64,000 bases of DNA from Candidatus Poribacteria bacterium (GCA_016215705.1 JACRIR010000053.1:18010-82009), one strand, 5' to 3'; numbered from the stretch's first letter, positions 1 to 64,000 are shown. The notes: a model not told the origin generated them from the sequence alone. Translations and numbers: made by a program.

Positions 1-64
1 ATTCCAACTCAAGGAGTTGATTTCCAAAGTGGAAAGCGTGCTCGATGGGCAAAAGCAGGCGTAA
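1..64 (+). CDS. C-terminal end of a truncated gene, possibly a response-regulator receiver domain
   Basis: Frame 2 reads through from the left edge and ends at a TAA at 62-64. The visible residues (FQLKELISKVESVLDGQKQA) form an amphipathic helix like the last helix of CheY-type receiver domains, where a Phe followed by an Leu-Ile-Val pattern is typical. That similarity is an inference from 20 residues, and other proteins could end this way. The gene would converge on the exopolysaccharide operon, whose last stop is at 109; the 44 bases between hold no clear terminator. Confidence 0.4.
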   Translation, partial: FQLKELISKVESVLDGQKQA

Positions 65-108
65 GAGACTGTCCCACGATTCTGCAGTCGCCAATTTGAA
101 AATAGCCC

Positions 109-1533
109 TCACACCCCCCCTCCCGTGAGAACCACCTTGATCGTCTTGAGTAGAATAATAAGGTCGAGAACCAAAGATTGATTGACAATGTAGTAGAGGT
201 CGTATTCGAGCTTTTTCCTCGACGAGTCCAGGGAATCCGCATAGCCGCAATTGACTTGCGCCCAGCCGGTAATGCCCGGTTTCACAAGAAGGCGAACCGA
301 GTAGTTTGGTATTTTTTCGGAATAATCCTCACTGGCTCGAGATTCGACCGAACGCACGTACTCCTCGACGAACGTCGGTCGCTCGGGTCTCGGACCAATG
401 ACACTCATTTCGCCCTTCAGCACGTTCACAAGCTGAGGCAGTTCGTCGAGTCGCGTCTTGCGAATAAACTTGCCCACCCGGGTGATACGTGGGTCTTCTT
501 TGTGTGAAAAGACTGCACGCCCATCCTTCTCTGCGTCCATGTGCATGGAACGGAATTTGCAAAGGGTGAAAACACAGCCGTCTTTGCCTACACGCTTCTG
601 ACGGTAGAATATGGGGCCACCGGAATCAAGCCTTATGGCAACCGCAGTCAGAAGAAGCAAAGGAGAACAGACGACAAGCCCAAACAGCGCCGCCGCGAAG
701 TCAAACAATCTTTTGACCTTTCTTTGAAAAGAACTCGTCAACCTCTCGGTGCGATACAAAAGCCATTCGGGCGTGAGGAAATCACAGGGTATCCTGCCGA
801 AGAACTCACTGTAGAAACTGAACCTGTCAATCACGCGGATTCCATTGAGTCTGCACTTCACGAGAGTCTGTTTCATTTCGCGAGTCAGCCGCTCGTACGT
901 GGACGCGATGACAACGCCGTCAGCCGCCAAATCGGAGGCAAGTACTCCCACCTCGTTGCCGTCGCCGAGGATTCTCCATGACTCGACGGAGGTCTCGGTC
1001 GCAGATGTTGGATTGTTGAGCGCCCCAAGCGGGTCGACACTGTTCCAGGAATTGCGATCGATATCATCGAGAAGAGTCTTGCCCGCCTGGCCTGTGCCGA
1101 TAATAAGAATTCTCGTCTTCCGTGCGCTCCGACGGCCCAATCTCGATATTATCCGTCGCGATGAGATCGTGCCCAGGAACACTACTCCACCGATGAGCAC
1201 AAGGATTGTTCTGCCCAGCCTCAAGGGTAAATGGGCGTAGAAAAGGACGGTTGACAGCAGAAGCGGCGCCACCGTGGCAAGCGCGATGGCAAGGATTGTG
1301 CGATTGCTCCGGATATTGCCACTTGGGTTGTAAAGGTCTGCGACATAGAACGTCGCGGCGTAGAACAGCGAGAGCAGAACCAGCGACAGCAAATGGGAGT
1401 AAATGTAAAGGACACCTTCGCCAATTCCGAGTCTGAGGAACGCAGAACCCAGGAGCGCAACCCAAATGGTGATTTGGTCCGCGCAGGCAAGCGCCAGTTT
1501 ACGGCGTGAGATCGTGTGACTTATTATTCGCAT
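109..1533 (-). CDS. Polyprenyl-phosphate sugar-1-phosphate transferase (exopolysaccharide initiating enzyme)
   Basis: This 474-residue protein should transfer a sugar-1-phosphate from a nucleotide sugar to undecaprenyl phosphate, the first membrane step of repeat-unit assembly. Four or five hydrophobic segments fill residues 10-125. A Rossmann-like nucleotide-binding stretch follows (ILIIGTGQAGKTLL, about 142-155). The C-terminal bacterial sugar transferase domain starts near 270 with a membrane hairpin and contains KFRSM and the catalytic RLDELPQ (Asp363-Glu364), then VIGPRPERP. Length and layout match the WcaJ/EpsB class found in exosortase-associated polysaccharide loci. It is the last gene of the minus-strand operon, 4 bases after the radical SAM gene. 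The sugar (glucose, galactose or an N-acetyl sugar) cannot be read from the sequence. Confidence 0.9.
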   Translation of the reverse strand: MRIISHTISRRKLALACADQITIWVALLGSAFLRLGIGEGVLYIYSHLLSLVLLSLFYAATFYVADLYNPSGNIRSNRTILAIALATVAPLLLSTVLFYAHLPLRLGRTILVLIGGVVFLGTISSRRIISRLGRRSARKTRILIIGTGQAGKTLLDDIDRNSWNSVDPLGALNNPTSATETSVESWRILGDGNEVGVLASDLAADGVVIASTYERLTREMKQTLVKCRLNGIRVIDRFSFYSEFFGRIPCDFLTPEWLLYRTERLTSSFQRKVKRLFDFAAALFGLVVCSPLLLLTAVAIRLDSGGPIFYRQKRVGKDGCVFTLCKFRSMHMDAEKDGRAVFSHKEDPRITRVGKFIRKTRLDELPQLVNVLKGEMSVIGPRPERPTFVEEYVRSVESRASEDYSEKIPNYSVRLLVKPGITGWAQVNCGYADSLDSSRKKLEYDLYYIVNQSLVLDLIILLKTIKVVLTGGGV

Positions 1534-1537
1534 AATA

Positions 1538-3013
1538 TCAGGTTATCCCGAGCCAATCCACAAGTTTCCTCGAGTCTCCAACCAGTGTCTTCGGTGAACT
1601 GTAATAGAGAGAAGCGCGAGTCTTGGCCTTCTTCAGCAATAACGACGGCTTTCGGTTGTATCGCTCGAACTTCCGGATCGCCGTTCTTGTGATTTCGGAG
1701 AATTCACCCGGACTCATGTGCAGTGTAAAGCTGTTGTGGGGACTTTGATGGCTGAACTGGCTCCAGTCGCGGTCTTGCGGGAACAAGCCCGTCTTGACGG
1801 AATTCTCGTAGAGCTCCGTTCCCGGATAGGGCGTGAAAATGCTGAAGGTGCACCAGCATGGTCGCAGCGTGTCAATGCTCTCCAATGTCCTGGCGATGTC
1901 ACTGATGTCTTCCTGCGGGAATCCGATCATAAAGAAGGCGGACCAGTAAATCTCGTTTCGGTTGAGCATCTCGGCCACCTCCCGCATTTTTTCCAAAGTT
2001 TCTCCCTTTTTTATCGCCTCAAGAATCCGAGGGCTGCCGCTTTCCACACCTACTTCCACATTGTTGCAGCCGGCGAGCTTCATCTCACTGATAAGCTCCT
2101 CGTCAAGAAGATCGAACCGGGTATTGCATCCCCATTTGACGTCGAGTTGCTCGCTGCGGATCGCTTCACAGAACTCCAGCGTTCTGTTCTTCCTTAGCGT
2201 GAAGCAATCATCCCAAAAAGTAAATTGGCGGGTTCCAAACTTTTCGCGAATGAACCTGATTTCCTCGATGACGTTGTCGACCGACCGATATCTCACCTTG
2301 TGCGTCCAGACGGTATGCGCGGCGCAATAGGTGCATCTGAAGGGGCACCCCCGGGTTGTAATCATGTTGCCCATGTTTTCCGGATCGACGACCCTGTTTC
2401 CGAGCAACAGGTCTCGGGCAGGAAAGGGAATCGAATCGAGGTCATCTATGAGTGTGCGGGTTCGGTTGTGTGTGATTACGCCGTCGGGATTCTTGTAGGA
2501 TATGCCTTGCACGTTTCTCAAATCGGACTTAGCCCCCAGGGCATCGATGAGCTCGACAATCGTGGTTTCTCCCTCGCCATGGACAACTATGTCCAACTCG
2601 CCGCGCGAGAGAACTTCGCGGGCGCAGTTGGTCGAGTGCGGCCCGCCCATGATAACGGGGGCATGAGGAAACAGTTTCTTGGATATTGCCGCGACGGAAA
2701 CGGCAGAGGCGAACTTTACGGTAGGGGCCGTTATGCCGACGACATCGGGGGCATATCGGCGGATGGTCTCCCCTATTTCCTTCCAAACGGCATGTCCGTT
2801 GTTCCCGAGAGCGTCCAAATACAGGTTGAAAGAGCTTAGTAGCTCGGAAGAACGCAAATAGCGCTGTTTGTCGTGGAATTCCGCATTGTAGATTCTGACA
2901 TCGTGTCCCCGGTTCCTGAGCACGGCAGCGAGGTATCCGATACCCAGCGGAAACCAATCGCATTTGAAGCGCATGAATCTCTGAAATGGAGGATCAATCA
3001 ATAGTATTCTCAT
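1538..3013 (-). CDS. B12-binding radical SAM protein
   Basis: The 491 residues have a cobalamin-binding-like Rossmann domain at the N-terminus (about 1-150) and a radical SAM core with the cluster motif CPFRCTYC (Cys223, Cys227, Cys230). The HxxG cobalamin-ligand motif is not obvious, as in many members of this class. Family members are usually methyltransferases or perform ring and chain rearrangements using a 5'-deoxyadenosyl radical, but the substrate here is unknown. It overlaps the upstream glycosyltransferase gene by 4 bases (ATGA), so translation is probably coupled, and it is the first of four such enzymes scattered among glycosyltransferases in this operon. A role in altering a sugar residue or lipid carrier of the polymer is inference from position only. 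Confidence 0.85.
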   Translation of the reverse strand: MRILLIDPPFQRFMRFKCDWFPLGIGYLAAVLRNRGHDVRIYNAEFHDKQRYLRSSELLSSFNLYLDALGNNGHAVWKEIGETIRRYAPDVVGITAPTVKFASAVSVAAISKKLFPHAPVIMGGPHSTNCAREVLSRGELDIVVHGEGETTIVELIDALGAKSDLRNVQGISYKNPDGVITHNRTRTLIDDLDSIPFPARDLLLGNRVVDPENMGNMITTRGCPFRCTYCAAHTVWTHKVRYRSVDNVIEEIRFIREKFGTRQFTFWDDCFTLRKNRTLEFCEAIRSEQLDVKWGCNTRFDLLDEELISEMKLAGCNNVEVGVESGSPRILEAIKKGETLEKMREVAEMLNRNEIYWSAFFMIGFPQEDISDIARTLESIDTLRPCWCTFSIFTPYPGTELYENSVKTGLFPQDRDWSQFSHQSPHNSFTLHMSPGEFSEITRTAIRKFERYNRKPSLLLKKAKTRASLYYSSPKTLVGDSRKLVDWLGIT

Positions 3014-4152
3014 TTTCCCCTCCCATCGAGCAATGACAGATACAACTGCCCTGTTTTTTTAACCATCTTCTCGAGAGTGAAGTTTTGCATTACCCTTTCC
3101 TTGGCCGCCATCCCGAGAGCGGTTGCGCGGCGCCGGTCGGACAACAGTCCGATAATGGCGGAGGCAAGCGAAGGCGGGTCCCCCGGCGGAACAATCGCCG
3201 CCGCCTCGCCCACCATTTCCGCTATCCCTCCCACCTCGGTCGCGGCCACGGGCCTCGCGAGCGCCATTGCCTCCAGCAAAGCCCAGGGAAATCCTTCCTT
3301 CACGGACGAAAGCGCGAAGACGTCGAATGCCGGAACAAACTGTGTGGCGTCTTCCCTGTAACCATAGAAATGAACTCTATCCTTCAATCCTTTCGACTCC
3401 ACCTGCGAGCAAATGTCTGCCAGCATCGGACCGTCTCCTATGAGGACCGCATGAACATCCTTCAGGTTGCGGGACACAATCTCGAAGGCATCGACAAAGA
3501 AGCCAAGCCCTTTGTTAGGATAGAAATTGGCAATCGTTCCTATGACTCTGCTGTTTGGCGGCAGCCCGATGTCTTCTTTGTTGAACCCGCGGGTCTGCGC
3601 CAGGCCGCCGGCGTCTATGCCGTTGTGTATCGTCGTTATCTTGTCCTCCCTGCATACTCCTTTTTGGAGGGCCGAGCGTCGGTCGTAATCCGAGACTGCA
3701 ATAATGTGGTCTCCGAGCCGGGCGCCCAGCTTTTCCTCCATGAGCGCGACGTAGTGTCGGAGGCGGCCGGAAGGCTCGTTGAATGAGAATCCATGGGCCG
3801 TGAACACGATGAGTGGAGTGTGCGCCATGGCTGCCGCAAGCCGTCCGACAAGACCGGCCTTTGTGCTATGGGCCGCTACGATGTCGAATTTCCCCCCTAC
3901 GATTATTCGATAGAGTTCCTTTGTGCACGCAGCGTCGAGCAAAGGAGACAGGGACCGCTTCAATGTGGGAAGAGACAGAACCGGCACTCGCGCTCTTTTC
4001 AGCCGCTGGATGAGCCGCTCACCTGTTCCACAAACAACCATCGTCTCGAAGACGGTGTTCAGCCGGCTTGAGAGATGAAAGACGTGGTTGGCCGCACCTC
4101 CCGGTTCAGCCTCGGAATTCGTAATGATTCTGAGTATTCGGTGCGACTTCAT
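3010..4152 (-). CDS. Glycosyltransferase family 4
   Basis: This 380-residue protein has the GT-B fold of retaining family 4 enzymes. The N-terminal acceptor half contains the Gly-rich turn EPGGAANHV (15-23), and the C-terminal nucleotide-sugar half has the EX7E motif EGFPWALLE (Glu286 and Glu294) followed by the usual ARPVAATEVGG stretch. There is no membrane segment, so it would work at the inner face of the cytoplasmic membrane and add one sugar to the lipid-linked repeat. The start is ATG, overlapping the stop of the preceding glycosyltransferase gene by 4 bases. Donor and linkage cannot be predicted. Confidence 0.88.
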   Translation of the reverse strand: MKSHRILRIITNSEAEPGGAANHVFHLSSRLNTVFETMVVCGTGERLIQRLKRARVPVLSLPTLKRSLSPLLDAACTKELYRIIVGGKFDIVAAHSTKAGLVGRLAAAMAHTPLIVFTAHGFSFNEPSGRLRHYVALMEEKLGARLGDHIIAVSDYDRRSALQKGVCREDKITTIHNGIDAGGLAQTRGFNKEDIGLPPNSRVIGTIANFYPNKGLGFFVDAFEIVSRNLKDVHAVLIGDGPMLADICSQVESKGLKDRVHFYGYREDATQFVPAFDVFALSSVKEGFPWALLEAMALARPVAATEVGGIAEMVGEAAAIVPPGDPPSLASAIIGLLSDRRRATALGMAAKERVMQNFTLEKMVKKTGQLYLSLLDGRGK

Positions 4153-5306
4153 GAAAGCAACCCCTTTCCACGTGCCACTTCCCGGTAAAGTTGCTCGGTT
4201 TCAGAGACCATCTTTGCGACACTGAAGCATTGCTCAGCACGCTTCCGGCCGGCTGCCCCCATCTCTCTTGCGCGATAGGGCCGACCCAGTATCTTGTTGA
4301 TGGCCTCAGCCAAAGGGCGCGACTGCGCCGGCGGCACAAGCAGTCCCGTGACGCCATGTTCCACGATTTCGGGTATCGCGTCCACCATCGTCGAAACGAC
4401 GGGGAGTCCCGCTGCCATGGCCTCCAATAATACAAGTCCGAAACCTTCGCTAAGTGACGGCAAGACAAAAAGGTCCAACTGCGGCAATATGGCCGCAACA
4501 TCCGCCCGATATCCAAGAAAGGTGATTTTCTCGTCGAGATGCAAATCGTGAACCTGGGCCCGGAGAGCCCCCGCAATCGCGGTGTCTTCGCCCCCGATAA
4601 CCAGTAGATGCGCCTCCTTGTTCGCTTTCAATACCTCCGGCAAGGCATCAAAAAGATACCTATGTCCTTTTGGGGGCATGAGTCGGGCGACTACACCAAG
4701 AAGTTTTGTTCCCGGTGGAAGACGAAGCTGATTGCGCAGGTCGTTTGTCCCCGGGTCGGATGATTGCTTGACGTCGTATCCGTAGTGGATGACCCTCAGT
4801 TTTCCGTTGGAAACGCAACCGTTGCGAACCAGATGTTCTCCTACGGCGCGTGAGATTGCGATTATTCTGTCAGCCATAGCAAAACTGATCTTTGCAATGC
4901 TGTTTGTGGGAAATCTGGCGAAACGCCGACTTGTGTTATGCACCGACACAATCACCGATGGGACCCCGCTCCAACGCGCTGCAGGGATTCCATAAAGCTG
5001 AGACCTCAGGAGATGAACGTGGACGATATCGAATCTCCCTGCCTTCATGAGGTTAGCCAACCTTCCGAAAGCGCGGAGATCGAGCAGGGAGCCTGTTTTC
5101 AGACTGACCGAAGGGATTCCTCTATCCTCGAACTGCGAAACGAGCGAATCCGACCAGCCTGCCGAATCATCGAGATAAGCATAAACCGGCTCGAAGGCGG
5201 AACGATCAAGTCTGCCCAGCAAACAAAGCAGATGCGCCTCGGCGCCGCCCATCGAGATGCTGTTGGTGACGTGGAGAATCTTCAGTTTTCTGCCAGTTTT
5301 GGCCAC
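4149..5306 (-). CDS. Glycosyltransferase family 4
   Basis: This is a 385-residue GT-B retaining glycosyltransferase. The motif SMGGAEAHL (18-26) opens the acceptor half, RLMPPKGHRYL near 208-218 starts the donor half, and EX7E reads EGFGLVLLE (Glu287, Glu295). The start is a GTG preceded by AAAGGA nine bases away. It overlaps the end of the deacetylase gene by 25 bases, which fits tight packing of the operon; a slightly later start is possible. The role is addition of a sugar to the growing lipid-linked oligosaccharide, with specificity unknown. Confidence 0.87.
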   Translation of the reverse strand: MAKTGRKLKILHVTNSISMGGAEAHLLCLLGRLDRSAFEPVYAYLDDSAGWSDSLVSQFEDRGIPSVSLKTGSLLDLRAFGRLANLMKAGRFDIVHVHLLRSQLYGIPAARWSGVPSVIVSVHNTSRRFARFPTNSIAKISFAMADRIIAISRAVGEHLVRNGCVSNGKLRVIHYGYDVKQSSDPGTNDLRNQLRLPPGTKLLGVVARLMPPKGHRYLFDALPEVLKANKEAHLLVIGGEDTAIAGALRAQVHDLHLDEKITFLGYRADVAAILPQLDLFVLPSLSEGFGLVLLEAMAAGLPVVSTMVDAIPEIVEHGVTGLLVPPAQSRPLAEAINKILGRPYRAREMGAAGRKRAEQCFSVAKMVSETEQLYREVARGKGLLS

Positions 5307-6187
5307 TGTTCCAGTCCTTTGTAGTTGATGAGACGAATGCTTTGTTTGTGAACGACTTCCTTCAAACGTTCACTCACGAGCGCGGCGCGTTCTTCTTCCC
5401 TCTGTCTTGCGCGCTGGATCGAGCCACCGAGGAAACCAGCGAGCCTGTCGTCCGCGCTACCCGGATGCGTAAGCATCTCACAGATGCCCGGTCTGACGTG
5501 GCGCATGAGGGCTTCATAACGGCCAACAACACTCAAGGACGGCGGCATGAAACAGCTCGGGAGACTGTAAACACGGTTGATTGTTCTCACGCCGGCGATG
5601 CGCAGCGAAGGGCGCCCGCGACGACACAGGGCGCTCGTAAACCTCTTTTTGGCATGTCGCCACGTTACGAAACCATGCAGAATGCTCGAGAATCCGTCAA
5701 AATTCGGCGGCTCATAGGGGAGTCTTACAGGCATTCGCGTTTCTTCTGCAACCTTGAGAAAGACCTTGAATATGGTTGGAATCATCATGGTGTTCTGATG
5801 GCTGTCGATGTGTGTGGGTTCGATTCCGGCGTCGAGCGTCTTCTGCAACTGAGCGCGTATCTCGGTTTCCACGTGGCTTACACGCAGCCCTCCACGCAGC
5901 CATTGTTTCAACAGAAGGGACCTTGGAAGAAACTTCCCGTCCGGGCCGACCAGAGAAGAGACGCTGTCTGTCCGCGCCACCGGAGACCCGAAAGTCAAGT
6001 TTATATGCACACCTATTCCGAGAGAGGGGTTCCGTTGCGCGTGGGAGACCGCGTCTTCAAACGCCCATGCGTTGGTCATGAGCGTAGTGCTTGTGACAAT
6101 GCCATTTCGGTGGCAATCGATTATGGCGTCGTTAACGCCTTCGGTGAGCCCAAACTCGTCGGCGTTGACGATCAGATACGTTTCCAT
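5282..6187 (-). CDS. ChbG/HpnK (YdjC-type) carbohydrate deacetylase
   Basis: Members of this family remove N-acetyl groups from amino sugars using a divalent metal. The motif IVNADEFGLTEGVNDAI at the N-terminus carries the catalytic Asp-Glu pair, HIDSHQN in the middle supplies metal-binding histidines, and CEMLTHPG near the C-terminus completes the site. I chose the ATG at 6187 (301 residues), which has GAGGAA six bases upstream. An extension to 6229 is open but lacks family similarity. It lies between the aminotransferase and a glycosyltransferase. With the CE4 deacetylase at 23111 it suggests that free amino groups are created on the polymer or its precursor; that is inference. Confidence 0.85.
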   Translation of the reverse strand: METYLIVNADEFGLTEGVNDAIIDCHRNGIVTSTTLMTNAWAFEDAVSHAQRNPSLGIGVHINLTFGSPVARTDSVSSLVGPDGKFLPRSLLLKQWLRGGLRVSHVETEIRAQLQKTLDAGIEPTHIDSHQNTMMIPTIFKVFLKVAEETRMPVRLPYEPPNFDGFSSILHGFVTWRHAKKRFTSALCRRGRPSLRIAGVRTINRVYSLPSCFMPPSLSVVGRYEALMRHVRPGICEMLTHPGSADDRLAGFLGGSIQRARQREEERAALVSERLKEVVHKQSIRLINYKGLEQWPKLAEN

Positions 6188-6236
6188 TTGAGTTCCTCTC
6201 ATAGAGAAAATCCCGAGGCACGGAGCCATCCCTCAA

Positions 6237-7328
6237 CTATTTCAGACACTTCTTGAGTGCTGCGCTGACACGCTCCAACTGGCCGTCACGCATGCCCTGA
6301 TGTACGGGCGCGTACGCCAGCCGCCGGCCAATCCTGCTTGCAATCGGGTACCTCGCTTCATCGACCTCGAGCGGGAGGTCCAACCATAACGGCCTCACAA
6401 CGATTCCTTCTCGGAGCATCTGCCGTATGAACGACGGCCGGTCTTGTACGAACAAGGGGAATCCCATCGGACTCACTCCGTCAGAGAGCGCCCGGGGCAG
6501 CGGGCAGCCGTTTGCATGGCCGTCGGTCTCGTGGAGCAGAAAACAGTAGTTCTTTCTTCTAAGCGCCACCGTCGCAGATGAATCGACATGGGACAGGACC
6601 CTTGCCGACACACGCGCTGAGCCTCGAAGAACTGGTGTGGCCGCGGCGTCTCTTGTCGCAACGGCTCGCCGCAGGCCCTCGTTCTTCAGGAGCCAAAGGC
6701 GTGGAGAAACACGCAGAAGGTTTTCGGCATATCTTGCGAAGTATCTTGATGTCGAAAGCAATTCAGACAACAGAGGACGTGAGAGAGTCAACGAGAAAAG
6801 GTGATGCGCCTCATTCCACGCGAGTATGCCGCCGCCGGGCGCAGGAAGAACCTTTCGAATGCTGAAGAATGAAAAAGCGCCGGATGAGCCGAGGCGCTTG
6901 CCGTCCACGCGAGAATAAAGAGCGTGGGCGCAATCCTCAATCAATAGCATACCAGTTCGCTTGCAGAACTCGACCGTCTCTTGCATCGGTTGCGGGAATC
7001 CAAGGTAGTGAATGACGACCATGGCTTCGGCCCGTTCTCTATGCTTTTCGAGCCATTCAAGGTCGGGGCTAAGGTCGTCTCGAAGCTCATAAAACACGGG
7101 AATGGCCTTGACCGCCTTCGTTGCCGAGACCAGAGCGCCACAGCATAGCGCCGGCAGCAGAATCCGTGTCTGCTCCCGCAGCCTCAGCATGCGGAGACCC
7201 AGAGCATACGCATTCCTGCCGCCGGAAGTCAGAATAACGTCCTGCTCCCATGAGAAACCACGCGCGCTTTCTCTACCCAGCAAATCGGCAGGTCTTGGCG
7301 GCGGTTCCGGAGTAATGAGTGATCTCAT
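6237..7328 (-). CDS. DegT/DnrJ/EryC1/StrS-type PLP aminotransferase
   Basis: This 363-residue fold-type I PLP enzyme usually transaminates keto-sugar nucleotides to amino sugars. IEDCAHALYS carries the PLP-pyridine Asp, and FSIRKVLPAPGGG holds the Schiff-base lysine (about Lys159 from this start). The ATG at 7328 has GGGAG five bases upstream; a TTG at 7343 is the alternative. The family resemblance is clear but the sequence is divergent: the C-terminal part, around DRPSFIRQMLREGIVVRPLW, matches the usual end of the family. It sits between a FemAB-like acyltransferase and a deacetylase, which fits amino-sugar formation and modification. Some family members are not sugar enzymes, so the substrate remains open. 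Confidence 0.8.
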   Translation of the reverse strand: MRSLITPEPPPRPADLLGRESARGFSWEQDVILTSGGRNAYALGLRMLRLREQTRILLPALCCGALVSATKAVKAIPVFYELRDDLSPDLEWLEKHRERAEAMVVIHYLGFPQPMQETVEFCKRTGMLLIEDCAHALYSRVDGKRLGSSGAFSFFSIRKVLPAPGGGILAWNEAHHLFSLTLSRPLLSELLSTSRYFARYAENLLRVSPRLWLLKNEGLRRAVATRDAAATPVLRGSARVSARVLSHVDSSATVALRRKNYCFLLHETDGHANGCPLPRALSDGVSPMGFPLFVQDRPSFIRQMLREGIVVRPLWLDLPLEVDEARYPIASRIGRRLAYAPVHQGMRDGQLERVSAALKKCLK

Positions 7329-7373
7329 TCCGACTCCCGGCAAGCTATGCGCAATGATCCACTGTTTCTTGCC

Positions 7374-8498
7374 TTAAATCCTCGATATTCTGATCCGGCC
7401 GGCGACTCTGCGAACAAGCTCCGACTCGCGGGCCGCTTCCCGGGCGGAAAGAAACGCAAGATACGATCCCAGAATGAATGGCGCCATTGAACCTCGTTTT
7501 GTAAAGATGATCCGTCTTGCCACAACAGATGAAGTCGCCTTGCGTTCTTTGTACTCAAGCCGACCCTTGCCGAATTCAATGCGCCCAATCCCCCGCTCGC
7601 GGCTGTCCCTCATGATGTCTTCCAGCAAAACAGACCCGGGCGAAAGGCCGGCGAATTGAGGGTCGAACGCAGGGTTGTAGTAGTAAAGCGTTCCATTGAA
7701 ACAAAAGCACAACGCATATGCCACGACCCTTTCGTCGAGAGCGAGAACCGCAAGGTAGAGCGAGTCTCGCTCGAGATAGGCCATCGAAATATCCCGGATG
7801 AAAGCCCTGCCGTCAGGAGTATTCATGAGCGACCCGGTGTAGTACCCGTTCCACCGACGCCGGTGAACTTCGAATATCTGCGGCAAGACCGCCTGAAGCT
7901 CGCCTGCGCTGTTGACGACTCTGAATTCCACCCTGGCGCCGCCACCCAGTTTTCTGCGCGCCCGCTTCAAGTTGTATTTGTGCTTTCGTGACGGCTCACC
8001 CGCAAGGGGCCACGACCGCAAATCGAGGCTGAAGAACGGCTCATCCGGAGTCTTGCCTTCGGCGAAAACAAAAGCGTCCTTGCGCGCCAGAATCGCCTCG
8101 AGCAACCCGGAATCCGATCTGACGTCGTCTATATCGCACAAATCCCATTGGCGTCCCTTCACAAGGATTTCATTGACCATGGTTTCGTAGGCGTCACAAG
8201 AGCGGTCCCCGGCAAACGGAAAATCACACGGCGCCGCGTGCGGCGCTCCTGCCAAAACGAGCGTTCTCATGCCAAGGAAATGTTTGCGCACGGCGAGCGG
8301 AAGAACCGCTGCAAGCCGCCCTTCTTTCCATGCAGTTGCGACCATCGGGTCAAACCGATCTCCGAGATGCCTAAACCATTTCTCCAGCCATACCGGCCCG
8401 TTGAAGAGCGTATGAGGGGCGGCGCTTAGGGCAAATTCCTCCCACGGGCGCTCAAGTTCCGCGATATCATCGGCTTTGTGAAACGTCTTTATTTCCAA
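7374..8498 (-). CDS. GNAT/FemAB-like acyltransferase
   Basis: The 374 residues match the BioF2-like acetyltransferase class (PF13480), with the twin-GNAT architecture seen in exopolysaccharide loci with exosortase systems. RKHKYNLKRARRKLGG near the middle and the downstream stretch LYYYNPAFDPQFAGLSPGS with LLEDIM are typical of this class. The likely role is N-acylation, with acetyl, another acyl or an aminoacyl group, of an amino sugar in the polymer. The start is a TTG preceded by GGGA, overlapping the upstream Wzy-like gene by 10 bases. The nearby aminotransferase and deacetylases would create the amino group it could modify; that link is inference. Confidence 0.78.
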   Translation of the reverse strand: MEIKTFHKADDIAELERPWEEFALSAAPHTLFNGPVWLEKWFRHLGDRFDPMVATAWKEGRLAAVLPLAVRKHFLGMRTLVLAGAPHAAPCDFPFAGDRSCDAYETMVNEILVKGRQWDLCDIDDVRSDSGLLEAILARKDAFVFAEGKTPDEPFFSLDLRSWPLAGEPSRKHKYNLKRARRKLGGGARVEFRVVNSAGELQAVLPQIFEVHRRRWNGYYTGSLMNTPDGRAFIRDISMAYLERDSLYLAVLALDERVVAYALCFCFNGTLYYYNPAFDPQFAGLSPGSVLLEDIMRDSRERGIGRIEFGKGRLEYKERKATSSVVARRIIFTKRGSMAPFILGSYLAFLSAREAARESELVRRVAGRIRISRI

Positions 8499-9988
8499 TT
8501 GTCCCGGTTTCCCTTCTGCTTCATCGGCGCGTCAAGAGCGGGCGCTTGCGCTCCGGAACCATTCACCGGCGCATAAATCAGTGCGGTGTTCAACCAGAAG
8601 AACACTTGAAGAAAGTTGTTTCCGTGATAACTGAGCAGAGATATGCTGAGCGATGCAAACATGTACGCGACAAAAGAAACAAAGAGAGCCGAATATATCC
8701 ATGCCATGTCTTTACCGCCGGCATCGGACATGGCAAGGGACTTCCTCAGCGTTTGCAGAAGAAGATAAACAGCCATGGCAAACGCAATCGCCCCATGATC
8801 GAGGAGTATCTGCAGGTACTCATTGTGAGTCTTGCCTGCCGGGTTTACCACGCCTCGAGCCCAGCCTGCAAACATGATTCGCTCGTTTGAGAAAACGGAA
8901 GGGTCCGCGAATATTTCCATGCCGTATCCGTTCACTCCAAATCCCCAAAGAGGGTGTCTCACAAATATCTGCGGGGCCGTCTTCCAGAGAATCAAACGAC
9001 CGAACGTGCTCGACTCCTCCGCCGCGTATGGAGACTTGAAGTATCCGTGAATACTCTCGAACACTTCCTGCACCTTCGGGAAGACAACGGCCGAGTTAAG
9101 AAATACGGCGATCAATGCCACGGGAATGACCCACAAGGTTTTGCGATCTCTCCTGAGCCATAGCATTCCGGCAACGGCGCCACAAAGCGCAAGGTAAAAC
9201 GTTCGTGTCCCCTGCGGAATGAACGGGAAGAGGATGAACGCCATGAGCGCCAACTTGGCCGGACTGCGCTTCTTCTCGTATAGAAGAAACGCTATGGCGG
9301 GAATTATCAGCAAGAGAGAATTCGGATTGCTTTTGAGGTCGCCGCGCAAGCTGTATTCATTGGTCCCAAATACGCTCTGATCCCCGAAGAAGATCACTCC
9401 CCGCTGCGCCTCATATATTGCCACTGCGGCAAGGAATGCTGCGCAAATTATCTGCCATCTCACAATCTTTTCAATTTGCTCCTTGCTGTCAATGCAGACA
9501 ACAAGCGCAAACATCACAACCGTGAATTCAAGCAACTGAATGAATGGCTTTGCGGACGCTTCCATGAAGAGGCGTCGCGGGAAGTACAGAAATCCCAGAG
9601 CTTCCGAGAAAAACACAAGAAGCAGAAGAAGCAGCATGAATTTTGCCTCGCGCGAGAGCGCGACGCGCGCGCGTTTCACCACAATGCGAATAAAGGCATG
9701 CGCTCCCATAAGCGCGACAAGCACGTCGAACGGCGTGATGTCACCGAGAATGTTGACGGGGCCGCGCGTAATCAGAGAAGAGGTCATGAGGAGTATCACC
9801 AGCAGACAGAAATTGCGGACGGCGAATACGGCGACACCGGCGCCGATAAGCGCAAGGGCGCGCCAGGGCGAAGTCTCGAACAGGGCAAGCGACAGAAAGT
9901 ACGCGGCAGCCAGCCCCGCCCCCCAAATAGTCCAAAGCGTGACGTTGATCGGCATCATTCTCGAAATGCTATGTTCATCCCTCGACAT
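8489..9988 (-). CDS. O-antigen ligase/polymerase (Wzy/WaaL-like) membrane protein
   Basis: This 499-residue protein has about ten to twelve transmembrane segments and a large periplasmic loop that contains GFGVNGYGMEIF and KTHNEYLQILLDHG, the hallmark of the Wzy_C (PF04932) domain. Such proteins polymerise lipid-linked repeat units or ligate the finished polymer to an acceptor on the outer face of the inner membrane. The chosen ATG at 9988 has AAGGA six bases upstream and overlaps the end of the radical SAM gene by 14 bases; the frame is open up to 10039. A second protein of this class is at 23907, so one may be the polymerase and the other a ligase. Sequence alone does not say which. Confidence 0.85.
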   Translation of the reverse strand: MSRDEHSISRMMPINVTLWTIWGAGLAAAYFLSLALFETSPWRALALIGAGVAVFAVRNFCLLVILLMTSSLITRGPVNILGDITPFDVLVALMGAHAFIRIVVKRARVALSREAKFMLLLLLLVFFSEALGFLYFPRRLFMEASAKPFIQLLEFTVVMFALVVCIDSKEQIEKIVRWQIICAAFLAAVAIYEAQRGVIFFGDQSVFGTNEYSLRGDLKSNPNSLLLIIPAIAFLLYEKKRSPAKLALMAFILFPFIPQGTRTFYLALCGAVAGMLWLRRDRKTLWVIPVALIAVFLNSAVVFPKVQEVFESIHGYFKSPYAAEESSTFGRLILWKTAPQIFVRHPLWGFGVNGYGMEIFADPSVFSNERIMFAGWARGVVNPAGKTHNEYLQILLDHGAIAFAMAVYLLLQTLRKSLAMSDAGGKDMAWIYSALFVSFVAYMFASLSISLLSYHGNNFLQVFFWLNTALIYAPVNGSGAQAPALDAPMKQKGNRDNWK

Positions 9989-11363
9989 ATCGATTCCTTG
10001 CCAGTCGTGAAACGATGTACTCGGGCACCGAGGCGACAAGCGGCTTGCCCCTGTTTTCCACGAAGAATTTCAGATAACCCCTCACGAGTGTTTTCCGCAC
10101 ATTGGAGAAACCGGACACGTATATCGGGACGTCTTTGTACGAGCGAACAGTGGGCGAGGCGGACCAGTTGAAATCCTGGGAGATGAATCCGTCGCGAACA
10201 AGTTTGTCGAGGAGAATGGTGCCGGGATAGAGGACAGGACACTCGCTCCACACAACTTCGTCCTTCTCAAGACCCATCTTACTGATCATGCGCAGAGTCT
10301 TGAAGACATCGACAAAACGCTCGCCCGGATAGCCGAAGAAAAACGAGCACCGCGCCACTATTCCTTCAGATTTGGTCAAGTCAATGGCCTTGTCGATCGC
10401 TTGCCGGTTCACGCGCTTGCCCATGAGCCGCAATACATGGTCGCTTCCCGATTCGACGCCGAAGGAAATCATCCTGCATCCGGCCGCTTTCATGGCGCGA
10501 ACCAGTTCCTTGTCGAGAGAATCGGCCCGGCCATAACATCCCCAGTTCAGACCGAGCCGTTTCTGCATCATTCGCTCGCAGATTTCCATTACTCGTTCCT
10601 TGGACAGGGTAAAGTGATCATCGTAGAAGAAAACCCATTTATAGGATGGGTGATCTTCTGCGACCATTTGCACTTCGCGCACCACGTGCTCGGCCGAGCG
10701 CATACGAGCTTTTCCCCCGGCCATTCGAGTGGCTGAACAGAAGAAGCAGGGATACGGGCAGCCACGGCTCGACACGATATGGACAGCCTTCGGCCTGTCC
10801 TCGATCGGCAGATAGAGGTCGTATTTATCTTGCTCAAATAGATGGCGAGCGGGCATCGGGAGCAGATCAAGGTCGGCGATGAACGGGCGGTGCTGTGTCT
10901 TGAGAATCCTTCCGTTCCTCCTGAAGACGATGCCCTTTACGTCATCCAGGCTCGAGCCGTTCGTCATCGAATCACAAATATCCCGAAGCGCGTGCTCACC
11001 CTCGTGGAGAACTACGATATCGACCTCACGCACGCTGCACAGCGTCTGCTCTGCTGTGAACGTTACGTGCGGGCCGCCCATTACTACGGGAATATCTTGA
11101 AGACTCTTGATCCACCGGGCAACCTCGAAGGCCGCGAGCCTTTCATGCGAATTGCACGTTACACCGACAATGTCGGGCTGGAAATCAAAAAAACGCCTCG
11201 CCAGGTCGGCCCTTGCCTCTTCCGGCTTCGACAACATAAGGTCAATAGCCGAAACCTGGTGGTCTGCATGAAGAAGCTCTCCTCCCAGGTACGCAAGCCC
11301 GAGAGGCAAGCCGACCCCTTTGGCGCTGAACCAGGAATGAGGCTTAACAAGTAGAACTCTCAT
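9975..11363 (-). CDS. B12-binding radical SAM protein
   Basis: This protein of 462 residues has an N-terminal cobalamin-binding-like domain (about 1-150) containing VVMGGPHVTF, and a radical SAM core with CPYPCFFC (Cys202, Cys206, Cys209). Downstream SAM-core features are visible: FYDDHFTLSK, then GVESGSDHVLRLMGK. The sequence resembles its three paralogues in the operon but is not a recent duplicate by eye. It overlaps the preceding glycosyltransferase stop by 4 bases (ATGA). Substrate unknown. The family includes C-methyltransferases, so sugar or lipid methylation is possible. Confidence 0.85.
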   Translation of the reverse strand: MRVLLVKPHSWFSAKGVGLPLGLAYLGGELLHADHQVSAIDLMLSKPEEARADLARRFFDFQPDIVGVTCNSHERLAAFEVARWIKSLQDIPVVMGGPHVTFTAEQTLCSVREVDIVVLHEGEHALRDICDSMTNGSSLDDVKGIVFRRNGRILKTQHRPFIADLDLLPMPARHLFEQDKYDLYLPIEDRPKAVHIVSSRGCPYPCFFCSATRMAGGKARMRSAEHVVREVQMVAEDHPSYKWVFFYDDHFTLSKERVMEICERMMQKRLGLNWGCYGRADSLDKELVRAMKAAGCRMISFGVESGSDHVLRLMGKRVNRQAIDKAIDLTKSEGIVARCSFFFGYPGERFVDVFKTLRMISKMGLEKDEVVWSECPVLYPGTILLDKLVRDGFISQDFNWSASPTVRSYKDVPIYVSGFSNVRKTLVRGYLKFFVENRGKPLVASVPEYIVSRLARNRYVEG

Positions 11364-12448
11364 TTGTTCCTTTCCTCCACCGTTCTGGCCAGAATCCTCT
11401 TTGCCCTCTCCCCTATCATTTTCCGGGAAAAATTCTTCATGACAAACTCATGCCCTTGCCAGGCGAGACTCCGCCGGAGTTCGGGCGAATCTGCGAGCAG
11501 CCTTATGGCGTCGGCAAGAGCCAATGGATCGGCCATTTTGCAGGCACACAGGTGAACGCCGTCTTCAAACATCTCACGGATCGCCGGCGAGTCCCCCGTT
11601 ACCACTGGTTTTCGCATCGCAAGCGCGGCGTAGACCTTATTTGGAACCACTCGAGAAGCCTTGTCTGTCCCGCCAAAAACACCAAGGCAAACATCTGCAT
11701 CTGACATGGCTTGGGGAATCTCCCTGTACAATACCGAGGGCAGCATGTCTACGTTAGGCAACGCATATAGCTCGCGCATAGCCTTGATGCGATCAAAGAC
11801 CTGGCCTGAGCCAATGAGTTTAAACCGGATTCGTTTTTCCGATTTCAGCAGCAACGCCGCCTCCATAATGCATTCCACCCCGTGAAGCGGCACGTAACTT
11901 CCCAGAAATGCGACCACGAACTCCCGGCCGGCGCCGCGCCAGGGAGATGGAGAGAAGACGTCGTCATCCGCTCCGACCGGCACGACATCGAGACTCTTCA
12001 GGGAAACATTGAACTTTTTGTGAAAATACTTCTTATGCTCGTTCGTATCGGCCCAAACGTTGTCCGCAAGCAGGAAACCGGTTTTGTCCCATGCTTTCTG
12101 AATGAAAGCCCCCGTGCCTTTGGACCCTACTCGCTGCCTGTCCTCCACATTTGTGTTGTAAAAAGAAACAAGCGGGTCGAAAACCAGGGGGCGACGATAG
12201 TACGCCGCAAGCGGAGCCGCAAGCGGAATGTTCTTCTGATTGAACTCCGGCGTTATCATAACGTCCCATCCGTTTCCAATATTCCAGACGGCGCGCAAAA
12301 GCCTGCGATAACGGTCGTGAAATCTCAGGCCCTCCCAGAACGGGACGTTGCATTCGAGCACCGTAACCCCCGCCAAAGCCAGCCCCTCGCGAAGAATCTT
12401 GTTTCGCGGATAGTCGGGATCATATGAGCCGAAGAAAAGTACCTTCAT
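11360..12448 (-). CDS. Glycosyltransferase family 4-like protein
   Basis: I chose the ATG at 12448 (362 residues), where ATGA overlaps the flippase stop by 4 bases. The frame is open about 160 codons further upstream, but that part overlaps the flippase gene and looks like a shadow. The protein has a GT-B fold, with MKVLFFGSYDPDYPRNK at the N-terminus and a donor half containing FLGSYVPLHGVECIMEA. In place of a strict EX7E it has the variant SRVVPNKVYAALAMRKPVV, common in GT4 relatives whose motif is Pro-Asn-Lys followed by a short helix. The role is most likely sugar addition to the repeat unit. Confidence 0.82.
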   Translation of the reverse strand: MKVLFFGSYDPDYPRNKILREGLALAGVTVLECNVPFWEGLRFHDRYRRLLRAVWNIGNGWDVMITPEFNQKNIPLAAPLAAYYRRPLVFDPLVSFYNTNVEDRQRVGSKGTGAFIQKAWDKTGFLLADNVWADTNEHKKYFHKKFNVSLKSLDVVPVGADDDVFSPSPWRGAGREFVVAFLGSYVPLHGVECIMEAALLLKSEKRIRFKLIGSGQVFDRIKAMRELYALPNVDMLPSVLYREIPQAMSDADVCLGVFGGTDKASRVVPNKVYAALAMRKPVVTGDSPAIREMFEDGVHLCACKMADPLALADAIRLLADSPELRRSLAWQGHEFVMKNFSRKMIGERAKRILARTVEERNK

Positions 12449-13902
12449 GAGGTCTCCACAAGCATTCTTCCGAAAACACCGAGATTCGACAATGATGTCG
12501 GCTCGAACACCCGGATCAGCAAAAAAAAGAAAACTGTCGAGCTTGCCGCCGCAAACATAGCTCGTCCATATCCTTCGACGGTGACATATTCTGACAACGA
12601 CTGTTGGAGCGCAAAGCAAGTAATTCCGAGCGCGCACGGCAACAGGAACCTGGGCAACTCGTCCCGGATTCTTAGAAGCGAAAACACTCGCCGCATTGTC
12701 CATATGAAACCGGGGATGATGCTTACTGTCGCCAGTATGGCGATTGCCCGCGCGCCTCCCATTTTTGCCGCCGGCACGGCAAGTGGAACAAATATCAATG
12801 CGTTGAGTAACATTGGCTCCCGCTGCGCCTGTGGAACCCCGAGCGCATTCAGAATGGGAGCGCCCACCGAAGCGATCGACCTTTGCAGCCCGAAGAAGGC
12901 AAGAATCTGCACAAGCGGCCCCACTTCGCCCCATCGGCTGCCGAGAATCTCACCGGCAACGAGAGGGAACACGCCCGCAAGCATTAACGTGACCCAAACG
13001 CAGAGGATAACGTTCGCCCTGTTGATCGTGAGAAACTTCTCGCGAAGGTCTTCCGGGTTTTCGCGGACGCGCGAATAGTAGGGAAACGCCACACGCCCCA
13101 GCGTCATCTTCACAAACGTCGGAAGAAAATTGCCGACAGAATAGGCCACCGTGTACAAGCCCAGATCGGCCGGGCTGAGATAACGACCTATGACTGCATT
13201 GTCGAGATTCTTCAATATGAACGAGAGAAGCCCCAAAACGACAATGTGTCGCCCGAACGAGTAGAGCTCTTTTGCGGCCTTGGAGTTGAATTTGCCGGCA
13301 GGCCTCCAGCCGGCGGATAGCCACATGACCACGCACCTGACAAAACCGCGAGCGAGTTTCCCCCAAACAAGACTCCAAACCGTCCATCCCATGTATGCGA
13401 GCGACGCCGAAACCAACAAGTAGCAGAGTGAGCTGAGCGCCTCTGCGGCTACCATGTTGCGGTACATCAGTTTTCGTTCGAGAAGAGCATTCGGCACTGC
13501 GCCCAACGACTGCAAAACCAGGACAAAGGAAAGCGCCCTGATGACGTTGGTCAGTTCAGGGGAATTGAAGAAAGAAGCGGCAGCGCGGGAAACCAGGAAG
13601 GAGGCGACGTACAGAACAAGTCCGACCGCCGGAATAATACGGAGAGCGGTTTCAGCCGCTTCGTCATCGATGGTGGATTTGTGCACCAACGCCTGACCGA
13701 CCCCGAAATCGAGCAAAATCTCAAGACCATTTATGACAAGCAAGGCCATTGCCACAAGGCCGAAGCTTTCCGGCTCAAGCAGGCGTGTAAGCAGGAACAA
13801 CGCCAGAACGTCGACGACCTTGGCCAAAGCGCTCGATGACGACGCCCAAAAGACGCTATTCCCGAAACGAATGCCTGTTTTCTTCGGACCGGTCCCATCC
13901 AT
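12445..13902 (-). CDS. Wzx-like oligosaccharide flippase (MATE/MVF-type polysaccharide transporter)
   Basis: These 485 residues form about twelve to fourteen transmembrane helices, starting with GIRFGNSVFWASSSSALAK, the typical first helix of polysaccharide flippases (PF13440-type). It should turn the completed lipid-linked repeat unit across the inner membrane for polymerisation by a Wzy protein. The ATG at 13902 follows the methyltransferase stop by two bases. The frame is open to 14175, but that upstream segment overlaps the methyltransferase and has no membrane character. It is the only flippase of the operon, so the system is Wzx/Wzy-dependent rather than ABC-transporter-dependent. Confidence 0.88.
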   Translation of the reverse strand: MDGTGPKKTGIRFGNSVFWASSSSALAKVVDVLALFLLTRLLEPESFGLVAMALLVINGLEILLDFGVGQALVHKSTIDDEAAETALRIIPAVGLVLYVASFLVSRAAASFFNSPELTNVIRALSFVLVLQSLGAVPNALLERKLMYRNMVAAEALSSLCYLLVSASLAYMGWTVWSLVWGKLARGFVRCVVMWLSAGWRPAGKFNSKAAKELYSFGRHIVVLGLLSFILKNLDNAVIGRYLSPADLGLYTVAYSVGNFLPTFVKMTLGRVAFPYYSRVRENPEDLREKFLTINRANVILCVWVTLMLAGVFPLVAGEILGSRWGEVGPLVQILAFFGLQRSIASVGAPILNALGVPQAQREPMLLNALIFVPLAVPAAKMGGARAIAILATVSIIPGFIWTMRRVFSLLRIRDELPRFLLPCALGITCFALQQSLSEYVTVEGYGRAMFAAASSTVFFFLLIRVFEPTSLSNLGVFGRMLVETS

Positions 13903-13904
13903 AA

Positions 13905-14609
13905 CTAGTTCTTCCTTAGCGTGAAGCACACCTGTTGCGCGAAAAGGTTCGGCATAAGGTCTCGCAAAAGCGGGATGCCACTCGCCGCTTCTTCCGAGCA
14001 AATCGTAAAACCAAGGTGGCGAACCCAGCCTCTGAAATCGGAAACGCTCCAGAAGCGAACATGCTCGGCCGGATGGCACACCCATTGCGATGGGAAGCGG
14101 CCGGCAAACATAAGGCAAAGCCGGTTCAACAGGTAAGCGATGTTTGGCGCTGAGATGACTATGGCATCGGAGCACTCGGCCGCGGATGTCATCAATCTCT
14201 CCGCCTCAACACAATGTTCGACGACTTCGGTCAGCACGGCAAAATCGAAACGTCCATATTCGTTTCCCAATGGCTCGGCCGCAACGTCACGGACTATCGC
14301 TGTTACCCCCTTTTGACGCGAAAGCGAAACCGCGCGTTCCGATATGTCGATCGCGACCACGTCGCAACGCTTGCGGCTTCCGAGATAGTGCGCAAAGTCG
14401 CCCGAGCCGCATCCTATCTCCAGCACACGGGAGCGGTCCGGTATGTGGCCTGCAAGCAGCATATGCCGCCGTTTCAGGTGCGCCTTTCCCTCGAGCAACC
14501 GCCAGTAGCTGTCATAGTCGAGGCACTCGTCCTTGTATTCCGGTCGCCTGACGTATTCCATGCCGGGAAGCAGCCGGGTCGTCAATCTTCTCGCCAATCC
14601 TACCTGCAT
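13905..14609 (-). CDS. Class I SAM-dependent methyltransferase
   Basis: The 234-residue protein carries the SAM-binding motif VLEIGCGSGDFAHYLG (about 63-78), an acidic end of strand 2 (VVAIDISERAV) and FDFAVLTEVVEHC as motif II. Small enzymes of this class in polysaccharide loci often methylate sugar hydroxyls or phosphates on the repeat unit, sometimes as chain caps. The gene overlaps the upstream glycosyltransferase stop by 10 bases. The substrate is unknown. Confidence 0.82.
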   Translation of the reverse strand: MQVGLARRLTTRLLPGMEYVRRPEYKDECLDYDSYWRLLEGKAHLKRRHMLLAGHIPDRSRVLEIGCGSGDFAHYLGSRKRCDVVAIDISERAVSLSRQKGVTAIVRDVAAEPLGNEYGRFDFAVLTEVVEHCVEAERLMTSAAECSDAIVISAPNIAYLLNRLCLMFAGRFPSQWVCHPAEHVRFWSVSDFRGWVRHLGFTICSEEAASGIPLLRDLMPNLFAQQVCFTLRKN

Positions 14610-15841
14610 AGGTCCTCCAATGCCGCAATGATCGTCTCAGCCCTCTTGCCGAACGTATACTTCTCATTCACTTCCCTGTAAGCGGTCTCGCTGATTTTGC
14701 GCGCAAGCTCCTTATCTTCAAGCGCGACGGCAATTCCTTCTGCGAGTGATTCCGGAGAGTCCGGTCGCACAAGTATTGCATTCTCCTTGTGTCGAAGGAT
14801 TTCCCTCGTGGAAGGCAGGTCCGACGCCACAATCGGTTTGCGGGCCGCCATGTATTCAAACTGCTTCATCGAGGACGCAAAATTGCGTGTTACTTCATCA
14901 TCGACCAGCGGCATGACGAGCACGTCCGGTCTTGAAAGAAATGATCCGATGCGCGAAGGCGCGACAAATCCGGTGAAGGTTATCCTGTTTTCCACACCAA
15001 GAGAGCGCGCCAAATTGGAGAGTCTCTCGATATCCTTCCGATTATCGCTTCCTCCCACGATCAGGAGTCTGACCGACTTGTCCAGCAATGGCATTGCCTG
15101 AACGAGCACGTCTACGCCTCTCGAAGGAAAAAGCTGGCCGACGTAGCCCACGAGCGAAGTATGTCCGTTGTTCGGGGGGGGGCCCGGCTCCATGTCAATC
15201 CTCCTTGCGGCGTCGGGCGCGACGACTATCTTTTGACAGGAGCCGGGATACTCACTTGAAAGTATTTCCGCAAGTCTGCGGGTTAAAACGAAGACGGCGC
15301 TTGCTTTCCGAATGGCGCGGCGCTCAAATGAAGAGTAAAGCCTGATCTTCAATGAATTCACCGGTCTGGATTCGCCGTACCACCTTTGACTATGGTTGAG
15401 CGAAACTCGAATGGAGTTGTGGGCTTCATATGCAAACCTGGTCGGGCCTCGGAGCCCCGGTACACGGGTCAGCAAAGAAAGCATGGAGGCGTCCCTGGAA
15501 AAAATGACGACGTTGTGAGCGCGGCCGGCAATGCCGAGAACCGAACGAATCAGCAGCGCGCGATACAGAAGGTTGTCGGCTTTGCCGACGATCCTGGTCC
15601 GTGAATGTGCAAGCGGAATAGAATGAATCTCGAATGCGGGATTCGCATTCAGCCCGTAATACTCCCGTATCTTTTCGGGACCCCAGCCGGACGCATTGCG
15701 CAGAATAAGGTAAACGCGCGCCAGGCCGGTTTGTGCAAGCGAATCGCAAGTGTTCAAGGTCTGGATCATATTCGCCATCTGCGAAGGGAATCCGATATTG
15801 GTGTACGGATAAATTATCGTAAACTCCTTCATCGCGTTCAC
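14600..15841 (-). CDS. Glycosyltransferase family 4
   Basis: This GT-B protein of 413 residues has VGYVGQLFPSRGVDVLVQAM at the start of the donor half and NFASSMKQFEYMAARKPIVASD in the EX7E region, where the first acidic residue is replaced. This resembles the capsular GT4 group that keeps only the second Glu. The start is a GTG overlapping the preceding stop by 4 bases, with an ATG three codons later at 15832 as alternative. It lies between another GT4 gene and a methyltransferase gene. Role: transfer of one sugar to the lipid-linked intermediate. Confidence 0.84.
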   Translation of the reverse strand: MNAMKEFTIIYPYTNIGFPSQMANMIQTLNTCDSLAQTGLARVYLILRNASGWGPEKIREYYGLNANPAFEIHSIPLAHSRTRIVGKADNLLYRALLIRSVLGIAGRAHNVVIFSRDASMLSLLTRVPGLRGPTRFAYEAHNSIRVSLNHSQRWYGESRPVNSLKIRLYSSFERRAIRKASAVFVLTRRLAEILSSEYPGSCQKIVVAPDAARRIDMEPGPPPNNGHTSLVGYVGQLFPSRGVDVLVQAMPLLDKSVRLLIVGGSDNRKDIERLSNLARSLGVENRITFTGFVAPSRIGSFLSRPDVLVMPLVDDEVTRNFASSMKQFEYMAARKPIVASDLPSTREILRHKENAILVRPDSPESLAEGIAVALEDKELARKISETAYREVNEKYTFGKRAETIIAALEDLCR

Positions 15842-16956
15842 CTTATCTTCGCCAGGAATTGGTTGGCGGAACGTTCAAGCGTGAAGGCTCGCGCCCGTTC
15901 GAGTCCGAGACGCTTCATCTGTTCGGCGAGAGTCCGGTCATTAAGCAGTTCGACGACGCGCCCTGCAAAAGCCTCGACATTGTGGGGCGGAACGAGAAAC
16001 GGACTCAGCGATTCACCTACCAGTTCGGCTACGCCCCCAACGTCTGTGGCGACAAATGGAACGCCCATTGCCATCGCCTCCAACAACACATGCGGCGCCC
16101 CTTCGGCCTCAGAAGGCATAATCAACAGGTCTGCATCCGAATAGATACGCGGCATTTCAGAATTGGGAACAGCGCCGCACATCGTGACATTCGGAAGCTT
16201 ACTTATCTCATCCCAATACTTCCCTCGACCCGCCACAAAAAATCTGGAGTGCGGCGCGGATTCGAGGACGAGGGGGATTATCCGGCGGAGATGATGAGCC
16301 CCCTTTTCCTTCGAGAGTGTGTGAACGAAGAGAATGTGCTTCCGGCCATTCCTTGATCGGTCCCGGGTCCGCAAATCGTGGACAAACCGTGTATGCGAAA
16401 CGTATGGAGGCAATATCACGAACTTGCCACCGGGTAAACCGTACTTTTCCTGATACCACCGGGCCACCGAGGGCGAAGCGGTCACAACGAAGTCGGATGA
16501 CCGGAATGAAGCGGACTTGAGCAATGGGTGCAATTTCCTCATGATTCGCGAGCCGGCCTCGCCATTGGATTCCCCGCAATGACAATGCCATTGGTAAACT
16601 CTTCCTCCGGCAATGCAGGTGACCACGCGGGCAAGGAGCGCATTCCATAGTGAATAGTGGATGTAAAAAGCCCCGTAACCGAGGAATCGAGCCAACAGGA
16701 AGACGGCGAGCGTCTCGAACATTCTGAGCGGCTTGAACGCGAACTTGTTCACATGGAAGAGTCGCGCGAATTCAGGAGCAGTCTGACCGGCCGAACGCGT
16801 CACAATGAGAAAGACGTCGCATCGATCGGAAATCGAACGCAAAAGGTCGCTCACGTGCTGAAGATGATCCGCGCTTTTCTCGTCCAGTTCAGGCAAGTAG
16901 CAACAGACTTTGGCCTTATTCCGCTTTGAAGATATCTTCACCGTGGCCTCACACAA
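15838..16956 (-). CDS. Glycosyltransferase family 4
   Basis: The 372 residues show the GT-B donor half with HILFVHTLSKEKGAHHLRRI and a full EX7E motif, EGAPHVLLEAM. The N-terminal half is more divergent. The start is a TTG at 16956 that overlaps the methyltransferase stop by 19 bases; a later start cannot be excluded. It is one of seven GT4-type genes in this operon, and its specificity is not predictable. Confidence 0.83.
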   Translation of the reverse strand: MCEATVKISSKRNKAKVCCYLPELDEKSADHLQHVSDLLRSISDRCDVFLIVTRSAGQTAPEFARLFHVNKFAFKPLRMFETLAVFLLARFLGYGAFYIHYSLWNALLARVVTCIAGGRVYQWHCHCGESNGEAGSRIMRKLHPLLKSASFRSSDFVVTASPSVARWYQEKYGLPGGKFVILPPYVSHTRFVHDLRTRDRSRNGRKHILFVHTLSKEKGAHHLRRIIPLVLESAPHSRFFVAGRGKYWDEISKLPNVTMCGAVPNSEMPRIYSDADLLIMPSEAEGAPHVLLEAMAMGVPFVATDVGGVAELVGESLSPFLVPPHNVEAFAGRVVELLNDRTLAEQMKRLGLERARAFTLERSANQFLAKIR

Positions 16957-17726
16957 AGAAGTAGATATTCATTGCCGAATGTTAGCGGGCCGATGCCGAA
17001 TGATCCGAACCGGAGGATTCCGGAAATCCTTCGCTCGAGGGAAACAAGCTTCCCGGACCGCGCCCGCGCGGCGACAACAGACCGCAACGGGTATTGGAAT
17101 CCCACGAGTTTGTGAGCGACCATGGTCAACCGGGCCTCGGCAAGCATCGGGCGCATTCGCGCTATGCTCGTAAAATGAAGGTGTTCGTTGAATCTCTTCT
17201 TCCGCCCATTCAGATATTTGAGTCTTGAAAGCGTGCTGATCACGGCGGGCTGCATGATGGAGTCAGCCGGAGCGCTAATCAGGCATCTTCCGTCCCGACG
17301 CAGAAGGCGCCCTATTTCCACAAGAAGCGAGAGCGGGTCGAGAACGTGCTCAAGCAGCTCAAAGCAGAAGACCATATCAAACGAAGCGCTCTTTAGTGGA
17401 ACGCATTCCGCATCGGCGGCAATGGTGTGACAGCGTTCGATGCGGCCGCGCATGACTCTCAGCTTGGAGAACGAAAGGTCAAGGCCGATACAGACTGAAC
17501 ACGGCTGCCTGCCCAGCGCGTGTTCGGTGGCGTAGCCGTCACCGCATCCGAGATCGAGCACCCGCGCAGCGGGCGAAAACGGCAGATGCCTCGCGGCGAA
17601 GTCGGCTATCTCCCTCAGCCGCAGGTATTGCGCGTAGGTTCGCGTCCGATCCGCTTTGTACATTCTCTGCTCGTCGTCGCTTTGCTGAGAGTAGTAGCGG
17701 ATGAGGTAGTCTTTAGTGATGTCCAT
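16938..17726 (-). CDS. Class I SAM-dependent methyltransferase
   Basis: The motif VLDLGCGDGYATEHALG, followed by GLDLSFSKLRVM and FDMVFCFELLEHVLDPLS, identifies a Methyltransf_11-type fold. I chose the ATG at 17726 (262 residues, MDITKDYLIRYYSQQ). It has GGCGAG upstream and overlaps the glycosyltransferase stop by 14 bases; the frame is open to 17783. It is probably cytosolic and acts on a lipid-linked or nucleotide sugar, but related enzymes also act on quinones, so the role is inferred from the operon alone. Confidence 0.8.
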   Translation of the reverse strand: MDITKDYLIRYYSQQSDDEQRMYKADRTRTYAQYLRLREIADFAARHLPFSPAARVLDLGCGDGYATEHALGRQPCSVCIGLDLSFSKLRVMRGRIERCHTIAADAECVPLKSASFDMVFCFELLEHVLDPLSLLVEIGRLLRRDGRCLISAPADSIMQPAVISTLSRLKYLNGRKKRFNEHLHFTSIARMRPMLAEARLTMVAHKLVGFQYPLRSVVAARARSGKLVSLERRISGILRFGSFGIGPLTFGNEYLLLCVRPR

Positions 17727-18912
17727 TCGTTTCGCTCGCCTGCAAGAACATTCGATGATAGCCCTTGAGAATCGACTCTTCACTATACTTGGCCAGGAGA
17801 TGGCTTCGAGCGGCCCGCCCCATTTCCGCCGCCTTTACAGGGTCGCGGAGAAGCTCGAGCGTTGTTCCCGCCAATTGAGCCGGGTTGTCCCTTTCCACGA
17901 TAAAACCGGTCGTTCCGTCTATTATCGCGTCGGATGCGCCACTCACATCCGTTGAGACCGAGGGGCGCCCCGCTGCCGCAGCCTCCAGGACTACGATTGC
18001 GTTTCCCTCATAAAGAGAGGGCAATATAAAGACGTCGCACGCCGCGAAATACTCAGGCAGTTGCTGGTGTTCTATGGCGCCGAGAAAAACGACTTTCTGT
18101 TCCAGACCTAGTCTCCGGACGCGCTCTTCGAGGTCGGCCAGCTCACGCCCCTGCCCGATGACAAGGAGCAACGCCGTGTTCCATGACTCGGAGATTATCT
18201 TCATAGCCGAAATAAGATTGTGAACGTTTTTCTGTTTGACCAGGCGTCCAACGAACAGCAAGAGGCGGTCGAATCTGTCGACAAGAAGGCGGGCGCGAAC
18301 ATCTTCTCCACGCGCGGAGGCGAACCGCGTAAAGTCGGTAAGCCAGCCGATCTCGTGTATGCGCTCCTGAGAAACACCCATCGCGGTCAGCTTCTCACGC
18401 TCGGACGCGCTGCAAACCCTGAATCCCGCCCCTCGTTTTATCAGCCATTTGCCGACGGCATTCATGAACCTGTTCCTCGGCGACTCTCTGCGCCAGTATG
18501 GGTTGTCAATCATGTCGCCCGCAAAGGAAAAAACAACCGGCTTCTCGAACACTCGCCCGAGAACATAACCGACCACGCCTGATGAGAATGGGTCTTGCGT
18601 GTAGACGACGTCAATCGGCGTTCTCCGCATTATCTCCGATCCCAGTTTCACCGCATCGGCCATGAAACCGACGCGCCCTCGGGAATTGGTCGGATATAAA
18701 AAGCATCGATCCCCCAGACGCGACTCCCGTTGGATCGCCGAGTGGAAACTACGCATCACGATATGAATGCTGTCGCATACGGACTGCAAAGCCATGACCC
18801 GGCGCGTTGAATCGCCCAGTCGCCCATCCGTGCCCTTGGCCAGATTTGAATCAAGGCTTATGCACAGGACACGCGGCAAACGTTGATTTTTCTGTTCGTA
18901 AACCGTATCCAA
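17713..18912 (-). CDS. Glycosyltransferase family 4
   Basis: This GT-B enzyme of 399 residues has LLFVGRLVKQKNVHNLISAM at the donor domain start, a clear EX7E motif (EGNAIVVLE) and AAAGRPSVSTDVSGASDAI after it. The start is a TTG with GAAGG eight bases upstream, three bases after the stop of the preceding radical SAM gene. It is likely to add a hexose-type residue at the cytoplasmic face; the donor is unknown. Confidence 0.86.
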   Translation of the reverse strand: MDTVYEQKNQRLPRVLCISLDSNLAKGTDGRLGDSTRRVMALQSVCDSIHIVMRSFHSAIQRESRLGDRCFLYPTNSRGRVGFMADAVKLGSEIMRRTPIDVVYTQDPFSSGVVGYVLGRVFEKPVVFSFAGDMIDNPYWRRESPRNRFMNAVGKWLIKRGAGFRVCSASEREKLTAMGVSQERIHEIGWLTDFTRFASARGEDVRARLLVDRFDRLLLFVGRLVKQKNVHNLISAMKIISESWNTALLLVIGQGRELADLEERVRRLGLEQKVVFLGAIEHQQLPEYFAACDVFILPSLYEGNAIVVLEAAAAGRPSVSTDVSGASDAIIDGTTGFIVERDNPAQLAGTTLELLRDPVKAAEMGRAARSHLLAKYSEESILKGYHRMFLQASETNGHH

Positions 18913-18915
18913 TGT

Positions 18916-20349
18916 TCAGACCTTCAAACGGCTGTGAATGGAGCGCAAACACTTCCCCATGTATGACCCGTTCAACGTGCGTCGCAAAAGGAAATCCACG
19001 AGCCTGGCGTCATAAGGCAACTGCAGAAACTGGCGCTTCAGCCGGAATTCGGCGACCATATCGAGCAACGGCAACCGATAGTTCAGGAATTTGAGATATT
19101 CACGTATCCAATAGAGATCATCGCTCTTGGCCCATGGCAGCCTCAGCATGGGGCTCCATCTGTCCATGATGCCCCACCCCTTTGTTGTGCCAGGTGGCTC
19201 AAAACCCTCGGCCAGCGCTATTTCATAGAGCGCGGTTCCCGGATACGGAAGATAGGGGCCGACCGTTATTGTCTTGTTTCGATGGACTTTATGAATCCAC
19301 AGAAGCATTTCGATCGTCTTCTTCAACTCTTCCGGCTTCTCGGTCGGCAGACCCGTTATGGCGGAATAGCCGACCCTCAAGTCATATTTGGCAAGAAGTT
19401 TCACGGCTTTCTTGATGTCTTCGCAGGTTATCTTCTTGCCCAGGAGATTCAGAATGCGGTCACTGCCTGACTCGACTCCAATCAGCAGGTCAAATACGCC
19501 GAACTCTTTAAGTCGCTGGAGCAGGGTCTCGTCAACCAGATCGATACGGATATCGGTCTTGGCGGGAATAGCGATACCTGCGAGAATCTCGACGGCCCGT
19601 TTCTTGTTCACGAAGAAGGTGTCGTCATAGAAACATACGGCATCGATGCCGTACTCTCGCTTGAGAAAGCCGATTTCCTCGATGACGCGATCCGGTGACT
19701 TGGCGCGCCAGCGTCCCCGATTGAATCGCTGGTTATAGCAGAACGCGCATTGATAGGGACACCCTCTGCTGGTCTTGTAGGCAACAACGCGCGAGAAGCT
19801 CCTCAGCCGGGTAAAATAGGAGGGAACATCAAGCAGATCAAACCGAAGCCGATACTTATCATTGTCCAGATTCTCGATAAAAGGTCTCGGAGCATTAAGT
19901 CGAACTGTGCCGCGGCTCTTGTATCCCAGCCCTGGTATCGAGTCGAAGCTTTTCGTGTGGTCGAGCATCCGCGCGAGGTCAATTGCCGTCTCTTCACCCT
20001 CGCCAACCACGACAAAGTCGATGTAGTCTTCGCCCAGGCATTGCTGTGGAACGAGGGAAGGATGAATGCCTCCCCACACGATGGGAATGGTCTCGTCGGA
20101 GCGCCTGATTGCTTCGGAGAGAAGCGCGGAATGAAGCGTCTGGGGCCCGGTCATAACGGAGAACCCCACAAAGAGCGGCTTTTCCTTCACTATCCCGGCG
20201 CTGGTCGCCTCGATCTGTTTCTCCGTGCAGTGGATGATACGGACGTCGAAGCCAACGTTCTTGAGAGCGCTTCCCACGTGGAGTAAACCGAGCGGCATTA
20301 TGTCAGTGGAAAAATCGCCGCTGTTTTCCACCTGAACGAGACATATCAT
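18916..20349 (-). CDS. B12-binding radical SAM protein
   Basis: The protein has 477 residues from the ATG at 20349, which overlaps the glycosyltransferase stop by 4 bases (ATGA) and has GGAGAG six bases upstream. The N-terminal domain contains VWGGIHPSLVPQQ and a typical FVVVGEGEETAIDL, both features of the B12-binding half. The SAM core has CPYQCAFCYNQ (Cys197, Cys201, Cys204 from this start), then FYDDTFFVNKKRA and GVESGSDRILNLLGK. Function unknown; it is the third member of the set and is flanked on both sides by glycosyltransferases. Confidence 0.86.
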   Translation of the reverse strand: MICLVQVENSGDFSTDIMPLGLLHVGSALKNVGFDVRIIHCTEKQIEATSAGIVKEKPLFVGFSVMTGPQTLHSALLSEAIRRSDETIPIVWGGIHPSLVPQQCLGEDYIDFVVVGEGEETAIDLARMLDHTKSFDSIPGLGYKSRGTVRLNAPRPFIENLDNDKYRLRFDLLDVPSYFTRLRSFSRVVAYKTSRGCPYQCAFCYNQRFNRGRWRAKSPDRVIEEIGFLKREYGIDAVCFYDDTFFVNKKRAVEILAGIAIPAKTDIRIDLVDETLLQRLKEFGVFDLLIGVESGSDRILNLLGKKITCEDIKKAVKLLAKYDLRVGYSAITGLPTEKPEELKKTIEMLLWIHKVHRNKTITVGPYLPYPGTALYEIALAEGFEPPGTTKGWGIMDRWSPMLRLPWAKSDDLYWIREYLKFLNYRLPLLDMVAEFRLKRQFLQLPYDARLVDFLLRRTLNGSYMGKCLRSIHSRLKV

Positions 20350-21569
20350 TTCCAACTCTCCAATTTTGCTTCAACTCGAGCCCGCTCCCGCAAATCGCAG
20401 CGCCCGGCCCGTTCAATGGCAAACCGATAAAGGTTCACGACTTCATCCAGATTCTCTTCGATATCGAATCTTCTTGCATGTTCGGCGGCGAACTGTCCCA
20501 TGGCTATACGAAGGTCGTCATGGTCAATCAGTGTCTGCAGACGGGCCGCCATTTCCGCCGTGTCGCCCGCGCTAACCAGATAGCCTGCGCGTCCGTGGGG
20601 CACTACGTCGGGCACGCCGCCGGTGTTGACCGCCACAACCGGCAATCCCGCAGCCATCGCTTGCACGAGAGCGATTCCGAACGGTTCGTAGCGGCTGGCC
20701 GAGCAGAAGATGTGGGCGCTTTGAAAATGTTCTTTCATTCCCGTGGGGGACTCCGGTCCAACCAGGCAAACATAGTTTTCCAGCCCCATTTCTCGCGTCA
20801 TTATTTCCAGCCGCGAGGTTATTTCCCGGTTCTCTCCGCCGACGATCTTCAACCTGACACGACGCTTGTCAAGCACGCTGAACGCAGTAAGCACGTCCTC
20901 GACGCGCTTCCAGCGCGCGAACCGGCACGCCGAGAGTATTGTCAATTGCCCGTTCGTCCCGGCACACGAATCGGTCGCTGCCCGCCTGTCCAATCGGATG
21001 AAGTTGGGCATGGTGACCACTTTTTCCGCGGACACTCTGTGGTAGTCGTAAACCGACCGAGTTTGAAAGGTGGACGTCGACCAAACGGCGTCAAACAGCG
21101 AAAAGCAGTATCGCTCAAGCATCGCCAGCGCTCTCGCCGGAAGCGAACTCGTGAAGACTCCTTCGTATGAGCCTGCATAACCCTTTGAAGCGGTCCTCTC
21201 CCAAACAAGGTCTCCGGCATACTTGACGACAGAGGGTATTCCCAGCTTCCGCGCAACCCGTCCTGACACGAGACAGAGGTAATTCATGCCGGAGACGTGG
21301 TGTACAACGTCAGGCCGTGTCTCCGTCAGAATTCTCATGGATTGATGATAGGCATTCGCGTACTTTGTCGGCGCAGAGAGTCCTCCGCCGAATTCCCGCA
21401 ATCGGTGAACCGGAATCCCGTCAACGCTCTCGAACGAGTTGTCTTCCCCGAACGTGATGACAAAGGCGTCAAAACCCCTTTGTCTGAGTTCAAGCGCCAG
21501 ATGATACGTCTGGGTCGAGGGACCGCTTATTCGCGGCGGGAATACACTGGTAAACAGGCAGACTCTCAA
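20346..21569 (-). CDS. Glycosyltransferase family 4 with an EX7Q variant motif
   Basis: This is a 407-residue GT-B glycosyltransferase. FPPRISGPSTQTYHLALEL (N-terminus) and ILSACRFARWKRVEDVLTAF (donor domain) are family features. The usual EX7E reads EPFGIALVQ, so the second Glu is Gln. Because the first Glu is generally the more critical, activity is likely but not certain. The start is a TTG with GAGGT five bases upstream, just behind the TGA of the neighbouring radical SAM gene. The C-terminus is slightly longer than usual and helical. Confidence 0.84.
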   Translation of the reverse strand: MRVCLFTSVFPPRISGPSTQTYHLALELRQRGFDAFVITFGEDNSFESVDGIPVHRLREFGGGLSAPTKYANAYHQSMRILTETRPDVVHHVSGMNYLCLVSGRVARKLGIPSVVKYAGDLVWERTASKGYAGSYEGVFTSSLPARALAMLERYCFSLFDAVWSTSTFQTRSVYDYHRVSAEKVVTMPNFIRLDRRAATDSCAGTNGQLTILSACRFARWKRVEDVLTAFSVLDKRRVRLKIVGGENREITSRLEIMTREMGLENYVCLVGPESPTGMKEHFQSAHIFCSASRYEPFGIALVQAMAAGLPVVAVNTGGVPDVVPHGRAGYLVSAGDTAEMAARLQTLIDHDDLRIAMGQFAAEHARRFDIEENLDEVVNLYRFAIERAGRCDLRERARVEAKLESWK

Positions 21570-21572
21570 TTA

Positions 21573-23108
21573 TCACCTCGCAACCAGGCGCGATTTGACT
21601 CGGAACACTTCAGCGGCCTTTCGCACGCGCCGCCTTCCCTTGGTCGAGAACGCATGCATGACCGCAAGATGCGTCGCCATAAGAACCGATTGCTCCAGCG
21701 CATATAGCGGATGCTTCCAAAGATTCGTGGATATATGAAACTTGTAGTTGGTCGGAAGTGAGACCTCTCGTTCAAATTTTGCGAAAAGCTCGTTGAATCG
21801 CTGCGGCGTCATGTCGGCGAACGTGAAATCCGCGGCGACATATTTGTCCCACAGGTCATCCCAGTTGTCCGGCTTGCTTATTATTCCGTTCGCAAGGAAC
21901 TCCTTGTAAAGTCGCGTGCCGGGAATCGGATACAACTTCCCTTTGTTTATCCGGTCCGGATGACACCTCTTCAGGAACGATATCGTTGCGAGAATGTCAT
22001 CTGCCGTCTCCGTGGGAAGCCCCATCATCATGTTGACTTCGCACGAGATGCCGGCCTCTTTCGTGTGCCTGACGGCGGCTTCGTTTTGTTCCACGTTGGC
22101 TTTCTTGCCTAACAGATCGAGTATCCGTTGAGAGCCGCTTTCACACCCGTAAATAATCCGGACGCATCCTGCTTCCCTCATGAGCTTCAGCAAAGCGGGC
22201 GTGACGCAATCCACCCTAAGATTCGTCCCCCATCGAATCCTGCCGGATATGCCGGAACTGAGCATTTTCTCGCACAGCAATTCGACACGCGCCTTGCGAA
22301 GCGCGAATATGTCCTCGGCGAACAGAATGCCGTCCACTCCATATTCGTTCATGAGATGGGTGATTTCATTCATGACATACTCCGGCGACTGGAATCTCAC
22401 GTAAGGGCCCGTGTTGGCGGCGGCGAGGCAGTCCCTTGCGCAATAGCTGCATGAGTACGGACATCCGCGAGTTGTAAACACGTTCGTGGCATTGAGGAAA
22501 AAGCCTCGCAAAGTTGTGCCGTTGCTGCTGAAATAGGTTTGCCGGTCCAGCAGATGACGCGCTGGATAAGGCAGTTGATCGAGGTCCTGCACAAACGCTC
22601 TTATGGGATTGTGGATGATTCCCAGGCCGCCGCGGAGCGTCAAACCCTTGATAGTGGGGAATGGCGCGCCCGAGGCAATCTCGCACATTACCTCTTCACC
22701 CTCTCCCCTGACAACTGCGTCTATCTCCGGGCATTGATCGAGCGTGCTTGCGGGCTCAACCGTGGCATGACATCCTCCAACTATCACCTGAATGGAAGAA
22801 TCGAGTCGCTTCACGATCTTTGCCGTCCTGTAAGCATCGGATATCTGCGTGGTCGTGGCGGTAACACCCACGATCGCGGGACCGAATCCGCCCAGGACAG
22901 CGCGCGTTAAATCATCAAGAGCCGCCAGGTTTTCATGCGTCCTCTTGCGTCCGCCGATAAGCCACCGCCTCTCCAGGATTCTCACCTCATGCCCCGCCTT
23001 CTCGAGGGCGGCGGCGATATATGCGATTCCCAGCGGCGGCCATTTTGCGGCCAGATCGTTTTCCCACATGGAATTCTGAATGAGAGGATTGATAAGACAC
23101 ACTCGCAT
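21573..23108 (-). CDS. B12-binding radical SAM protein
   Basis: The largest of the four in the operon (511 residues). The B12-binding-like half contains PPLGIAYIAAALEKAGHEV and VIVGGCHATVEP; the radical SAM cluster motif is CPYSCSYC (Cys216, Cys220, Cys223). GILFAEDIFALRKARVELL and YGCESGSQRILDLLGKK mark the rest of the barrel. It begins with ATG two bases after the deacetylase gene ends. The substrate is unknown. Confidence 0.86.
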   Translation of the reverse strand: MRVCLINPLIQNSMWENDLAAKWPPLGIAYIAAALEKAGHEVRILERRWLIGGRKRTHENLAALDDLTRAVLGGFGPAIVGVTATTTQISDAYRTAKIVKRLDSSIQVIVGGCHATVEPASTLDQCPEIDAVVRGEGEEVMCEIASGAPFPTIKGLTLRGGLGIIHNPIRAFVQDLDQLPYPARHLLDRQTYFSSNGTTLRGFFLNATNVFTTRGCPYSCSYCARDCLAAANTGPYVRFQSPEYVMNEITHLMNEYGVDGILFAEDIFALRKARVELLCEKMLSSGISGRIRWGTNLRVDCVTPALLKLMREAGCVRIIYGCESGSQRILDLLGKKANVEQNEAAVRHTKEAGISCEVNMMMGLPTETADDILATISFLKRCHPDRINKGKLYPIPGTRLYKEFLANGIISKPDNWDDLWDKYVAADFTFADMTPQRFNELFAKFEREVSLPTNYKFHISTNLWKHPLYALEQSVLMATHLAVMHAFSTKGRRRVRKAAEVFRVKSRLVAR

Positions 23109-23110
23109 GA

Positions 23111-23905
23111 TTACTCAACCTCCGTTGTTAGTGACAAAAGAAGTCTTTGTCTGACCCGGCTGATTTGATATAAAGTACGGTTGTCCCTGAACACGTCATA
23201 ACTTCCACTCAATTTCGTCTTGAATGTAAACATCGAATTGCCGCGATTGACTCCGACTCGCCTCATGGTGAACGGTGTCTCCGCTGTGCCCGGCCGGGTG
23301 GGCGTTACAAGCGCCCCCTTGAATCCTGCGTCCTTTACGAGATTGATCGTGGTTGAGTCGAAGTCCCCGAACGGATAGCAGAAGAAGTCGATCCCGGTCT
23401 GAAGCTTCTCTTCTATTATTCTCTTGGAGTCGCATATCTCCCGACGGGCTTCCTCGAGTCCGATCGACGTAAGAAACGGATGCGAAAGAGTATGTGCTCC
23501 GAACCGGAAGCCCTCCCGTCGCATCTCACGGACTTGCTGCCACGTCAGAAACCCGTTCCGGCCTTCATCCGTTATTTTTCCCGCTACCAAAAACACAGTG
23601 GCCGTATAACCAAACTCCCGAAGAAGGCGTTTTGTCGGAAAATGCAGGTCGTTGAAGCCGTCATCGAAAGTCATGGCAAATATTTTTTCCGTTTGCCTGC
23701 CCTCCGATTCTCGCGCCGCCATAATCTCGTCCAATCCGACGCTCCGATAGCCTTTTTGCCGGAGAAAGCTCAATTGGTTTCTGAAGGATGGCAAAGTTAC
23801 ACGAAGCGCATTCAGCACGAAAGTTCTGCCGCCGAAACAGACCCCCCTCACGTCAGGAAGCGTTTGTTCGACTCCGTGGTAGGCGATTATGGGCGCTATT
23901 CTCAT
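23111..23905 (-). CDS. Polysaccharide deacetylase (CE4/NodB homology domain)
   Basis: A metal-dependent deacetylase of 264 residues from the ATG at 23905. IIAYHGVEQ opens the domain, AMTFDDGFND gives the catalytic Asp and metal-binding Asp, and GAHTLSHPFLT gives the two metal histidines. FFCYPFGDFDS is the next conserved motif. The family removes N-acetyl groups from GlcNAc-type residues, often on the polymer in the periplasm, but no convincing signal peptide is visible, so it may act on a cytosolic intermediate. The long open frame up to 24370 overlaps the upstream gene and is not coding by homology. The start is one base after the Wzy-like gene. Confidence 0.87.
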   Translation of the reverse strand: MRIAPIIAYHGVEQTLPDVRGVCFGGRTFVLNALRVTLPSFRNQLSFLRQKGYRSVGLDEIMAARESEGRQTEKIFAMTFDDGFNDLHFPTKRLLREFGYTATVFLVAGKITDEGRNGFLTWQQVREMRREGFRFGAHTLSHPFLTSIGLEEARREICDSKRIIEEKLQTGIDFFCYPFGDFDSTTINLVKDAGFKGALVTPTRPGTAETPFTMRRVGVNRGNSMFTFKTKLSGSYDVFRDNRTLYQISRVRQRLLLSLTTEVE

Positions 23906-23906
23906 T

Positions 23907-25916
23907 TCACCATCCTTCGGCAACACCATCCCTGACTTGCTGCCATCGCGTGACATACTGTTCGATATCGACCCTTGAGGGATATAGCAGGCGGGCAAGA
24001 CGGAATTCCCTATCCGTTGCATCCGTCGCCGACGCAGGTCTGCCGACCGCGAGGGCGTATCCCAGAGAGAGATGATACAGCGCATTAGTCGGCTCCAGAC
24101 GCACGGCGGATGCGTATTCGCTTGCAGCCTGCTCAAAAAAGAAGGTGCGCTGCGCCTCGCCACGGTCCGACCGGCCGGCGCGCTCCTCGCAGATTCTCCC
24201 GCGCGCATAGGCGTATTCGGAATTGATCGGGTCCAATACTCTTGCCGCCTTGAGGCGTCGCAGGGCAATCTCCCAGCCTCTCGCGCCGTCCTTCTTGATC
24301 GAAGACTCTGCAAGCAAGCAATGAATACTTGCGGCGGACGCCGAAATGGTCGCAAGCGAGAGAAGAACACAAAGCGACGCTGCTCCCGCGCAGCCGTACT
24401 TCAGTGACCTCCCTGATGGCAGTATCCTGATCTCATGGAACCGTGGCGCAGAGGTGTAGTAAGGAAGCATTGAATTCAGGGTAATGCCTGCAACAACCGC
24501 GAACGTCAGCGCGTTTGCGGTTATGTGAAAGTTGAAATCCACGATCGCATGGAGCAGGAGCGAGAGCACGCCTATGAGCGAGGCTATCGCCAGCGGCCCA
24601 AACTGCAAGCGCTGTCTCTTTATCAACCAGTGAATCGGCACGGCGACAAAAGCAAGAAGCGTGACAAACATGCAAGCAGACCCGACAAGCCCGGTCTCGG
24701 CGAGAAACTCGACATAATCATTATGAGCATGGTTGTAGAATATGCCGCCTTCAAGCGTCTGGTAGATGGGGAATCCATATCTGTACGCGCCCAGCCCGAC
24801 CCCAAACCAAGGAAACTCGAGCGCCATACGGAGTGAGTCACGCCACACGTGCAGGCGCGCCGAGTCCACCATCGAGAGAATATGTGGTGAAACCGAATTC
24901 GCCCCCATGCTCACGCCGATGCAAACGAGCAGAAAACTCGCGAGCAAGAAGAGACGCCGTCTTCCCGAGACTATTCGTATTGCCAGCGTGACAAGCACGA
25001 TGAATGACGCCGCAATAAGACTTGTGATCCCGCCGGCGGAACCTGATCGAAAGAGTGTCCAAAGCATGATCGAAGCACAGAACAGGAGAAAGAACCTTTG
25101 AAAAATGGGCGAGTCGGCGTCTGCGAGTCGGCGAAATAAGTCCTTGCTACGCCCGCGCCGGCTTTGCCGAACAGCCAGCGCGATGGTCAGAGGTATGGCC
25201 ATCTCCATATATCCCGCAAAATGGTTCTTGTTCACAAAAGTCCCGCAAAAGCTGCCTTGACCCACCTTCCAATACCGCGACCGCCAGAACCCATAGATTC
25301 CCTCGGCGTTCGCTCTCTGCTGCAGCAACCCGATGAATGCCACGGCAAATCCGACGCACGCAATCGCGAGCGCAAGCTTCTTAAGCTCGCCTTCGGTCCG
25401 AAAAAGGTTGACGACAATCAAGAAGAGCGCCATGAAAGCGGCCAGCTTCGAGAAAGCTCCGACCGTCGCGCAAGGATACAGACTCAAAGTTCGAAACCCT
25501 TCGGCTGCAACCGACCCCGAAGCCGTCCGTCTGAGAAACGCCGTCGCCGGAGAGACAATTTCGAGCAAACGCAAAGGCGCTGGAAAAGTTTGAACCAGGG
25601 CAAGCAGGAGGAGCAGACAAATAAATGGCCACGCAGCCGGCAAAGGAAGCACAAAATACCCTTTCTCGAGCGTTTTGACGGCAAACACCGTGGCGCACAG
25701 GAATACAGCCAATTCCGCGAGGGAGGAAGACCATGAATGAACGGCGCCAAGCGCTAAAGGCATGAATATGAGAAGGCCGACAACTCCTTTGATTATGAAC
25801 TGATCGCGCAAATCGCTCTCTATCTTCCGGCGTTTCCCTTCATTCGGTTTGCGGCCTTCCTCCGGGCGGACGCTTTTCAAAGGCATCTTTGAAGCATGCG
25901 CGTATACGTGACTCAT
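23907..25916 (-). CDS. O-antigen polymerase/ligase-like protein with C-terminal TPR region
   Basis: The 669 residues comprise about eleven to twelve transmembrane segments in the first 480 residues, with the Wzy_C periplasmic loop FGVGLGAYRYGFPIY and NHAHNDYVEFLAETG. A soluble C-terminal region with tetratricopeptide-like helices follows (LKAARVLDPINSEYAYARG, then ASAVRLEPTNALYHLSLGYA). This two-part layout is common among exopolysaccharide polymerases in Wza/Wzc-type systems. It lies directly behind the Wzc-like gene, so it is my preferred candidate for the polymerase; the protein at 8489 would then be a ligase or a second polymerase. Confidence 0.86.
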   Translation of the reverse strand: MSHVYAHASKMPLKSVRPEEGRKPNEGKRRKIESDLRDQFIIKGVVGLLIFMPLALGAVHSWSSSLAELAVFLCATVFAVKTLEKGYFVLPLPAAWPFICLLLLLALVQTFPAPLRLLEIVSPATAFLRRTASGSVAAEGFRTLSLYPCATVGAFSKLAAFMALFLIVVNLFRTEGELKKLALAIACVGFAVAFIGLLQQRANAEGIYGFWRSRYWKVGQGSFCGTFVNKNHFAGYMEMAIPLTIALAVRQSRRGRSKDLFRRLADADSPIFQRFFLLFCASIMLWTLFRSGSAGGITSLIAASFIVLVTLAIRIVSGRRRLFLLASFLLVCIGVSMGANSVSPHILSMVDSARLHVWRDSLRMALEFPWFGVGLGAYRYGFPIYQTLEGGIFYNHAHNDYVEFLAETGLVGSACMFVTLLAFVAVPIHWLIKRQRLQFGPLAIASLIGVLSLLLHAIVDFNFHITANALTFAVVAGITLNSMLPYYTSAPRFHEIRILPSGRSLKYGCAGAASLCVLLSLATISASAASIHCLLAESSIKKDGARGWEIALRRLKAARVLDPINSEYAYARGRICEERAGRSDRGEAQRTFFFEQAASEYASAVRLEPTNALYHLSLGYALAVGRPASATDATDREFRLARLLYPSRVDIEQYVTRWQQVRDGVAEGW

Positions 25917-25928
25917 GGTGCAATCACC

Positions 25929-28205
25929 TCATGCCTTCACAGACGGTTCTTCTGCGGGTTTCAGATGCTCTTTGGACGTCCGACGCTCCTTTTCACCGTT
26001 ATCGTCATAGTAGTATCCGTATTTTGCGTATCCGTAAGAATAGGATTCAGCCTCGGAATCGGCGTTATTGAGCACTATGCCGATAACGCGGGCACTGATT
26101 TCTCCCAAAGCCGAGACGGTTCTCCGGAGGCTGTGACGCTGCGTTCTGCCGACGCTCGCAAGCACAATCGTGCCATCAACCTTATTCGAGACGATTGCAG
26201 GATCGGTGACCAGCAGCACCGGAGGCGAATCAAAAATCACGACGTCGTAGTTCTGCCGCGCCTCGGCGATAAGATCTTCCATGGCTTTCGATGAGAGGAG
26301 TTCAGACGGATTCGGCGGAATCGGCCCGCAGGGAAGCAGGGAAAGATTCCCTCCGGCTGTTGGGCGCGCGCACTTCTCGAGAGGCAACTGGCCCGCGAGA
26401 ATATTGCTCAGTCCGGGCGAATCCTTAATGCCAAAGACTTTATGGATTCGAGGTCTTCTGAGATCAGAGTCAATCAGGAGGACTTTCTTCTGCAGTTGCG
26501 CCAAAGTGACTGCTAGGTTGCACGCAAAGAGAGTCTTCCCTTCTTGTGTGCCCGAAGATGTGACGAGGAGCGTCCTCCCGCCGGTCCCCAGAGTCGAGAA
26601 CAGAATATTGGTTCTGATGTTTCTGAAGGCTTCCGAGATCGCCGATTTCGGATGGAACGCGGTGACCAGTTCTCCGTCCTCTTTGCCGTTGTCGCTTCGT
26701 TTGAAATGCCTGACCATGCCGAGGAATGGGAGGTCCACGTACTGCTCGACGTCCTCGCTGTTTTTTATTGTGCTGTCCATTTGATCCAGGACCAGCGCCA
26801 AACCCACGCCAAGGACAAGCCCCGCAACGACCGCAACGAACATGTTGAGGGCGCGGCGGGGACGAACCGGTTTATTGGGAATGTACGAGGGATCCACAAT
26901 CGCGATGTTTGACGCCCTGAGACCCTCGGTCAGGCTTGTCTCCTTCGCCCTCTTGAGCAGATTCTCATACATGAGGCGCTCGCTCTCCGCCTCACGTTTC
27001 AATACGTTGTAGTAGATTTCCTTCTGGTTGAGATCAAGCGCCTCGTGTTTCTGAGCCTCGAGGGCCGCCATGAGCGACCTCTCATTTGCGACCGCCATGC
27101 GGTGCTCCATCTCGATGCTTTCTCCGATCTTGTAGATTTCGGCGTCGATCTTCTTGTCCAACTGCTCAAGTTCGGACTCCAGACTGATCATCTGCGGGTG
27201 CGCCGGTCCGAACTTCTGAGCCCATTCCGATCTTCTGGCATCGAGTCCGACTCTTTCGGATTTCAACTTCTGGATGAGCGAGTTGTTAACTACCGCCGGA
27301 AGCGACTCGAGCAGCTTCGGGTTGGAGCGCGCTTTGGCGAACTCGCGATAGTGGCTTTCTTTCTCGATCGTCTCGGTTCTCGCATTCGTTAAAGCAGTGT
27401 TGAGGTCGCTCAATTTCTGGACGATTATGTTGTGCCGTTCTTCGAGGTCGACTGAAACGAGATTCTTCTCCTCGCGGTACTTCTGGAGTGTCTGCTCCGA
27501 CTCCTCAAGCTTTGCCTGAACGGTGGCGATGCGCCCCCTGATCCACCCGACCGCATCTTGTGAAGCCGAGAACTTCCTGTCGAGTGTGGTCTCGATATAA
27601 AGACGCGCATGCTCATCCGCGATGCGGGCCGCCAGACGCGGGTCGGTCGACTCGAAACTTATATTCACAAGCCGGCTGTTCCTCACCGGTTCAATGTTCA
27701 GGGAGCGGAGGTAACGGTCTATCAATATCTGCAACTTCCGTTCTTCAGATTCGGGCTTGCGTTCCGGCGCATGGCCCGATGGGTTCGGACCTTCGCCGGA
27801 TGCGCGCGAACCTGTCAGCCCGGCAAGAACGGTACGTTTGGGCTGCGGATTGAAGACGTCATTCGAGGCCAAATCGAGCGATTCCACGGCCCTCCTTGCA
27901 AGCGAGCGACTCTTGAGTATCTCATACTGGGTCAGGTAATAGTCAGTATCCGCTGTGTCTACGGCAAGCACTTCTTGCACGTCAACGACATTGGGATTCT
28001 CGCGGTCAATGAGGACTTGAGTGGTCGCCCTGTAGACTCGCGGAGCCCCGAACGACTTGATCGCCGTCACCGTGACGGTCACAAGAAAAACGGACGCGAC
28101 GGCCCATCGCCGTTTCCAGAGCGCTCGAAGCAAAGCTGAAAGAACAATGGGATTATAGAAGGACTCAGGCTTGTTCACGCCTGCGACGGTGATCCTGTTA
28201 TTCAT
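25929..28205 (-). CDS. Wzc-like polysaccharide copolymerase with BY-kinase domain
   Basis: This 758-residue inner-membrane protein controls chain length and export. A Wzz-type N-terminus carries a first membrane helix (about 34-50), a long periplasmic coiled-coil region spans 200-430, a second membrane helix lies at about 454-473, and a cytoplasmic tyrosine autokinase follows. The Walker A motif SGTQEGKT contains Lys557, Walker A' is LLIDSD (Asp581), and Walker B is VVIFDSPP (655-662). A C-terminal tyrosine cluster (Tyr722 to Tyr733, seven Tyr) is the likely autophosphorylation site. No matching phosphatase gene is visible in the window. It begins 13 bases after the exporter gene. Confidence 0.93.
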   Translation of the reverse strand: MNNRITVAGVNKPESFYNPIVLSALLRALWKRRWAVASVFLVTVTVTAIKSFGAPRVYRATTQVLIDRENPNVVDVQEVLAVDTADTDYYLTQYEILKSRSLARRAVESLDLASNDVFNPQPKRTVLAGLTGSRASGEGPNPSGHAPERKPESEERKLQILIDRYLRSLNIEPVRNSRLVNISFESTDPRLAARIADEHARLYIETTLDRKFSASQDAVGWIRGRIATVQAKLEESEQTLQKYREEKNLVSVDLEERHNIIVQKLSDLNTALTNARTETIEKESHYREFAKARSNPKLLESLPAVVNNSLIQKLKSERVGLDARRSEWAQKFGPAHPQMISLESELEQLDKKIDAEIYKIGESIEMEHRMAVANERSLMAALEAQKHEALDLNQKEIYYNVLKREAESERLMYENLLKRAKETSLTEGLRASNIAIVDPSYIPNKPVRPRRALNMFVAVVAGLVLGVGLALVLDQMDSTIKNSEDVEQYVDLPFLGMVRHFKRSDNGKEDGELVTAFHPKSAISEAFRNIRTNILFSTLGTGGRTLLVTSSGTQEGKTLFACNLAVTLAQLQKKVLLIDSDLRRPRIHKVFGIKDSPGLSNILAGQLPLEKCARPTAGGNLSLLPCGPIPPNPSELLSSKAMEDLIAEARQNYDVVIFDSPPVLLVTDPAIVSNKVDGTIVLASVGRTQRHSLRRTVSALGEISARVIGIVLNNADSEAESYSYGYAKYGYYYDDNGEKERRTSKEHLKPAEEPSVKA

Positions 28206-28218
28206 GCCGCAATCCTCT

Positions 28219-29172
28219 CTAGAAAAAGCTCTCTGGAACTATTATTACGTCCTGACCGTTTACGCTGTCAGTCATTTGAACGCGTTTTTCGCTCCGGGCC
28301 CCGTTCTCCTCGCGAAGAATCTTTGTCCTTTTCACCGAGGCGATTTCCGTGAATCCGCCCGCCATGGTGATGGCCTTGAGCACCGTCGTGTCGGGCTCGA
28401 GAACATACCGGCCCGGGCTCTTCACCTGACCGGAAACGAAGAAATACTGAGCCGGAGGAATGTAGACGGTGTCCCCATCCTCGAGAAAGATGTTCTGCGT
28501 CGCGTCACCCCCAAGCAGCCGCTTGACGTTAAGTTTCGTGATTTTTGCGGCCCCCGACTCCTGAGGCAGGAGCGGCCCTTTGACCCTTTCGTTCGCGGAC
28601 GGCCTCACAACGATTACCTCGCTCCCTGCCTCAGGCGTGAGTCCGCCCGCTGCCGAAAGGACTTCTATGAGGGACGTGTGTCCGGTCAACGGATAGGCGC
28701 CAGGACCCTTGCCGTGTCCTTGCGGTCCGCCAACCTCTCCCAGCACAAACACCTGCTTGCTCTTGAACTCTTCAACCACAATCGTTAATTGCGGGTTGAT
28801 AAGATACTTGCCGCTGAGTCGCCCGGTTATTTCCTGCTCAACTTGAGAAACCGATAGTCCGTCAGCGTGGACTTTCCCTATGAGTGGATATGAAAAATTG
28901 CCTTCTTCCGAGATTTGAACGGATCGAGTGAGGTCGTCATGTCCCCAGACCGTTATTTTCAGGCTGTCGCCGGGGCCCAAGACATAGTCCGAATCTGTTG
29001 ATTTGGTGGTTTCCGTCGAAACCCTGTGCGCGGCAGAGGCCGAAGCGACGGCCCCCTTTGAAGGGGAATCGTCTCTTCTGCCGGGTTCAGGCTCGCCTGC
29101 GTTGCTCGGATAACTGGCGCAGCCGAGCAAACCCACAACCAAAGTGGAGGTCAGGAAGATCTTCAGCGACAT
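28219..29172 (-). CDS. Wza-like polysaccharide export outer-membrane lipoprotein
   Basis: From the ATG at 29172 the protein has 317 residues and a lipoprotein signal with lipobox LLGC (Cys18). An upstream GTG at 29187 would add five residues. The Poly_export domain (PF02563) begins at YVLGPGDSLKITVWGHDDL; one or two SLBB domains follow (VFVLGEVGGPQGHG, then FFVSGQVKSPGRYVLEPD). Such lipoproteins form the outer-membrane channel that docks with Wzc. It sits between the beta-barrel gene and the Wzc-like gene, the usual order. Confidence 0.92.
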   Translation of the reverse strand: MSLKIFLTSTLVVGLLGCASYPSNAGEPEPGRRDDSPSKGAVASASAAHRVSTETTKSTDSDYVLGPGDSLKITVWGHDDLTRSVQISEEGNFSYPLIGKVHADGLSVSQVEQEITGRLSGKYLINPQLTIVVEEFKSKQVFVLGEVGGPQGHGKGPGAYPLTGHTSLIEVLSAAGGLTPEAGSEVIVVRPSANERVKGPLLPQESGAAKITKLNVKRLLGGDATQNIFLEDGDTVYIPPAQYFFVSGQVKSPGRYVLEPDTTVLKAITMAGGFTEIASVKRTKILREENGARSEKRVQMTDSVNGQDVIIVPESFF

Positions 29173-29193
29173 TGTTTCAAATCCCACCCTTCG

Positions 29194-30459
29194 TCAAAAT
29201 AACATTGATAACGAGAGAAACACCTGGTTTTCCGTATAATCCTCGCTGGATTTGTTTGAGTCATTATTGATAATCCGATATCTCATTGTGAGACCCAGCC
29301 ACTGTTTGAAGTAATAGTCGATTCCTAACCCGAAGGAGAGACGATCATCTTCCCTTTCCCTCCCCGTAACATCCGGGTCGGTGTAGTCATCATTGAAGAA
29401 GGCCGCCTCGACCACCCCATAAATCTTGCCGGTAAGCTTGTGCCTCAGCAGGGCGGCGCCCCCGGTGCGGAAGTAGTCAACCCCGAAAGGTTGCTCTCCG
29501 CGTGTGGCCTCGGTTTGTATGAGTTCGCGTGAGGCCGAAAAGTCGAGGGTGGTTCTGGATGTCAGCGAATACTGGAGGTTTGCCTGCATGCCGAAACTAT
29601 TGTGATCGTTGGATATGTCATCGTAGTCGCGCCTGATATACCCGCCTTTCGCCGTCCCGCGCAGTTTGGCGGTGGGCTCCCACGTGAGGCCCAACCAGAG
29701 CCGGTGGTTGTCATTGTCGGTGGAGAAGTTTCCCTCGTCGGTGTTGTCGACATGCGAGAAATAGTATTCTACGAGCGCCCACGTCTTGGGCAAGAATCGA
29801 TAATAGAGAGTTCCACTGGCGGCGTCCTCACTGTAGTTGTCTATCTCGGCCCTCGAGCTGTCGAAGTCCTTGACCGAGTGCGCATAGGCCGCTTTCGCAG
29901 TATAGCGAGTGCCGAACGCATAGGCGGCTTCGACCGCAGTCGTATTGAAGTTGAACTCCTCTCGCGTGTCGCCGGGAAAATCCGGAGGAGTGGAAGAGCG
30001 TCTGAACGTGTCGCCGACCTTGAGGGTCAGACCACGCCCGAAGCGCAGGTTCGCGAGGGCTTGCGCATAATGCTCATCCGTATTGTAGCGCTCGAATTGT
30101 CCCAGTCTGATAACGTCGGCGCGATACTCCGCCTGAAGCGTGTTCCGTTGGATAGGCAATTGCAGAGCCAGCGAAGGGCTAAGGATTGAAAGGAAGTTGT
30201 CCTTTTCGTCCGATGGGGTCAGAAAGAAGTTGTCGGTATACTTCTCAGAGAACGCCATCCCCGGGAAAATGCGCACCGGCCCCAAATGTATGTTTCCCGG
30301 ATACTCGCGAATTTCCATAGGCGGAACGTATCCGGGGTAGACAATCGGTCCCTGCGCCCTGGCATTCCCACTCATAAGAACGAGGATGCCCATGATCGCG
30401 ATTACTCGCACGACTTCCGTCGATATAGGCCGATAGCGAAAGTGCGGTCTTTCCGTCAT
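29194..30459 (-). CDS. Outer-membrane beta-barrel protein of the exopolysaccharide locus
   Basis: The 421-residue protein has an N-terminal hydrophobic stretch ending in NARAQG (signal cleavage after Ala-Gln-like residues), an early segment GPVRIFPGMAFSEKYTDNFF, and then alternating aromatic and polar strands up to a C-terminal Phe (LSLSMLF), the classic barrel ending. It resembles the capsular or exosortase-associated outer-membrane beta-barrel family found next to Wza homologues. It probably assists polymer passage or anchoring at the outer membrane. The ATG at 30459 has GGGAGG five bases upstream; an open extension to 30510 is less likely. No enzymatic motif is visible. Confidence 0.84.
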   Translation of the reverse strand: MTERPHFRYRPISTEVVRVIAIMGILVLMSGNARAQGPIVYPGYVPPMEIREYPGNIHLGPVRIFPGMAFSEKYTDNFFLTPSDEKDNFLSILSPSLALQLPIQRNTLQAEYRADVIRLGQFERYNTDEHYAQALANLRFGRGLTLKVGDTFRRSSTPPDFPGDTREEFNFNTTAVEAAYAFGTRYTAKAAYAHSVKDFDSSRAEIDNYSEDAASGTLYYRFLPKTWALVEYYFSHVDNTDEGNFSTDNDNHRLWLGLTWEPTAKLRGTAKGGYIRRDYDDISNDHNSFGMQANLQYSLTSRTTLDFSASRELIQTEATRGEQPFGVDYFRTGGAALLRHKLTGKIYGVVEAAFFNDDYTDPDVTGREREDDRLSFGLGIDYYFKQWLGLTMRYRIINNDSNKSSEDYTENQVFLSLSMLF

Positions 30460-30522
30460 TCCCGCCTCCCTTTTCTTTAGACATGACAAGCGAAGAGGAA
30501 ACACAGCCACTAGAAGGATCGT

Positions 30523-30981
30523 CTACTCGGAGACACTCGCTCCCCCGCCACCGCCCGCTCCCCCGAGCGTCGATGGAGATGGAGCCCCCTGAGAACCAGC
30601 CGCCGGCCGGCTCAGTTCCGGAGGCAGCGGCAAATCAAAGTTTACGCCCAAATCGCGCAGTATCGCCTGTATCTTTTCGACTGTGAGTTCAAGCTTGCCG
30701 TTTTCCGCAGCGTCAGCCATTTGTTTGTATAATTGCAGAACCACATCGGGCGTCATTTCCGCATCCGGCTTCCAACCGCCGTCCGGCTCAATACCCATTT
30801 CCTTGAGTTTGCCGATGGCGTCCTTGACGGTCGGTCCCTCCGCGATTCCGAGTTTCTGAGCCAAGGCGACCGCATAGCCGCCTTGCGTCACGATCTCCTC
30901 GGCTGCAACGGATGGCCTGACGGTCAACGACGTGGACATACAGACCAGCAAGGCAAGAGTCAATACAGACACGTAACGCAT
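30523..30981 (-). CDS. Small secreted protein, SLH-like helical repeats, Gly-rich tail
   Basis: The 152 residues start with a clear signal peptide (cleavage after about residue 27, VRPSVAA). The mature part has TQGGYAVALAQKLGI and DAIGKLKEMGIEPDGGW, a pattern of short helices and a Gly-Trp turn reminiscent of S-layer-homology-type repeats; that likeness is by eye only. The tail is rich in Pro and Gly and ends ASVSE after a run of five Gly. The start has a near-perfect ribosome site, AAAGGAGGT five bases before ATG, so expression may be strong. It lies immediately upstream of the beta-barrel gene. I do not recognise a named family. Confidence 0.72.
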   Translation of the reverse strand: MRYVSVLTLALLVCMSTSLTVRPSVAAEEIVTQGGYAVALAQKLGIAEGPTVKDAIGKLKEMGIEPDGGWKPDAEMTPDVVLQLYKQMADAAENGKLELTVEKIQAILRDLGVNFDLPLPPELSRPAAGSQGAPSPSTLGGAGGGGGASVSE

Positions 30982-31026
30982 TGATGACCTCCTTTGGTGG
31001 TTGCAGATTGCCGTCTCCCTCGCGGC

Positions 31027-32604
31027 TCAGGCGTTTCTCCTGAGCACGACACCCGGAAGCTTTCCAGCGTACTCGCCCTCTTCTATAACGACCTCGCCAT
31101 TTACGATGACGTGCCGCACGCCCTTCGGATATCCGCGCGGACGATTAATGTCGGACGTAGATTCAAGCGCCTCCGGGTCGAAAATCGTTATGTCGGCGAA
31201 GGCGTCCTTCGCGAGATACCCCCTGCGTTTGATGCCGAAACGGCTGGCGGGAATCGACGTTATCTTTCTGATGGCTTCCGGCAGACTGAGAAGATGTTTG
31301 GAATAGACAAATGAGTGCAAGAATTCCGGAAATGTCCCAAAAGTGCGTGGATGAATGATGGAATTCTTGAAGAATCGCGGATCGCCTATCGGGTAGGAGT
31401 CCGATGCGACTATGGAGTAGGAGGCCTTCGCGATTTCTTCTATGTTCGATCCATTGATGCATTCATAGTAAACGAATCTGTCAACTCCGCCTGCCAGGGC
31501 AAGCTCTGCAAGAACCGTGGATGGTTCCTTTCTGGTTGCGCGGGCAATCCGAAGGAGGTCCATCCCGCTCCATTGCCGGTATTCTTTGTCGGCGCTGCGG
31601 GGAATGGTTACAGCCCGATAGGCGCTGTTTGCAGGGAAGGCGTCCGACAATTGGTCCTCAAGTTGCTCCCGCAACCGCACGTTCGAGCAGACCTTGACGA
31701 AATGGGAACTTCCCCTGGAAGTCGTCCACTGAGGCAGAATCACCTTCAAAGGAGCGCAAACATAGCTGTACGGGAAGAAATTCAAGCTTATCTGCACCCC
31801 GGCGTTGCGCATCTTGTTCAGGAGGCTCATCGCATGCCGCTGCTTCGGCCAATTCATCCGGTCGAGTACTTTGAAATGCGAGACTTCGACCGGGACTTTG
31901 CTCTGGATACCCACCATGATGACTTCGGACAACGCATTGAGAACGTCATCCGATTCGTTGCGCAGGTGGACGGAAAGCAGACCATCCTTTCGGGCCACGA
32001 TTTTGCTGAGCTCGATCAGTTCTTTGCTCAGGTCAAGCGAAGCAGGCAAGAGGTTCATTCCACTGGACAACCCGAAGGCGCCCTCGTCCATTGCCTGCAT
32101 GACCACCTTTCGCATGGCATCCAGTTGCTCCCTCGAGGCGCCTCCGCAATTGGTAAGCCCCACGGAGTAGTGCAGCGAGTTGTGGCCTATCATGCTCCCG
32201 TAGTTCAACGCTATGCCACGGCTCTGCACCTTGCTCAAGAACCCGTCAAAAGAACTCCAGTTGAACTCAGCCTCGTTTTCGCGCGAATAGAACAGATTCG
32301 AGGTCGTCCACGGAAACGCCGAACTGCCGCAGTTGCCGCCGATTTCGGTTGTCACCCCTTGCAGCAGTTTGTTCTCCATTACGGGGTCGAATAGAAGATG
32401 CTGATCGGAATGGGCGTGCGTGTCGATGAAACCGGGAGAGACGATGAGGTGAGAAGCATCAATCACCTTTGAGGCGGCTAGTTTAGTATTTTTATCAACA
32501 ATGCAATCAATTTGACCATTTACAACGCCGATTGAGCCTTGTGAAACCGAGTTCGAAATGCCGTCGACAAGCCAGCCATTCTCGATTGCTATGTCGTAAT
32601 TCAT
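31027..32604 (-). CDS. N-acyl-D-amino-acid deacylase/D-aminoacylase family amidohydrolase
   Basis: This 525-residue metal-dependent amidohydrolase has the N-terminal beta-sandwich start DIAIENGWLVDGISNS, the metal site GFIDTHAHSDQHLLF, the stretch EGAFGLSSGMNLLPAS and the histidine of VEVSHFKVLD, and the late DSYPIGDPRFF Asp region. The family hydrolyses N-acyl-D-amino acids or related cyclic amides. The ATG at 32604 follows GAGGGA and lies about 65 bases behind an extended -10 sequence, so it appears to be the first gene of the exopolysaccharide operon; only 45 bases separate it from the next gene. A link to polymer or D-amino-acid decoration is inference. Confidence 0.85.
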   Translation of the reverse strand: MNYDIAIENGWLVDGISNSVSQGSIGVVNGQIDCIVDKNTKLAASKVIDASHLIVSPGFIDTHAHSDQHLLFDPVMENKLLQGVTTEIGGNCGSSAFPWTTSNLFYSRENEAEFNWSSFDGFLSKVQSRGIALNYGSMIGHNSLHYSVGLTNCGGASREQLDAMRKVVMQAMDEGAFGLSSGMNLLPASLDLSKELIELSKIVARKDGLLSVHLRNESDDVLNALSEVIMVGIQSKVPVEVSHFKVLDRMNWPKQRHAMSLLNKMRNAGVQISLNFFPYSYVCAPLKVILPQWTTSRGSSHFVKVCSNVRLREQLEDQLSDAFPANSAYRAVTIPRSADKEYRQWSGMDLLRIARATRKEPSTVLAELALAGGVDRFVYYECINGSNIEEIAKASYSIVASDSYPIGDPRFFKNSIIHPRTFGTFPEFLHSFVYSKHLLSLPEAIRKITSIPASRFGIKRRGYLAKDAFADITIFDPEALESTSDINRPRGYPKGVRHVIVNGEVVIEEGEYAGKLPGVVLRRNA

Positions 32605-32671
32605 GAGGAGTCCCTCCCCGCAGCATGCCGGAATGACGTATGTCAAATCATGGGGTCAACTGACTTCTTAA

Positions 32672-32680
32672 TGTATACCA
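32672..32680 (-). promoter_or_regulatory. Candidate extended -10 promoter for the exopolysaccharide operon
   Basis: On the minus strand the bases TGGTATACA form an extended -10 element (TGn plus TATACA). The -35 region is weak (TCTTAA 16 bases upstream). It would give a leader of about 60 bases before the ATG at 32604. A weak -35 fits a promoter that needs an activator, for which the inverted repeat at 32722-32739 is a candidate site. Confidence 0.4.
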
Positions 32681-32721
32681 CAAGAAAACAGAATTAAGAG
32701 TAGGCATTATTATCATTTTAC

Positions 32722-32739
32722 TGTAGGAAAAACCTTACA
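32722..32739. promoter_or_regulatory. Imperfect inverted repeat, candidate activator/repressor site
   Basis: On the minus strand it reads TGTAAGGTTTTTCCTACA: outer arms TGTA/TACA are perfect and the inner arms nearly so. Its centre lies about 55 bases upstream of the candidate -10 element, a position typical of an activator. It is the only copy I found in the window. Confidence 0.4.
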
Positions 32740-32962
32740 TTTTCAGGACAACGCCCCTCAGTTTGCCGCGCAGAAGCGCAAACAAGCGCGGGCGAGACAG
32801 CGCGGTCACAATGCTTGCGTCTTGAAAATCACGATAAACATTCAAGGAATTCCGGAAATCGAATGGTGGCAGAGCGGAAGAGCGAGAGCGACAGACAGCT
32901 CCGCGCAACTGAATACTCGAGAAGTGTAGCAACGCTGCGGGAGCCGTGAGGTGACAAAAGAA

Positions 32963-33010
32963 GCGCCGTTTCCAAGCGCGAGGTCAGTCGCAGGACTCTG
33001 GAAACGGCGC
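32963..33010 (-). terminator. Intrinsic terminator after the response-regulator gene
   Basis: Two perfect 12-base arms (GCGCCGTTTCCA and TGGAAACGGCGC) enclose a 24-base loop. Read on the minus strand, the stem is followed by TTCTTTTGTC. It begins 29 bases after the response-regulator stop, which suits termination of the 36490-33040 transcript and separates it from the exopolysaccharide operon. Confidence 0.75.
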
Positions 33011-33039
33011 GATTTCGGCTGTAATACCGGCGCGGTTAA

Positions 33040-33459
33040 TCAGATTGCAAGTAGCTTTTTCACCGTGCCGAGAAGCTCGGACTCGTCGATAGGCTTCATA
33101 ATAAAGCCATCCGGCGGCGGCACTTGTTTGCGCGTTCCCAGGAACCGCTCAAAATCCTTTCCCGTGCCGCCGTCCTGGGTGCTTGATACACCCGTCACAA
33201 TGACGATCGGGATTCTCTTCATCTCCGGATCAGACTTCACTTCCCTGTAGAATCGGACGCCCGACTTCTCGGGCATCGAGATATCGAGGGTAATGAGGTC
33301 CGGTTTTTCGGATTTCGCCTTCGCCATTCCCTCTTTACCGTCCATGGCCGAGACGACAATGTAATCATTGTCCTCGAGAAGACTCACGAGATACGTCACC
33401 ACGTCAGGCTCGTCGTCGAGCACCAGAATTTTCTTTTTCTTTGCTTGCGCATTAGCCAT
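33040..33459 (-). CDS. Single-domain response regulator (CheY-like)
   Basis: The 139 residues are one receiver domain: acidic pair Asp15-Asp16 (VLDDEPD), phospho-acceptor Asp59 in DLITLDISMPEKSG, Thr89 in VTG, and Lys122 in FIMKPIDESEL. There is no output domain, so it would act by protein contact or as a relay. A loop of about 20 residues (SSTQDGGTGKDFERFLGTRK) between strand 4 and strand 5 is longer than in CheY. No histidine kinase is in the window. It is the last gene of the unit with the Dsr/Tmc-like pair (79-base gap), and a terminator follows. Confidence 0.88.
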   Translation of the reverse strand: MANAQAKKKKILVLDDEPDVVTYLVSLLEDNDYIVVSAMDGKEGMAKAKSEKPDLITLDISMPEKSGVRFYREVKSDPEMKRIPIVIVTGVSSTQDGGTGKDFERFLGTRKQVPPPDGFIMKPIDESELLGTVKKLLAI

Positions 33460-33538
33460 TTGAATTATCCTTTCGTGCGCGGCTCAAGTTTCGCCGGAAC
33501 CCCGGTCAAGTGACGGCGCATAATGGTCGGGGCGAGTC

Positions 33539-35143
33539 TCAGTGCCACTCCCACTCGATAAAGCCGGGTTTGACGTCGGACATGGCGTTTACTATCAATT
33601 CAACCAGACCTCCATACAGTATGCGGCATTTCTCCCATGCGTCGTATCCGAACAGGAAGTCTCTAATCTGTCCCTTGCAGTTGCTGCACGGCGCGCATAC
33701 ATACTTCGGGATATCGGGGCTGAGCTGGCCCTTGAAAGCGTTGAGTATCTGCTCGAACTTCTTCCGTCCGGAAATGTGCTTTCGCCACGTCTGGAAATTG
33801 TATCCGCTCATGATGGCGAAGCCGCTGCCCCCGCCGCAGCAGTAGTTGTGGACTCCGTGAGGGGTCATCTCTCTGAACTGCGGGCAGATTTTGCGAATGA
33901 CTCTTCGTTGCGGCTCGACGATGCCCATCAGGCGAACCATGTTGCACGGGTCGTGCAAGGTAACAGGAAAGTCGTTCCGTGACGGGTCCAGCTTGATCCG
34001 CCCGCTGAAAACGATGTCCTCGAGGAACGGCATCGCGGCTTCGCGCGGAATGTTGAGGTCGCCCGTCAATACGCGATCGGCAATTACCATAAGGGTCTTT
34101 GTCGAATGTCCGCATTCGCCGACAACGATCTTCTTGACGCCCAGCTTCTTGGCGGCCTGCGCATGCTTGATGACCACGCGGGCCAACTGGAAGTCATCAT
34201 ACCACAGACCGTAGTTGATGCCGTCGTAAGCGGGAACTTCGCTCGAGAGCGTCCAACTGATTCCGGCGGCCTCAAGAATGACGGCAAATGCGCCGGGGTT
34301 CTCGGGCCACGCCATGATCTCGCCCGCATTGTGAATGAGAAGCACGTCGGCGCCGGACTTATCCCACGGCGTCTTGATGGTCATGCCGGTCTTGTCGGTC
34401 ATGTCCTCGTCGATGAAATCCATGTTGTCTTTGACGACGAGGGGGTTCATGCCGGTCGAGGAACCGACCTTGAGCTGGAGCATCGAGCCTTTGTCGTGAA
34501 GCTCCTTCGCGGCGATTCCCATCTCCTGGCTGAAGACTTTGCGCAGCTCGTGGGTGATGAGCGCGTTATCGACGCCGATGGGGCACGTCTGCGCGCATCG
34601 ACGACAGATGTTGCAGCGATATGCGAGCTCACAGAGGCGCGCGATCGTGGTCCAGTTGAGGTCGATATCGCCATGTTTCCACTTCCCGAAAAACTTGCCG
34701 CCCGGCTTGAGGTACTTGTTGTAAATGCGGCGGACCACTTCGGACCGATAGGCGGGACGATAGACGTCGTTCCTGCCGCTGGCCTCAAAAATATGGCAGG
34801 CGTCGGAACAAGTCTGGCATTTGGCGCAGTGTTCCATCGTCAGCGTCAGCAACTGCAGGAACGGCCAGTTGTTCTCCTTCGTGAAGAGCTTCTCAAGCCC
34901 AGAAAGGAATTTTCGCACCAACTCCTGTTCTTCCTGCTTGGTCTTCGGCTTCGGAAGCGCGACTGCGATAGTGTCATCCAATGAAGACTCGATTTCGTTC
35001 GAGCACTTGAGCGGGTCCCACTTGGGAAGGTTTTCCAATTTGTCGTAAGGAGGCGGAAGCGGCGGAAAATCCTTGACCTCGGTATGCGTCAACTTCTCGC
35101 TTGGCTTACTGATATCCTCGACTCTTATCTTCTTCTTCGACAT
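33539..35143 (-). CDS. DsrK/TmcB/HdrD-like iron-sulfur subunit of a membrane redox complex
   Basis: These 534 residues carry two [4Fe-4S] ferredoxin motifs (Cys106, 109, 112, 116 and Cys177, 180, 183, 187) and a CCG domain with Cys400, the Cys435-Cys436 pair in NYCCGGGSGF, and CAPCSNC near 483-489, which in HdrD/DsrK relatives binds the catalytic non-cubane cluster that works on disulfides. The half-domain around GECGHSTKT lacks the second set of cysteines. Length and layout match DsrK and TmcB. Its start overlaps the stop of the cytochrome b gene by one base (TAATG). No DsrC, DsrJ, DsrO, DsrP or TmcA gene is near, so the partner and substrate are unknown. Confidence 0.88.
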   Translation of the reverse strand: MSKKKIRVEDISKPSEKLTHTEVKDFPPLPPPYDKLENLPKWDPLKCSNEIESSLDDTIAVALPKPKTKQEEQELVRKFLSGLEKLFTKENNWPFLQLLTLTMEHCAKCQTCSDACHIFEASGRNDVYRPAYRSEVVRRIYNKYLKPGGKFFGKWKHGDIDLNWTTIARLCELAYRCNICRRCAQTCPIGVDNALITHELRKVFSQEMGIAAKELHDKGSMLQLKVGSSTGMNPLVVKDNMDFIDEDMTDKTGMTIKTPWDKSGADVLLIHNAGEIMAWPENPGAFAVILEAAGISWTLSSEVPAYDGINYGLWYDDFQLARVVIKHAQAAKKLGVKKIVVGECGHSTKTLMVIADRVLTGDLNIPREAAMPFLEDIVFSGRIKLDPSRNDFPVTLHDPCNMVRLMGIVEPQRRVIRKICPQFREMTPHGVHNYCCGGGSGFAIMSGYNFQTWRKHISGRKKFEQILNAFKGQLSPDIPKYVCAPCSNCKGQIRDFLFGYDAWEKCRILYGGLVELIVNAMSDVKPGFIEWEWH

Positions 35144-36066
35144 TATTTATCAACCTCCTCGGTGGCGATATCGGCCCAGTTCTTCTTTCCATCAGCCTTG
35201 AGATGAGGCGCGGACCAACTGACCGGATAGCCAAGGGCCTGCGTAATCCGCTTTTCGAGCTCCGAGCCTTTGAAGTTCGGCTCATCATCCCATCGAATCT
35301 TGTGGTAGAAGTAATACTTCGTGAGAAAATGCGACATGTGCGTAAGAGGCACATACGCCATCAGGAGCGAGAAAAGGACCATTTCGAGAGCGATTGCGGA
35401 ACTGACGGCCGGACCGTTGCCGAAGGTGAAAAGATTTTGGACGTAAGCTCTCGCAATCGAGAAATCGCGGTCAACCAGAACAAATGCCAGATCGGCGACG
35501 ATCAATGCCAGAAGGAAGGCGCAAAGGTTGAAGATATGCGCAGCAGAGGTATAGCCGTCAACCTCGGGATCGGTAAGCCGCCGCTGCAAGAGCGAAAGCG
35601 CGCCGAAAGTGGAGAGAATGAGGCCCGCGGCTCCGGCAAAAATCGTGAGATAGTGAATGGCCAGGCCGACTGCGCCTGCGCCGACGCCGATATACAGGTT
35701 AGCCATCTGCGCCGCTGCGCCCACGACCAGCAAACCGGCCCACCCTATGAGGCAGTAAAGACCGAAATGGAACGGGAACGAGCGATACCAGAGCGGCCTG
35801 TTGTTCTCCCAAAGGGCTTTGATAAATAGCATCTCGGGGATCATTCCCTTCAGCTCGCTGATTAAAGAAAACTTGCGGGGTTTGGTCCACCAATTGAGCT
35901 CCTCAAAATAAGAGCCGCCGTAGTGAGCCCGCTTACCCTCGTGAGCGACCGGGTAGAGCTCCCATCTCAGATGGACGGGCATGCTCTCTATCTTATGGAT
36001 CCGCGCCACCACAGCTACCACAAACGTGATGAAAGCCGCGTATGTGATCAGATAGGATAGTGACAT
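35143..36066 (-). CDS. DsrM/TmcC-like membrane cytochrome b (NarI-type) subunit
   Basis: The protein has 307 residues from the ATG at 36066, which is preceded by AGGAGG and AAGGAAG. About five to six membrane helices are visible, with histidines in FHFGLYCLIGW, AIHYLTIF, AHIFNLCAFLL and THMSHFLTKYYFYH that can ligate b hemes. The end of the last helix, KYYFYHKIRWDDEPN, is typical of DsrM/TmcC. It would pass electrons between the quinone pool and the DsrK-like partner at the cytoplasmic face. The frame is open to 36108 but the extra residues are basic and unlike the family. Confidence 0.87.
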   Translation of the reverse strand: MSLSYLITYAAFITFVVAVVARIHKIESMPVHLRWELYPVAHEGKRAHYGGSYFEELNWWTKPRKFSLISELKGMIPEMLFIKALWENNRPLWYRSFPFHFGLYCLIGWAGLLVVGAAAQMANLYIGVGAGAVGLAIHYLTIFAGAAGLILSTFGALSLLQRRLTDPEVDGYTSAAHIFNLCAFLLALIVADLAFVLVDRDFSIARAYVQNLFTFGNGPAVSSAIALEMVLFSLLMAYVPLTHMSHFLTKYYFYHKIRWDDEPNFKGSELEKRITQALGYPVSWSAPHLKADGKKNWADIATEEVDK

Positions 36067-36461
36067 GACTTCCTTTCTCCTCCTCGAGCGATGTCTCCAT
36101 CGGAACAAGTGAATAGAATGCTCATGACGTAGTTGGATACGGACTTACGCCCTGTTGGCAATGGGGGTGCAGGACGCGCTTGCCCCTCGAAGGACTGCCC
36201 CGCTCGGGATGGGTAGTCGCATCGAGAGAAATCACCACAATCACAGCCGCACTCGGAAACGGGATATGATCTGTAAAGCCGAGGGGGTGCAGATATCGGC
36301 CCCATGCAACAAAATCGCAACAACATCCTCGTCCCTTTACGGCAGCGGACGCACGGTTCTAGCGGAGCCACACCCCGCACTTCAGAATCGCTTTGTCCCC
36401 CCATGTCTGAAATCCGGGGCACATGAATGGTGTCTCAAAATTCAAACACAGGCACTGATTT
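36067..36461 (-). other. Long leader between promoter and dsrM-like gene
   Basis: About 390 bases separate the candidate -10 box from the ATG at 36066. A 124-codon minus-strand frame (36048-36422) rich in Cys and Pro crosses it and runs into the gene, but it has no recognisable domain and I do not call it. I see no clear riboswitch fold by eye. Confidence 0.35.
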
Positions 36462-36490
36462 AGAATAGCATAAGTATCCCGAATTTGCAA
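36462..36490 (-). promoter_or_regulatory. Sigma-70-type promoter of the dsrM/dsrK-like unit
   Basis: On the minus strand TTGCAA (36485-36490) and TATTCT (36462-36467) are separated by exactly 17 bases. It faces the dsrM-like gene, with no other minus-strand gene between. The match is good by eye but untested. Confidence 0.5.
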
Positions 36491-36501
36491 CATCGCCCAC
36501 C

Positions 36502-36550
36502 GGTTTCCAGTTCGCGGTTTACAGTTTACGGTCTACCGTTCGCAGTCTGT
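36502..36550. repeat. Period-7 tandem repeat array (GGTTTAC type), degenerate
   Basis: Seven consecutive heptamers can be read: GGTTTCC, AGTTCGC, GGTTTAC, AGTTTAC, GGTCTAC, CGTTCGC, AGTCTGT. An inverted copy of the core (36601-36618, one mismatch over 17 bases) lies about 65 bases away, so the two could pair. It is one of several heptamer arrays with different units in this region. Confidence 0.7.
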
Positions 36551-36600
36551 GTGATGCCGTTTCCTCTCCCATAATCATGAACCATGAGATGTGGGCTTTC

Positions 36601-36618
36601 AACCGTAGACTGTAAACC
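36601..36618. repeat. Inverted copy of the GGTTTAC-type heptamer array
   Basis: On the minus strand the bases read GGTTTAC, AGTCTAC, GGTT. They match the array at 36516-36532 with one mismatch, forming a potential long hairpin with about 65 bases of loop. It directly abuts the 3' end of the GH1 remnant. Confidence 0.6.
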
Positions 36619-36620
36619 AG

Positions 36621-36761
36621 TTCGTCCGAGAACCCGTTGTTCTTGACTGTCTGCGAATACCTGTGGCCGCTTCTCTTCATGGTGCGCTTCTGCGTGCCGA
36701 AATCGACGCGCACAATCCCGAGACGTCTTCTGTAGCCGAATCTCCACTCGAAGTGGCCACT
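36621..36761 (-). pseudogene. Remnant of the C-terminus of a GH1 beta-glucosidase
   Basis: On the minus strand one frame reads SGHFEWRFGYRRRLGIVRVD, then FGTQKRTMKRSGHRYSQTVK and NNGF. GH1 enzymes end with the pattern (D)NFEW..GY.(K/R)R(F/L)G(I/L)V.VD..TQKR..K.S...Y...(I/V)..NGF, so nearly every landmark is present over about 45 residues. The catalytic part is absent: upstream the frame soon leaves GH1 similarity, and downstream it passes straight into the heptamer array, which adds unrelated residues. This is a decayed fragment of a gene probably once located here. Confidence 0.65.
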
Positions 36762-36816
36762 GTTCTTCTTGACCGAATTGCCTTGTTCGGATATGATGCC
36801 ACAAGAAGGGGGAAAT

Positions 36817-36837
36817 GTGAAAAGTGAAGAGTGAAAA
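36817..36837. repeat. Period-7 tandem repeat (GTGAAAA type)
   Basis: Three heptamers, GTGAAAA, GTGAAGA and GTGAAAA, lie in the gap upstream of the SDR gene. About 90-160 bases further right (36890-36965) weaker period-7 similarity around CCTTTGC, GGTGAAA, CCTTTGC is visible. Confidence 0.6.
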
Positions 36838-36998
36838 GGAAAGGGCCCGCGGGGGAAATGGTTTCTTTCAACTCTTCATCCGTGTAATTCGCTCCATTCG
36901 TGATCTCCCTCTTCTTCTTTTCTTTGCGCCTCGGGTCTGCGACCCTTTGCGGTGAAACCTTTGCTGCTTGTGAGATCAATGAATAAGGAGAGTGCTCT

Positions 36999-37823
36999 AT
37001 GGATTTGCTTCTAAGAGACAAGGTGGCGTTGGTGACGGGGGCGGGGTCGGGGATCGGGCGAACGACGGCGCTTATGTTGGCAGAGGAGGGTGTGCGGATC
37101 GGCTGTGCGGATTTGTTCAAGGAGAGAGCCGAGGAAACAGTGGAGATGATTCGGGCGCGCGGAGGACCGGCGCCGGAAGAAGCGAAAGCGGCGCAGCCCC
37201 GAGGCGAAGGGCGAAAGGCGAAAGGGATAAGTGGGGAGACAACGGCAATAGCATCAGTGTGTGACGTTACGAATTATGGGCAAGTGGCGCAGGCGGTGGC
37301 TGACACCCTGGTCGCTTTCGGCCGGTTGGATATTCTGGTCAACAGCGCGGGCGTTTCGGCGGGCGGCCTGTTCATGGAAACGGAACCGGAAAGCTGGTCG
37401 CTTGAAATCGGCATCAATCTTGTGGGCACAATGAATTGCTGCCATGCTGCCGCGCCTCATATGATCACCAAAGGATACGGGAAGATCGTCAATATCGCAT
37501 CGGACGCCGGAAGAGTTGGCGAGAAACGGCTGTCCGTCTATGGAGCGTCGAAGGGCGGCGTGCTAGGTTTCACCAAGTGCCTCGCGCTCGAGTTGGCGCG
37601 CTACAAAATCAATGTCAACGTGGTCAGCCCGGGCGTGGTGAAAAGCCCGATGACTTCATTCCTGACCGAGGACCTGGAGAAAGAGTGGGCAAAGTTCTAT
37701 CCGCTGCGCAGGCTCGGCGTGCCGGAAGACGTGGCAAACATGATCGTTTTCCTGTGCTCCGACCGCACAAGTTGGATGACGGGGCAGACGGTGAGCATTG
37801 ATGGAGGATTCTCACGCATATGA
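36999..37823 (+). CDS. SDR-family oxidoreductase with an internal repeat-derived insertion
   Basis: This 274-residue short-chain dehydrogenase has the NAD(P) motif TGAGSGIGR (14-22), the NSAG strand (NSAGVSAGG), the active-site Ser in NIASDAG followed by YGASKGG (Tyr and Lys) and the PGVVKSPM loop; the closest general type is 3-oxoacyl-ACP reductase-like. It starts at ATG with AAGGAGAG six bases upstream. About 25 residues (roughly 56-82, GGPAPEEAKAAQPRGEGRKA and onward) are extra compared with normal 245-250-residue members and fall just before the Asp/Val of the adenine pocket. The DNA there contains a GGCGAAA heptamer array, so the insertion looks repeat-derived. It is a single gene with no partner. 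Confidence 0.85.
   Translation: MDLLLRDKVALVTGAGSGIGRTTALMLAEEGVRIGCADLFKERAEETVEMIRARGGPAPEEAKAAQPRGEGRKAKGISGETTAIASVCDVTNYGQVAQAVADTLVAFGRLDILVNSAGVSAGGLFMETEPESWSLEIGINLVGTMNCCHAAAPHMITKGYGKIVNIASDAGRVGEKRLSVYGASKGGVLGFTKCLALELARYKINVNVVSPGVVKSPMTSFLTEDLEKEWAKFYPLRRLGVPEDVANMIVFLCSDRTSWMTGQTVSIDGGFSRI
37203..37223. repeat. Period-7 tandem repeat (GGCGAAA type) inside a coding sequence
   Basis: Three consecutive heptamers, GGCGAAG, GGCGAAA, GGCGAAA, followed by GGGATAA, lie in frame inside the SDR gene. They encode the GEGRKAKG part of the extra loop. 21 bases is a whole number of codons, which explains why the frame survives. Confidence 0.65.
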
Positions 37824-37852
37824 GGAGGGGGAGAGGGTGAGAAGGGAAGAGT

Positions 37853-37892
37853 GGGTTTAGGGTTTAGGGTTTAGGGTTTAGGGTTTAGGGTT
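37853..37892. repeat. Telomere-like heptamer array (GGGTTTA)5 plus a partial unit
   Basis: Five perfect GGGTTTA units (37853-37887) and GGGTT follow each other. The unit is identical to the plant telomere repeat, but the setting is bacterial. It lies between two converging genes and supplies the last residues and stop of the minus-strand one. No terminator hairpin is visible beside it. Confidence 0.9.
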
Positions 37893-39130
37893 GCCATTGT
37901 CTCTCCATTCCGCAGGGAGGAATGCCATATATATATGATGGCGCCAAAGTACAATAGTAGAAGTATCTCGTTCTTGTAAAAGCCCAGGGGCCAATTGCAA
38001 CAGAAAAAGGATTGAAGCAGAAGAATTGCTGCTCCGAAAACGGTTTCGCCGGACGCCGCAGCCCAAAGGACGAAGATAAACGTCGGCACAACCTCGTAAA
38101 TGCCTGCTGTATAGAATTTACCGAAAGTGATAAAGGTAAATGAACAGAACGCGAGGAGGGCAAAGTATCTCTCCGGCGTTGAAATGGTAATCTTCCTGGT
38201 CACGGTAAAGACAAAGCTAGCAACAATGCACAGCAGGATCAGCAGTTTATTTGCGTACAATTGCAGGAACTCCTCGATGCCGGGTCTTTCGCCTCCCCCA
38301 GCAAGCATTATCGCCTTATAGAGGTAGCCCATCGCAGAATTCTCTTGAATCTTGAAGAGGTCCATGTTTTTTGACAGCGACAAATAGACCCGTTCCATGC
38401 CCGACCCCCAAAGGAAGGGTGACATGATCAGCAATACGGTCAAGCCCAGAGAGAGACTCCATTTGAGCACGTCCACGTAACGCCTGCCATTGCAGAGCAC
38501 GAAAAATGTAGGAATCACAAAGAGGATTGCGACCTGTTTCGTGCACATCGCGAGGCCGAAGCAGATTCCGCTCAGGATTTTGCGCTCGGGCAAGGCTAAC
38601 ATGCCCAGGAGACCAAAGAAGGCGACAACTCCTTCGAATTTTCCTTCCTTTACAACGGAATAGAAAAGCAGTCCGGAAAAGAGGAAAATGGCTATCAGAA
38701 CAACCGCATCGCTTGTCAGTTCCTTCCCCGTGTATCTCTCAAAGACTCCGGCGACCAAGAAGGCGGCAAGGCCGGTAAGAAGAATGAAAGGCAGGATGGA
38801 AACGTTGAATAAATAAGCGTCGTCCATGTCCATCAGATCTGAAGCAAGGACGATGGGCGCCTCCAGCAGCGGGGTCAACGGCGGATAGTTGTACAGGCCG
38901 CCGGGAGCGCTTAGCATATCCACCTTTATCATTCTACTGCTATAGAAGCCGAAATCGCCACTGAGAATTGACCTGGCCATCTCGACGATTTGCCACCGGT
39001 CAAACCTGAACAATCCGGCTTGTCCCTCGTCTGCGTCGATCCAGCTTCCGAATCCCAGTATTGAATAGCTGATTCCACCGCATATGAAGAGTACGACGAG
39101 ACAGCCTGCAACAAACTTCCGCGTCTTCAT
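37871..39130 (-). CDS. Multi-spanning membrane protein, GT-C/ArnT-like glycosyltransferase candidate
   Basis: About 419 residues with ten to twelve hydrophobic helices. An early DADEG motif (SWIDADEGQAGLF) in the first periplasmic loop is typical of GT-C fold enzymes (PMT/ArnT/GT39 types), where an Asp-Glu near the first loop is catalytic. NYPPLTPLLEAPIVL is also a GT39-like feature. It would use a polyprenyl-phosphate sugar donor on the periplasmic side. I chose the ATG at 39130 because the upstream start is a TTG without family support. The last five residues (LNPKP) and the TAA come from the GGGTTTA array, so the true C-terminus may have been altered. Confidence 0.7.
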   Translation of the reverse strand: MKTRKFVAGCLVVLFICGGISYSILGFGSWIDADEGQAGLFRFDRWQIVEMARSILSGDFGFYSSRMIKVDMLSAPGGLYNYPPLTPLLEAPIVLASDLMDMDDAYLFNVSILPFILLTGLAAFLVAGVFERYTGKELTSDAVVLIAIFLFSGLLFYSVVKEGKFEGVVAFFGLLGMLALPERKILSGICFGLAMCTKQVAILFVIPTFFVLCNGRRYVDVLKWSLSLGLTVLLIMSPFLWGSGMERVYLSLSKNMDLFKIQENSAMGYLYKAIMLAGGGERPGIEEFLQLYANKLLILLCIVASFVFTVTRKITISTPERYFALLAFCSFTFITFGKFYTAGIYEVVPTFIFVLWAAASGETVFGAAILLLQSFFCCNWPLGFYKNEILLLLYFGAIIYIWHSSLRNGETMATLNPKP

Positions 39131-39192
39131 TTGAGATGACACTGTTTTTTCCTCTTGGCAGCCACTTCTCTGAAAAGGACCAGAGTGCAAGG

Positions 39193-39213
39193 TTTAGGAT
39201 TTCGGCTTTTGGG
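39193..39213. repeat. Degenerate heptamer array upstream of the membrane protein gene
   Basis: The units TTTAGGA, TTTCGGC and TTTTGGG follow with period 7 and share the TTTnGG core of the array at 37853, so the minus-strand gene is bracketed by related repeats in the same orientation. Confidence 0.45.
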
Positions 39214-39384
39214 CTGAATTCGTATGTTTCCGCCACAAACAACGCGCCGCAAATGTGGCTGACTGCTCAGAATGACGTTCTTGTGGGTTAGAATCGTTCG
39301 TAAAATGCGCATCTTTTTATCACTAAAAGTGTTGAGTTGTCAAGGAATGCCGCTGGCAACTCGCAACCAACGACCTTCGGGTGT

Positions 39385-39413
39385 TTGATTTCATTACTAT
39401 CGTATGGTAAAAT
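39385..39413 (+). promoter_or_regulatory. Sigma-70-type promoter of the plus-strand glycan locus
   Basis: TTGATT (39385-39390), a 17-base spacer and TAAAAT (39408-39413) with TGG before the -10 box give a good extended -10 promoter. It lies upstream of the ATG at 39473 and overlaps an alternative upstream start (39404), which makes the later start preferable. Confidence 0.55.
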
Positions 39414-39472
39414 GGCAACTCATACAAAGTCAAGGATTTAAGAAGCAAGCGGGGCTTGGCGGCGTCCAAGGA

Positions 39473-40231
39473 ATGGAAAAGTTCGAGGGCAAGCTTACTG
39501 TTTTGATGCCTGCCTATCAGGAAGGGGCGGGCATTTATGATAATATAGGGGAAACGCTCGAGATACTCAGTGAGAGCAATCGAGATTTCGAGATAATTGT
39601 AATAGACGATGGGAGTTCCGACAACACATACGAAGAGGCCGTTCGGTTCGCGGGAGAGGACCCCCGGATAAGAATTATCCGAAACAGAACAAACATCGGG
39701 AAAGGGAGCGCTCTGCGGGAGGGATTCGGTAAGAGCGCCGGCGACCTGGTGGTCTTCATTGACGCCGACCTTGACTTGCATCCGCGCCAGTTGCAGGTCT
39801 TCTTCGAGTTCATGCGTCGGGAGGACGCGGACGTAGTGATCGGCTCGAAGCGGCATCCGCAATCCAGGCTCTATTACCCGTTCCATCGGAAAATAGTTAG
39901 CGCGGTATACTTCTTTCTCGTCAAGTTGATGTTTCGTTTGCCCATTCACGACACGCAGACGGGGCTCAAGTTGTTCAAACGCCAAGTTCTCGAAACGGTG
40001 TTTCCGCAGATGCTGGTCAAAAAATTCGCATTTGACCTCGAGTTGCTTGTTCTCGCGCACAGACACGGATTCAGGATTGCCGAGGCGCCCGTTGTAGTGG
40101 ATTATCGCCCCAATATCGGCCGGAAGATCAAGCGGTGGGTTCGCCCGGGAGACATTTATACAACGTGGTGGGACACAATGGCAATCTTCTACAGACTCTA
40201 TATTCTGAGACACTATGAGAAGAACCGATAA
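39473..40231 (+). CDS. GT2 glycosyltransferase, dolichyl/polyprenyl-phosphate sugar synthase type
   Basis: A GT-A fold enzyme of about 252 residues with VLMPAYQEGAGIYDNI at the start, IIVIDDGSSDNT as nucleotide-binding strand, DADLDLHP as the metal-binding Asp motif, and QTGLKLFKR downstream. The layout is that of polyprenyl-phosphate glucosyl- or mannosyltransferases without the C-terminal membrane helices. The product would be a lipid-phosphate sugar for the GT-C proteins of this locus. The frame is open to 39404, but the promoter lies in that part. AAGGA sits directly before the ATG, so the spacing is unusually short. Confidence 0.83.
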   Translation: MEKFEGKLTVLMPAYQEGAGIYDNIGETLEILSESNRDFEIIVIDDGSSDNTYEEAVRFAGEDPRIRIIRNRTNIGKGSALREGFGKSAGDLVVFIDADLDLHPRQLQVFFEFMRREDADVVIGSKRHPQSRLYYPFHRKIVSAVYFFLVKLMFRLPIHDTQTGLKLFKRQVLETVFPQMLVKKFAFDLELLVLAHRHGFRIAEAPVVVDYRPNIGRKIKRWVRPGDIYTTWWDTMAIFYRLYILRHYEKNR

Positions 40232-40252
40232 TCATAGACCAACAAAGGTATT

Positions 40253-41311
40253 ATGACAAATATCTCCTCGCATAACGAAGAAGCCGGAACCCTCGAATCC
40301 AAGCAGAATATGTTGCCGAAGATATCGGTTATCCTCGCTTTGCACACATGCAGCGCGCGGTTCCTGCGCGACTTTTCAAATATTCGCAATCTTGAGTATC
40401 CTGATTTTGAAATCCTGATAGTCGCCGACGCGCCGACTCTGAGCGAAGCCACAAATCCCCAGTTTATCGAGCTGAAGCGCCTCGAAAAGCCGGGCCTCGT
40501 AAGCATGCTATCGACAGGCAGACAACTTACCGGTCCGGGAGAGAAACGGGATATCGGGATTCAGAAGGCGAGCGGTGAAATATGCGCGTTTATCGACGAC
40601 GACGCTTATCCGAGACCGGATTGGCTCCGGAGCGCAGTCGGCTTCTTTGACAACGCACAGGTGGCGGCGGTTGGTGGCCCGGGCATCACTCCTCCGGAGG
40701 ACAATCTGTTCGAGCAGGCAGGAGGCGCCGTGTATGCCTCACCGCTTGGAAGCGGGCAGACGCTTTATCGTTTCCTGCAACGCAAACCGCGCGAGGTGGA
40801 GGATTTTCCTGCATTCAATCTACTTGTGCGCACGAAAATTCTGAAACAAGTAGGCGGTTTCTCCTCCCCCTACTACGGCGGTGAAGACACAAAACTGTGT
40901 CTTGAGATTATCAAGTCGGGCAAAAAGATTCTGTACCGTCCCGAGGTTGTTGTGTTTCACCATCGCAGGCCGCTATTCTTGAGTCATCTCAGGCAGATTG
41001 CGAACGTGGGACTCCATCGGGGGTATTTTGCGAAAATGTATCCGGAGACATCGAGACGCCTGTTCTATTTCATGCCCAGTATCGTCGTAACCGTTCTCTT
41101 CTTCGGAATCATCCTCTCGGCGTTCTCCAACGTAATGAAGGCCGTCGTTTTATTCAGCATTCTAGGCTATTTCGGCTTCGCATTCGTTTCCATCATGCCC
41201 GCAAGTCGGCTCGACGTGGCTTTTCTCGGCGCATTGGGGATCATGGCCACTCACCTCGTATACGGATGCGCGTTCATTCGCGGGCTCACGCTCAGGCGCC
41301 TCGATAAATAA
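40253..41311 (+). CDS. GT2 glycosyltransferase with C-terminal membrane segments
   Basis: This 352-residue protein has an N-terminal GT-A domain (PKISVILALHTCSARFLRDF, CAFIDDDAYPRPDWL, GGVR-like FNLLVRTKILKQVGGF and YGGEDTKLCLEI) and two or three hydrophobic helices after residue 270. FIDDDAYP carries the metal-binding acidic triad. It should work at the cytoplasmic face. The start ATG has AAAGG five bases upstream. No substrate can be inferred. Confidence 0.83.
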   Translation: MTNISSHNEEAGTLESKQNMLPKISVILALHTCSARFLRDFSNIRNLEYPDFEILIVADAPTLSEATNPQFIELKRLEKPGLVSMLSTGRQLTGPGEKRDIGIQKASGEICAFIDDDAYPRPDWLRSAVGFFDNAQVAAVGGPGITPPEDNLFEQAGGAVYASPLGSGQTLYRFLQRKPREVEDFPAFNLLVRTKILKQVGGFSSPYYGGEDTKLCLEIIKSGKKILYRPEVVVFHHRRPLFLSHLRQIANVGLHRGYFAKMYPETSRRLFYFMPSIVVTVLFFGIILSAFSNVMKAVVLFSILGYFGFAFVSIMPASRLDVAFLGALGIMATHLVYGCAFIRGLTLRRLDK

Positions 41312-41322
41312 GGGGGCCCCGG

Positions 41323-42333
41323 TTGGCATCGCCCTCGGTCAGTATAATAATTCCAACCTACAATTCCGCACGCTCGCTGGGCGAATGTCTCAAGAGCATA
41401 AGAGCGCAAGATTACCCCCCGGAAAAAGTGGAAATCATTCTCGTGGACGCGGGCTCGACTGATTCGACGCTCGAAATCGCCGCCAAATTCGGTGTGAGCA
41501 GGATTCTGTCGAACTCGCTCAAGACCGGCGAGGCAGGCAAGTCGGTCGGGATCGACGCCGCCTCGGGCGAGTTCATCGGTTTCATTGACAGCGACAATAT
41601 TCTCGACGGGACCGACTGGCTGAGCAAGATGGCGGCCCCCCTTGAGAATCCCGAAATCGTCTTCTCCGAAAGCTATGCTTTCGCGTACAGGCCCGCCGAT
41701 TCCGCCATTGATCGTTACTGCGCGCTCATGGGGATGAACGACCCCATACACTTGTTCATCGGAAACTATGACAGACTTTGCACTCTAACCGGCAAATGGA
41801 CAGGGTTGCCGGTCAAGATGACTGACCGCGGCGACTATTACGAAGTTGAATTGACAAAAGAGACCACGCCGACGATGGGCGCAAACGGTTCTCTCATCCG
41901 AAAAAGTTCCATTATGAAAACCACTTACAAACCGCACTATTTCGACATCGACGTGATTTATCAGCTTGTCGGCATGGGTAACGTTCGGGCTGCAATGGTG
42001 AAGAAAGGGATCGTGCACTTATACTGTCCCGATTTTCGAACCTTTGCGCGAAAGCAAAGACGCCGCATACATGATTTCTTGCACTATCAGCGCCTCGGAA
42101 GGCGGACTTATCCGCATCAGAGATATTTTTGGGGATATGCAAAGTTTGTCGCATCCTGTCTGCTTGTGTTTCCGCTGCTGATACAGTCGTTCCTTGGCTA
42201 CGCGCGGAAGGACGACCTGGCGTGGTTCGTTCATCCTGTGCTCTGCTGGATTACGCTTGTGTCGTATGGGTGGGCGACCATCCGGTCGTTTTTTGCGACC
42301 GCCGAATTTGACAGGAGTCAATGGAAACAGTAG
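41323..42333 (+). CDS. GT2 glycosyltransferase
   Basis: The 336 residues have SVSIIIPTYNSARSLGECL, IILVDAGSTDSTLEI and GFIDSDNILDG, the standard GT2 pattern, and two hydrophobic helices near the C-terminus (residues about 275-320). The start is a TTG with AAGGGGG about nine bases upstream, 11 bases after the previous gene. It overlaps the next gene by 13 bases, so the two are probably coupled. Confidence 0.83.
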   Translation: MASPSVSIIIPTYNSARSLGECLKSIRAQDYPPEKVEIILVDAGSTDSTLEIAAKFGVSRILSNSLKTGEAGKSVGIDAASGEFIGFIDSDNILDGTDWLSKMAAPLENPEIVFSESYAFAYRPADSAIDRYCALMGMNDPIHLFIGNYDRLCTLTGKWTGLPVKMTDRGDYYEVELTKETTPTMGANGSLIRKSSIMKTTYKPHYFDIDVIYQLVGMGNVRAAMVKKGIVHLYCPDFRTFARKQRRRIHDFLHYQRLGRRTYPHQRYFWGYAKFVASCLLVFPLLIQSFLGYARKDDLAWFVHPVLCWITLVSYGWATIRSFFATAEFDRSQWKQ

Positions 42334-43553
42334 AACCGGACCGAATCATGGGTGTGCGCGGCTATCTCTCGGAATATGACATTGTAATCGTCAAGCATAC
42401 CTACACGCCCACCGGTGGCGCCGAGCAGGAACTATTGCGCTATTTGCTTCCACGGGCGAAATCGGTCGTCTACGTGAGCCACCCTTTTTCTGATGCGCGC
42501 GGTATTCCGCTTAACACTTCCATTGCGATCTATGAACAAGGAGAGAAACGGCGTGAGATAGTTGCGCCTCTCGTGAAGGGGCCACAGCCGCTGTTTTTTC
42601 TGAAGGACGTTCTATTCACACTATGGTATTTGCGGAAGAATTCCCCCTCTCGCGGATTCAGAATATACGTCGGCGTGGACAACTTGAATGCCTATACCGG
42701 CCTATTGCTGAAGCGGCTCGGAGTGGTCGAACGTGTGATCTACTATGTGATTGACTATGCGCCGCAGAGATTCAGCAACCGGTTCGGGCAATGGCTTTAT
42801 CAGGAAGTTGACAAGCGTTGCTGCTACGGATCCGATGCCGTATGGAATGTTTCAGCATCGATGGAAGAAGCTCGCAAGGAAGCCCGCATCGATGCAAATA
42901 GATGCGCTCCCCAATTGGAAGTCCCTCTCGGAAACAGGTATTCGGAAATACAGAAGTTGGCGCTCGAGAAAAAAGACCCAAACCTGATAGTATTCCTGGG
43001 GAGCCTCACTCGAGAGCAGGGGCTCGATCGCGCGATACAGGCTATGCCGGAAATGAAACGCCGACTCCCGAACGCAAGATTACGGATAATTGGCGACGGC
43101 CCGGAATGCGCCTCGTTGAGAAATCTTGCAGTCGAAAAAGGCGTTTCAGACGCGGTCGAATTCATGGGATTCGTTGAGGACGACACTGAAGCGGCGAGGC
43201 TGGCGGCCGAGGGCGCTGTCGGGATAGCGCCCTATGTGCAGACCACCGACACATACAAGCGCTTAGCGGACCCCGGCAAAGTGAAGATATATTTGGCGGC
43301 TGGATTGCCGGTTATAATCACGCGCGTGCCGCGCATCGCCGGCCTTATTGAAACAAGGGAGGCAGGGGTAATCATTGAACCCAATGCCGGCAGCCTGACC
43401 GATGCCGTGAACGCGATACTATCATCGCCGGAAAAGCTTCGAAGACTGCGGGCAAATGCCTCTGAGCTTGGCAAAGAGTACGATTGGGATACGGTTTTTG
43501 ATCGCGCGCTTGAGCAGACGTTTGAACATTGGAGAGAAAAAAAGTGTGGCTGA
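42321..43553 (+). CDS. Glycosyltransferase family 4
   Basis: This GT-B protein of 410 residues has TPTGGAEQELLRYL near the N-terminus, the donor-side stretch IVFLGSLTREQGLDRAIQAM, and LRIIGDGPECASL. In the EX7E region it has DPGKVKIYLAAGLPVIIT, the variant that keeps Lys and a hydrophobic helix rather than the two Glu. The start lies inside the preceding GT2 gene (13-base overlap). The specificity is unknown. Confidence 0.82.
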   Translation: METVEPDRIMGVRGYLSEYDIVIVKHTYTPTGGAEQELLRYLLPRAKSVVYVSHPFSDARGIPLNTSIAIYEQGEKRREIVAPLVKGPQPLFFLKDVLFTLWYLRKNSPSRGFRIYVGVDNLNAYTGLLLKRLGVVERVIYYVIDYAPQRFSNRFGQWLYQEVDKRCCYGSDAVWNVSASMEEARKEARIDANRCAPQLEVPLGNRYSEIQKLALEKKDPNLIVFLGSLTREQGLDRAIQAMPEMKRRLPNARLRIIGDGPECASLRNLAVEKGVSDAVEFMGFVEDDTEAARLAAEGAVGIAPYVQTTDTYKRLADPGKVKIYLAAGLPVIITRVPRIAGLIETREAGVIIEPNAGSLTDAVNAILSSPEKLRRLRANASELGKEYDWDTVFDRALEQTFEHWREKKCG

Positions 43554-45969
43554 TGTAGTCACTGCGAGGCTCAAACAGGCAGAATGCGAGGGAAGCAGGT
43601 TTTCTTCCGCGGCCTTGTCCGTGGGTTGTATCCTCGTGTTCGCGGCTGCGAGCGCCTTTGTCTTTCGGGGGATTTGGAATCCGCTCAATACAATCGAGGG
43701 AGCCGATTCATCGCTGTGGCTGCCAATGTTTGTGAAAGAGTGGACGCGGTGGCTGTTTGTGCCGCGCTGGTTCCCCCATTTCCTCGCCGGCATCCCCCAA
43801 CAGTTTCAGTTTGTATCACATGCTCTTCCGTTGATGCTGTTGTTGCCGCCGCACAGGTTTCACGGGTTCCAGTTCATGTTCGACACGTTCCTTGCGGGCG
43901 CATTCATGTACGCATTCCTGCGCGACCGGCGGATGGGTCGTTTCGGCTCGCTCATTGGAGGTCTGTCGTTTCAACTGGGAAACAGCTTGCTCACGGGCGC
44001 GAGGCAGGGAGTAATGTGGAAATTCGACACGGCCTGCTGGGTCCCGCTGTTCCTCCTGTTCTTCACCCGGATTCTCGATGGACGTCCGAAGCGCTTGTCG
44101 AACTGCGCGTTTGCAGGAGCCGCGCTTGGCCTCCAATTCCTTGGCGGCGAAATCCAGTTGGCCTACTATGTATGCTTGCTCGCGCTCGCGCTGGCGGTAT
44201 TCGACTCCATTTCACACATCCTGGATAAACGACAAGCCCGGGTCGGCGGCGAAGCGCTCAAAATCCTTGGCGAACGTTCACTGTTGGCCGGCCTTTCCGT
44301 CGCGATTGCCGTCGTCTTTGCGGCCGAGGTGTTCTGCAGCTACGCAGCCTTTACGCGCGCCCAAAAGAATGTCGCAGTTCAAACCGAAGAAGACAATTGG
44401 CGCTTCGCGACCGAGTTCTCGTTCCATCCTCAAGAAACGCCTTCTCTCGCCCTCACCAACAGGATGTTCGAGGGCGGAATTGCCCATATGTCCGCGAAGC
44501 GGGATTCTAAAGGTCAGCGAGTGACGCGTATCACGGATGATTATATGGGTGTAGTCGCGATCATGTTCGCATTTGTTTCGCTTTTCGCGCCCAAGAGACG
44601 GACATATTTTTTTCTGGGCGCGGCTCTTCTGGCGCTTGTAATTTCCTTCGGTCGATACTTTCCTCCCCCCTATCGTCTTATTTACGCGCTTCCTCTTATG
44701 AAAGGCTTTCGGAACCCGCATAAGTGGCTGTTCATCACTGCGGTTTGTGTCCCTGTGCTGGCTGGTATCGGAGCGGACTATTGGATGAACGCGCCGATGG
44801 CGCGAAGCCGCAGAATATTTTGCGCTATATTTCTGTTCTTCCTGCTCATGGCAGGAGTGGCCTATGCATCGCCGCGCATTGCCGGGGCCGCCTCGCAGGG
44901 GCCACACTTCCCTTCCGCTGTTCGGAATCCGATGACCATTCTCGCGCTGGCATCCATCGCGGGCATTATGGGTAGGATGAAGAAGGCGAGAGGATCGAAG
45001 TTTGTCGGAGGCATCATCTCGTTCGTGCTCATTATTCTGCTTGCGGGTGACCTCATCGCAAACGGCTCAAGGTTTATCTTCTACTATGATTACCCTTCAA
45101 GATATGTCAACGACGATTTGATACAATGGTTCCGGGACAGGCCCAAACCGTTTCGTGTGAAACTCTGGGCGGAGAGCCTGTACTTGCGAAACATGGTGAC
45201 GGAGACGCTCCCTTATTATGGAATCGACGTCGTTGACGTCATCATGTCGAGGCGTCCGGAAAGATACTCGGAAATGCTTCGGGCGGTCAGGAAAGGACAT
45301 CTGCCGCTGGACAGGTTCCTCCAGCTTTTGAACGTTCGATACGTCCTGTCAGCGGCCCCGGTTCAAGGAGCAGGCATCTCCCTGACTCCATTGACTGTCC
45401 CAAGAACCGGCCTGAATCCGATTATGTCTCCCGATTCCTATGAGGTCTATGAGGTCACTGATTTCATGCCGCGCGCCTACGTGGTGGACAAGTTTGAGAC
45501 AGCAACCCCCGAGAGGACACTCGGTACGCTCGCAAGACCGGATTTTGACTTGCGCCGGACCGTCGTGCTCGAGAAACAGCCTGATCTTATCGAGAAGAAT
45601 AATACGAGCAAGCATGACGAGGGCAAGGTCGAATGGAACATCGAAAGCTTCTCGCAAGCGCCTCAGCGTGTGAGCATGCGTGTCACCGTGAACAGGCCCG
45701 CCCTTCTGGTGCTTGAAGACTTCTTCGACGAGAATTGGCATGGCCGGGTTGACACTCAAGAGGTCGAAGTTCTGCGAGCGAATTATTTAATGCGCGCGGT
45801 TGTGGTTCCCAAGGGAACACATTCGGTCGTGTTTACATACATGCCTGCGGTCTGGGGATTCGCGCTGACGATTACAGGGTGGGTTTTGCTGGCAGTGATA
45901 GCGGCCTCACAAGCGATACGGTTCTTGGTTAGTGGGATTTTTCAAGGAGACGACGTGAAAAGGGCATGA
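43546..45969 (+). CDS. YfhO-like multi-spanning membrane protein (GT-C type)
   Basis: From the GTG at 43546, which has GGAGAG about nine bases upstream and overlaps the previous stop by 8 bases, the protein has 807 residues. About twelve to fourteen membrane helices cover residues 20-530, and a soluble beta-rich domain of about 230 residues follows before a last helix. The early loop ADSSLWLPMFVKEWTRW and GGLSFQLGNSLLTGARQG resemble YfhO/PF09586 membrane glycosyltransferase-type proteins, which glycosylate lipoteichoic or other surface polymers with polyprenyl-phosphate donors. Identification is by layout; no catalytic test motif is decisive. The alternative upstream start at 43456 is inside the GT4 gene. 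Confidence 0.75.
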   Translation: MADVVTARLKQAECEGSRFSSAALSVGCILVFAAASAFVFRGIWNPLNTIEGADSSLWLPMFVKEWTRWLFVPRWFPHFLAGIPQQFQFVSHALPLMLLLPPHRFHGFQFMFDTFLAGAFMYAFLRDRRMGRFGSLIGGLSFQLGNSLLTGARQGVMWKFDTACWVPLFLLFFTRILDGRPKRLSNCAFAGAALGLQFLGGEIQLAYYVCLLALALAVFDSISHILDKRQARVGGEALKILGERSLLAGLSVAIAVVFAAEVFCSYAAFTRAQKNVAVQTEEDNWRFATEFSFHPQETPSLALTNRMFEGGIAHMSAKRDSKGQRVTRITDDYMGVVAIMFAFVSLFAPKRRTYFFLGAALLALVISFGRYFPPPYRLIYALPLMKGFRNPHKWLFITAVCVPVLAGIGADYWMNAPMARSRRIFCAIFLFFLLMAGVAYASPRIAGAASQGPHFPSAVRNPMTILALASIAGIMGRMKKARGSKFVGGIISFVLIILLAGDLIANGSRFIFYYDYPSRYVNDDLIQWFRDRPKPFRVKLWAESLYLRNMVTETLPYYGIDVVDVIMSRRPERYSEMLRAVRKGHLPLDRFLQLLNVRYVLSAAPVQGAGISLTPLTVPRTGLNPIMSPDSYEVYEVTDFMPRAYVVDKFETATPERTLGTLARPDFDLRRTVVLEKQPDLIEKNNTSKHDEGKVEWNIESFSQAPQRVSMRVTVNRPALLVLEDFFDENWHGRVDTQEVEVLRANYLMRAVVVPKGTHSVVFTYMPAVWGFALTITGWVLLAVIAASQAIRFLVSGIFQGDDVKRA

Positions 45970-46547
45970 AACTCAACCTCGGCTGTGGAAACAAGAAACT
46001 GCCCCTCTATGTCAACGTGGATATTGTGCATTCAAGAGCGGTGGACGTTGTCGCGGACCTGAATCGCGCTCCATTCCCGTTCAAGAATGATTCCTTCGAG
46101 GAGGTTCTGTGCGACCACGTTCTTGCGCACATGGACAACTTCCACAGAACGATTATGGAAATAGTTCGTATAACCAAGGATGGCGGAAAACTGCGTGTGT
46201 TCGCAAGCTATTTCCCCTCGACAAAGTGGTTCGGCGATCCCGACCACAAAATTCCCTTCGGTTGGCGGACATTCGACGGCTACACGAAGCTGGTCGACGA
46301 ACCGAAGTTCTACGAGAAATGGAAACTGCAACATGCGACCAACTATGGCGCCGGCTTTCCGTTCATAATGGAAAAACGGTGGTTCGTATTCTCAAACTTC
46401 AAGGCAATCAAATGGATCGGCCACATAATCAATCTCTTCCCGGCCGTCTACGATGCCTTTTTCTGTCATTGGCTGCCAGCGAGCGAAGTGTGTTTTGTCT
46501 TGAGGGTCGATAAGCGCTCGCTGGACGTTAGACCGGCGCAACGCTGA
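45966..46547 (+). CDS. Small class I SAM-dependent methyltransferase
   Basis: A protein of 193 residues starting with MKLNLGCGNKKL, which is the SAM-binding motif itself at the extreme N-terminus, followed by VNVDIVHSRAVDVVADL and SFEEVLCDHVLAHMDN. This short form is frequent in glycan loci. It overlaps the YfhO-like gene by 4 bases (ATGA). Substrate unknown. Confidence 0.8.
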   Translation: MKLNLGCGNKKLPLYVNVDIVHSRAVDVVADLNRAPFPFKNDSFEEVLCDHVLAHMDNFHRTIMEIVRITKDGGKLRVFASYFPSTKWFGDPDHKIPFGWRTFDGYTKLVDEPKFYEKWKLQHATNYGAGFPFIMEKRWFVFSNFKAIKWIGHIINLFPAVYDAFFCHWLPASEVCFVLRVDKRSLDVRPAQR

Positions 46548-46594
46548 TATGATAGAATGAGGTTCGGCGTGATAGCTTAACGGTATAGGGAACC

Positions 46595-47722
46595 ATGGGT
46601 TACAAGATTCTTGTTTTCAACTGGAGAGACATAAAGAACCCTGAAGCGGGCGGCGCAGAGGTCAACTTCCAGGAGATATTCAAGAGACTGGTGGAACGAG
46701 GCCACCAGGTCACTCTGGTTTCGAGCCGACACAACCAAAGCTTCCCCGAGGAAGAGTGGATAGACGGGATTCGGATTATCAGGCGCGGAAACCGCCACAC
46801 GTTCAACTACACGGTTCCCAAAGTGTATAAGCGCGAGTTCACCCGGGCGTCGATAGACATTGTTGTGGACGATCTCAACAAAATCCCGTTCTACACGCCC
46901 TTGTACGTGCGCCATCCGCTCTTTGTCATGGTGCACCATCTGCATGGGACGTCAACGTATGGCGACGCTTTCTTGCCGGCGGCGATCTACGTGCACTTAA
47001 TGGAAAGGATGATCCCCTTGTTCTACAGGGGAGTCCCTTTCATAGCCGTAAGCGAGAGCACGAAATCGGAACTCGTCCGGATGGGGCTTAATGCTCAGGA
47101 TGTCCGGATAATCCATAACGGCGTCGATCATGACAGCTACACGCCCGATAGCTCGGCGCAGTCGCGCGAACCGCTCATAGTATGTGTCACTCGGTTGAAG
47201 AAATATAAAGGAGCGCATATTCTCCTGCGGGCGATGGAGGCCGTTAAGAAGGAAATACCAGGGGCGAGATTGGTGATCACGGGGCGAGGGGACTATGAGC
47301 CGAAGCTCCGCGAGCTCACGAGAAACCTGCATCTGAACGGATGCGTGGAGTTTGCTGGTTTTGTCACAACCAAACAGAAAGTGGACCTATATCGGCGGGC
47401 GCACGTGGTTGTGAACCCCTCGGCGAAGGAAGGCTGGGGATTGACTGTGATCGAAGCCAACGCCTGCGGCGCCCCTGTAGTCGCCGCTGACGCGCCCGGC
47501 CTCACAGAATCGGTCCTTCCTGAAGACACAGGATTGCTCTATCCTCACAGCGACGTCAAGGCGCTCTCGAAGGCAATCATTCGGCTCCTTAAGGACAAAG
47601 ATTTGCGAGAACGCCTGGCGGCGAGAAGCATACAATGGGCGAAGGATTTCACGTGGCAGAAGGCGACACAAGAGGTCGAAGCCTTCATGGAACAGGTAAT
47701 AAGCAGGCGGACCGGAAGATAG
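46595..47722 (+). CDS. Glycosyltransferase family 4
   Basis: This 375-residue GT-B enzyme has NPEAGGAEVNFQEIFKRL near the N-terminus, VTRLKKYKGAHILLRAM at the donor half and a complete EX7E motif (EGWGLTVIE) before ANACGAPVVAADAPG. It resembles mannosyltransferases of the PimB/GT4 type, but that is only a likeness. ATAGGG lies five bases before the ATG. Confidence 0.87.
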   Translation: MGYKILVFNWRDIKNPEAGGAEVNFQEIFKRLVERGHQVTLVSSRHNQSFPEEEWIDGIRIIRRGNRHTFNYTVPKVYKREFTRASIDIVVDDLNKIPFYTPLYVRHPLFVMVHHLHGTSTYGDAFLPAAIYVHLMERMIPLFYRGVPFIAVSESTKSELVRMGLNAQDVRIIHNGVDHDSYTPDSSAQSREPLIVCVTRLKKYKGAHILLRAMEAVKKEIPGARLVITGRGDYEPKLRELTRNLHLNGCVEFAGFVTTKQKVDLYRRAHVVVNPSAKEGWGLTVIEANACGAPVVAADAPGLTESVLPEDTGLLYPHSDVKALSKAIIRLLKDKDLRERLAARSIQWAKDFTWQKATQEVEAFMEQVISRRTGR

Positions 47723-47760
47723 AGATAGGAATGACGAGACGCGGTCGCGGGAAGAACTCC

Positions 47761-48477
47761 ATGGAAGCCCTTGTGGTAGTTCCTACTCTCAACGAGCGGG
47801 AGAACCTCGAGAAGTTGATTCCCGCAATACTGGCGGTCGACAACGGGCTGGACGTGCTCGTGGTCGACGACAACTCTTCCGACGGCACGGGCACGGTGGC
47901 CGACCAATTCGCGCTTGAGACGGGGCGGGTGCACGTGCTTCATCGACCCATGAGAATGGGGCTCGGCTCGGCTTACGTTGACGGATTCAAGTACGCGGTC
48001 AAGAGCACAAACGCGCGATACGTCATGGAGATGGACTCCGACTTTTCACACGACCCTAAATACATTCCGGATTTTCTTCAGGCAATCCGGGAAGCCGATC
48101 TTGTCGTCGGTTCTCGCTATTTGAAGGGCATAAGCATAGTCAATTGGCCTCTGAACAGACTCATCATAAGCAAGATCGGAAACTGGTATGCGCGAAGCAT
48201 CACCGGGCTCCATCTCACGGACATGACCGCAGGATTCAAGTGTTTCCGGAGAGAAGTGCTCGAGAAACTGGACCTCGACGGCATTCACTCCAACGGCTAT
48301 TCCTTTCAAATCGAGATGACATACAACGTCTGGAAAAAAGGTTTCCGCGTCAAAGAGGTTCCCATCATTTTTGTCGATCGCGCGGTGGGCGAATCAAAGA
48401 TTACCTACGGAATAGTGTGGGAAGCGATTTGGCGCGTGTGGGCCCTCAGGTTCAAGAATATGTTCGGGGGCAAATGA
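47761..48477 (+). CDS. Polyprenol monophosphomannose synthase-like GT2 enzyme
   Basis: The enzyme should make polyprenyl-phosphate mannose (or another hexose) from a nucleotide sugar. VVVPTLNERENLEKLIPAI, VLVVDDNSSDGTGTVADQ and MEMDSDFSHDPKYIPDF are the three signature blocks of DPM1-type enzymes, and DMTAGFKCFRREVLEKLD follows. From the ATG at 47761 (GGAAG six bases upstream) the protein has 238 residues, the usual soluble length; in-frame ATG 47731 is an alternative. No C-terminal membrane helices. It is a plausible donor maker for the DUF2723 and YfhO-like proteins nearby. Confidence 0.88.
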   Translation: MEALVVVPTLNERENLEKLIPAILAVDNGLDVLVVDDNSSDGTGTVADQFALETGRVHVLHRPMRMGLGSAYVDGFKYAVKSTNARYVMEMDSDFSHDPKYIPDFLQAIREADLVVGSRYLKGISIVNWPLNRLIISKIGNWYARSITGLHLTDMTAGFKCFRREVLEKLDLDGIHSNGYSFQIEMTYNVWKKGFRVKEVPIIFVDRAVGESKITYGIVWEAIWRVWALRFKNMFGGK

Positions 48478-49550
48478 CGGCCTTTCACGATTATCTCAAA
48501 TATGTCCGGGGCAACGCGCTTTTTCAGGTCATATACCACGTCACGCGAAAGTGCAACTCACGGTGCGTGTCGTGTTTCACCTGGCAGAGGACGACGGTCG
48601 ACACACCCGAGCTCAGCCTCGAAGAACTCGAGAAGATTTCATCGACAATGCCCGAATTTCCTTGGCTGCTGCTGTCGGGCGGAGAACCATTCCTGCGAAG
48701 TGACCTCCCCGAAATCGTTTCGACCCTTTATCAGAACAACAAAGTCCGCCATGTGACCCTGCCGACAAACGCGCTCCTGCCGGAAAAAATACGCGCGATG
48801 ACGGAAAAGATATGCCTCTCGGCCAAAGAGGCGACACTCAACCTCGTTCTTTCCATTGACGGCATCGGGCCTGAGCACGACCGCCTCAGAGGATGCCCGG
48901 GCAACTTCGAGGCGCTCATGAAAACGTGGAAACTGGTCAGGCCGCTCAGGGCTGAAGCGCCAAACCTCTCCGTGAAATTCCACACAGTCTTGAGCAGTCT
49001 CAATTATACGCGATTTGATGAGATAAAAAGTTTCGTTGAGAAGCTTGAGCCGGACCTGCATACGTTCGATTTCCTGAGAGGCGAGCCGGCGGAAGCTTCG
49101 TTGACGCTTCCGCCGGAGGAAACCCTTCCACAGCTTGCCGGAAAGATAAAGGCTGTTCTCCGTCAATACGGCGGATACGAACGCCTGCGGAAACACCACT
49201 CTCTCCTCAAGACGGTGTACGAAGCGGTCGTCGAAGACTACTACGACCAGTTTCTGAGAATAAGGCGGGAGAAAAGGCAGACCATACCGTGCGTGGGCGA
49301 CCGGATGACGCTTGTGCTGGGGGCGTCGGGCGAGGCCTCGCTGTGCGAGATGCTTCCATCATTTGCATCTTTCCGGGACTGCAATTATGATTTCGATTCG
49401 CTGTGGAATAGCGAAGCATCGAAGAAAATGCGGAGGGACGTGTCGGCGGGAAAGTGTTATTGCTATCATCCCTGCTATCAAACGATTAACGTGCTTTTCC
49501 GACCGACAAGCGTTCTGCGCGCGCTCGCCAAAAGAGCCATAAGCAGTTGA
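48474..49550 (+). CDS. Radical SAM protein with SPASM-like C-terminal cysteines
   Basis: The protein has 358 residues from the ATG at 48474, which overlaps the preceding stop by 4 bases (ATGA). The cluster motif is CNSRCVSC (Cys27, Cys31, Cys34), followed by LLLSGGEPFLRSDLPEI. The C-terminal part has IPCVGDRM, SLCEMLPS, a further Cys, and KCYCYHPC, the spacing expected of a SPASM/twitch-type auxiliary cluster region. Such enzymes modify peptides or sugars; no precursor peptide gene is evident next to it. It sits between two GT2 genes. The long open frame upstream (from 48144) overlaps the previous gene and is not used. Confidence 0.83.
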   Translation: MTAFHDYLKYVRGNALFQVIYHVTRKCNSRCVSCFTWQRTTVDTPELSLEELEKISSTMPEFPWLLLSGGEPFLRSDLPEIVSTLYQNNKVRHVTLPTNALLPEKIRAMTEKICLSAKEATLNLVLSIDGIGPEHDRLRGCPGNFEALMKTWKLVRPLRAEAPNLSVKFHTVLSSLNYTRFDEIKSFVEKLEPDLHTFDFLRGEPAEASLTLPPEETLPQLAGKIKAVLRQYGGYERLRKHHSLLKTVYEAVVEDYYDQFLRIRREKRQTIPCVGDRMTLVLGASGEASLCEMLPSFASFRDCNYDFDSLWNSEASKKMRRDVSAGKCYCYHPCYQTINVLFRPTSVLRALAKRAISS

Positions 49551-49612
49551 ACCGGTTCCGGCCCACAGGAATTCTTTTCATGACACCATCGCAAGGCTAG
49601 GATACATCCGAG

Positions 49613-50692
49613 ATGATGATCATTGCGACCTTTCTCTTCTTTGCTATTCTGGCGTACATGGCGTTTCTTATGGCGGGCTACGCGGCGCTGCTCAGGCGCC
49701 TCACTAAGGGAAAGCCGCTGGCGCGGGTCCAACAAACGCCGCCGGTGTCGGTAGTAGTTCCCGCATTCAACGAGGAAAAGAACATTGGACGAAAAATCGA
49801 CGACCTGCTCTCACAGGAATACCCATCCGACAAACTCGAAGTACTGGTTGTCAACAACGCCTCAACGGACAGAACTCGTGAGGTAGCGTCCTCGTATCCC
49901 GTCACTGTCCTCGATTCTCCGCGTGGGAAGATAAACGCTATCAATGAGGGAATCAGAAAAGCGAGGTCTGAGTTGGTCGTGGTGACGGACGCCGACACCA
50001 TCCTCAAGCGCGACGCCCTCAAATCGCTTGTAACATGTTTCGCCCGCGACGAAGTGGGCGCGGTCGGAGGAACGGCTGTCGTCGAGGACACCCGTTCCTT
50101 TTTCGGGCGGAGCAAGGAAAAGTACCACAAGGCCGACTGGGAACTGCGCGCCCTCGAGGGAAAGCTCGACAGCGTGATAAGCCTGGACGGCAAATTGATG
50201 GCGTTCCGAAAGAGCCTCTTGCCGGAGATTCCTCCCGACGCGGTGGTGGATGATCTGGAGATCAATTTCCGCCTGCGTGCGCAAGGCTACCGCTCGGTGA
50301 TTGACGACCACGCCGTTGCTTACGAGACGGGCCCACAGTCCCTCGCGGCGGAACTCAAACAGATACGGCGCAGGGTGGCCCTTACAATTCCGGTCCTGTT
50401 CCAATATATACATATGCTGTTGAATCCGAAGTACGGATGGTTCGGGATGCTGATCTTTCCCGTGAGGCGGATGCTGGCGGTTTTCTCTCCGCTTATGCTG
50501 GCTTATCTGGCCGCTTTTGTTTTGTACTGGAATTGGAGAGTGGCGCTTGCGCTCGCTATTGTCGGATGTCCGGCGCTGCTGATCACTGGGCAGTATTTCC
50601 CCCTCATACAGCAGATCGGCATCGTCCTCGGTTGGCTGGATGTGCTGACGTCGCGAGTGAGGGCGTCGGGACAATGGGAGAAAATCAATTAG
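49613..50692 (+). CDS. Membrane GT2 glycosyltransferase (processive-type layout)
   Basis: These 359 residues begin with a membrane helix, continue with a GT-A domain (VSVVVPAFNEEKNIGRKI, VVNNASTDRTREV, VVTDADTILKRDAL) and end with about three helices. VVDDLEINFRLRAQGY and QIRRRVALTIP occupy the places of the ED and QxxRW motifs of cellulose/hyaluronan-synthase relatives, though the tryptophan is replaced. It would extend a glycan at the inner membrane, and export through its own helices is uncertain. The start is ATG 49613, with AGGA about 11 bases upstream. Confidence 0.82.
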   Translation: MMIIATFLFFAILAYMAFLMAGYAALLRRLTKGKPLARVQQTPPVSVVVPAFNEEKNIGRKIDDLLSQEYPSDKLEVLVVNNASTDRTREVASSYPVTVLDSPRGKINAINEGIRKARSELVVVTDADTILKRDALKSLVTCFARDEVGAVGGTAVVEDTRSFFGRSKEKYHKADWELRALEGKLDSVISLDGKLMAFRKSLLPEIPPDAVVDDLEINFRLRAQGYRSVIDDHAVAYETGPQSLAAELKQIRRRVALTIPVLFQYIHMLLNPKYGWFGMLIFPVRRMLAVFSPLMLAYLAAFVLYWNWRVALALAIVGCPALLITGQYFPLIQQIGIVLGWLDVLTSRVRASGQWEKIN

Positions 50693-50759
50693 CTTAACCA
50701 CGCCTGACGAAGCCGTTGGCGTGGACGGCGCTGCTCAGAATGACAGGCAGGTTCCGCTA

Positions 50760-52817
50760 ATGAAAACCGCCCTCGTTAACAAAGAGACCGCGCATAACCT
50801 TGCGCCGGCTTTATTGGCGTTAGCCATTTCCCTCACCATTTATGCCTTCACCCTCGCGCCTACGATAACCTTCGGAGACTCGGGAGAACTTGTGACGGCG
50901 GCCGCCACGCTCGGAGTCGCGCATCCTCCCGGTTATCCTCTTTGGCTGCTTATCGCGAAAGTCTTTACATTGCTTCCCATAAGCACGGCGGCATATCGCG
51001 TGAACCTGATGTCGGCGATATGCGGCGCGGCGGCAGTCGGCCTTCTTACATGCGTCATATCAAAAACGATTCCGTTGGTCTGCAGCCGAATCACTCCCAC
51101 CGTCCCGCCCGAGTCTCGCCTATACGCCGGAATGACGGGACTAGCCTCGACTGCGGCGGCGCTTTCTCTTGCGTTTTCGCCCACATTCTGGCAGCAGTCC
51201 GTGATCGCAGAAGTCTATGCGCTCAATAATCTCCTTTTCTGCGTCATCCTCTTGCTCCTTGCTCTATGGGGAGAAACGCCACAGAAGAGCGGTTACCTGT
51301 TTTCCGCGGCGTTTCTGTTTGGGGCGGGGCAAGCGAACCATCAGACGCTGGCGCTCATGGCTCCGGCAATCCTGATCTACGTATTCCTCATCAGACCACG
51401 AACTGCCTTCTCGCCGCGCATTGTGGCCGGATGTCTCTTTCTGCTTCTGCTGGGCCTTTGCCTTTACCTTTACCTGCCGCTCAGCGCTTCGGCGCGTCCG
51501 CCGCTCAACTGGGGGAATCCGTCATCGTGGGATTCCTTCTGGTTCCACGTACTGCGGAAGCAATACCGCAGTCTTAAGGTGGTGAGGCCGCTCTCTGTCT
51601 TCATCCCGCAAGTGAAGTTCTTCTTTGTCTCTGTCGCGAAAGAATCTCTCCCTTTGATTCTCGCGGTTCCGGCCTTGGCCATCGGCCTCTTTGCCCGCAA
51701 AGAGGGAAAGACGTGGATCATTTTCACGGCTGCGGCGTTCGTTTGCACAGGGGTTTTGTTCGTTATCATTGCCAATACGGAACTGGACCTAAACGCGCAG
51801 GACCTTCTGAAAATCTATTTCCTGCCGCCGTTCATTCTTGTCGCCGCGTGCGTCGGATATGGGATCAGCTTTGTGAACTTATTGTTGCTGAGAGTCGCCA
51901 AGAAACTGGGCTGGACAGAAACGGCAGCCGCAGCCGGGATGTCTCTGTGGCTCTTGTTGCCCGCAAGCAATCTGTTCCTGAACTACAAGGATGCGAGCAT
52001 GCGAGGCCACGATTTCGGCGCTCTTTACGGTGACATGCTCATGGAAAGCCTCAAGGAGAATGCCGTCCTCCTCAGCGGGACAGATTCGGCATACGCGATT
52101 CCCATGTACATGAAGTGGGTGGAGAACAAGAGGCCGGACATTGCGATTCTCAGTGTAAACAGGCTTGCCGATTCCAATTATCTGCCAGAAGCCGCGCGGA
52201 ATGCGCCCGGCCTTTCATTTCTGACTTCTCAAGACTATGGCGAGGCATTCTCACTTCACGGTCGCGCCGGGGCAGCCGGAAGCGGCGGAGTGTACGGCGC
52301 ACACGCGATAGTGCGCATCAATGGATACCTCATCAGCAAGCTCCTCGAGCGCAATATATCGGCGAGGCCTATGTACTATGATGAGGGCATGCACATCGAC
52401 TGGATACATGATTTCGCGATTCCTTCCGGCCTCGTAATGGAACTGAGCGAGAAGAGGATTGAATCATTATCGGCGGAGACAGTTCTCAGCGATACTGCCT
52501 TTTGGGACTCGATAGAGAAGAAACTGACTGACAACGACGCGTTTGAGGTCGACATTGCCGCGCGCCAGAAATTCTCGAAGTGTCGCTCGAATATAGGGGC
52601 TCTCTACGTCCACCGCAGGATGTACTCCGAAGCAGAGGCCGCGCTCAGACAAGCTATTCGCATATCCGGCAGAAACATAGAGGCATATGCCCTGCTTGCC
52701 GTCATGTACGGGCGGCAGGGTAAGCACGAGGAATCAATTAGGATATTTGAAGAGTATTTGCGGCTCGATCCGTGGAATACAAGCGCCCGGGAGTTTGCGC
52801 GCTCACTCAAGCAATGA
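50760..52817 (+). CDS. DUF2723 membrane protein with C-terminal TPR (protein O-glycosyltransferase-like)
   Basis: From the ATG at 50760 the protein has 685 residues. ITFGDSGELVTAAATLGVAH and PPGYPLWLLIAKVFT at the N-terminus are the signature of the DUF2723 family (PF11028), GT-C-fold proteins with Asp-Ser-Gly-Glu in the first loop. About ten to eleven membrane helices run to residue 420, then a periplasmic domain, and at the end a TPR-like repeat (EAEAALRQAIRISGRNIEAY, ALLAVMYGRQGKHEESI). Related proteins are thought to glycosylate secreted proteins from lipid-linked sugars. The GTG at 50721 is an alternative start. It ends the plus-strand locus, 26 bases before a strong hairpin. Confidence 0.83.
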   Translation: MKTALVNKETAHNLAPALLALAISLTIYAFTLAPTITFGDSGELVTAAATLGVAHPPGYPLWLLIAKVFTLLPISTAAYRVNLMSAICGAAAVGLLTCVISKTIPLVCSRITPTVPPESRLYAGMTGLASTAAALSLAFSPTFWQQSVIAEVYALNNLLFCVILLLLALWGETPQKSGYLFSAAFLFGAGQANHQTLALMAPAILIYVFLIRPRTAFSPRIVAGCLFLLLLGLCLYLYLPLSASARPPLNWGNPSSWDSFWFHVLRKQYRSLKVVRPLSVFIPQVKFFFVSVAKESLPLILAVPALAIGLFARKEGKTWIIFTAAAFVCTGVLFVIIANTELDLNAQDLLKIYFLPPFILVAACVGYGISFVNLLLLRVAKKLGWTETAAAAGMSLWLLLPASNLFLNYKDASMRGHDFGALYGDMLMESLKENAVLLSGTDSAYAIPMYMKWVENKRPDIAILSVNRLADSNYLPEAARNAPGLSFLTSQDYGEAFSLHGRAGAAGSGGVYGAHAIVRINGYLISKLLERNISARPMYYDEGMHIDWIHDFAIPSGLVMELSEKRIESLSAETVLSDTAFWDSIEKKLTDNDAFEVDIAARQKFSKCRSNIGALYVHRRMYSEAEAALRQAIRISGRNIEAYALLAVMYGRQGKHEESIRIFEEYLRLDPWNTSAREFARSLKQ

Positions 52818-52843
52818 AAGTCAATGTCAATTCGCCAACCAGG

Positions 52844-52882
52844 AAAATCGGGGACACGATGCGGCATCGTGTCCCCGATTTT
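52844..52882. terminator. Bidirectional hairpin terminator between converging genes
   Basis: An 18-bp perfect stem encloses a 3-base loop. The left arm reads AAAATCGGGGACACGATG and the right arm is its exact complement, so both strands end in GATTTT. It lies between the stops of the DUF2723 gene (plus) and the nucleotidyltransferase gene (minus). The T-runs are short (four), so termination strength is uncertain, but the position is right for both. Confidence 0.7.
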
Positions 52883-52949
52883 CGCTGAAATGCCGATAGA
52901 GAGAAGATTTGATTAGTCGATGAATCTCCGGGACGTAGCGCCAGTGGCG

Positions 52950-53675
52950 TTACAGAACCCCGTACCGGCTTGCAACTAATTGGTTGGCCCGAGCGAGCGA
53001 GGGAAATGTGCCTGCGTCGGTCCACCATCCGTCCAGAATCTCATAAGTCATGCTGCCTCGTTCGATATATGCGTTGTTTACATCTGTGATTTCGAGTTCG
53101 CCTCGCCCCGAAGGTTTCAGCGTCTTGATTATGTCGAAGACGGTCCCGTCATACATGTATATGCCGATTACCGCATAGCTGGACTCCGGCTTCTTGGGCT
53201 TTTCGTCGATCCTGGTTACTTTGTCCCCGTTCAGGACTGCGACGCCGAAGCGCTCAGGATCATCTACCGCTTTCAAAAAAATCTTTGCCCCCTCTTTTTG
53301 TCGCTTGAAATCATCGACCGCCTTGCGGATCGAGCTCTCGATTATGTTATCACCCAAAACGACGGTTATCAGGTCTCTGTCCGCAAAATGTTCGGCAAGT
53401 CCGAGGGCCTCTGCTATGCCTCCCTCGCCTTCCTGATAGGTATAATTTATGTGCTTGAGGCCAAATTCCTTTCCGTTTCCGATCAGTCTCAAGAAATCGC
53501 CGGCGCTGTTGCCGCCGGTGACCAGAAGTATGTCGGTAATGCCCGCCCCGACAAGGGTTTCAATCGGATAATAAATCATGGGCTTGTTGTACACAGGCAA
53601 CAAATGCTTGTTGGTGACCTTAGTGAGAGGATACAGGCGCGTTCCCAGGCCGCCTGCCAACACAACTCCCTTCAT
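52950..53675 (-). CDS. Glucose-1-phosphate thymidylyltransferase-like nucleotidyltransferase (RmlA type)
   Basis: The protein of 241 residues starts with MKGVVLAGGLGTRLYPLT, the nucleotide-binding signature, and has KHLLPVYNKPMIYYPIETL, VVLGDNIIE (metal-binding Asp) and RIDEKPKKPESSYAVIGIYM. It makes a nucleotide-activated hexose, dTDP-glucose in RmlA; the short form lacks the C-terminal allosteric part of classical RmlA (about 290 residues). No rmlBCD genes are adjacent, so the product could feed either glycan locus. The frame is open to 53771, but that extension is coded by a period-7 repeat and is not real; the true ATG is at 53675. Confidence 0.85.
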   Translation of the reverse strand: MKGVVLAGGLGTRLYPLTKVTNKHLLPVYNKPMIYYPIETLVGAGITDILLVTGGNSAGDFLRLIGNGKEFGLKHINYTYQEGEGGIAEALGLAEHFADRDLITVVLGDNIIESSIRKAVDDFKRQKEGAKIFLKAVDDPERFGVAVLNGDKVTRIDEKPKKPESSYAVIGIYMYDGTVFDIIKTLKPSGRGELEITDVNNAYIERGSMTYEILDGWWTDAGTFPSLARANQLVASRYGVL

Positions 53676-53733
53676 CTTCGCTCTTCCTTTCTCTGCTCTC
53701 TGTATTCGTGATCCAAGTCTTCTCCTTCTCTTC

Positions 53734-53768
53734 GACTTTTGACTTTCGACCTTTGATCTTTGACCGCA
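53734..53768. repeat. Period-7 tandem repeat (GACTTTT type)
   Basis: Five consecutive heptamers can be read: GACTTTT, GACTTTC, GACCTTT, GATCTTT, GACCGCA. The array lies in the gap upstream of the nucleotidyltransferase gene, about 15 kb from the cluster of heptamer arrays at 36.5-39.2 kb, and has its own unit sequence. Confidence 0.7.
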
Positions 53769-53815
53769 CAATGACGTCGGTTTTGACTGCGGCTATGCTG
53801 CGGCGTGATCTCTTG

Positions 53816-54505
53816 TCATTCCAACGGCTTCACGAAACTCTTGGCGAAGCCGGGTATCTTACGAATCGATTGAAGCGCCAGTTGGGCTTCCCCTTCGGTA
53901 TCAAAGGGACCGATGTACACCCTGTACCATCTTCCTTTTGCCCCGAGGTCCGCTTCAAAGACGCCTGCGGCAAATCCCTCATTCAGAATCTTCTTTCTCG
54001 TGGCGGTCGCGTCAGCCTGGCTGGAGGTGGAGAGCGCCTGAATTACATACTTCGGGGCTCCGGAACGGGAGGTCTTCTCTGCCGCAGGAGGCAGAGGTTC
54101 TTGACCGGTCGCCTCTTTCATTGCCGGCTGGGCCGTTTCTGAAGAGCGCGCGAGGTCGGGTTTTGGAGTTGAGGCTGTCTTCGCCGGCAATGAGGGTGTC
54201 TTTGTCGGTATTCGCAACGGCGCAGCAGGCGCGTTTCGCCCGTTCTCCGCGCCCTTTCGTGTCACTGCCGGCGTAGCGGCGGCAGCGCCGGGCGTTTCAG
54301 GTTTGGATAGAATAACAACAGGAGGCTGCTCCTTGGATGGTTCCGCCGCAGGAACTGCTTCGGGATTGGTTGCGGGCTGGGCCACCTTGGACGAATCAAG
54401 GCTCAGCCGCTGGACCACCAATCTTCCACCCATGAGTCCGCCGCCGAGGGCTATCATAAACAAGCCCGCGATAAGACAGATGAGTTGTGCAATGCCGGTT
54501 TTCAT
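53816..54505 (-). CDS. Membrane-anchored SPOR-domain protein
   Basis: These 229 residues start with a single hydrophobic helix (about 6-28), followed by a long Pro/Ala/Lys-rich linker and a C-terminal SPOR domain (YVIQALSTSSQADATATRKK, then GRWYRVYIGPFDTEGEAQLA). SPOR domains bind peptidoglycan stripped of stem peptides and are common at division sites or in lytic-transglycosylase partners. The type II topology puts the SPOR domain in the periplasm. It stands alone between two gaps, and the nearest genes give no clue. Confidence 0.82.
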   Translation of the reverse strand: MKTGIAQLICLIAGLFMIALGGGLMGGRLVVQRLSLDSSKVAQPATNPEAVPAAEPSKEQPPVVILSKPETPGAAAATPAVTRKGAENGRNAPAAPLRIPTKTPSLPAKTASTPKPDLARSSETAQPAMKEATGQEPLPPAAEKTSRSGAPKYVIQALSTSSQADATATRKKILNEGFAAGVFEADLGAKGRWYRVYIGPFDTEGEAQLALQSIRKIPGFAKSFVKPLE

Positions 54506-54642
54506 GCGCCCCTATTCACCATCGATATCGGCGAACGGCCCATATTGAAGTCCAAAAGGCACTTTATCATGTTTGGAATAAGAGTGTCAAAAGCTAAGCG
54601 CACACGTTCGCAAATACGATAACGTATTCGCCTAACCTCCGT

Positions 54643-54667
54643 AGGGGCGACCCGGCGGGTCGCCTCT
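54643..54667. repeat. Palindromic GC-rich hairpin in the gap upstream of the SPOR gene
   Basis: Arms GGCGACCC and GGGTCGCC enclose GGC, extended by A-T, G-C and G-T pairs at the ends. No T-run follows, so it is unlikely to be an intrinsic terminator. Hairpins with this core are widespread as intergenic elements in uncultured bacterial genomes, by my recollection. A second small inverted repeat (AATACG/CGTATT, 54613-54628) precedes it. The rest of 54506-54704 shows nothing I can support. Confidence 0.5.
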
Positions 54668-54704
54668 ATGATGAAATACGTTGTAGAAATTAGGAAACTG
54701 ACTA

Positions 54705-55274
54705 CTATGTTATCTGAACGTTCTCATCAATCGGGATGTCGACCCGCGTCACTCCGCGGTCCCAAAACCTTCTCGTCATCTTGAGGCCGCTTCTGTTCAG
54801 AACTGCGAACATGCGCGAATTTTCATCCATAATATACCCGATGATGACCCGGACACCTTGCAGTTTGGCAACATGCGCGAGGTGTCGCAGGACTTCCGTG
54901 CCGATCCCGCGTCCCTGACAGGCGTCTTGCACCACGATTGCAAATTCGGCCGCTCCCGGCTCCTTTTCCTCGAGCGTATAGCGGCCAATGGCCACCATCT
55001 TTTCCTTTCCGCATTCGCTCACAAGCGCTCCAATGGCCATCTGCTTCTCGTAGTCCATGTGAGTAAGCTGCTCGAGTTGTTCTTTGGGCATGTATTTCAG
55101 CGTGGAAAAGAATCGAAAGTAGATTGTCTCCTTTGAGAATGAATTGAACAACTCGACAATCAGGCTTTCGTCTGTCGGCTTGATGGGCCGCAGGAGGGCC
55201 TGAACCCCGTCAGACAACACAATGGTTTTCCTGTATTGCTCAGGATACTCGGATTGCACAGTGGATGAATTCAC
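54705..55274 (-). CDS. GNAT-family N-acetyltransferase
   Basis: From the GTG at 55274 the protein has 189 residues. ALLRPIKPTDESLIVELFNS opens the domain, FAIVVQDACQGRGIGTEVLR has the acetyl-CoA loop (QGRGIGT), and VIIGYIMDENSRMFAVLNRS completes motif B. It resembles the acetyltransferase part of Pat/AcuA-type protein acetyltransferases, but without a regulatory domain. The open frame to 55409 overlaps pyrE. A run of nine C residues (G on the coding strand) ends at the start codon itself. It is the last gene of the disA-pyr unit, 22 bases after pyrE. Confidence 0.78.
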   Translation of the reverse strand: MNSSTVQSEYPEQYRKTIVLSDGVQALLRPIKPTDESLIVELFNSFSKETIYFRFFSTLKYMPKEQLEQLTHMDYEKQMAIGALVSECGKEKMVAIGRYTLEEKEPGAAEFAIVVQDACQGRGIGTEVLRHLAHVAKLQGVRVIIGYIMDENSRMFAVLNRSGLKMTRRFWDRGVTRVDIPIDENVQIT

Positions 55275-55296
55275 CCCCCCCCTGCGACTGCCCGGT

Positions 55297-55899
55297 TCAT
55301 ATTTTCCGGCTGCCCGGCTTGTACAGAGGCACTCCTCGCAAACAGAGCGGACAAGCTTCTTTTCGGAAAGTCGAGACTTGCACCCGCGCAAGCGGTTTAA
55401 ATGGAACACGGAACTCGGCTTTACCTCCGCTTCGGTCGATAACCGCCGCGACGCCGGTCACGGATGCGCCCATCTGAGTCAAGGCGTCTATAACCTCTTG
55501 CGCGGACCCTCCCGTCGTCGTTATGTCCTCGACTACGAGCGCGCGTTCTCCCTTCGTTACGGCGAAGCCCCGTCTGAGCGTCATTGTGCCCGCTTCGCGT
55601 TCAGTGAACATCGCACGCACACCAAGCGCCCGGCCCACTTCCTGCGCAACGACTATCCCGCCGATGGCGGGACCGACAACGCAGTCAATCTTTGCATCCA
55701 GGAATTTTACCGCGATGGCGGAGCCAATACGTTCGGCGATTTCGGGATATTGCAGCACTATGGCGCATTGCAGGTATTTCTCGCTGTGAAGCCCCGAAGA
55801 CAGCAGGAAATGGCCATTGAGCAGCGCCCCTTTTTGCTCGAATATGTCCAACACTTCTTTTGCCGACAACTCCGGTGTTCTTGATTTTTTCGTAGGCAT
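55297..55899 (-). CDS. pyrE: Orotate phosphoribosyltransferase
   Basis: The protein has 200 residues from the ATG at 55899, with AGGAG three bases upstream. The PRPP loop is ALVVEDITTTGGSAQEVI, HFLLSSGLHSEKYLQCA carries the orotate-binding Lys region, and GPAIGGIVVAQEVGRALG is the other conserved block. It makes OMP from orotate and PRPP, the fifth step of pyrimidine synthesis. The C-terminal tail CPLCLRGVPLYKPGSRKI is characteristic of the type with a Cys-rich end. The open frame upstream to 56106 overlaps pyrF and is not coding. Confidence 0.92.
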   Translation of the reverse strand: MPTKKSRTPELSAKEVLDIFEQKGALLNGHFLLSSGLHSEKYLQCAIVLQYPEIAERIGSAIAVKFLDAKIDCVVGPAIGGIVVAQEVGRALGVRAMFTEREAGTMTLRRGFAVTKGERALVVEDITTTGGSAQEVIDALTQMGASVTGVAAVIDRSGGKAEFRVPFKPLARVQVSTFRKEACPLCLRGVPLYKPGSRKI

Positions 55900-55913
55900 G
55901 TGCTCCTGATCCT

Positions 55914-56639
55914 TTAAGTCATTTCGGCGAGAATCTTTCCCGCTGCCTCCAGCGGGTCCCTCGCCTTCGTAATCGGGCGACCAACCACAATTCTGTCGGC
56001 GCCCGCAGCCAACGCCTCGGCCGGCGTCGCCACTCTCTTCTGATCGTTCGCGTGCTCCCACGACGGTCTTATCCCCGGCGTCACAATCTGAAAACTCGAT
56101 CCGCACGCGGCGCGAATCGCCGCCGCCTCATGTGGCGAGGCCACGACACCGTCGAGACCCGCCTCCTTCGCCTGACGCGCCTTTGCAATCACAAAAGGGC
56201 CGACCCCATTGGCGAGAGAAAAGCCGATTTCCTCCTCCAGCGCTCGCCGGTCGAGGCTCGTGAGCACCGTAACCGCAAGCACAACCGGCCGCTTCACCTC
56301 AAGCCCGCTTGCGGTCCGGACCACCGCATCGGCGGCGGCGCGCATCATCGCCATTCCGCCAAGGGCATGCACGTTGAACATATCGACACCCAATCGCGTC
56401 GCGCTTGCGGCGGCGCCGGCCACAGTGTTCGGGATGTCGTGAAACTTCATGTCGAGGAAGACTGATTTGCCGAGAGTTTTCAGACGCTCGACAATCTCCG
56501 GGCCTGCCGCGCTGAAGAGCTCGAGCCCGACCTTGTAGAAGGTCACGATCTCGCCCATTCTCTCCGCAAATCCCAGCGCTTCATCAGCGGATGGGAAATC
56601 AAGCGCAACAATCAGTCTTTCCCTGGGGTCCGGGTTCAT
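55914..56639 (-). CDS. pyrF: Orotidine-5'-phosphate decarboxylase
   Basis: The enzyme has 241 residues from the ATG at 56639. LIVALDFPSADEAL starts the barrel, SVFLDMKFHDIPNTV holds the catalytic Asp-Lys-Asp set (about Lys65), and RIVVGRPITKARDPLEA ends it with the phosphate site. It decarboxylates OMP to UMP. The start lies 41 bases inside pyrD, and GGGAG is 10 bases before the ATG; a TTG at 56648 is the alternative. It is 14 bases upstream of pyrE. Confidence 0.93.
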   Translation of the reverse strand: MNPDPRERLIVALDFPSADEALGFAERMGEIVTFYKVGLELFSAAGPEIVERLKTLGKSVFLDMKFHDIPNTVAGAAASATRLGVDMFNVHALGGMAMMRAAADAVVRTASGLEVKRPVVLAVTVLTSLDRRALEEEIGFSLANGVGPFVIAKARQAKEAGLDGVVASPHEAAAIRAACGSSFQIVTPGIRPSWEHANDQKRVATPAEALAAGADRIVVGRPITKARDPLEAAGKILAEMT

Positions 56640-57561
56640 CTGTGACAAGGCTCCCTATAAGTTGATAAACATCGCGCATCTTGTTCTTGATGAGATACCG
56701 CTCGATACCCTCGATTATCTCGAGTGTCACCTTCGGATTTATGAAATTCGCAGTGCCGACGGCGACAGCAGTCGCGCCTGCTATCAGGAATTCCACGGCA
56801 TCCTGCCAGCAGGAAATGCCTCCGATCCCGACCACTGGAATCTTGACGGCCCGCGCCACCTGCCAGACCATTCTGAGCGCCACCGGTTTTACGGCGGGGC
56901 CGGATAGTCCGCCGGTGACGTTCGCGAGTACCGGCTTCCGCGTGTTTATGTCAATCGCAAGGCCGGTGAGCGTGTTAATGAGAGAAATCGCATCGGCGCC
57001 GCTGCTCTCAACGGCAAGCGCGATTGCGGCGACATCGGTGACGTTCGGTGTCAGTTTCACAATGAGGGGCTTATTCGGGGCGGCTCGCTTGACGGCCTGC
57101 GTCACCTCCGCCGACAAGTTGGGGTTTTGCCCGAACGATATCCCTCCATACTTGATGTTCGGGCACGATATGTTCAACTCGATTCCGGCGACGCCCTCCT
57201 GATCTTTCAGCTTCTTCGCCACCTCGACATAATCGTCTATCTCGCGGCCAACAACGTTCACGATTACCGCTGTGTCGATCTCGCGAATCTTCGAAAGTTT
57301 TCCTTTAATGAAGACCTCGATGCCGACGTTCTGCAAGCCGATTGCATTGAGCATCCCGGCGCGTGTTTCGACAATGCGCGCAGGCCTGTTGCCCGACCAC
57401 GGTCTGCTTGATATGCCCTTCGTTACAAAGGCCCCCAACCGCGCCAGGTCGAGGAACCTCGAGAACTCAAGCCCGTAGCCGAATGTGCCCGAGGCCGTCA
57501 TTACAGGGTTTTTCATCTCGATGCCGCCGACGTCCACCCGCATGCTCGGACGATTAAGCAT
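56599..57561 (-). CDS. pyrD: Dihydroorotate dehydrogenase catalytic subunit (class 1B)
   Basis: This 320-residue TIM-barrel flavoprotein has MKNPVMTASGTFGYGLEF, GIELNISCPNIKYGG (nucleotide and substrate site), and LIVKLTPNVTDVA. In class 1B the catalytic base is a Cys, here in the ISCPN region. It oxidises dihydroorotate with electrons passed to PyrK and NAD. The gene overlaps pyrK by 8 bases and pyrF by 41. Confidence 0.92.
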   Translation of the reverse strand: MLNRPSMRVDVGGIEMKNPVMTASGTFGYGLEFSRFLDLARLGAFVTKGISSRPWSGNRPARIVETRAGMLNAIGLQNVGIEVFIKGKLSKIREIDTAVIVNVVGREIDDYVEVAKKLKDQEGVAGIELNISCPNIKYGGISFGQNPNLSAEVTQAVKRAAPNKPLIVKLTPNVTDVAAIALAVESSGADAISLINTLTGLAIDINTRKPVLANVTGGLSGPAVKPVALRMVWQVARAVKIPVVGIGGISCWQDAVEFLIAGATAVAVGTANFINPKVTLEIIEGIERYLIKNKMRDVYQLIGSLVTDEPGPQGKTDCCA

Positions 57562-59005
57562 GCCACATCACCGTCCTGACATCGAACGCAGGCCCCTCAG
57601 TGCAAATTCGGGTGAACCTGGCCTTTTGACCTGGCGCCTTGACGGCGCAAACGCACGAGATGCATGCGCCAAAACCGCAGGCCATTCTTTCCTCGAGAAG
57701 CGCTTCGCACGGAATGTTATAGTGGTCCGCAAGCCCGCTGAGCGCGGCCAGCATCGGCCTTGGCCCGCAGGCGAATATTCTGCTTGACCGCAGCGAATCC
57801 CGGTGGCTTTCAAGATATTCGGCGAGCGGTTGGGTCACAAGACCCCTGCGTCCGGCGCTGCCGTCATCGGTGCAGACTATGTGGTTTAAACGCATGCGCT
57901 CGAACATCTTCACCTTGTCTTTCCGCACGCCTCGCAACTCGAAGGGAAGCCTCGATCTTGTGACTGCCCCAAGAAACATCCTGACCTCGACACCACAATT
58001 CAGAAGCTCTTCAGCCAGAAGATTGAGTGGCGGCGCTCCAATGCCCCCGCCCACAAGCAGAGCAACCTTCGGCTTGGGGAAAAACGTGAACCCTTTGCCC
58101 AAAGGACCGACTATATTGATCTTGTCGCCGCTCGCATACTTCGCGAGCGCGCTGGTCCCGGGACCTTCCGGCAATCGCCTGTAAACCACCTCCAACTCCG
58201 GTTCCATCCAATTGATGAGACGGACTACATCCATGCCCGGATGATCTGAACCATATGAGGTGCTCCGGCGCGAAGACGGTCCATAAGAGGCGACGCTGAA
58301 CGGACGCCGAAGAAAAGGGCGCTGGCCCAGGAGTTCCAGCCCGCTCAGCTTTGGCCAATGCCGGTCGCTGCGCGCGTGACGCCGGTATCGAGGACTCTGC
58401 GCATGAGGCGCGGGGTCGCACATCACTTGCAGGAATTGGCCCGGCGTCGGCCTCTGAACAAGTCCGGTCCGCACGCGCAAAGAATGATGGTCTTTGATGA
58501 ACTGATTGTTCTCCAAAACCAAGCCGTCGAACTGGGAATCGAGGCGCGGAACCGGAATGGCAGAAACATCTCTTGCCAGCGACCGAACCTTGAGGGAATC
58601 AATTGGGGCGAAACCTTCCGCAAGAGCCTCGAGCAGTCTTGCGGGCTCTATGAAACCGAGATTATCCGACGGGTCCGCGCAGATTATGACACTGTCGGCG
58701 AAACCCGGCTTGGGGGTCAGCTTGCGCAACACTTGCGCGTCCGGTAATATGTAAAATTTCCACGAGGGTCTCCCCTTGTGCAGCCATATTAGATCAGGCT
58801 CAGAATATACGCCGTGTTCGCGGCTCGTGCGAGCCCTGGTGGAAACTCGCTCAGAAAGTTCTGCGCCGCCGTGGCAAAGTTTACCCCCCGTTTGCAGCCC
58901 TTTCGCATCGGAATAGATTGAGAGAAGTTCGGCGAGCGCAAAGCGGAGTTGCGGACGCGCAGTCTTCACAATGGCTGTTGTCACTTCAAAGGAACCCGCC
59001 TTCAT
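57554..59005 (-). CDS. pyrK: PyrK-type dihydroorotate dehydrogenase electron-transfer subunit with a long N-terminal extension
   Basis: PyrK carries FAD and [2Fe-2S] and links PyrD to NAD. Here FLRRPFSV (231-238) is the FAD motif, PGQF (188-191) precedes it, VALLVGGGIGAPPL is the NAD site, and Cys443, Cys448, Cys451 and Cys468 are the cluster ligands (MACGFGACISC, ICTEGPAFD). Length is 483 residues against about 260 usual. About 155 extra residues lie before the first PyrK strand (GLVLENNQFIK), with no family I recognise. Loops at 198-228 and 240-268 are also longer. The ATG follows the disA stop directly (TGAATG). No internal start with a ribosome site is evident, so the extension is likely translated. 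Confidence 0.82.
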   Translation of the reverse strand: MKAGSFEVTTAIVKTARPQLRFALAELLSIYSDAKGLQTGGKLCHGGAELSERVSTRARTSREHGVYSEPDLIWLHKGRPSWKFYILPDAQVLRKLTPKPGFADSVIICADPSDNLGFIEPARLLEALAEGFAPIDSLKVRSLARDVSAIPVPRLDSQFDGLVLENNQFIKDHHSLRVRTGLVQRPTPGQFLQVMCDPAPHAQSPRYRRHARSDRHWPKLSGLELLGQRPFLRRPFSVASYGPSSRRSTSYGSDHPGMDVVRLINWMEPELEVVYRRLPEGPGTSALAKYASGDKINIVGPLGKGFTFFPKPKVALLVGGGIGAPPLNLLAEELLNCGVEVRMFLGAVTRSRLPFELRGVRKDKVKMFERMRLNHIVCTDDGSAGRRGLVTQPLAEYLESHRDSLRSSRIFACGPRPMLAALSGLADHYNIPCEALLEERMACGFGACISCVCAVKAPGQKARFTRICTEGPAFDVRTVMWHA

Positions 59006-60091
59006 TCAGTGAAGATCGAAGATGAGTTGATTGCGAAGAAGTTTCAGGCCTTCCTTCAGTTTTTCGGCCCGCACGTCGCCCATTCCCTCGACCGCGGTCA
59101 GCTTCTCGTGCGGCGCCTGGATTATCGTCCTGAGATTGCTGAACGTGTTCACCAGATTCTCTATGACCGGCCGGGGAAGTCGGTGAGTTTTCGTCAGAAT
59201 CCTGTACCCTCGGGGAACAAGGTATTCGTCGACCGCGCTTATGTTGAGACCATACCCGAGCGCGTTGGATACGTTGCCGAGATTCAAGATTTCCATCGAG
59301 GAGAACTTGCCCAGACGGAAAAGCACTTCCTTCTCGCTCCGAATCTCTTTGTCGCGGTAGTAATCGCGGATGACCATCAAACCTTCATTGATGCTGTCCT
59401 CGAGCTCGCGCAACTGCATCTCAAGCAGACGCCCTTCGATCCCGAGCTCTATGATGTAATACTCTATCTCTCTGACGATCCTTAGCACCATTTCCGTCCG
59501 CTGCACAACACGGACGACGTCATAGATGGTAACCAAATCCTCGAGCTCGCGCACGCTGAGCTCCACCAGTACGCGGTCGAGCGCCGTCTTGTATTTCTCC
59601 AGTGTCTGGAGCGCCTGCGAGGCCTTGTTCAAGACGGTTGCAATATTGTCCAAAACATGCTTCTTGTCGCCCACGTAAAGCGTGACCGTCGAGCGGCGCT
59701 GCGAGATGGCAATCGTCATCTCGCCCGTCTGTTGCGCGAACCTTTGGGCTGCCCGGTGCCGCGTCCCGGTTTCCTCCGAATAGATAGTCTCATCCGGAAC
59801 AAGAAAAGTGTTGGCGGAGATTATTCGTGTGATTTCCTTGTCAACGAATATCGCGCCGTCCATCTTCGCAAGCTCATAGAGCAGCGTCGGCCGGAACGGG
59901 CAGTTTATCTTCACTCCGCCCTCCGCGAGAGCCCTGAGCTTGTGGCTGCTCGTGACCACTATGAGGCCGCCCGTGCCTGCCTGGAGGATGTAGGAAAGCC
60001 CTTCGCGCAACAGGCTCCCTGGGGCGACCTTGCGAAGCGCCTCGACAAATTTCTTGTCTTCGTAAAGACTTGCCTTGTCAACCGGAGTCAT
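59006..60091 (-). CDS. disA: DNA integrity scanning diadenylate cyclase DisA
   Basis: The 361 residues hold an N-terminal DAC domain with DGA (78-80) and RHR (111-113), the c-di-AMP synthesis motifs, then a helical linker and a C-terminal helix-hairpin-helix DNA-binding domain (LTAVEGMGDVRAEKLKEGL). It makes c-di-AMP from two ATP and senses branched DNA as an octamer. AAGGA lies five bases before the ATG. It is the first gene of the disA-pyrK-pyrD-pyrF-pyrE unit, an unusual partner for pyrimidine genes. Confidence 0.93.
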   Translation of the reverse strand: MTPVDKASLYEDKKFVEALRKVAPGSLLREGLSYILQAGTGGLIVVTSSHKLRALAEGGVKINCPFRPTLLYELAKMDGAIFVDKEITRIISANTFLVPDETIYSEETGTRHRAAQRFAQQTGEMTIAISQRRSTVTLYVGDKKHVLDNIATVLNKASQALQTLEKYKTALDRVLVELSVRELEDLVTIYDVVRVVQRTEMVLRIVREIEYYIIELGIEGRLLEMQLRELEDSINEGLMVIRDYYRDKEIRSEKEVLFRLGKFSSMEILNLGNVSNALGYGLNISAVDEYLVPRGYRILTKTHRLPRPVIENLVNTFSNLRTIIQAPHEKLTAVEGMGDVRAEKLKEGLKLLRNQLIFDLH

Positions 60092-60175
60092 GAGCGTCCT
60101 TCAATTCTTACGGAGACCGGGAAAGCCGAATGTGTCCCGCAATCTTGTTTTTGGGTTAGACTGCCGTAAGCGCAA

Positions 60176-60228
60176 ATTTATTCGCACTGCGTTTCCGGCG
60201 TCTTTCTGCCATGCGAATGCGAATAAAT
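60176..60228. repeat. Inverted repeat between disA and lysA
   Basis: The arms ATTTATTCGCA and TGCGAATAAAT (11 bases each, perfect) are 31 bases apart, and a further GCGC lies outside each arm. No T-run follows on either strand, so a terminator is uncertain; it could be an attenuating structure or a protein site. Confidence 0.4.
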
Positions 60229-60271
60229 CGGCGCCTCCTTGACTGCGGGAAAGTTTCATTCTGTATGATCT

Positions 60272-61519
60272 TCAAAACGATTCCAGCGCGACCATCTCCT
60301 CAAACGTCTGTCGGCGGCGGATGACCTTCTGTTGCGTTCCATCCACCATTACTTCGGCGATCAGCGGCCGGGAGTTGTAATTCGAGGACATGGTTGACCC
60401 ATAGGCGCCTGCGCTCATTATCGCTATCAATTCCCCCGGCTCGAGTTCGGGGAGTTCGCGGCCGCGTGCAAAGAAATCGGCCGACTCGCATATGCCTCCG
60501 ACAACGTCCGCAACCATCGTCCTCGCGGCGTCATCGCGATACTTGACGGGGATTATCCGGTGAAACGCCCCGTAAATACTCGGTCTTATCAGATCGTTCA
60601 TTGCGGCGTCGACGACCACAAATTTCTTGCTTCCCGTCGTTTTGACGTGCAACACCCGCGTCACGAGGACGCCCGCATTCCCGACAATAACCCTGCCCGG
60701 CTCAACAATTAGGGTGCATCCCGAATTCCTAATAAGCGGCCGAACGGCGCTTACGTACTCCTCAAAAGACGGAGGCTCCTCATTGTCGTATGTGATGCCT
60801 ATCCCGCCTCCCATATCCACGAATCGCAGCCCCAGCCCGAGCTGGTTGAGCTCCGCCACCAACCCGATAACCCGCTCGAGACTTTCGACGAAAGGAGATA
60901 ATTCCACTATCTGAGAGCCGATGTGTTTGTGAATTCCGACCACCTCGATGTTGGGCATGTCGGCAGCCTGCTTGTAAAACTCGACCGCATTTTCGATTGC
61001 GATGCCGAACTTGTTCTCCTTCAGCCCGGTCGAAATGTATGGATGCGTGCGGGGATCAATGTCGGGGTTAACCCTGAGAGCAACCCTCGCCGTGCGTCCC
61101 ATCTCCCTGGCGACGCGGCTGAGAAGATTGAGCTCGCTTTCTGAATCAATGTTGAACATGAGGACGTCGCAATCGAGCGCGGTCCTGAGCTCTTTCTCGG
61201 TTTTCGCATTGCCGTTGAAAACGACCTTTCGCGGAGGAATTCCTACACGAAGCGCGCGAAACAACTCGCCGCCGGAGACAACGTCCGCCCCCGAACCGGC
61301 ATCGGCCAGAACCTTCAGGATCGCCAGCGACGAATTTGCTTTAAAGGCAAAACATATTAAGTGTTCGATGCCGGCAAGCGAACTTTCAAACCGGCCATAG
61401 TGGCGCAATAACGTGTTCTTGCTGTAAAGATAGAAGGGCGTGCCCGCCGTCTCCGCTATCTGCGAAATCGGCAGGTCCTCACAGAAAAGCTCGCCTTCAC
61501 GATAGTTGAAAAGATTCAT
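60272..61519 (-). CDS. lysA: Diaminopimelate decarboxylase
   Basis: The PLP enzyme of 415 residues makes L-lysine from meso-diaminopimelate. HLICFAFKANSSLAIL carries the Schiff-base lysine (Lys60), FVDMGGGIGITY the phosphate-binding glycines, and VVGGICESADFF the substrate cysteine. The overall architecture is the alanine-racemase-like barrel plus C-terminal beta domain. The start ATG is at 61519. It appears to be a single-gene unit. Confidence 0.92.
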   Translation of the reverse strand: MNLFNYREGELFCEDLPISQIAETAGTPFYLYSKNTLLRHYGRFESSLAGIEHLICFAFKANSSLAILKVLADAGSGADVVSGGELFRALRVGIPPRKVVFNGNAKTEKELRTALDCDVLMFNIDSESELNLLSRVAREMGRTARVALRVNPDIDPRTHPYISTGLKENKFGIAIENAVEFYKQAADMPNIEVVGIHKHIGSQIVELSPFVESLERVIGLVAELNQLGLGLRFVDMGGGIGITYDNEEPPSFEEYVSAVRPLIRNSGCTLIVEPGRVIVGNAGVLVTRVLHVKTTGSKKFVVVDAAMNDLIRPSIYGAFHRIIPVKYRDDAARTMVADVVGGICESADFFARGRELPELEPGELIAIMSAGAYGSTMSSNYNSRPLIAEVMVDGTQQKVIRRRQTFEEMVALESF

Positions 61520-61671
61520 GTCGATAGACTAAAGCCGACCGTCTTGAGGCCGGCCCCCGATGATTCAAGGGGTGAAACCCGACGCGCGGCCTATGAGTAG
61601 TTATAACTCTTTTGCCTGTTTATACTAACATAAGCCTGAAGATTGTGTCAATGAGAAATTATGGGGAAGTC

Positions 61672-62364
61672 TCAGTGCTCGCCGTGTGAGTGTTCGTGAG
61701 TCTCCTCCTGGACGGCGCCGCCATGATGCTCGCCCTGTTCTTCGTGCTCGTGTTCCGGTTCCGCGCCCTCGGCATGCGTGTGCTCTAATTGCTCACCTGC
61801 TGCCTCTTCTCCGGGATGATGGTGTTCGGCGGTAGGCGCGCCGATTTTCCAGAAACCTCTTTCTTTCAGAACTTCCTCAAGCTTCTCTGCCTTCTCGGGG
61901 TTGGCCAGCGCGCGCATGTAATATACGATCTTCCACTGTGTCGCATCATCGATGATCTTTTCCCATCCGGGCATGCCGGTGTATCTGATTCCGTTATCTA
62001 TGATCCATTTGAGTTGCGCATCGGAGTATTCCTGAACATCAGGCGAGGCCAGGTCCGCCACCGGAGGATAGAACGATTTCGCAAAATCGGAGTCCGCATC
62101 GCCCTCGAGGTCGTGACATACGGCGCAATGGTGGCCGAAGTGTTCGCCACCCGTTAGAATGTTTTCTTCACTGTTTTCAATCCGGGTTGCGGGGGCCGCA
62201 GCCTCGGGAATCTTCCGATGCTTCATCATGGTTGCCATTTCTTCTTCCCACTCAGGCGGTTCAACCGTCGCCTTCTTTCCCACCAGGGAAAGCCCAAAAA
62301 CGCCTCCGATAATTCCGCAGACGATAATTCCCGCTATCAGACCGACCCAGAATTGCCTCTTCAT
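61672..62364 (-). CDS. Membrane-anchored c-type cytochrome with His-rich C-terminus
   Basis: This 230-residue protein starts with one N-terminal membrane helix (about 5-28) and has one heme motif CAVCH (Cys80, Cys83, His84) with Met131 (YTGMPGW) as the likely sixth ligand. The C-terminal 50 residues are an unusual tail, very rich in His, Glu and Gly (AEHHHPGEEAAGE and onward, ending HEHSHGEH), which could bind metal ions. The strong site GGAGGAG precedes the ATG at 62364. It is probably a periplasmic electron carrier, with partner unknown. Confidence 0.85.
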   Translation of the reverse strand: MKRQFWVGLIAGIIVCGIIGGVFGLSLVGKKATVEPPEWEEEMATMMKHRKIPEAAAPATRIENSEENILTGGEHFGHHCAVCHDLEGDADSDFAKSFYPPVADLASPDVQEYSDAQLKWIIDNGIRYTGMPGWEKIIDDATQWKIVYYMRALANPEKAEKLEEVLKERGFWKIGAPTAEHHHPGEEAAGEQLEHTHAEGAEPEHEHEEQGEHHGGAVQEETHEHSHGEH

Positions 62365-62484
62365 GACTCCTCCCCTTCCTGTGGCGCTACGCAGGTATTT
62401 GGCCAATGCGACGCATGTTGTGTTCGGGCTCAAGAGACTGTACAAATTATATATTGGATCGCCTGACCTCGCTAGTGCCAAGAT

Positions 62485-62521
62485 AAAAAAGGGGACAAGC
62501 CCGAACCACGGGCCTGTCCCC
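62485..62521 (-). terminator. Intrinsic terminator of the PLP-enzyme gene
   Basis: Arms of 13 bases (GGGGACAGGCCCG and CGGGCTTGTCCCC on the minus strand, one mismatch) enclose five bases, and TTTTTTATC follows on the minus strand. It begins 19 bases after the stop at 62540. The core GGGGACA recurs in the terminator at 52844. Confidence 0.8.
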
Positions 62522-62539
62522 GGTCCTCCCGAATCGTCC

Positions 62540-63715
62540 CTATATCACAGCAAGCGCTTGATCAAGGTCTGCAATGATATCCTCAACGTCCTCGAAGCCC
62601 ACGGCCAGACGCACAAGCTCGTCAGTGATGCCGATGGCGATCCGCTCGTCACGCGTCATGGCGTAATATGTCACTGTCGCCGGATGCGTAATCAGAGATT
62701 CAGGCCCGCCGAGGCTCGGCGCAATCAGGCAAAGCTTCAGCGTGTCGAGGAACTTCAACGTCTGCTCAAGGTTTCCTTTGACATCAAACGTGACCACACC
62801 CCCAAAACCGCGCATTTGCTCCTTCGCAAGCTTATGCTGCCGATGACTCGGCAAGGCGGGATAGTAGACCCGCTTGATCTTCGGGTGTTTCTCGAGGCGT
62901 TGCGCTACCTCCAGGGCCGTCTGGTTCTGCCTTTCCATCCTGAGCGAGTAAGTCTTCAGGCCGCGGAGCAAGAGAAAACACGAGTTCGGATCCGGCACGC
63001 CGCCGGTCATCTTCTGAAAATCCTTGATGCGTCCGAAAAACTTCCGGCTCGTCATCACTGCGCCCGACAGAATGTCGTTGTGGCCGGCAAGAAACTTTGT
63101 GCCGCTATGGATGACGATGTCGATTCCCGTCTTCAGCGGCTTTTGGTTATACGGCCCGCCAAACGTGCTGTCTATTACGGTCGTTATCTTATGTTTCCGA
63201 CCCAACTCCGAGATTCGCGCCAAATCCGCTATGTTGAGATACGGATTCGTGGGCGATTCGGAAAACAGCATGACGGTATTCTTTCGTATCGCCGCCTCCA
63301 TCTTCTCATAGTCACCCATCGGCACAACCGTCACTTCTATCCCGAAACGGGGAAGAAAGTTCTCGGCAAAATTGAGGGTCTGCTTGTAGGCGTCGTCAGT
63401 CAGAATGATGTGATCGCCCATCTTCATGAGCGCGAACACTGTCGCGCTGACCGCGCTCATCCCACAGTCGAACAGGAGACAGCATTCCGCGCCCTCGAGC
63501 ATCGCAAGCTTCTTTTCGGCGGCCTCCTGCGTCGGGTTTCCATATCGGCCGTATTCATAATGGCTTTTCTTGCCCGCCGTGTAGAGAGCGACCTCCTCCA
63601 TGTTCTGGAACACAAACGTCGATGATTGCACAATGGGAGTGGTCACGGAACCACGCCATCTTCTCTCGCCACCGTGCACCGCAATCGTTGATTCACCGCT
63701 CTTTGAAATGTCCAT
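62540..63715 (-). CDS. Cys/Met metabolism PLP enzyme (cystathionine gamma-synthase/lyase family)
   Basis: This 391-residue PLP enzyme belongs to the trans-sulfuration class. YEYGRYGNPTQEAAEKKLA at the N-terminus, IVIHSGTKFLAGHND with the Schiff-base lysine (Lys207), and PSLGGPESLITHPATVTYYA near the C-terminus are signature blocks. It could be a cystathionine gamma-synthase, cystathionine gamma-lyase or O-acetylhomoserine sulfhydrylase; family members share these motifs, and neither adjacent gene decides. The ATG at 63715 has GGAG about nine bases upstream; the frame is open to 63796. Confidence 0.88.
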   Translation of the reverse strand: MDISKSGESTIAVHGGERRWRGSVTTPIVQSSTFVFQNMEEVALYTAGKKSHYEYGRYGNPTQEAAEKKLAMLEGAECCLLFDCGMSAVSATVFALMKMGDHIILTDDAYKQTLNFAENFLPRFGIEVTVVPMGDYEKMEAAIRKNTVMLFSESPTNPYLNIADLARISELGRKHKITTVIDSTFGGPYNQKPLKTGIDIVIHSGTKFLAGHNDILSGAVMTSRKFFGRIKDFQKMTGGVPDPNSCFLLLRGLKTYSLRMERQNQTALEVAQRLEKHPKIKRVYYPALPSHRQHKLAKEQMRGFGGVVTFDVKGNLEQTLKFLDTLKLCLIAPSLGGPESLITHPATVTYYAMTRDERIAIGITDELVRLAVGFEDVEDIIADLDQALAVI

Positions 63716-63814
63716 TTCCGCCAACTCCGGTCCTCCTGTCTCACAATAGGCCAACGGGGTGTCTCGTTGTCCTCTCTTTGAACCATAAAAACGCAAGCTG
63801 CAACAAGAATCTAT

Positions 63815-63844
63815 AGATTACCACGAAACCCGCCAACACGTCAA
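63815..63844 (-). promoter_or_regulatory. Candidate promoter for the PLP-enzyme gene
   Basis: On the minus strand TTGACG (63839-63844) and TAATCT (63815-63820) are separated by 18 bases. The implied leader is about 90 bases before the ATG at 63715. The match is moderate. Confidence 0.45.
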
Positions 63845-63886
63845 ACCTTGACAACCTTGAGGGCCTGCGACATAAAAGGGGGATTG

Positions 63887-63915
63887 TTGACATTTGTTTT
63901 ATTTTTGTCTATGAT
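63887..63915 (+). promoter_or_regulatory. Near-consensus sigma-70 promoter
   Basis: TTGACA (63887-63892), a 17-base spacer and TATGAT (63910-63915) make an almost perfect promoter. It faces the gene that begins at 63970. The very AT-rich spacer supports strong activity. A palindrome starts directly after the -10 box, so the promoter is probably controlled. Confidence 0.8.
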
Positions 63916-63937
63916 ATTGTTGATATATATCAACAAT
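63916..63937. promoter_or_regulatory. Perfect 22-bp palindromic operator over the transcription start
   Basis: Each half reads ATTGTTGATAT followed by its exact complement, so the whole 22 bp is a perfect palindrome. It begins one base after the -10 box and covers the expected transcription start, the classic position for a repressor dimer. The binding protein is unknown. Confidence 0.7.
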
Positions 63938-63969
63938 AGAAGAGGAAACAGCCAAGAAGGGGGAACGCA

Positions 63970-64000
63970 ATGAACGCAGTCCAGCAGATCGAAACACGGA
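63970..64000 (+). CDS. Start of a gene cut by the right edge
   Basis: An ATG preceded by AAGGGGG (six bases of spacing) opens a frame reading MNAVQQIETR before the window ends. The promoter and operator described above control it. No function can be given from ten residues; autoregulation by its own product or a neighbour is possible. Confidence 0.65.
   Translation, partial: MNAVQQIETR

Follow-up and report, generated by a model that had tools for sequence, protein, structure and literature searches.

The 64,000-nucleotide stretch of DNA analysed here (the window; G000:C232:18010-82009) comes from genome G000, a 5.47-Mb bin of 270 contigs, and holds an operon of 26 tightly packed minus-strand genes that runs from position 32604 to position 109 (Table 1). 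The genes are closely spaced, with 4-base overlaps, no disabled reading frames were seen, and the first gene begins with an ATG at 32604; over-long starts were corrected for GT4c (to ~12448), the Wzx flippase (~13902) and the polysaccharide deacetylase (~23905). The operon ends inside the contig, and genes for two-component regulators (the nearest on the opposite strand) lie below position 109. A promoter scan upstream of the operon returned no match, a result that carries little information. The GC content is uniform along its length (0.54-0.56) and, as judged by composition, a recent transfer was not supported.

An exopolysaccharide operon with four B12-binding radical SAM genes

Profile searches placed a Wzx/Wzy-dependent exopolysaccharide set (initiating transferase, flippase, polymerase, co-polymerase and export protein) within the one operon, together with seven GT4 glycosyltransferases, two Wzy_C proteins, two class-I methyltransferases, a YdjC protein and a polysaccharide deacetylase. 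The amidohydrolase that opens the operon we take to be N-acyl-D-amino-acid deacylase-like. Dispersed among these genes are four (rSAM1 to rSAM4) whose products matched both the B12-binding and the Radical_SAM families of Pfam (E 7e-18 to 4e-26), scoring 65-83 bits against PF02310 (the N-terminal B12-binding domain; curated cut-off 32.1) and 73-93 bits against PF04055 (cut-off 29.5), and the CxxxCxxC motif is intact in all of them. Hence, the original prediction of 26 same-strand genes with 4-base overlaps, encoding a complete Wzx/Wzy/Wza/Wzc-type pathway and four intact B12-binding radical SAM (B12-rSAM) proteins, was borne out in the reading frames, in the assembly and export set and in the domains. 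By their sequences the four are cobalamin-type radical SAM proteins, with predicted cobalamin binding and SAM cleavage.

Table 1. Genes of the operon and the comparison locus, in window coordinates.
Feature	Position	Strand	Evidence
Initiating polyprenyl-phosphate sugar-phosphate transferase (exopolysaccharide type)	109..1533	-	PF02397 E 8e-70; TIGR03025 398 bits > cut-off 295.55
rSAM1, B12-binding radical SAM, 491 aa, CPFRCTYC	1538..3013	-	PF04055, PF02310
GT4 glycosyltransferase a	3010..4152	-	PF13692, PF00534
GT4 glycosyltransferase b	4149..5306	-	PF13692, PF00534
YdjC-family carbohydrate deacetylase, HpnK-like	5282..6229	-	PF04794 E 6e-60; NF002559 158 bits, HpnK 147 bits, both < cut-off
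DegT/DnrJ/EryC1-type aminotransferase-like protein	6237..7343	-	PF01041 E 2e-21, partial
Acetyltransf_6 (FemAB/GNAT-like) transferase	7374..8498	-	PF13480 E 6e-32
Wzy_C protein 1 (polymerase or ligase)	8489..9988	-	PF04932 E 1e-14; start re-set
rSAM2, B12-binding radical SAM, 462 aa, CPYPCFFC	9975..11363	-	PF04055, PF02310
GT4 glycosyltransferase c	11360..12448	-	PF13692; start re-set
Wzx-type flippase	12445..13902	-	PF13440 E 9e-72; start re-set
Class-I SAM methyltransferase 1	13905..14609	-	PF13489
GT4 glycosyltransferase d	14600..15841	-	PF00534; homologue in L109, 184 bits
GT4 glycosyltransferase e	15838..16956	-	PF13692
Class-I SAM methyltransferase 2	16938..17783	-	PF08241
GT4 glycosyltransferase f	17713..18912	-	PF00534 E 1e-40
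rSAM3, B12-binding radical SAM, 479 aa, CPYQCAFC	18916..20355	-	PF04055, PF02310
GT4 glycosyltransferase g	20346..21569	-	PF00534
rSAM4, B12-binding radical SAM, 511 aa, CPYSCSYC	21573..23108	-	PF02310, PF04055
Polysaccharide deacetylase	23111..23905	-	PF01522 E 2e-25; start re-set
Wzy_C protein 2 with C-terminal extension (ligase or polymerase)	23907..25916	-	PF04932 E 2e-18
Wzc-type chain-length determinant with tyrosine autokinase	25929..28205	-	PF02706, PF13807; TIGR01007 176 bits > cut-off
Wza-type export protein	28219..29187	-	PF02563, SLBB
Outer-membrane beta-barrel (BBP2, EpsL-like; porin)	29194..30510	-	PF10082 E 4e-25
Small exported protein	30523..30981	-	no family match found; signal-like N-terminus by eye
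Amidohydrolase, first operon gene	31027..32604	-	PF07969 E 4e-25; start re-set
Second glycan locus (comparison)	40253..52817	+	same order, 54-79% identity in G001 (L069), G002 (L049)

The frequency of such genes was assessed in a census of 60 Wza-centred stretches of at most 20 kb, of which this phylum contributed 4 and other genomes 56, using a profile built from 196 B12-rSAM proteins, which may miss distant members. No B12-rSAM gene was registered in 56 of the 60 stretches, one in the remaining 4, and two or more in none, in line with the expectation that ordinary capsule loci have none or one; an equal-sized stretch here holds two, and the complete operon four. The operon with its four B12-rSAM genes is real and unusual. 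A literature search on B12-rSAM genes in exopolysaccharide loci found no relevant description, which agrees with the original view of the operon as apparently undescribed: the kinds of enzyme are known, and their setting appears to be new to the literature.

Descent, fold and cofactor site of the four proteins

Two trees were built, a broad one of 196 B12-rSAM proteins and a careful one of 41, and in both the four proteins sit on four separate branches; duplication of one rSAM gene within the operon was ruled out (AU test, p = 5e-6). rSAM1 falls in a clade of six (support 100/99), the other five members of which come from Planctomycetes, Coatesbacteria, CSSED10-310 and one further bacterium; its closest kin are 34-43% identical, and none of the five lies near GT4 genes. 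With its nearest kin outside glycan loci, rSAM1 makes the weakest case of the four for a glycan role. The rSAM2 clade (support 99/98) includes proteins from loci L171, L109, L113 and L117, and rSAM3, inside a clade of 14, is sister (support 99/81) to a Patescibacteria protein (L171) encoded between GT4 genes. rSAM4 pairs with a protein of genome G014 (support 87/93), its nearest relative (37-39% identical); no relative emerged when the named genomes were scanned with rSAM4 by itself. A single rSAM clade dedicated to glycosyltransferases was not supported, since glycosyltransferase context changed 24 times along the 196-protein tree as compared with 29 times when shuffled (10 and 12 changes, respectively, in the careful tree).

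Among the matches listed, none reached the cut-off of a named family (NCBIfam equivalogs, including BchE, ApyD and the ladderane B12-rSAM). HpnJ, HpnR and the ladderane-associated family were among the top model matches, all below cut-off: against HpnJ (TIGR03471; cut-off 577.6) rSAM1 to rSAM4 scored 190, 176, 134 and 171 bits, and against AprD4 (NF033070; cut-off 500) they scored 137, 112, 73 and 77 bits. All four carry CxxxCxxC rather than the AprD4-type CxxxCxxxC, AprD4 having one extra residue in the alignment. The subgroup search and tree that the original prediction had called for thus gave a divided answer, for the four proteins belong to four unrelated subgroups, but none of these has a known role. 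To our knowledge, no sequence signature separates the C-methylases of this enzyme group from its other members.

AlphaFold2 models of rSAM1 (pLDDT 90.9) and rSAM2 (pLDDT 87.4) both resembled AprD4 most closely. For rSAM1 the nearest folds were AprD4 (Z 30.1), MgmA (29.2), CysS (28.2) and OxsB (28.1), and for rSAM2 Foldseek returned AprD4 (E 5e-25) followed by TsrM. AprD4 was also the best sequence match among solved structures for rSAM1 (2e-34), rSAM2 (1e-28) and rSAM4 (5e-15). The AprD4 structure was solved with its saccharide substrate (paromamine). As regards methylation, this nearest fold belongs to a dehydratase and not to a methylase.

In TsrM, TokK and OxsB a threonine or serine bonds the cobalamin tail (Ser72 in TokK; PMC11659888), and the equivalent position is occupied here by T95, T69, S66 and T83, respectively (by alignment for rSAM1, by motif for the others). 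His73 of rSAM2 aligns with the lower-axial tryptophan of TokK. A histidine at this position was found in 3 of the 196 proteins (rSAM2, L171_8006 and the L109 protein), all encoded beside glycosyltransferase genes, and three rSAM2-clade relatives outside such loci have glutamate; as aligned, the histidine of the glycosyltransferase-side rSAM2 types may stem from a single evolutionary event. The tryptophan that follows the cluster cysteines in TokK and CysS is absent from all four proteins, which leaves the reaction undecided.

Association with glycosyltransferase genes within and beyond the phylum

The phylum comparison set consisted of two further genomes, G001 and G002, which belong to the same family. 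Full-length B12-rSAM genes had a GT4 gene at most 5 kb away in 8 of 19 cases in G000, 3 of 15 in G001 and 5 of 17 in G002, with a footprint of ~4% (binomial p by gene 3e-7, 0.016 and 5e-4; by locus 2e-4, 0.07 and 0.004, respectively). B12-rSAM genes are therefore enriched near GT4 genes across the genomes of the phylum. Considering that 165 of the 196 sampled proteins are encoded away from GT4 genes, membership of the operon is the main argument for a glycan role.

Within the operon, a glycosyltransferase gene does stand beside each rSAM gene, as had been pointed out; however, 7% of shuffled gene orders show the same (p = 0.07), so that this adjacency is weak evidence. A strict one-to-one pairing of rSAM and glycosyltransferase genes was dropped, as no particular pair was conserved in the compared loci. 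Nor was an equivalent operon found in those stretches around the B12-rSAM and Wza genes of G001 and G002 that were examined.

Recurrence was seen further afield. A Patescibacteria contig (JAHIST010000013.1, L171; a short bin contig whose lineage assignment could be wrong) carries, in order, a glycosyltransferase, an rSAM, a glycosyltransferase, an rSAM3-like gene, a glycosyltransferase, a methyltransferase, an rSAM2-like gene and an asparagine synthetase. In genome G076 the rSAM2 type is found with Wzx, a GT4d homologue, a FemAB-like gene, a GT2 gene and a second rSAM, and relatives of G076 provided one further case only, outside a glycosyltransferase locus. Two of the operon's four types, rSAM2 and rSAM3, are thus also found in the glycan loci of distantly related bacteria. 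The expectation of conservation in relatives found no support for the operon itself in G001 and G002, and held in a looser form, as phylum-wide enrichment and as the joint recurrence of two subgroups in Patescibacteria.

The window holds a second glycan locus on the plus strand (Table 1), in which genes 41323 and 42321 overlap, without a B12-rSAM gene (the top match found elsewhere in the genome has 35% identity). G001 and G002 each carry a B12-rSAM gene between the orthologues of these two genes (the two proteins being 69% identical to each other), and in L049 there is one additional open reading frame between them. The enzyme is therefore an optional component there, which is how a decorating step within a stable glycan pathway would be expected to behave. 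As this is a separate locus, its presence/absence pattern supports our reading of the operon by analogy only.

Proposed radical tailoring of the polymer and its known counterparts

We favour, at even confidence, the view that at least three of the four B12-rSAM proteins carry out radical tailoring of carrier-linked sugars or of a sugar precursor, with at least one site being C-methylated. A sugar-phosphate transferase would start the repeat unit on polyprenyl phosphate and the seven GT4 enzymes would lengthen it on the carrier; Wzx would then flip the unit and a Wzy_C protein polymerise it, while Wzc, Wza and the porin would set chain length and export the polysaccharide. The tailoring would take place in the cytoplasm, each rSAM holding cobalamin in its N-terminal domain and its 5'-deoxyadenosyl radical abstracting a hydrogen from an unreactive carbon, after which methylcobalamin would, at one site or several, supply a methyl group to give C-methyl sugars; the class-I methyltransferases and deacetylases would alter oxygen and nitrogen positions of the repeat unit. 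C-methylation is the single most likely reaction, although we infer it, together with substrate and timing. Of the polymer with radical-modified sugars originally envisaged, radical tailoring stands as the best reading, with an inferred substrate, whereas conservation of the operon and strict pairing found no support.

The glycan could also be tailored by other radical chemistry, which we regard as possible but clearly less probable: AprD4-like 1,2-diol dehydration to deoxysugars, OxsB-like ring contraction, or a HpnI/HpnK/HpnJ-like route, in which a glycosyltransferase would add an N-acetylated sugar, YdjC would deacetylate it and an rSAM would rearrange it to a cyclitol. The rank of AprD4 as best solved match in sequence (rSAM1, 2 and 4) and fold (rSAM1 and 2) points this way, yet all four proteins lie far under the AprD4 and HpnJ cut-offs, and AprD4 differs in its motif and in an N-terminal part left unaligned. 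The consecutive rSAM1, GT4a, GT4b and HpnK-like YdjC genes recall hopanoid biosynthesis, where the glycosyltransferase HpnI, the deacetylase HpnK and the rSAM HpnJ follow one another (PMC12583986); no YdjC homologue was found, however, near the relatives of rSAM1. We consider it unlikely that at least one of the four enzymes (rSAM1 in the first place) acts not on a sugar but on a membrane lipid, the polyprenyl carrier or another: rSAM1 is the penultimate gene of the operon, next to the initiating transferase and a pair of glycosyltransferases, and lipid-type neighbours (a CDP-alcohol phosphatidyltransferase-like gene in L122 and an LpxL-like acyltransferase gene in L123, as judged by eye) adjoin two distant relatives only. 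The position of its clade outside GT4 loci and the presence of lipid-acting families (HpnJ, HpnR, ladderane-associated) among the top, sub-cut-off model matches are in favour of a lipid substrate, and the modified lipid carrier suggested at the outset thus retains indirect support from relatives' neighbour genes, for rSAM1 alone. Least probable, in our estimation, is that some of the ~19 full-length B12-rSAM genes of the genome landed in the operon without a role in the pathway; such passengers would fit that copy number, the four unrelated origins and the adjacency p of 0.07, but not the tight, overlapping spacing, the intact reading frames, the enrichment near GT4 genes in the phylum or the co-occurrence of rSAM2 and rSAM3 types in another phylum.

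Returning to radical tailoring of the glycan, we tentatively propose that a B12-radical tailoring set, mixed with GT4 genes, may be common to distant phyla (this one, the G076 lineage and Patescibacteria) and yield carbon-modified surface polysaccharides, its rSAM2 type having a histidine in cobalamin's lower axial space. Known examples of radical C-methylation of sugars come from a few antibiotics. Should the operon indeed encode a polysaccharide assembly line with up to four steps of this kind, bacterial surface polymers could bear B12-dependent carbon-branched or otherwise radical-modified sugars, and part of a very large and mostly uncharacterised enzyme group would gain functions; the presence/absence pair at the second locus makes the tailoring idea directly testable.

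The operon has the same assembly and export set as EpsL/EpsE/EpsF/EpsG-type Wzx/Wzy operons, to which it adds the four B12-rSAM genes. MoeK5 of moenomycin biosynthesis methylates one sugar in an oligosaccharide that glycosyltransferases build in lipid-linked form; likened here by description, it is a methylase of the same subgroup, but a single such enzyme in the making of a secondary metabolite. AprD4, the 1,2-diol dehydratase acting on paromamine, comes closest among solved structures in both sequence and fold, but departs in its CxxxCxxxC motif, its N-terminal part (unaligned by sequence) and the scores of at most 137 bits against a cut-off of 500. The B12-rSAM subgroup, which has the methylases GenK and MoeK5 among its members, methylates unreactive carbons and also performs ring contractions and rearrangements (PMC8992657). 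In the gentamicin pathway two such enzymes, GenK and GenD1, C-methylate sugar carbons of an oligosaccharide, GenD1 doing so in vitro in a cobalamin-dependent manner (PMC4340712); their product is a soluble aminoglycoside, unlike the carrier-linked polymer of the window operon, and GenD1 bears Cx4Cx2C in place of CxxxCxxC. HpnI, HpnK and HpnJ, which work on a sugar one after another (PMC12583986), are of the same three kinds as the genes that adjoin at 1538-6229, but their product is a lipid, and the window proteins reach 190 of 577.6 bits for HpnJ and 147 of 232.6 bits for HpnK.

The second glycan locus and the flanks of the operon

Both relatives from the same phylum keep the window's second glycan locus (L069, L049), and in both a B12-binding radical SAM (B12-rSAM) gene sits between the orthologues of window genes 41323 and 42321, a site at which the window itself has none. 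A further gene of this locus, shared by the window and both relatives, encodes a radical SAM protein for which no B12 domain was matched.

The exopolysaccharide operon opens with an amidohydrolase resembling N-acyl-D-amino-acid deacylases. Nearby lies a DsrK/TmcB-like iron-sulfur protein (DsrK 339.7 bits, below the cut-off of 400), accompanied by a NarI/DsrM-like membrane partner and an adjoining response regulator; closely packed response regulators, histidine kinases and a sigma-54-type regulator adjoin the operon in the contig below the window (L009).

Feature coordinates (L numbers denote loci)
Feature	Sequence	Position
rSAM1, GT4, GT4, YdjC	window	1538-6229
rSAM2	window	9975-11363
Amidohydrolase (first operon gene)	window	31027-32604
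DsrK/TmcB-like protein	window	33539-36108
Second glycan locus	window	40253-52817 (+)
Radical SAM, no B12 match	window	48144-49550
Regulatory genes	L009	1-18150
Patescibacteria locus (JAHIST010000013.1)	L171	1-12079
rSAM2-type protein	L171	8036-9481
rSAM2-type protein	L109	2577-3980
Further glycan locus (G002)	L053	3718-10415

Loci in other genomes and the lower-axial residue

The closest parallel to the operon found within the phylum is L074 (G001, contig C22), a locus holding Wzx, Wza, a WecG-type glycosyltransferase, six GT4 glycosyltransferases and two B12-rSAM, one of them from the rSAM3 clade. Glycosyltransferases, a methyltransferase, a SPASM radical SAM and two B12-rSAM occur in the further locus of G002. 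The Patescibacteria locus interleaves three B12-rSAM with three GT4 genes, beside a methyltransferase and an asparagine synthetase.

By alignment, the lower-axial cobalamin position would be occupied by His in rSAM2 (residue 73) and in the L171 and L109 proteins, all three glycosyltransferase-associated, and by Glu in three rSAM2-type relatives outside glycosyltransferase loci.

The rSAM1 end of the operon

Here rSAM1, two GT4 genes and a YdjC (HpnK-like) deacetylase are consecutive, a gene row that resembles the hopanoid HpnI/HpnK/HpnJ trio.
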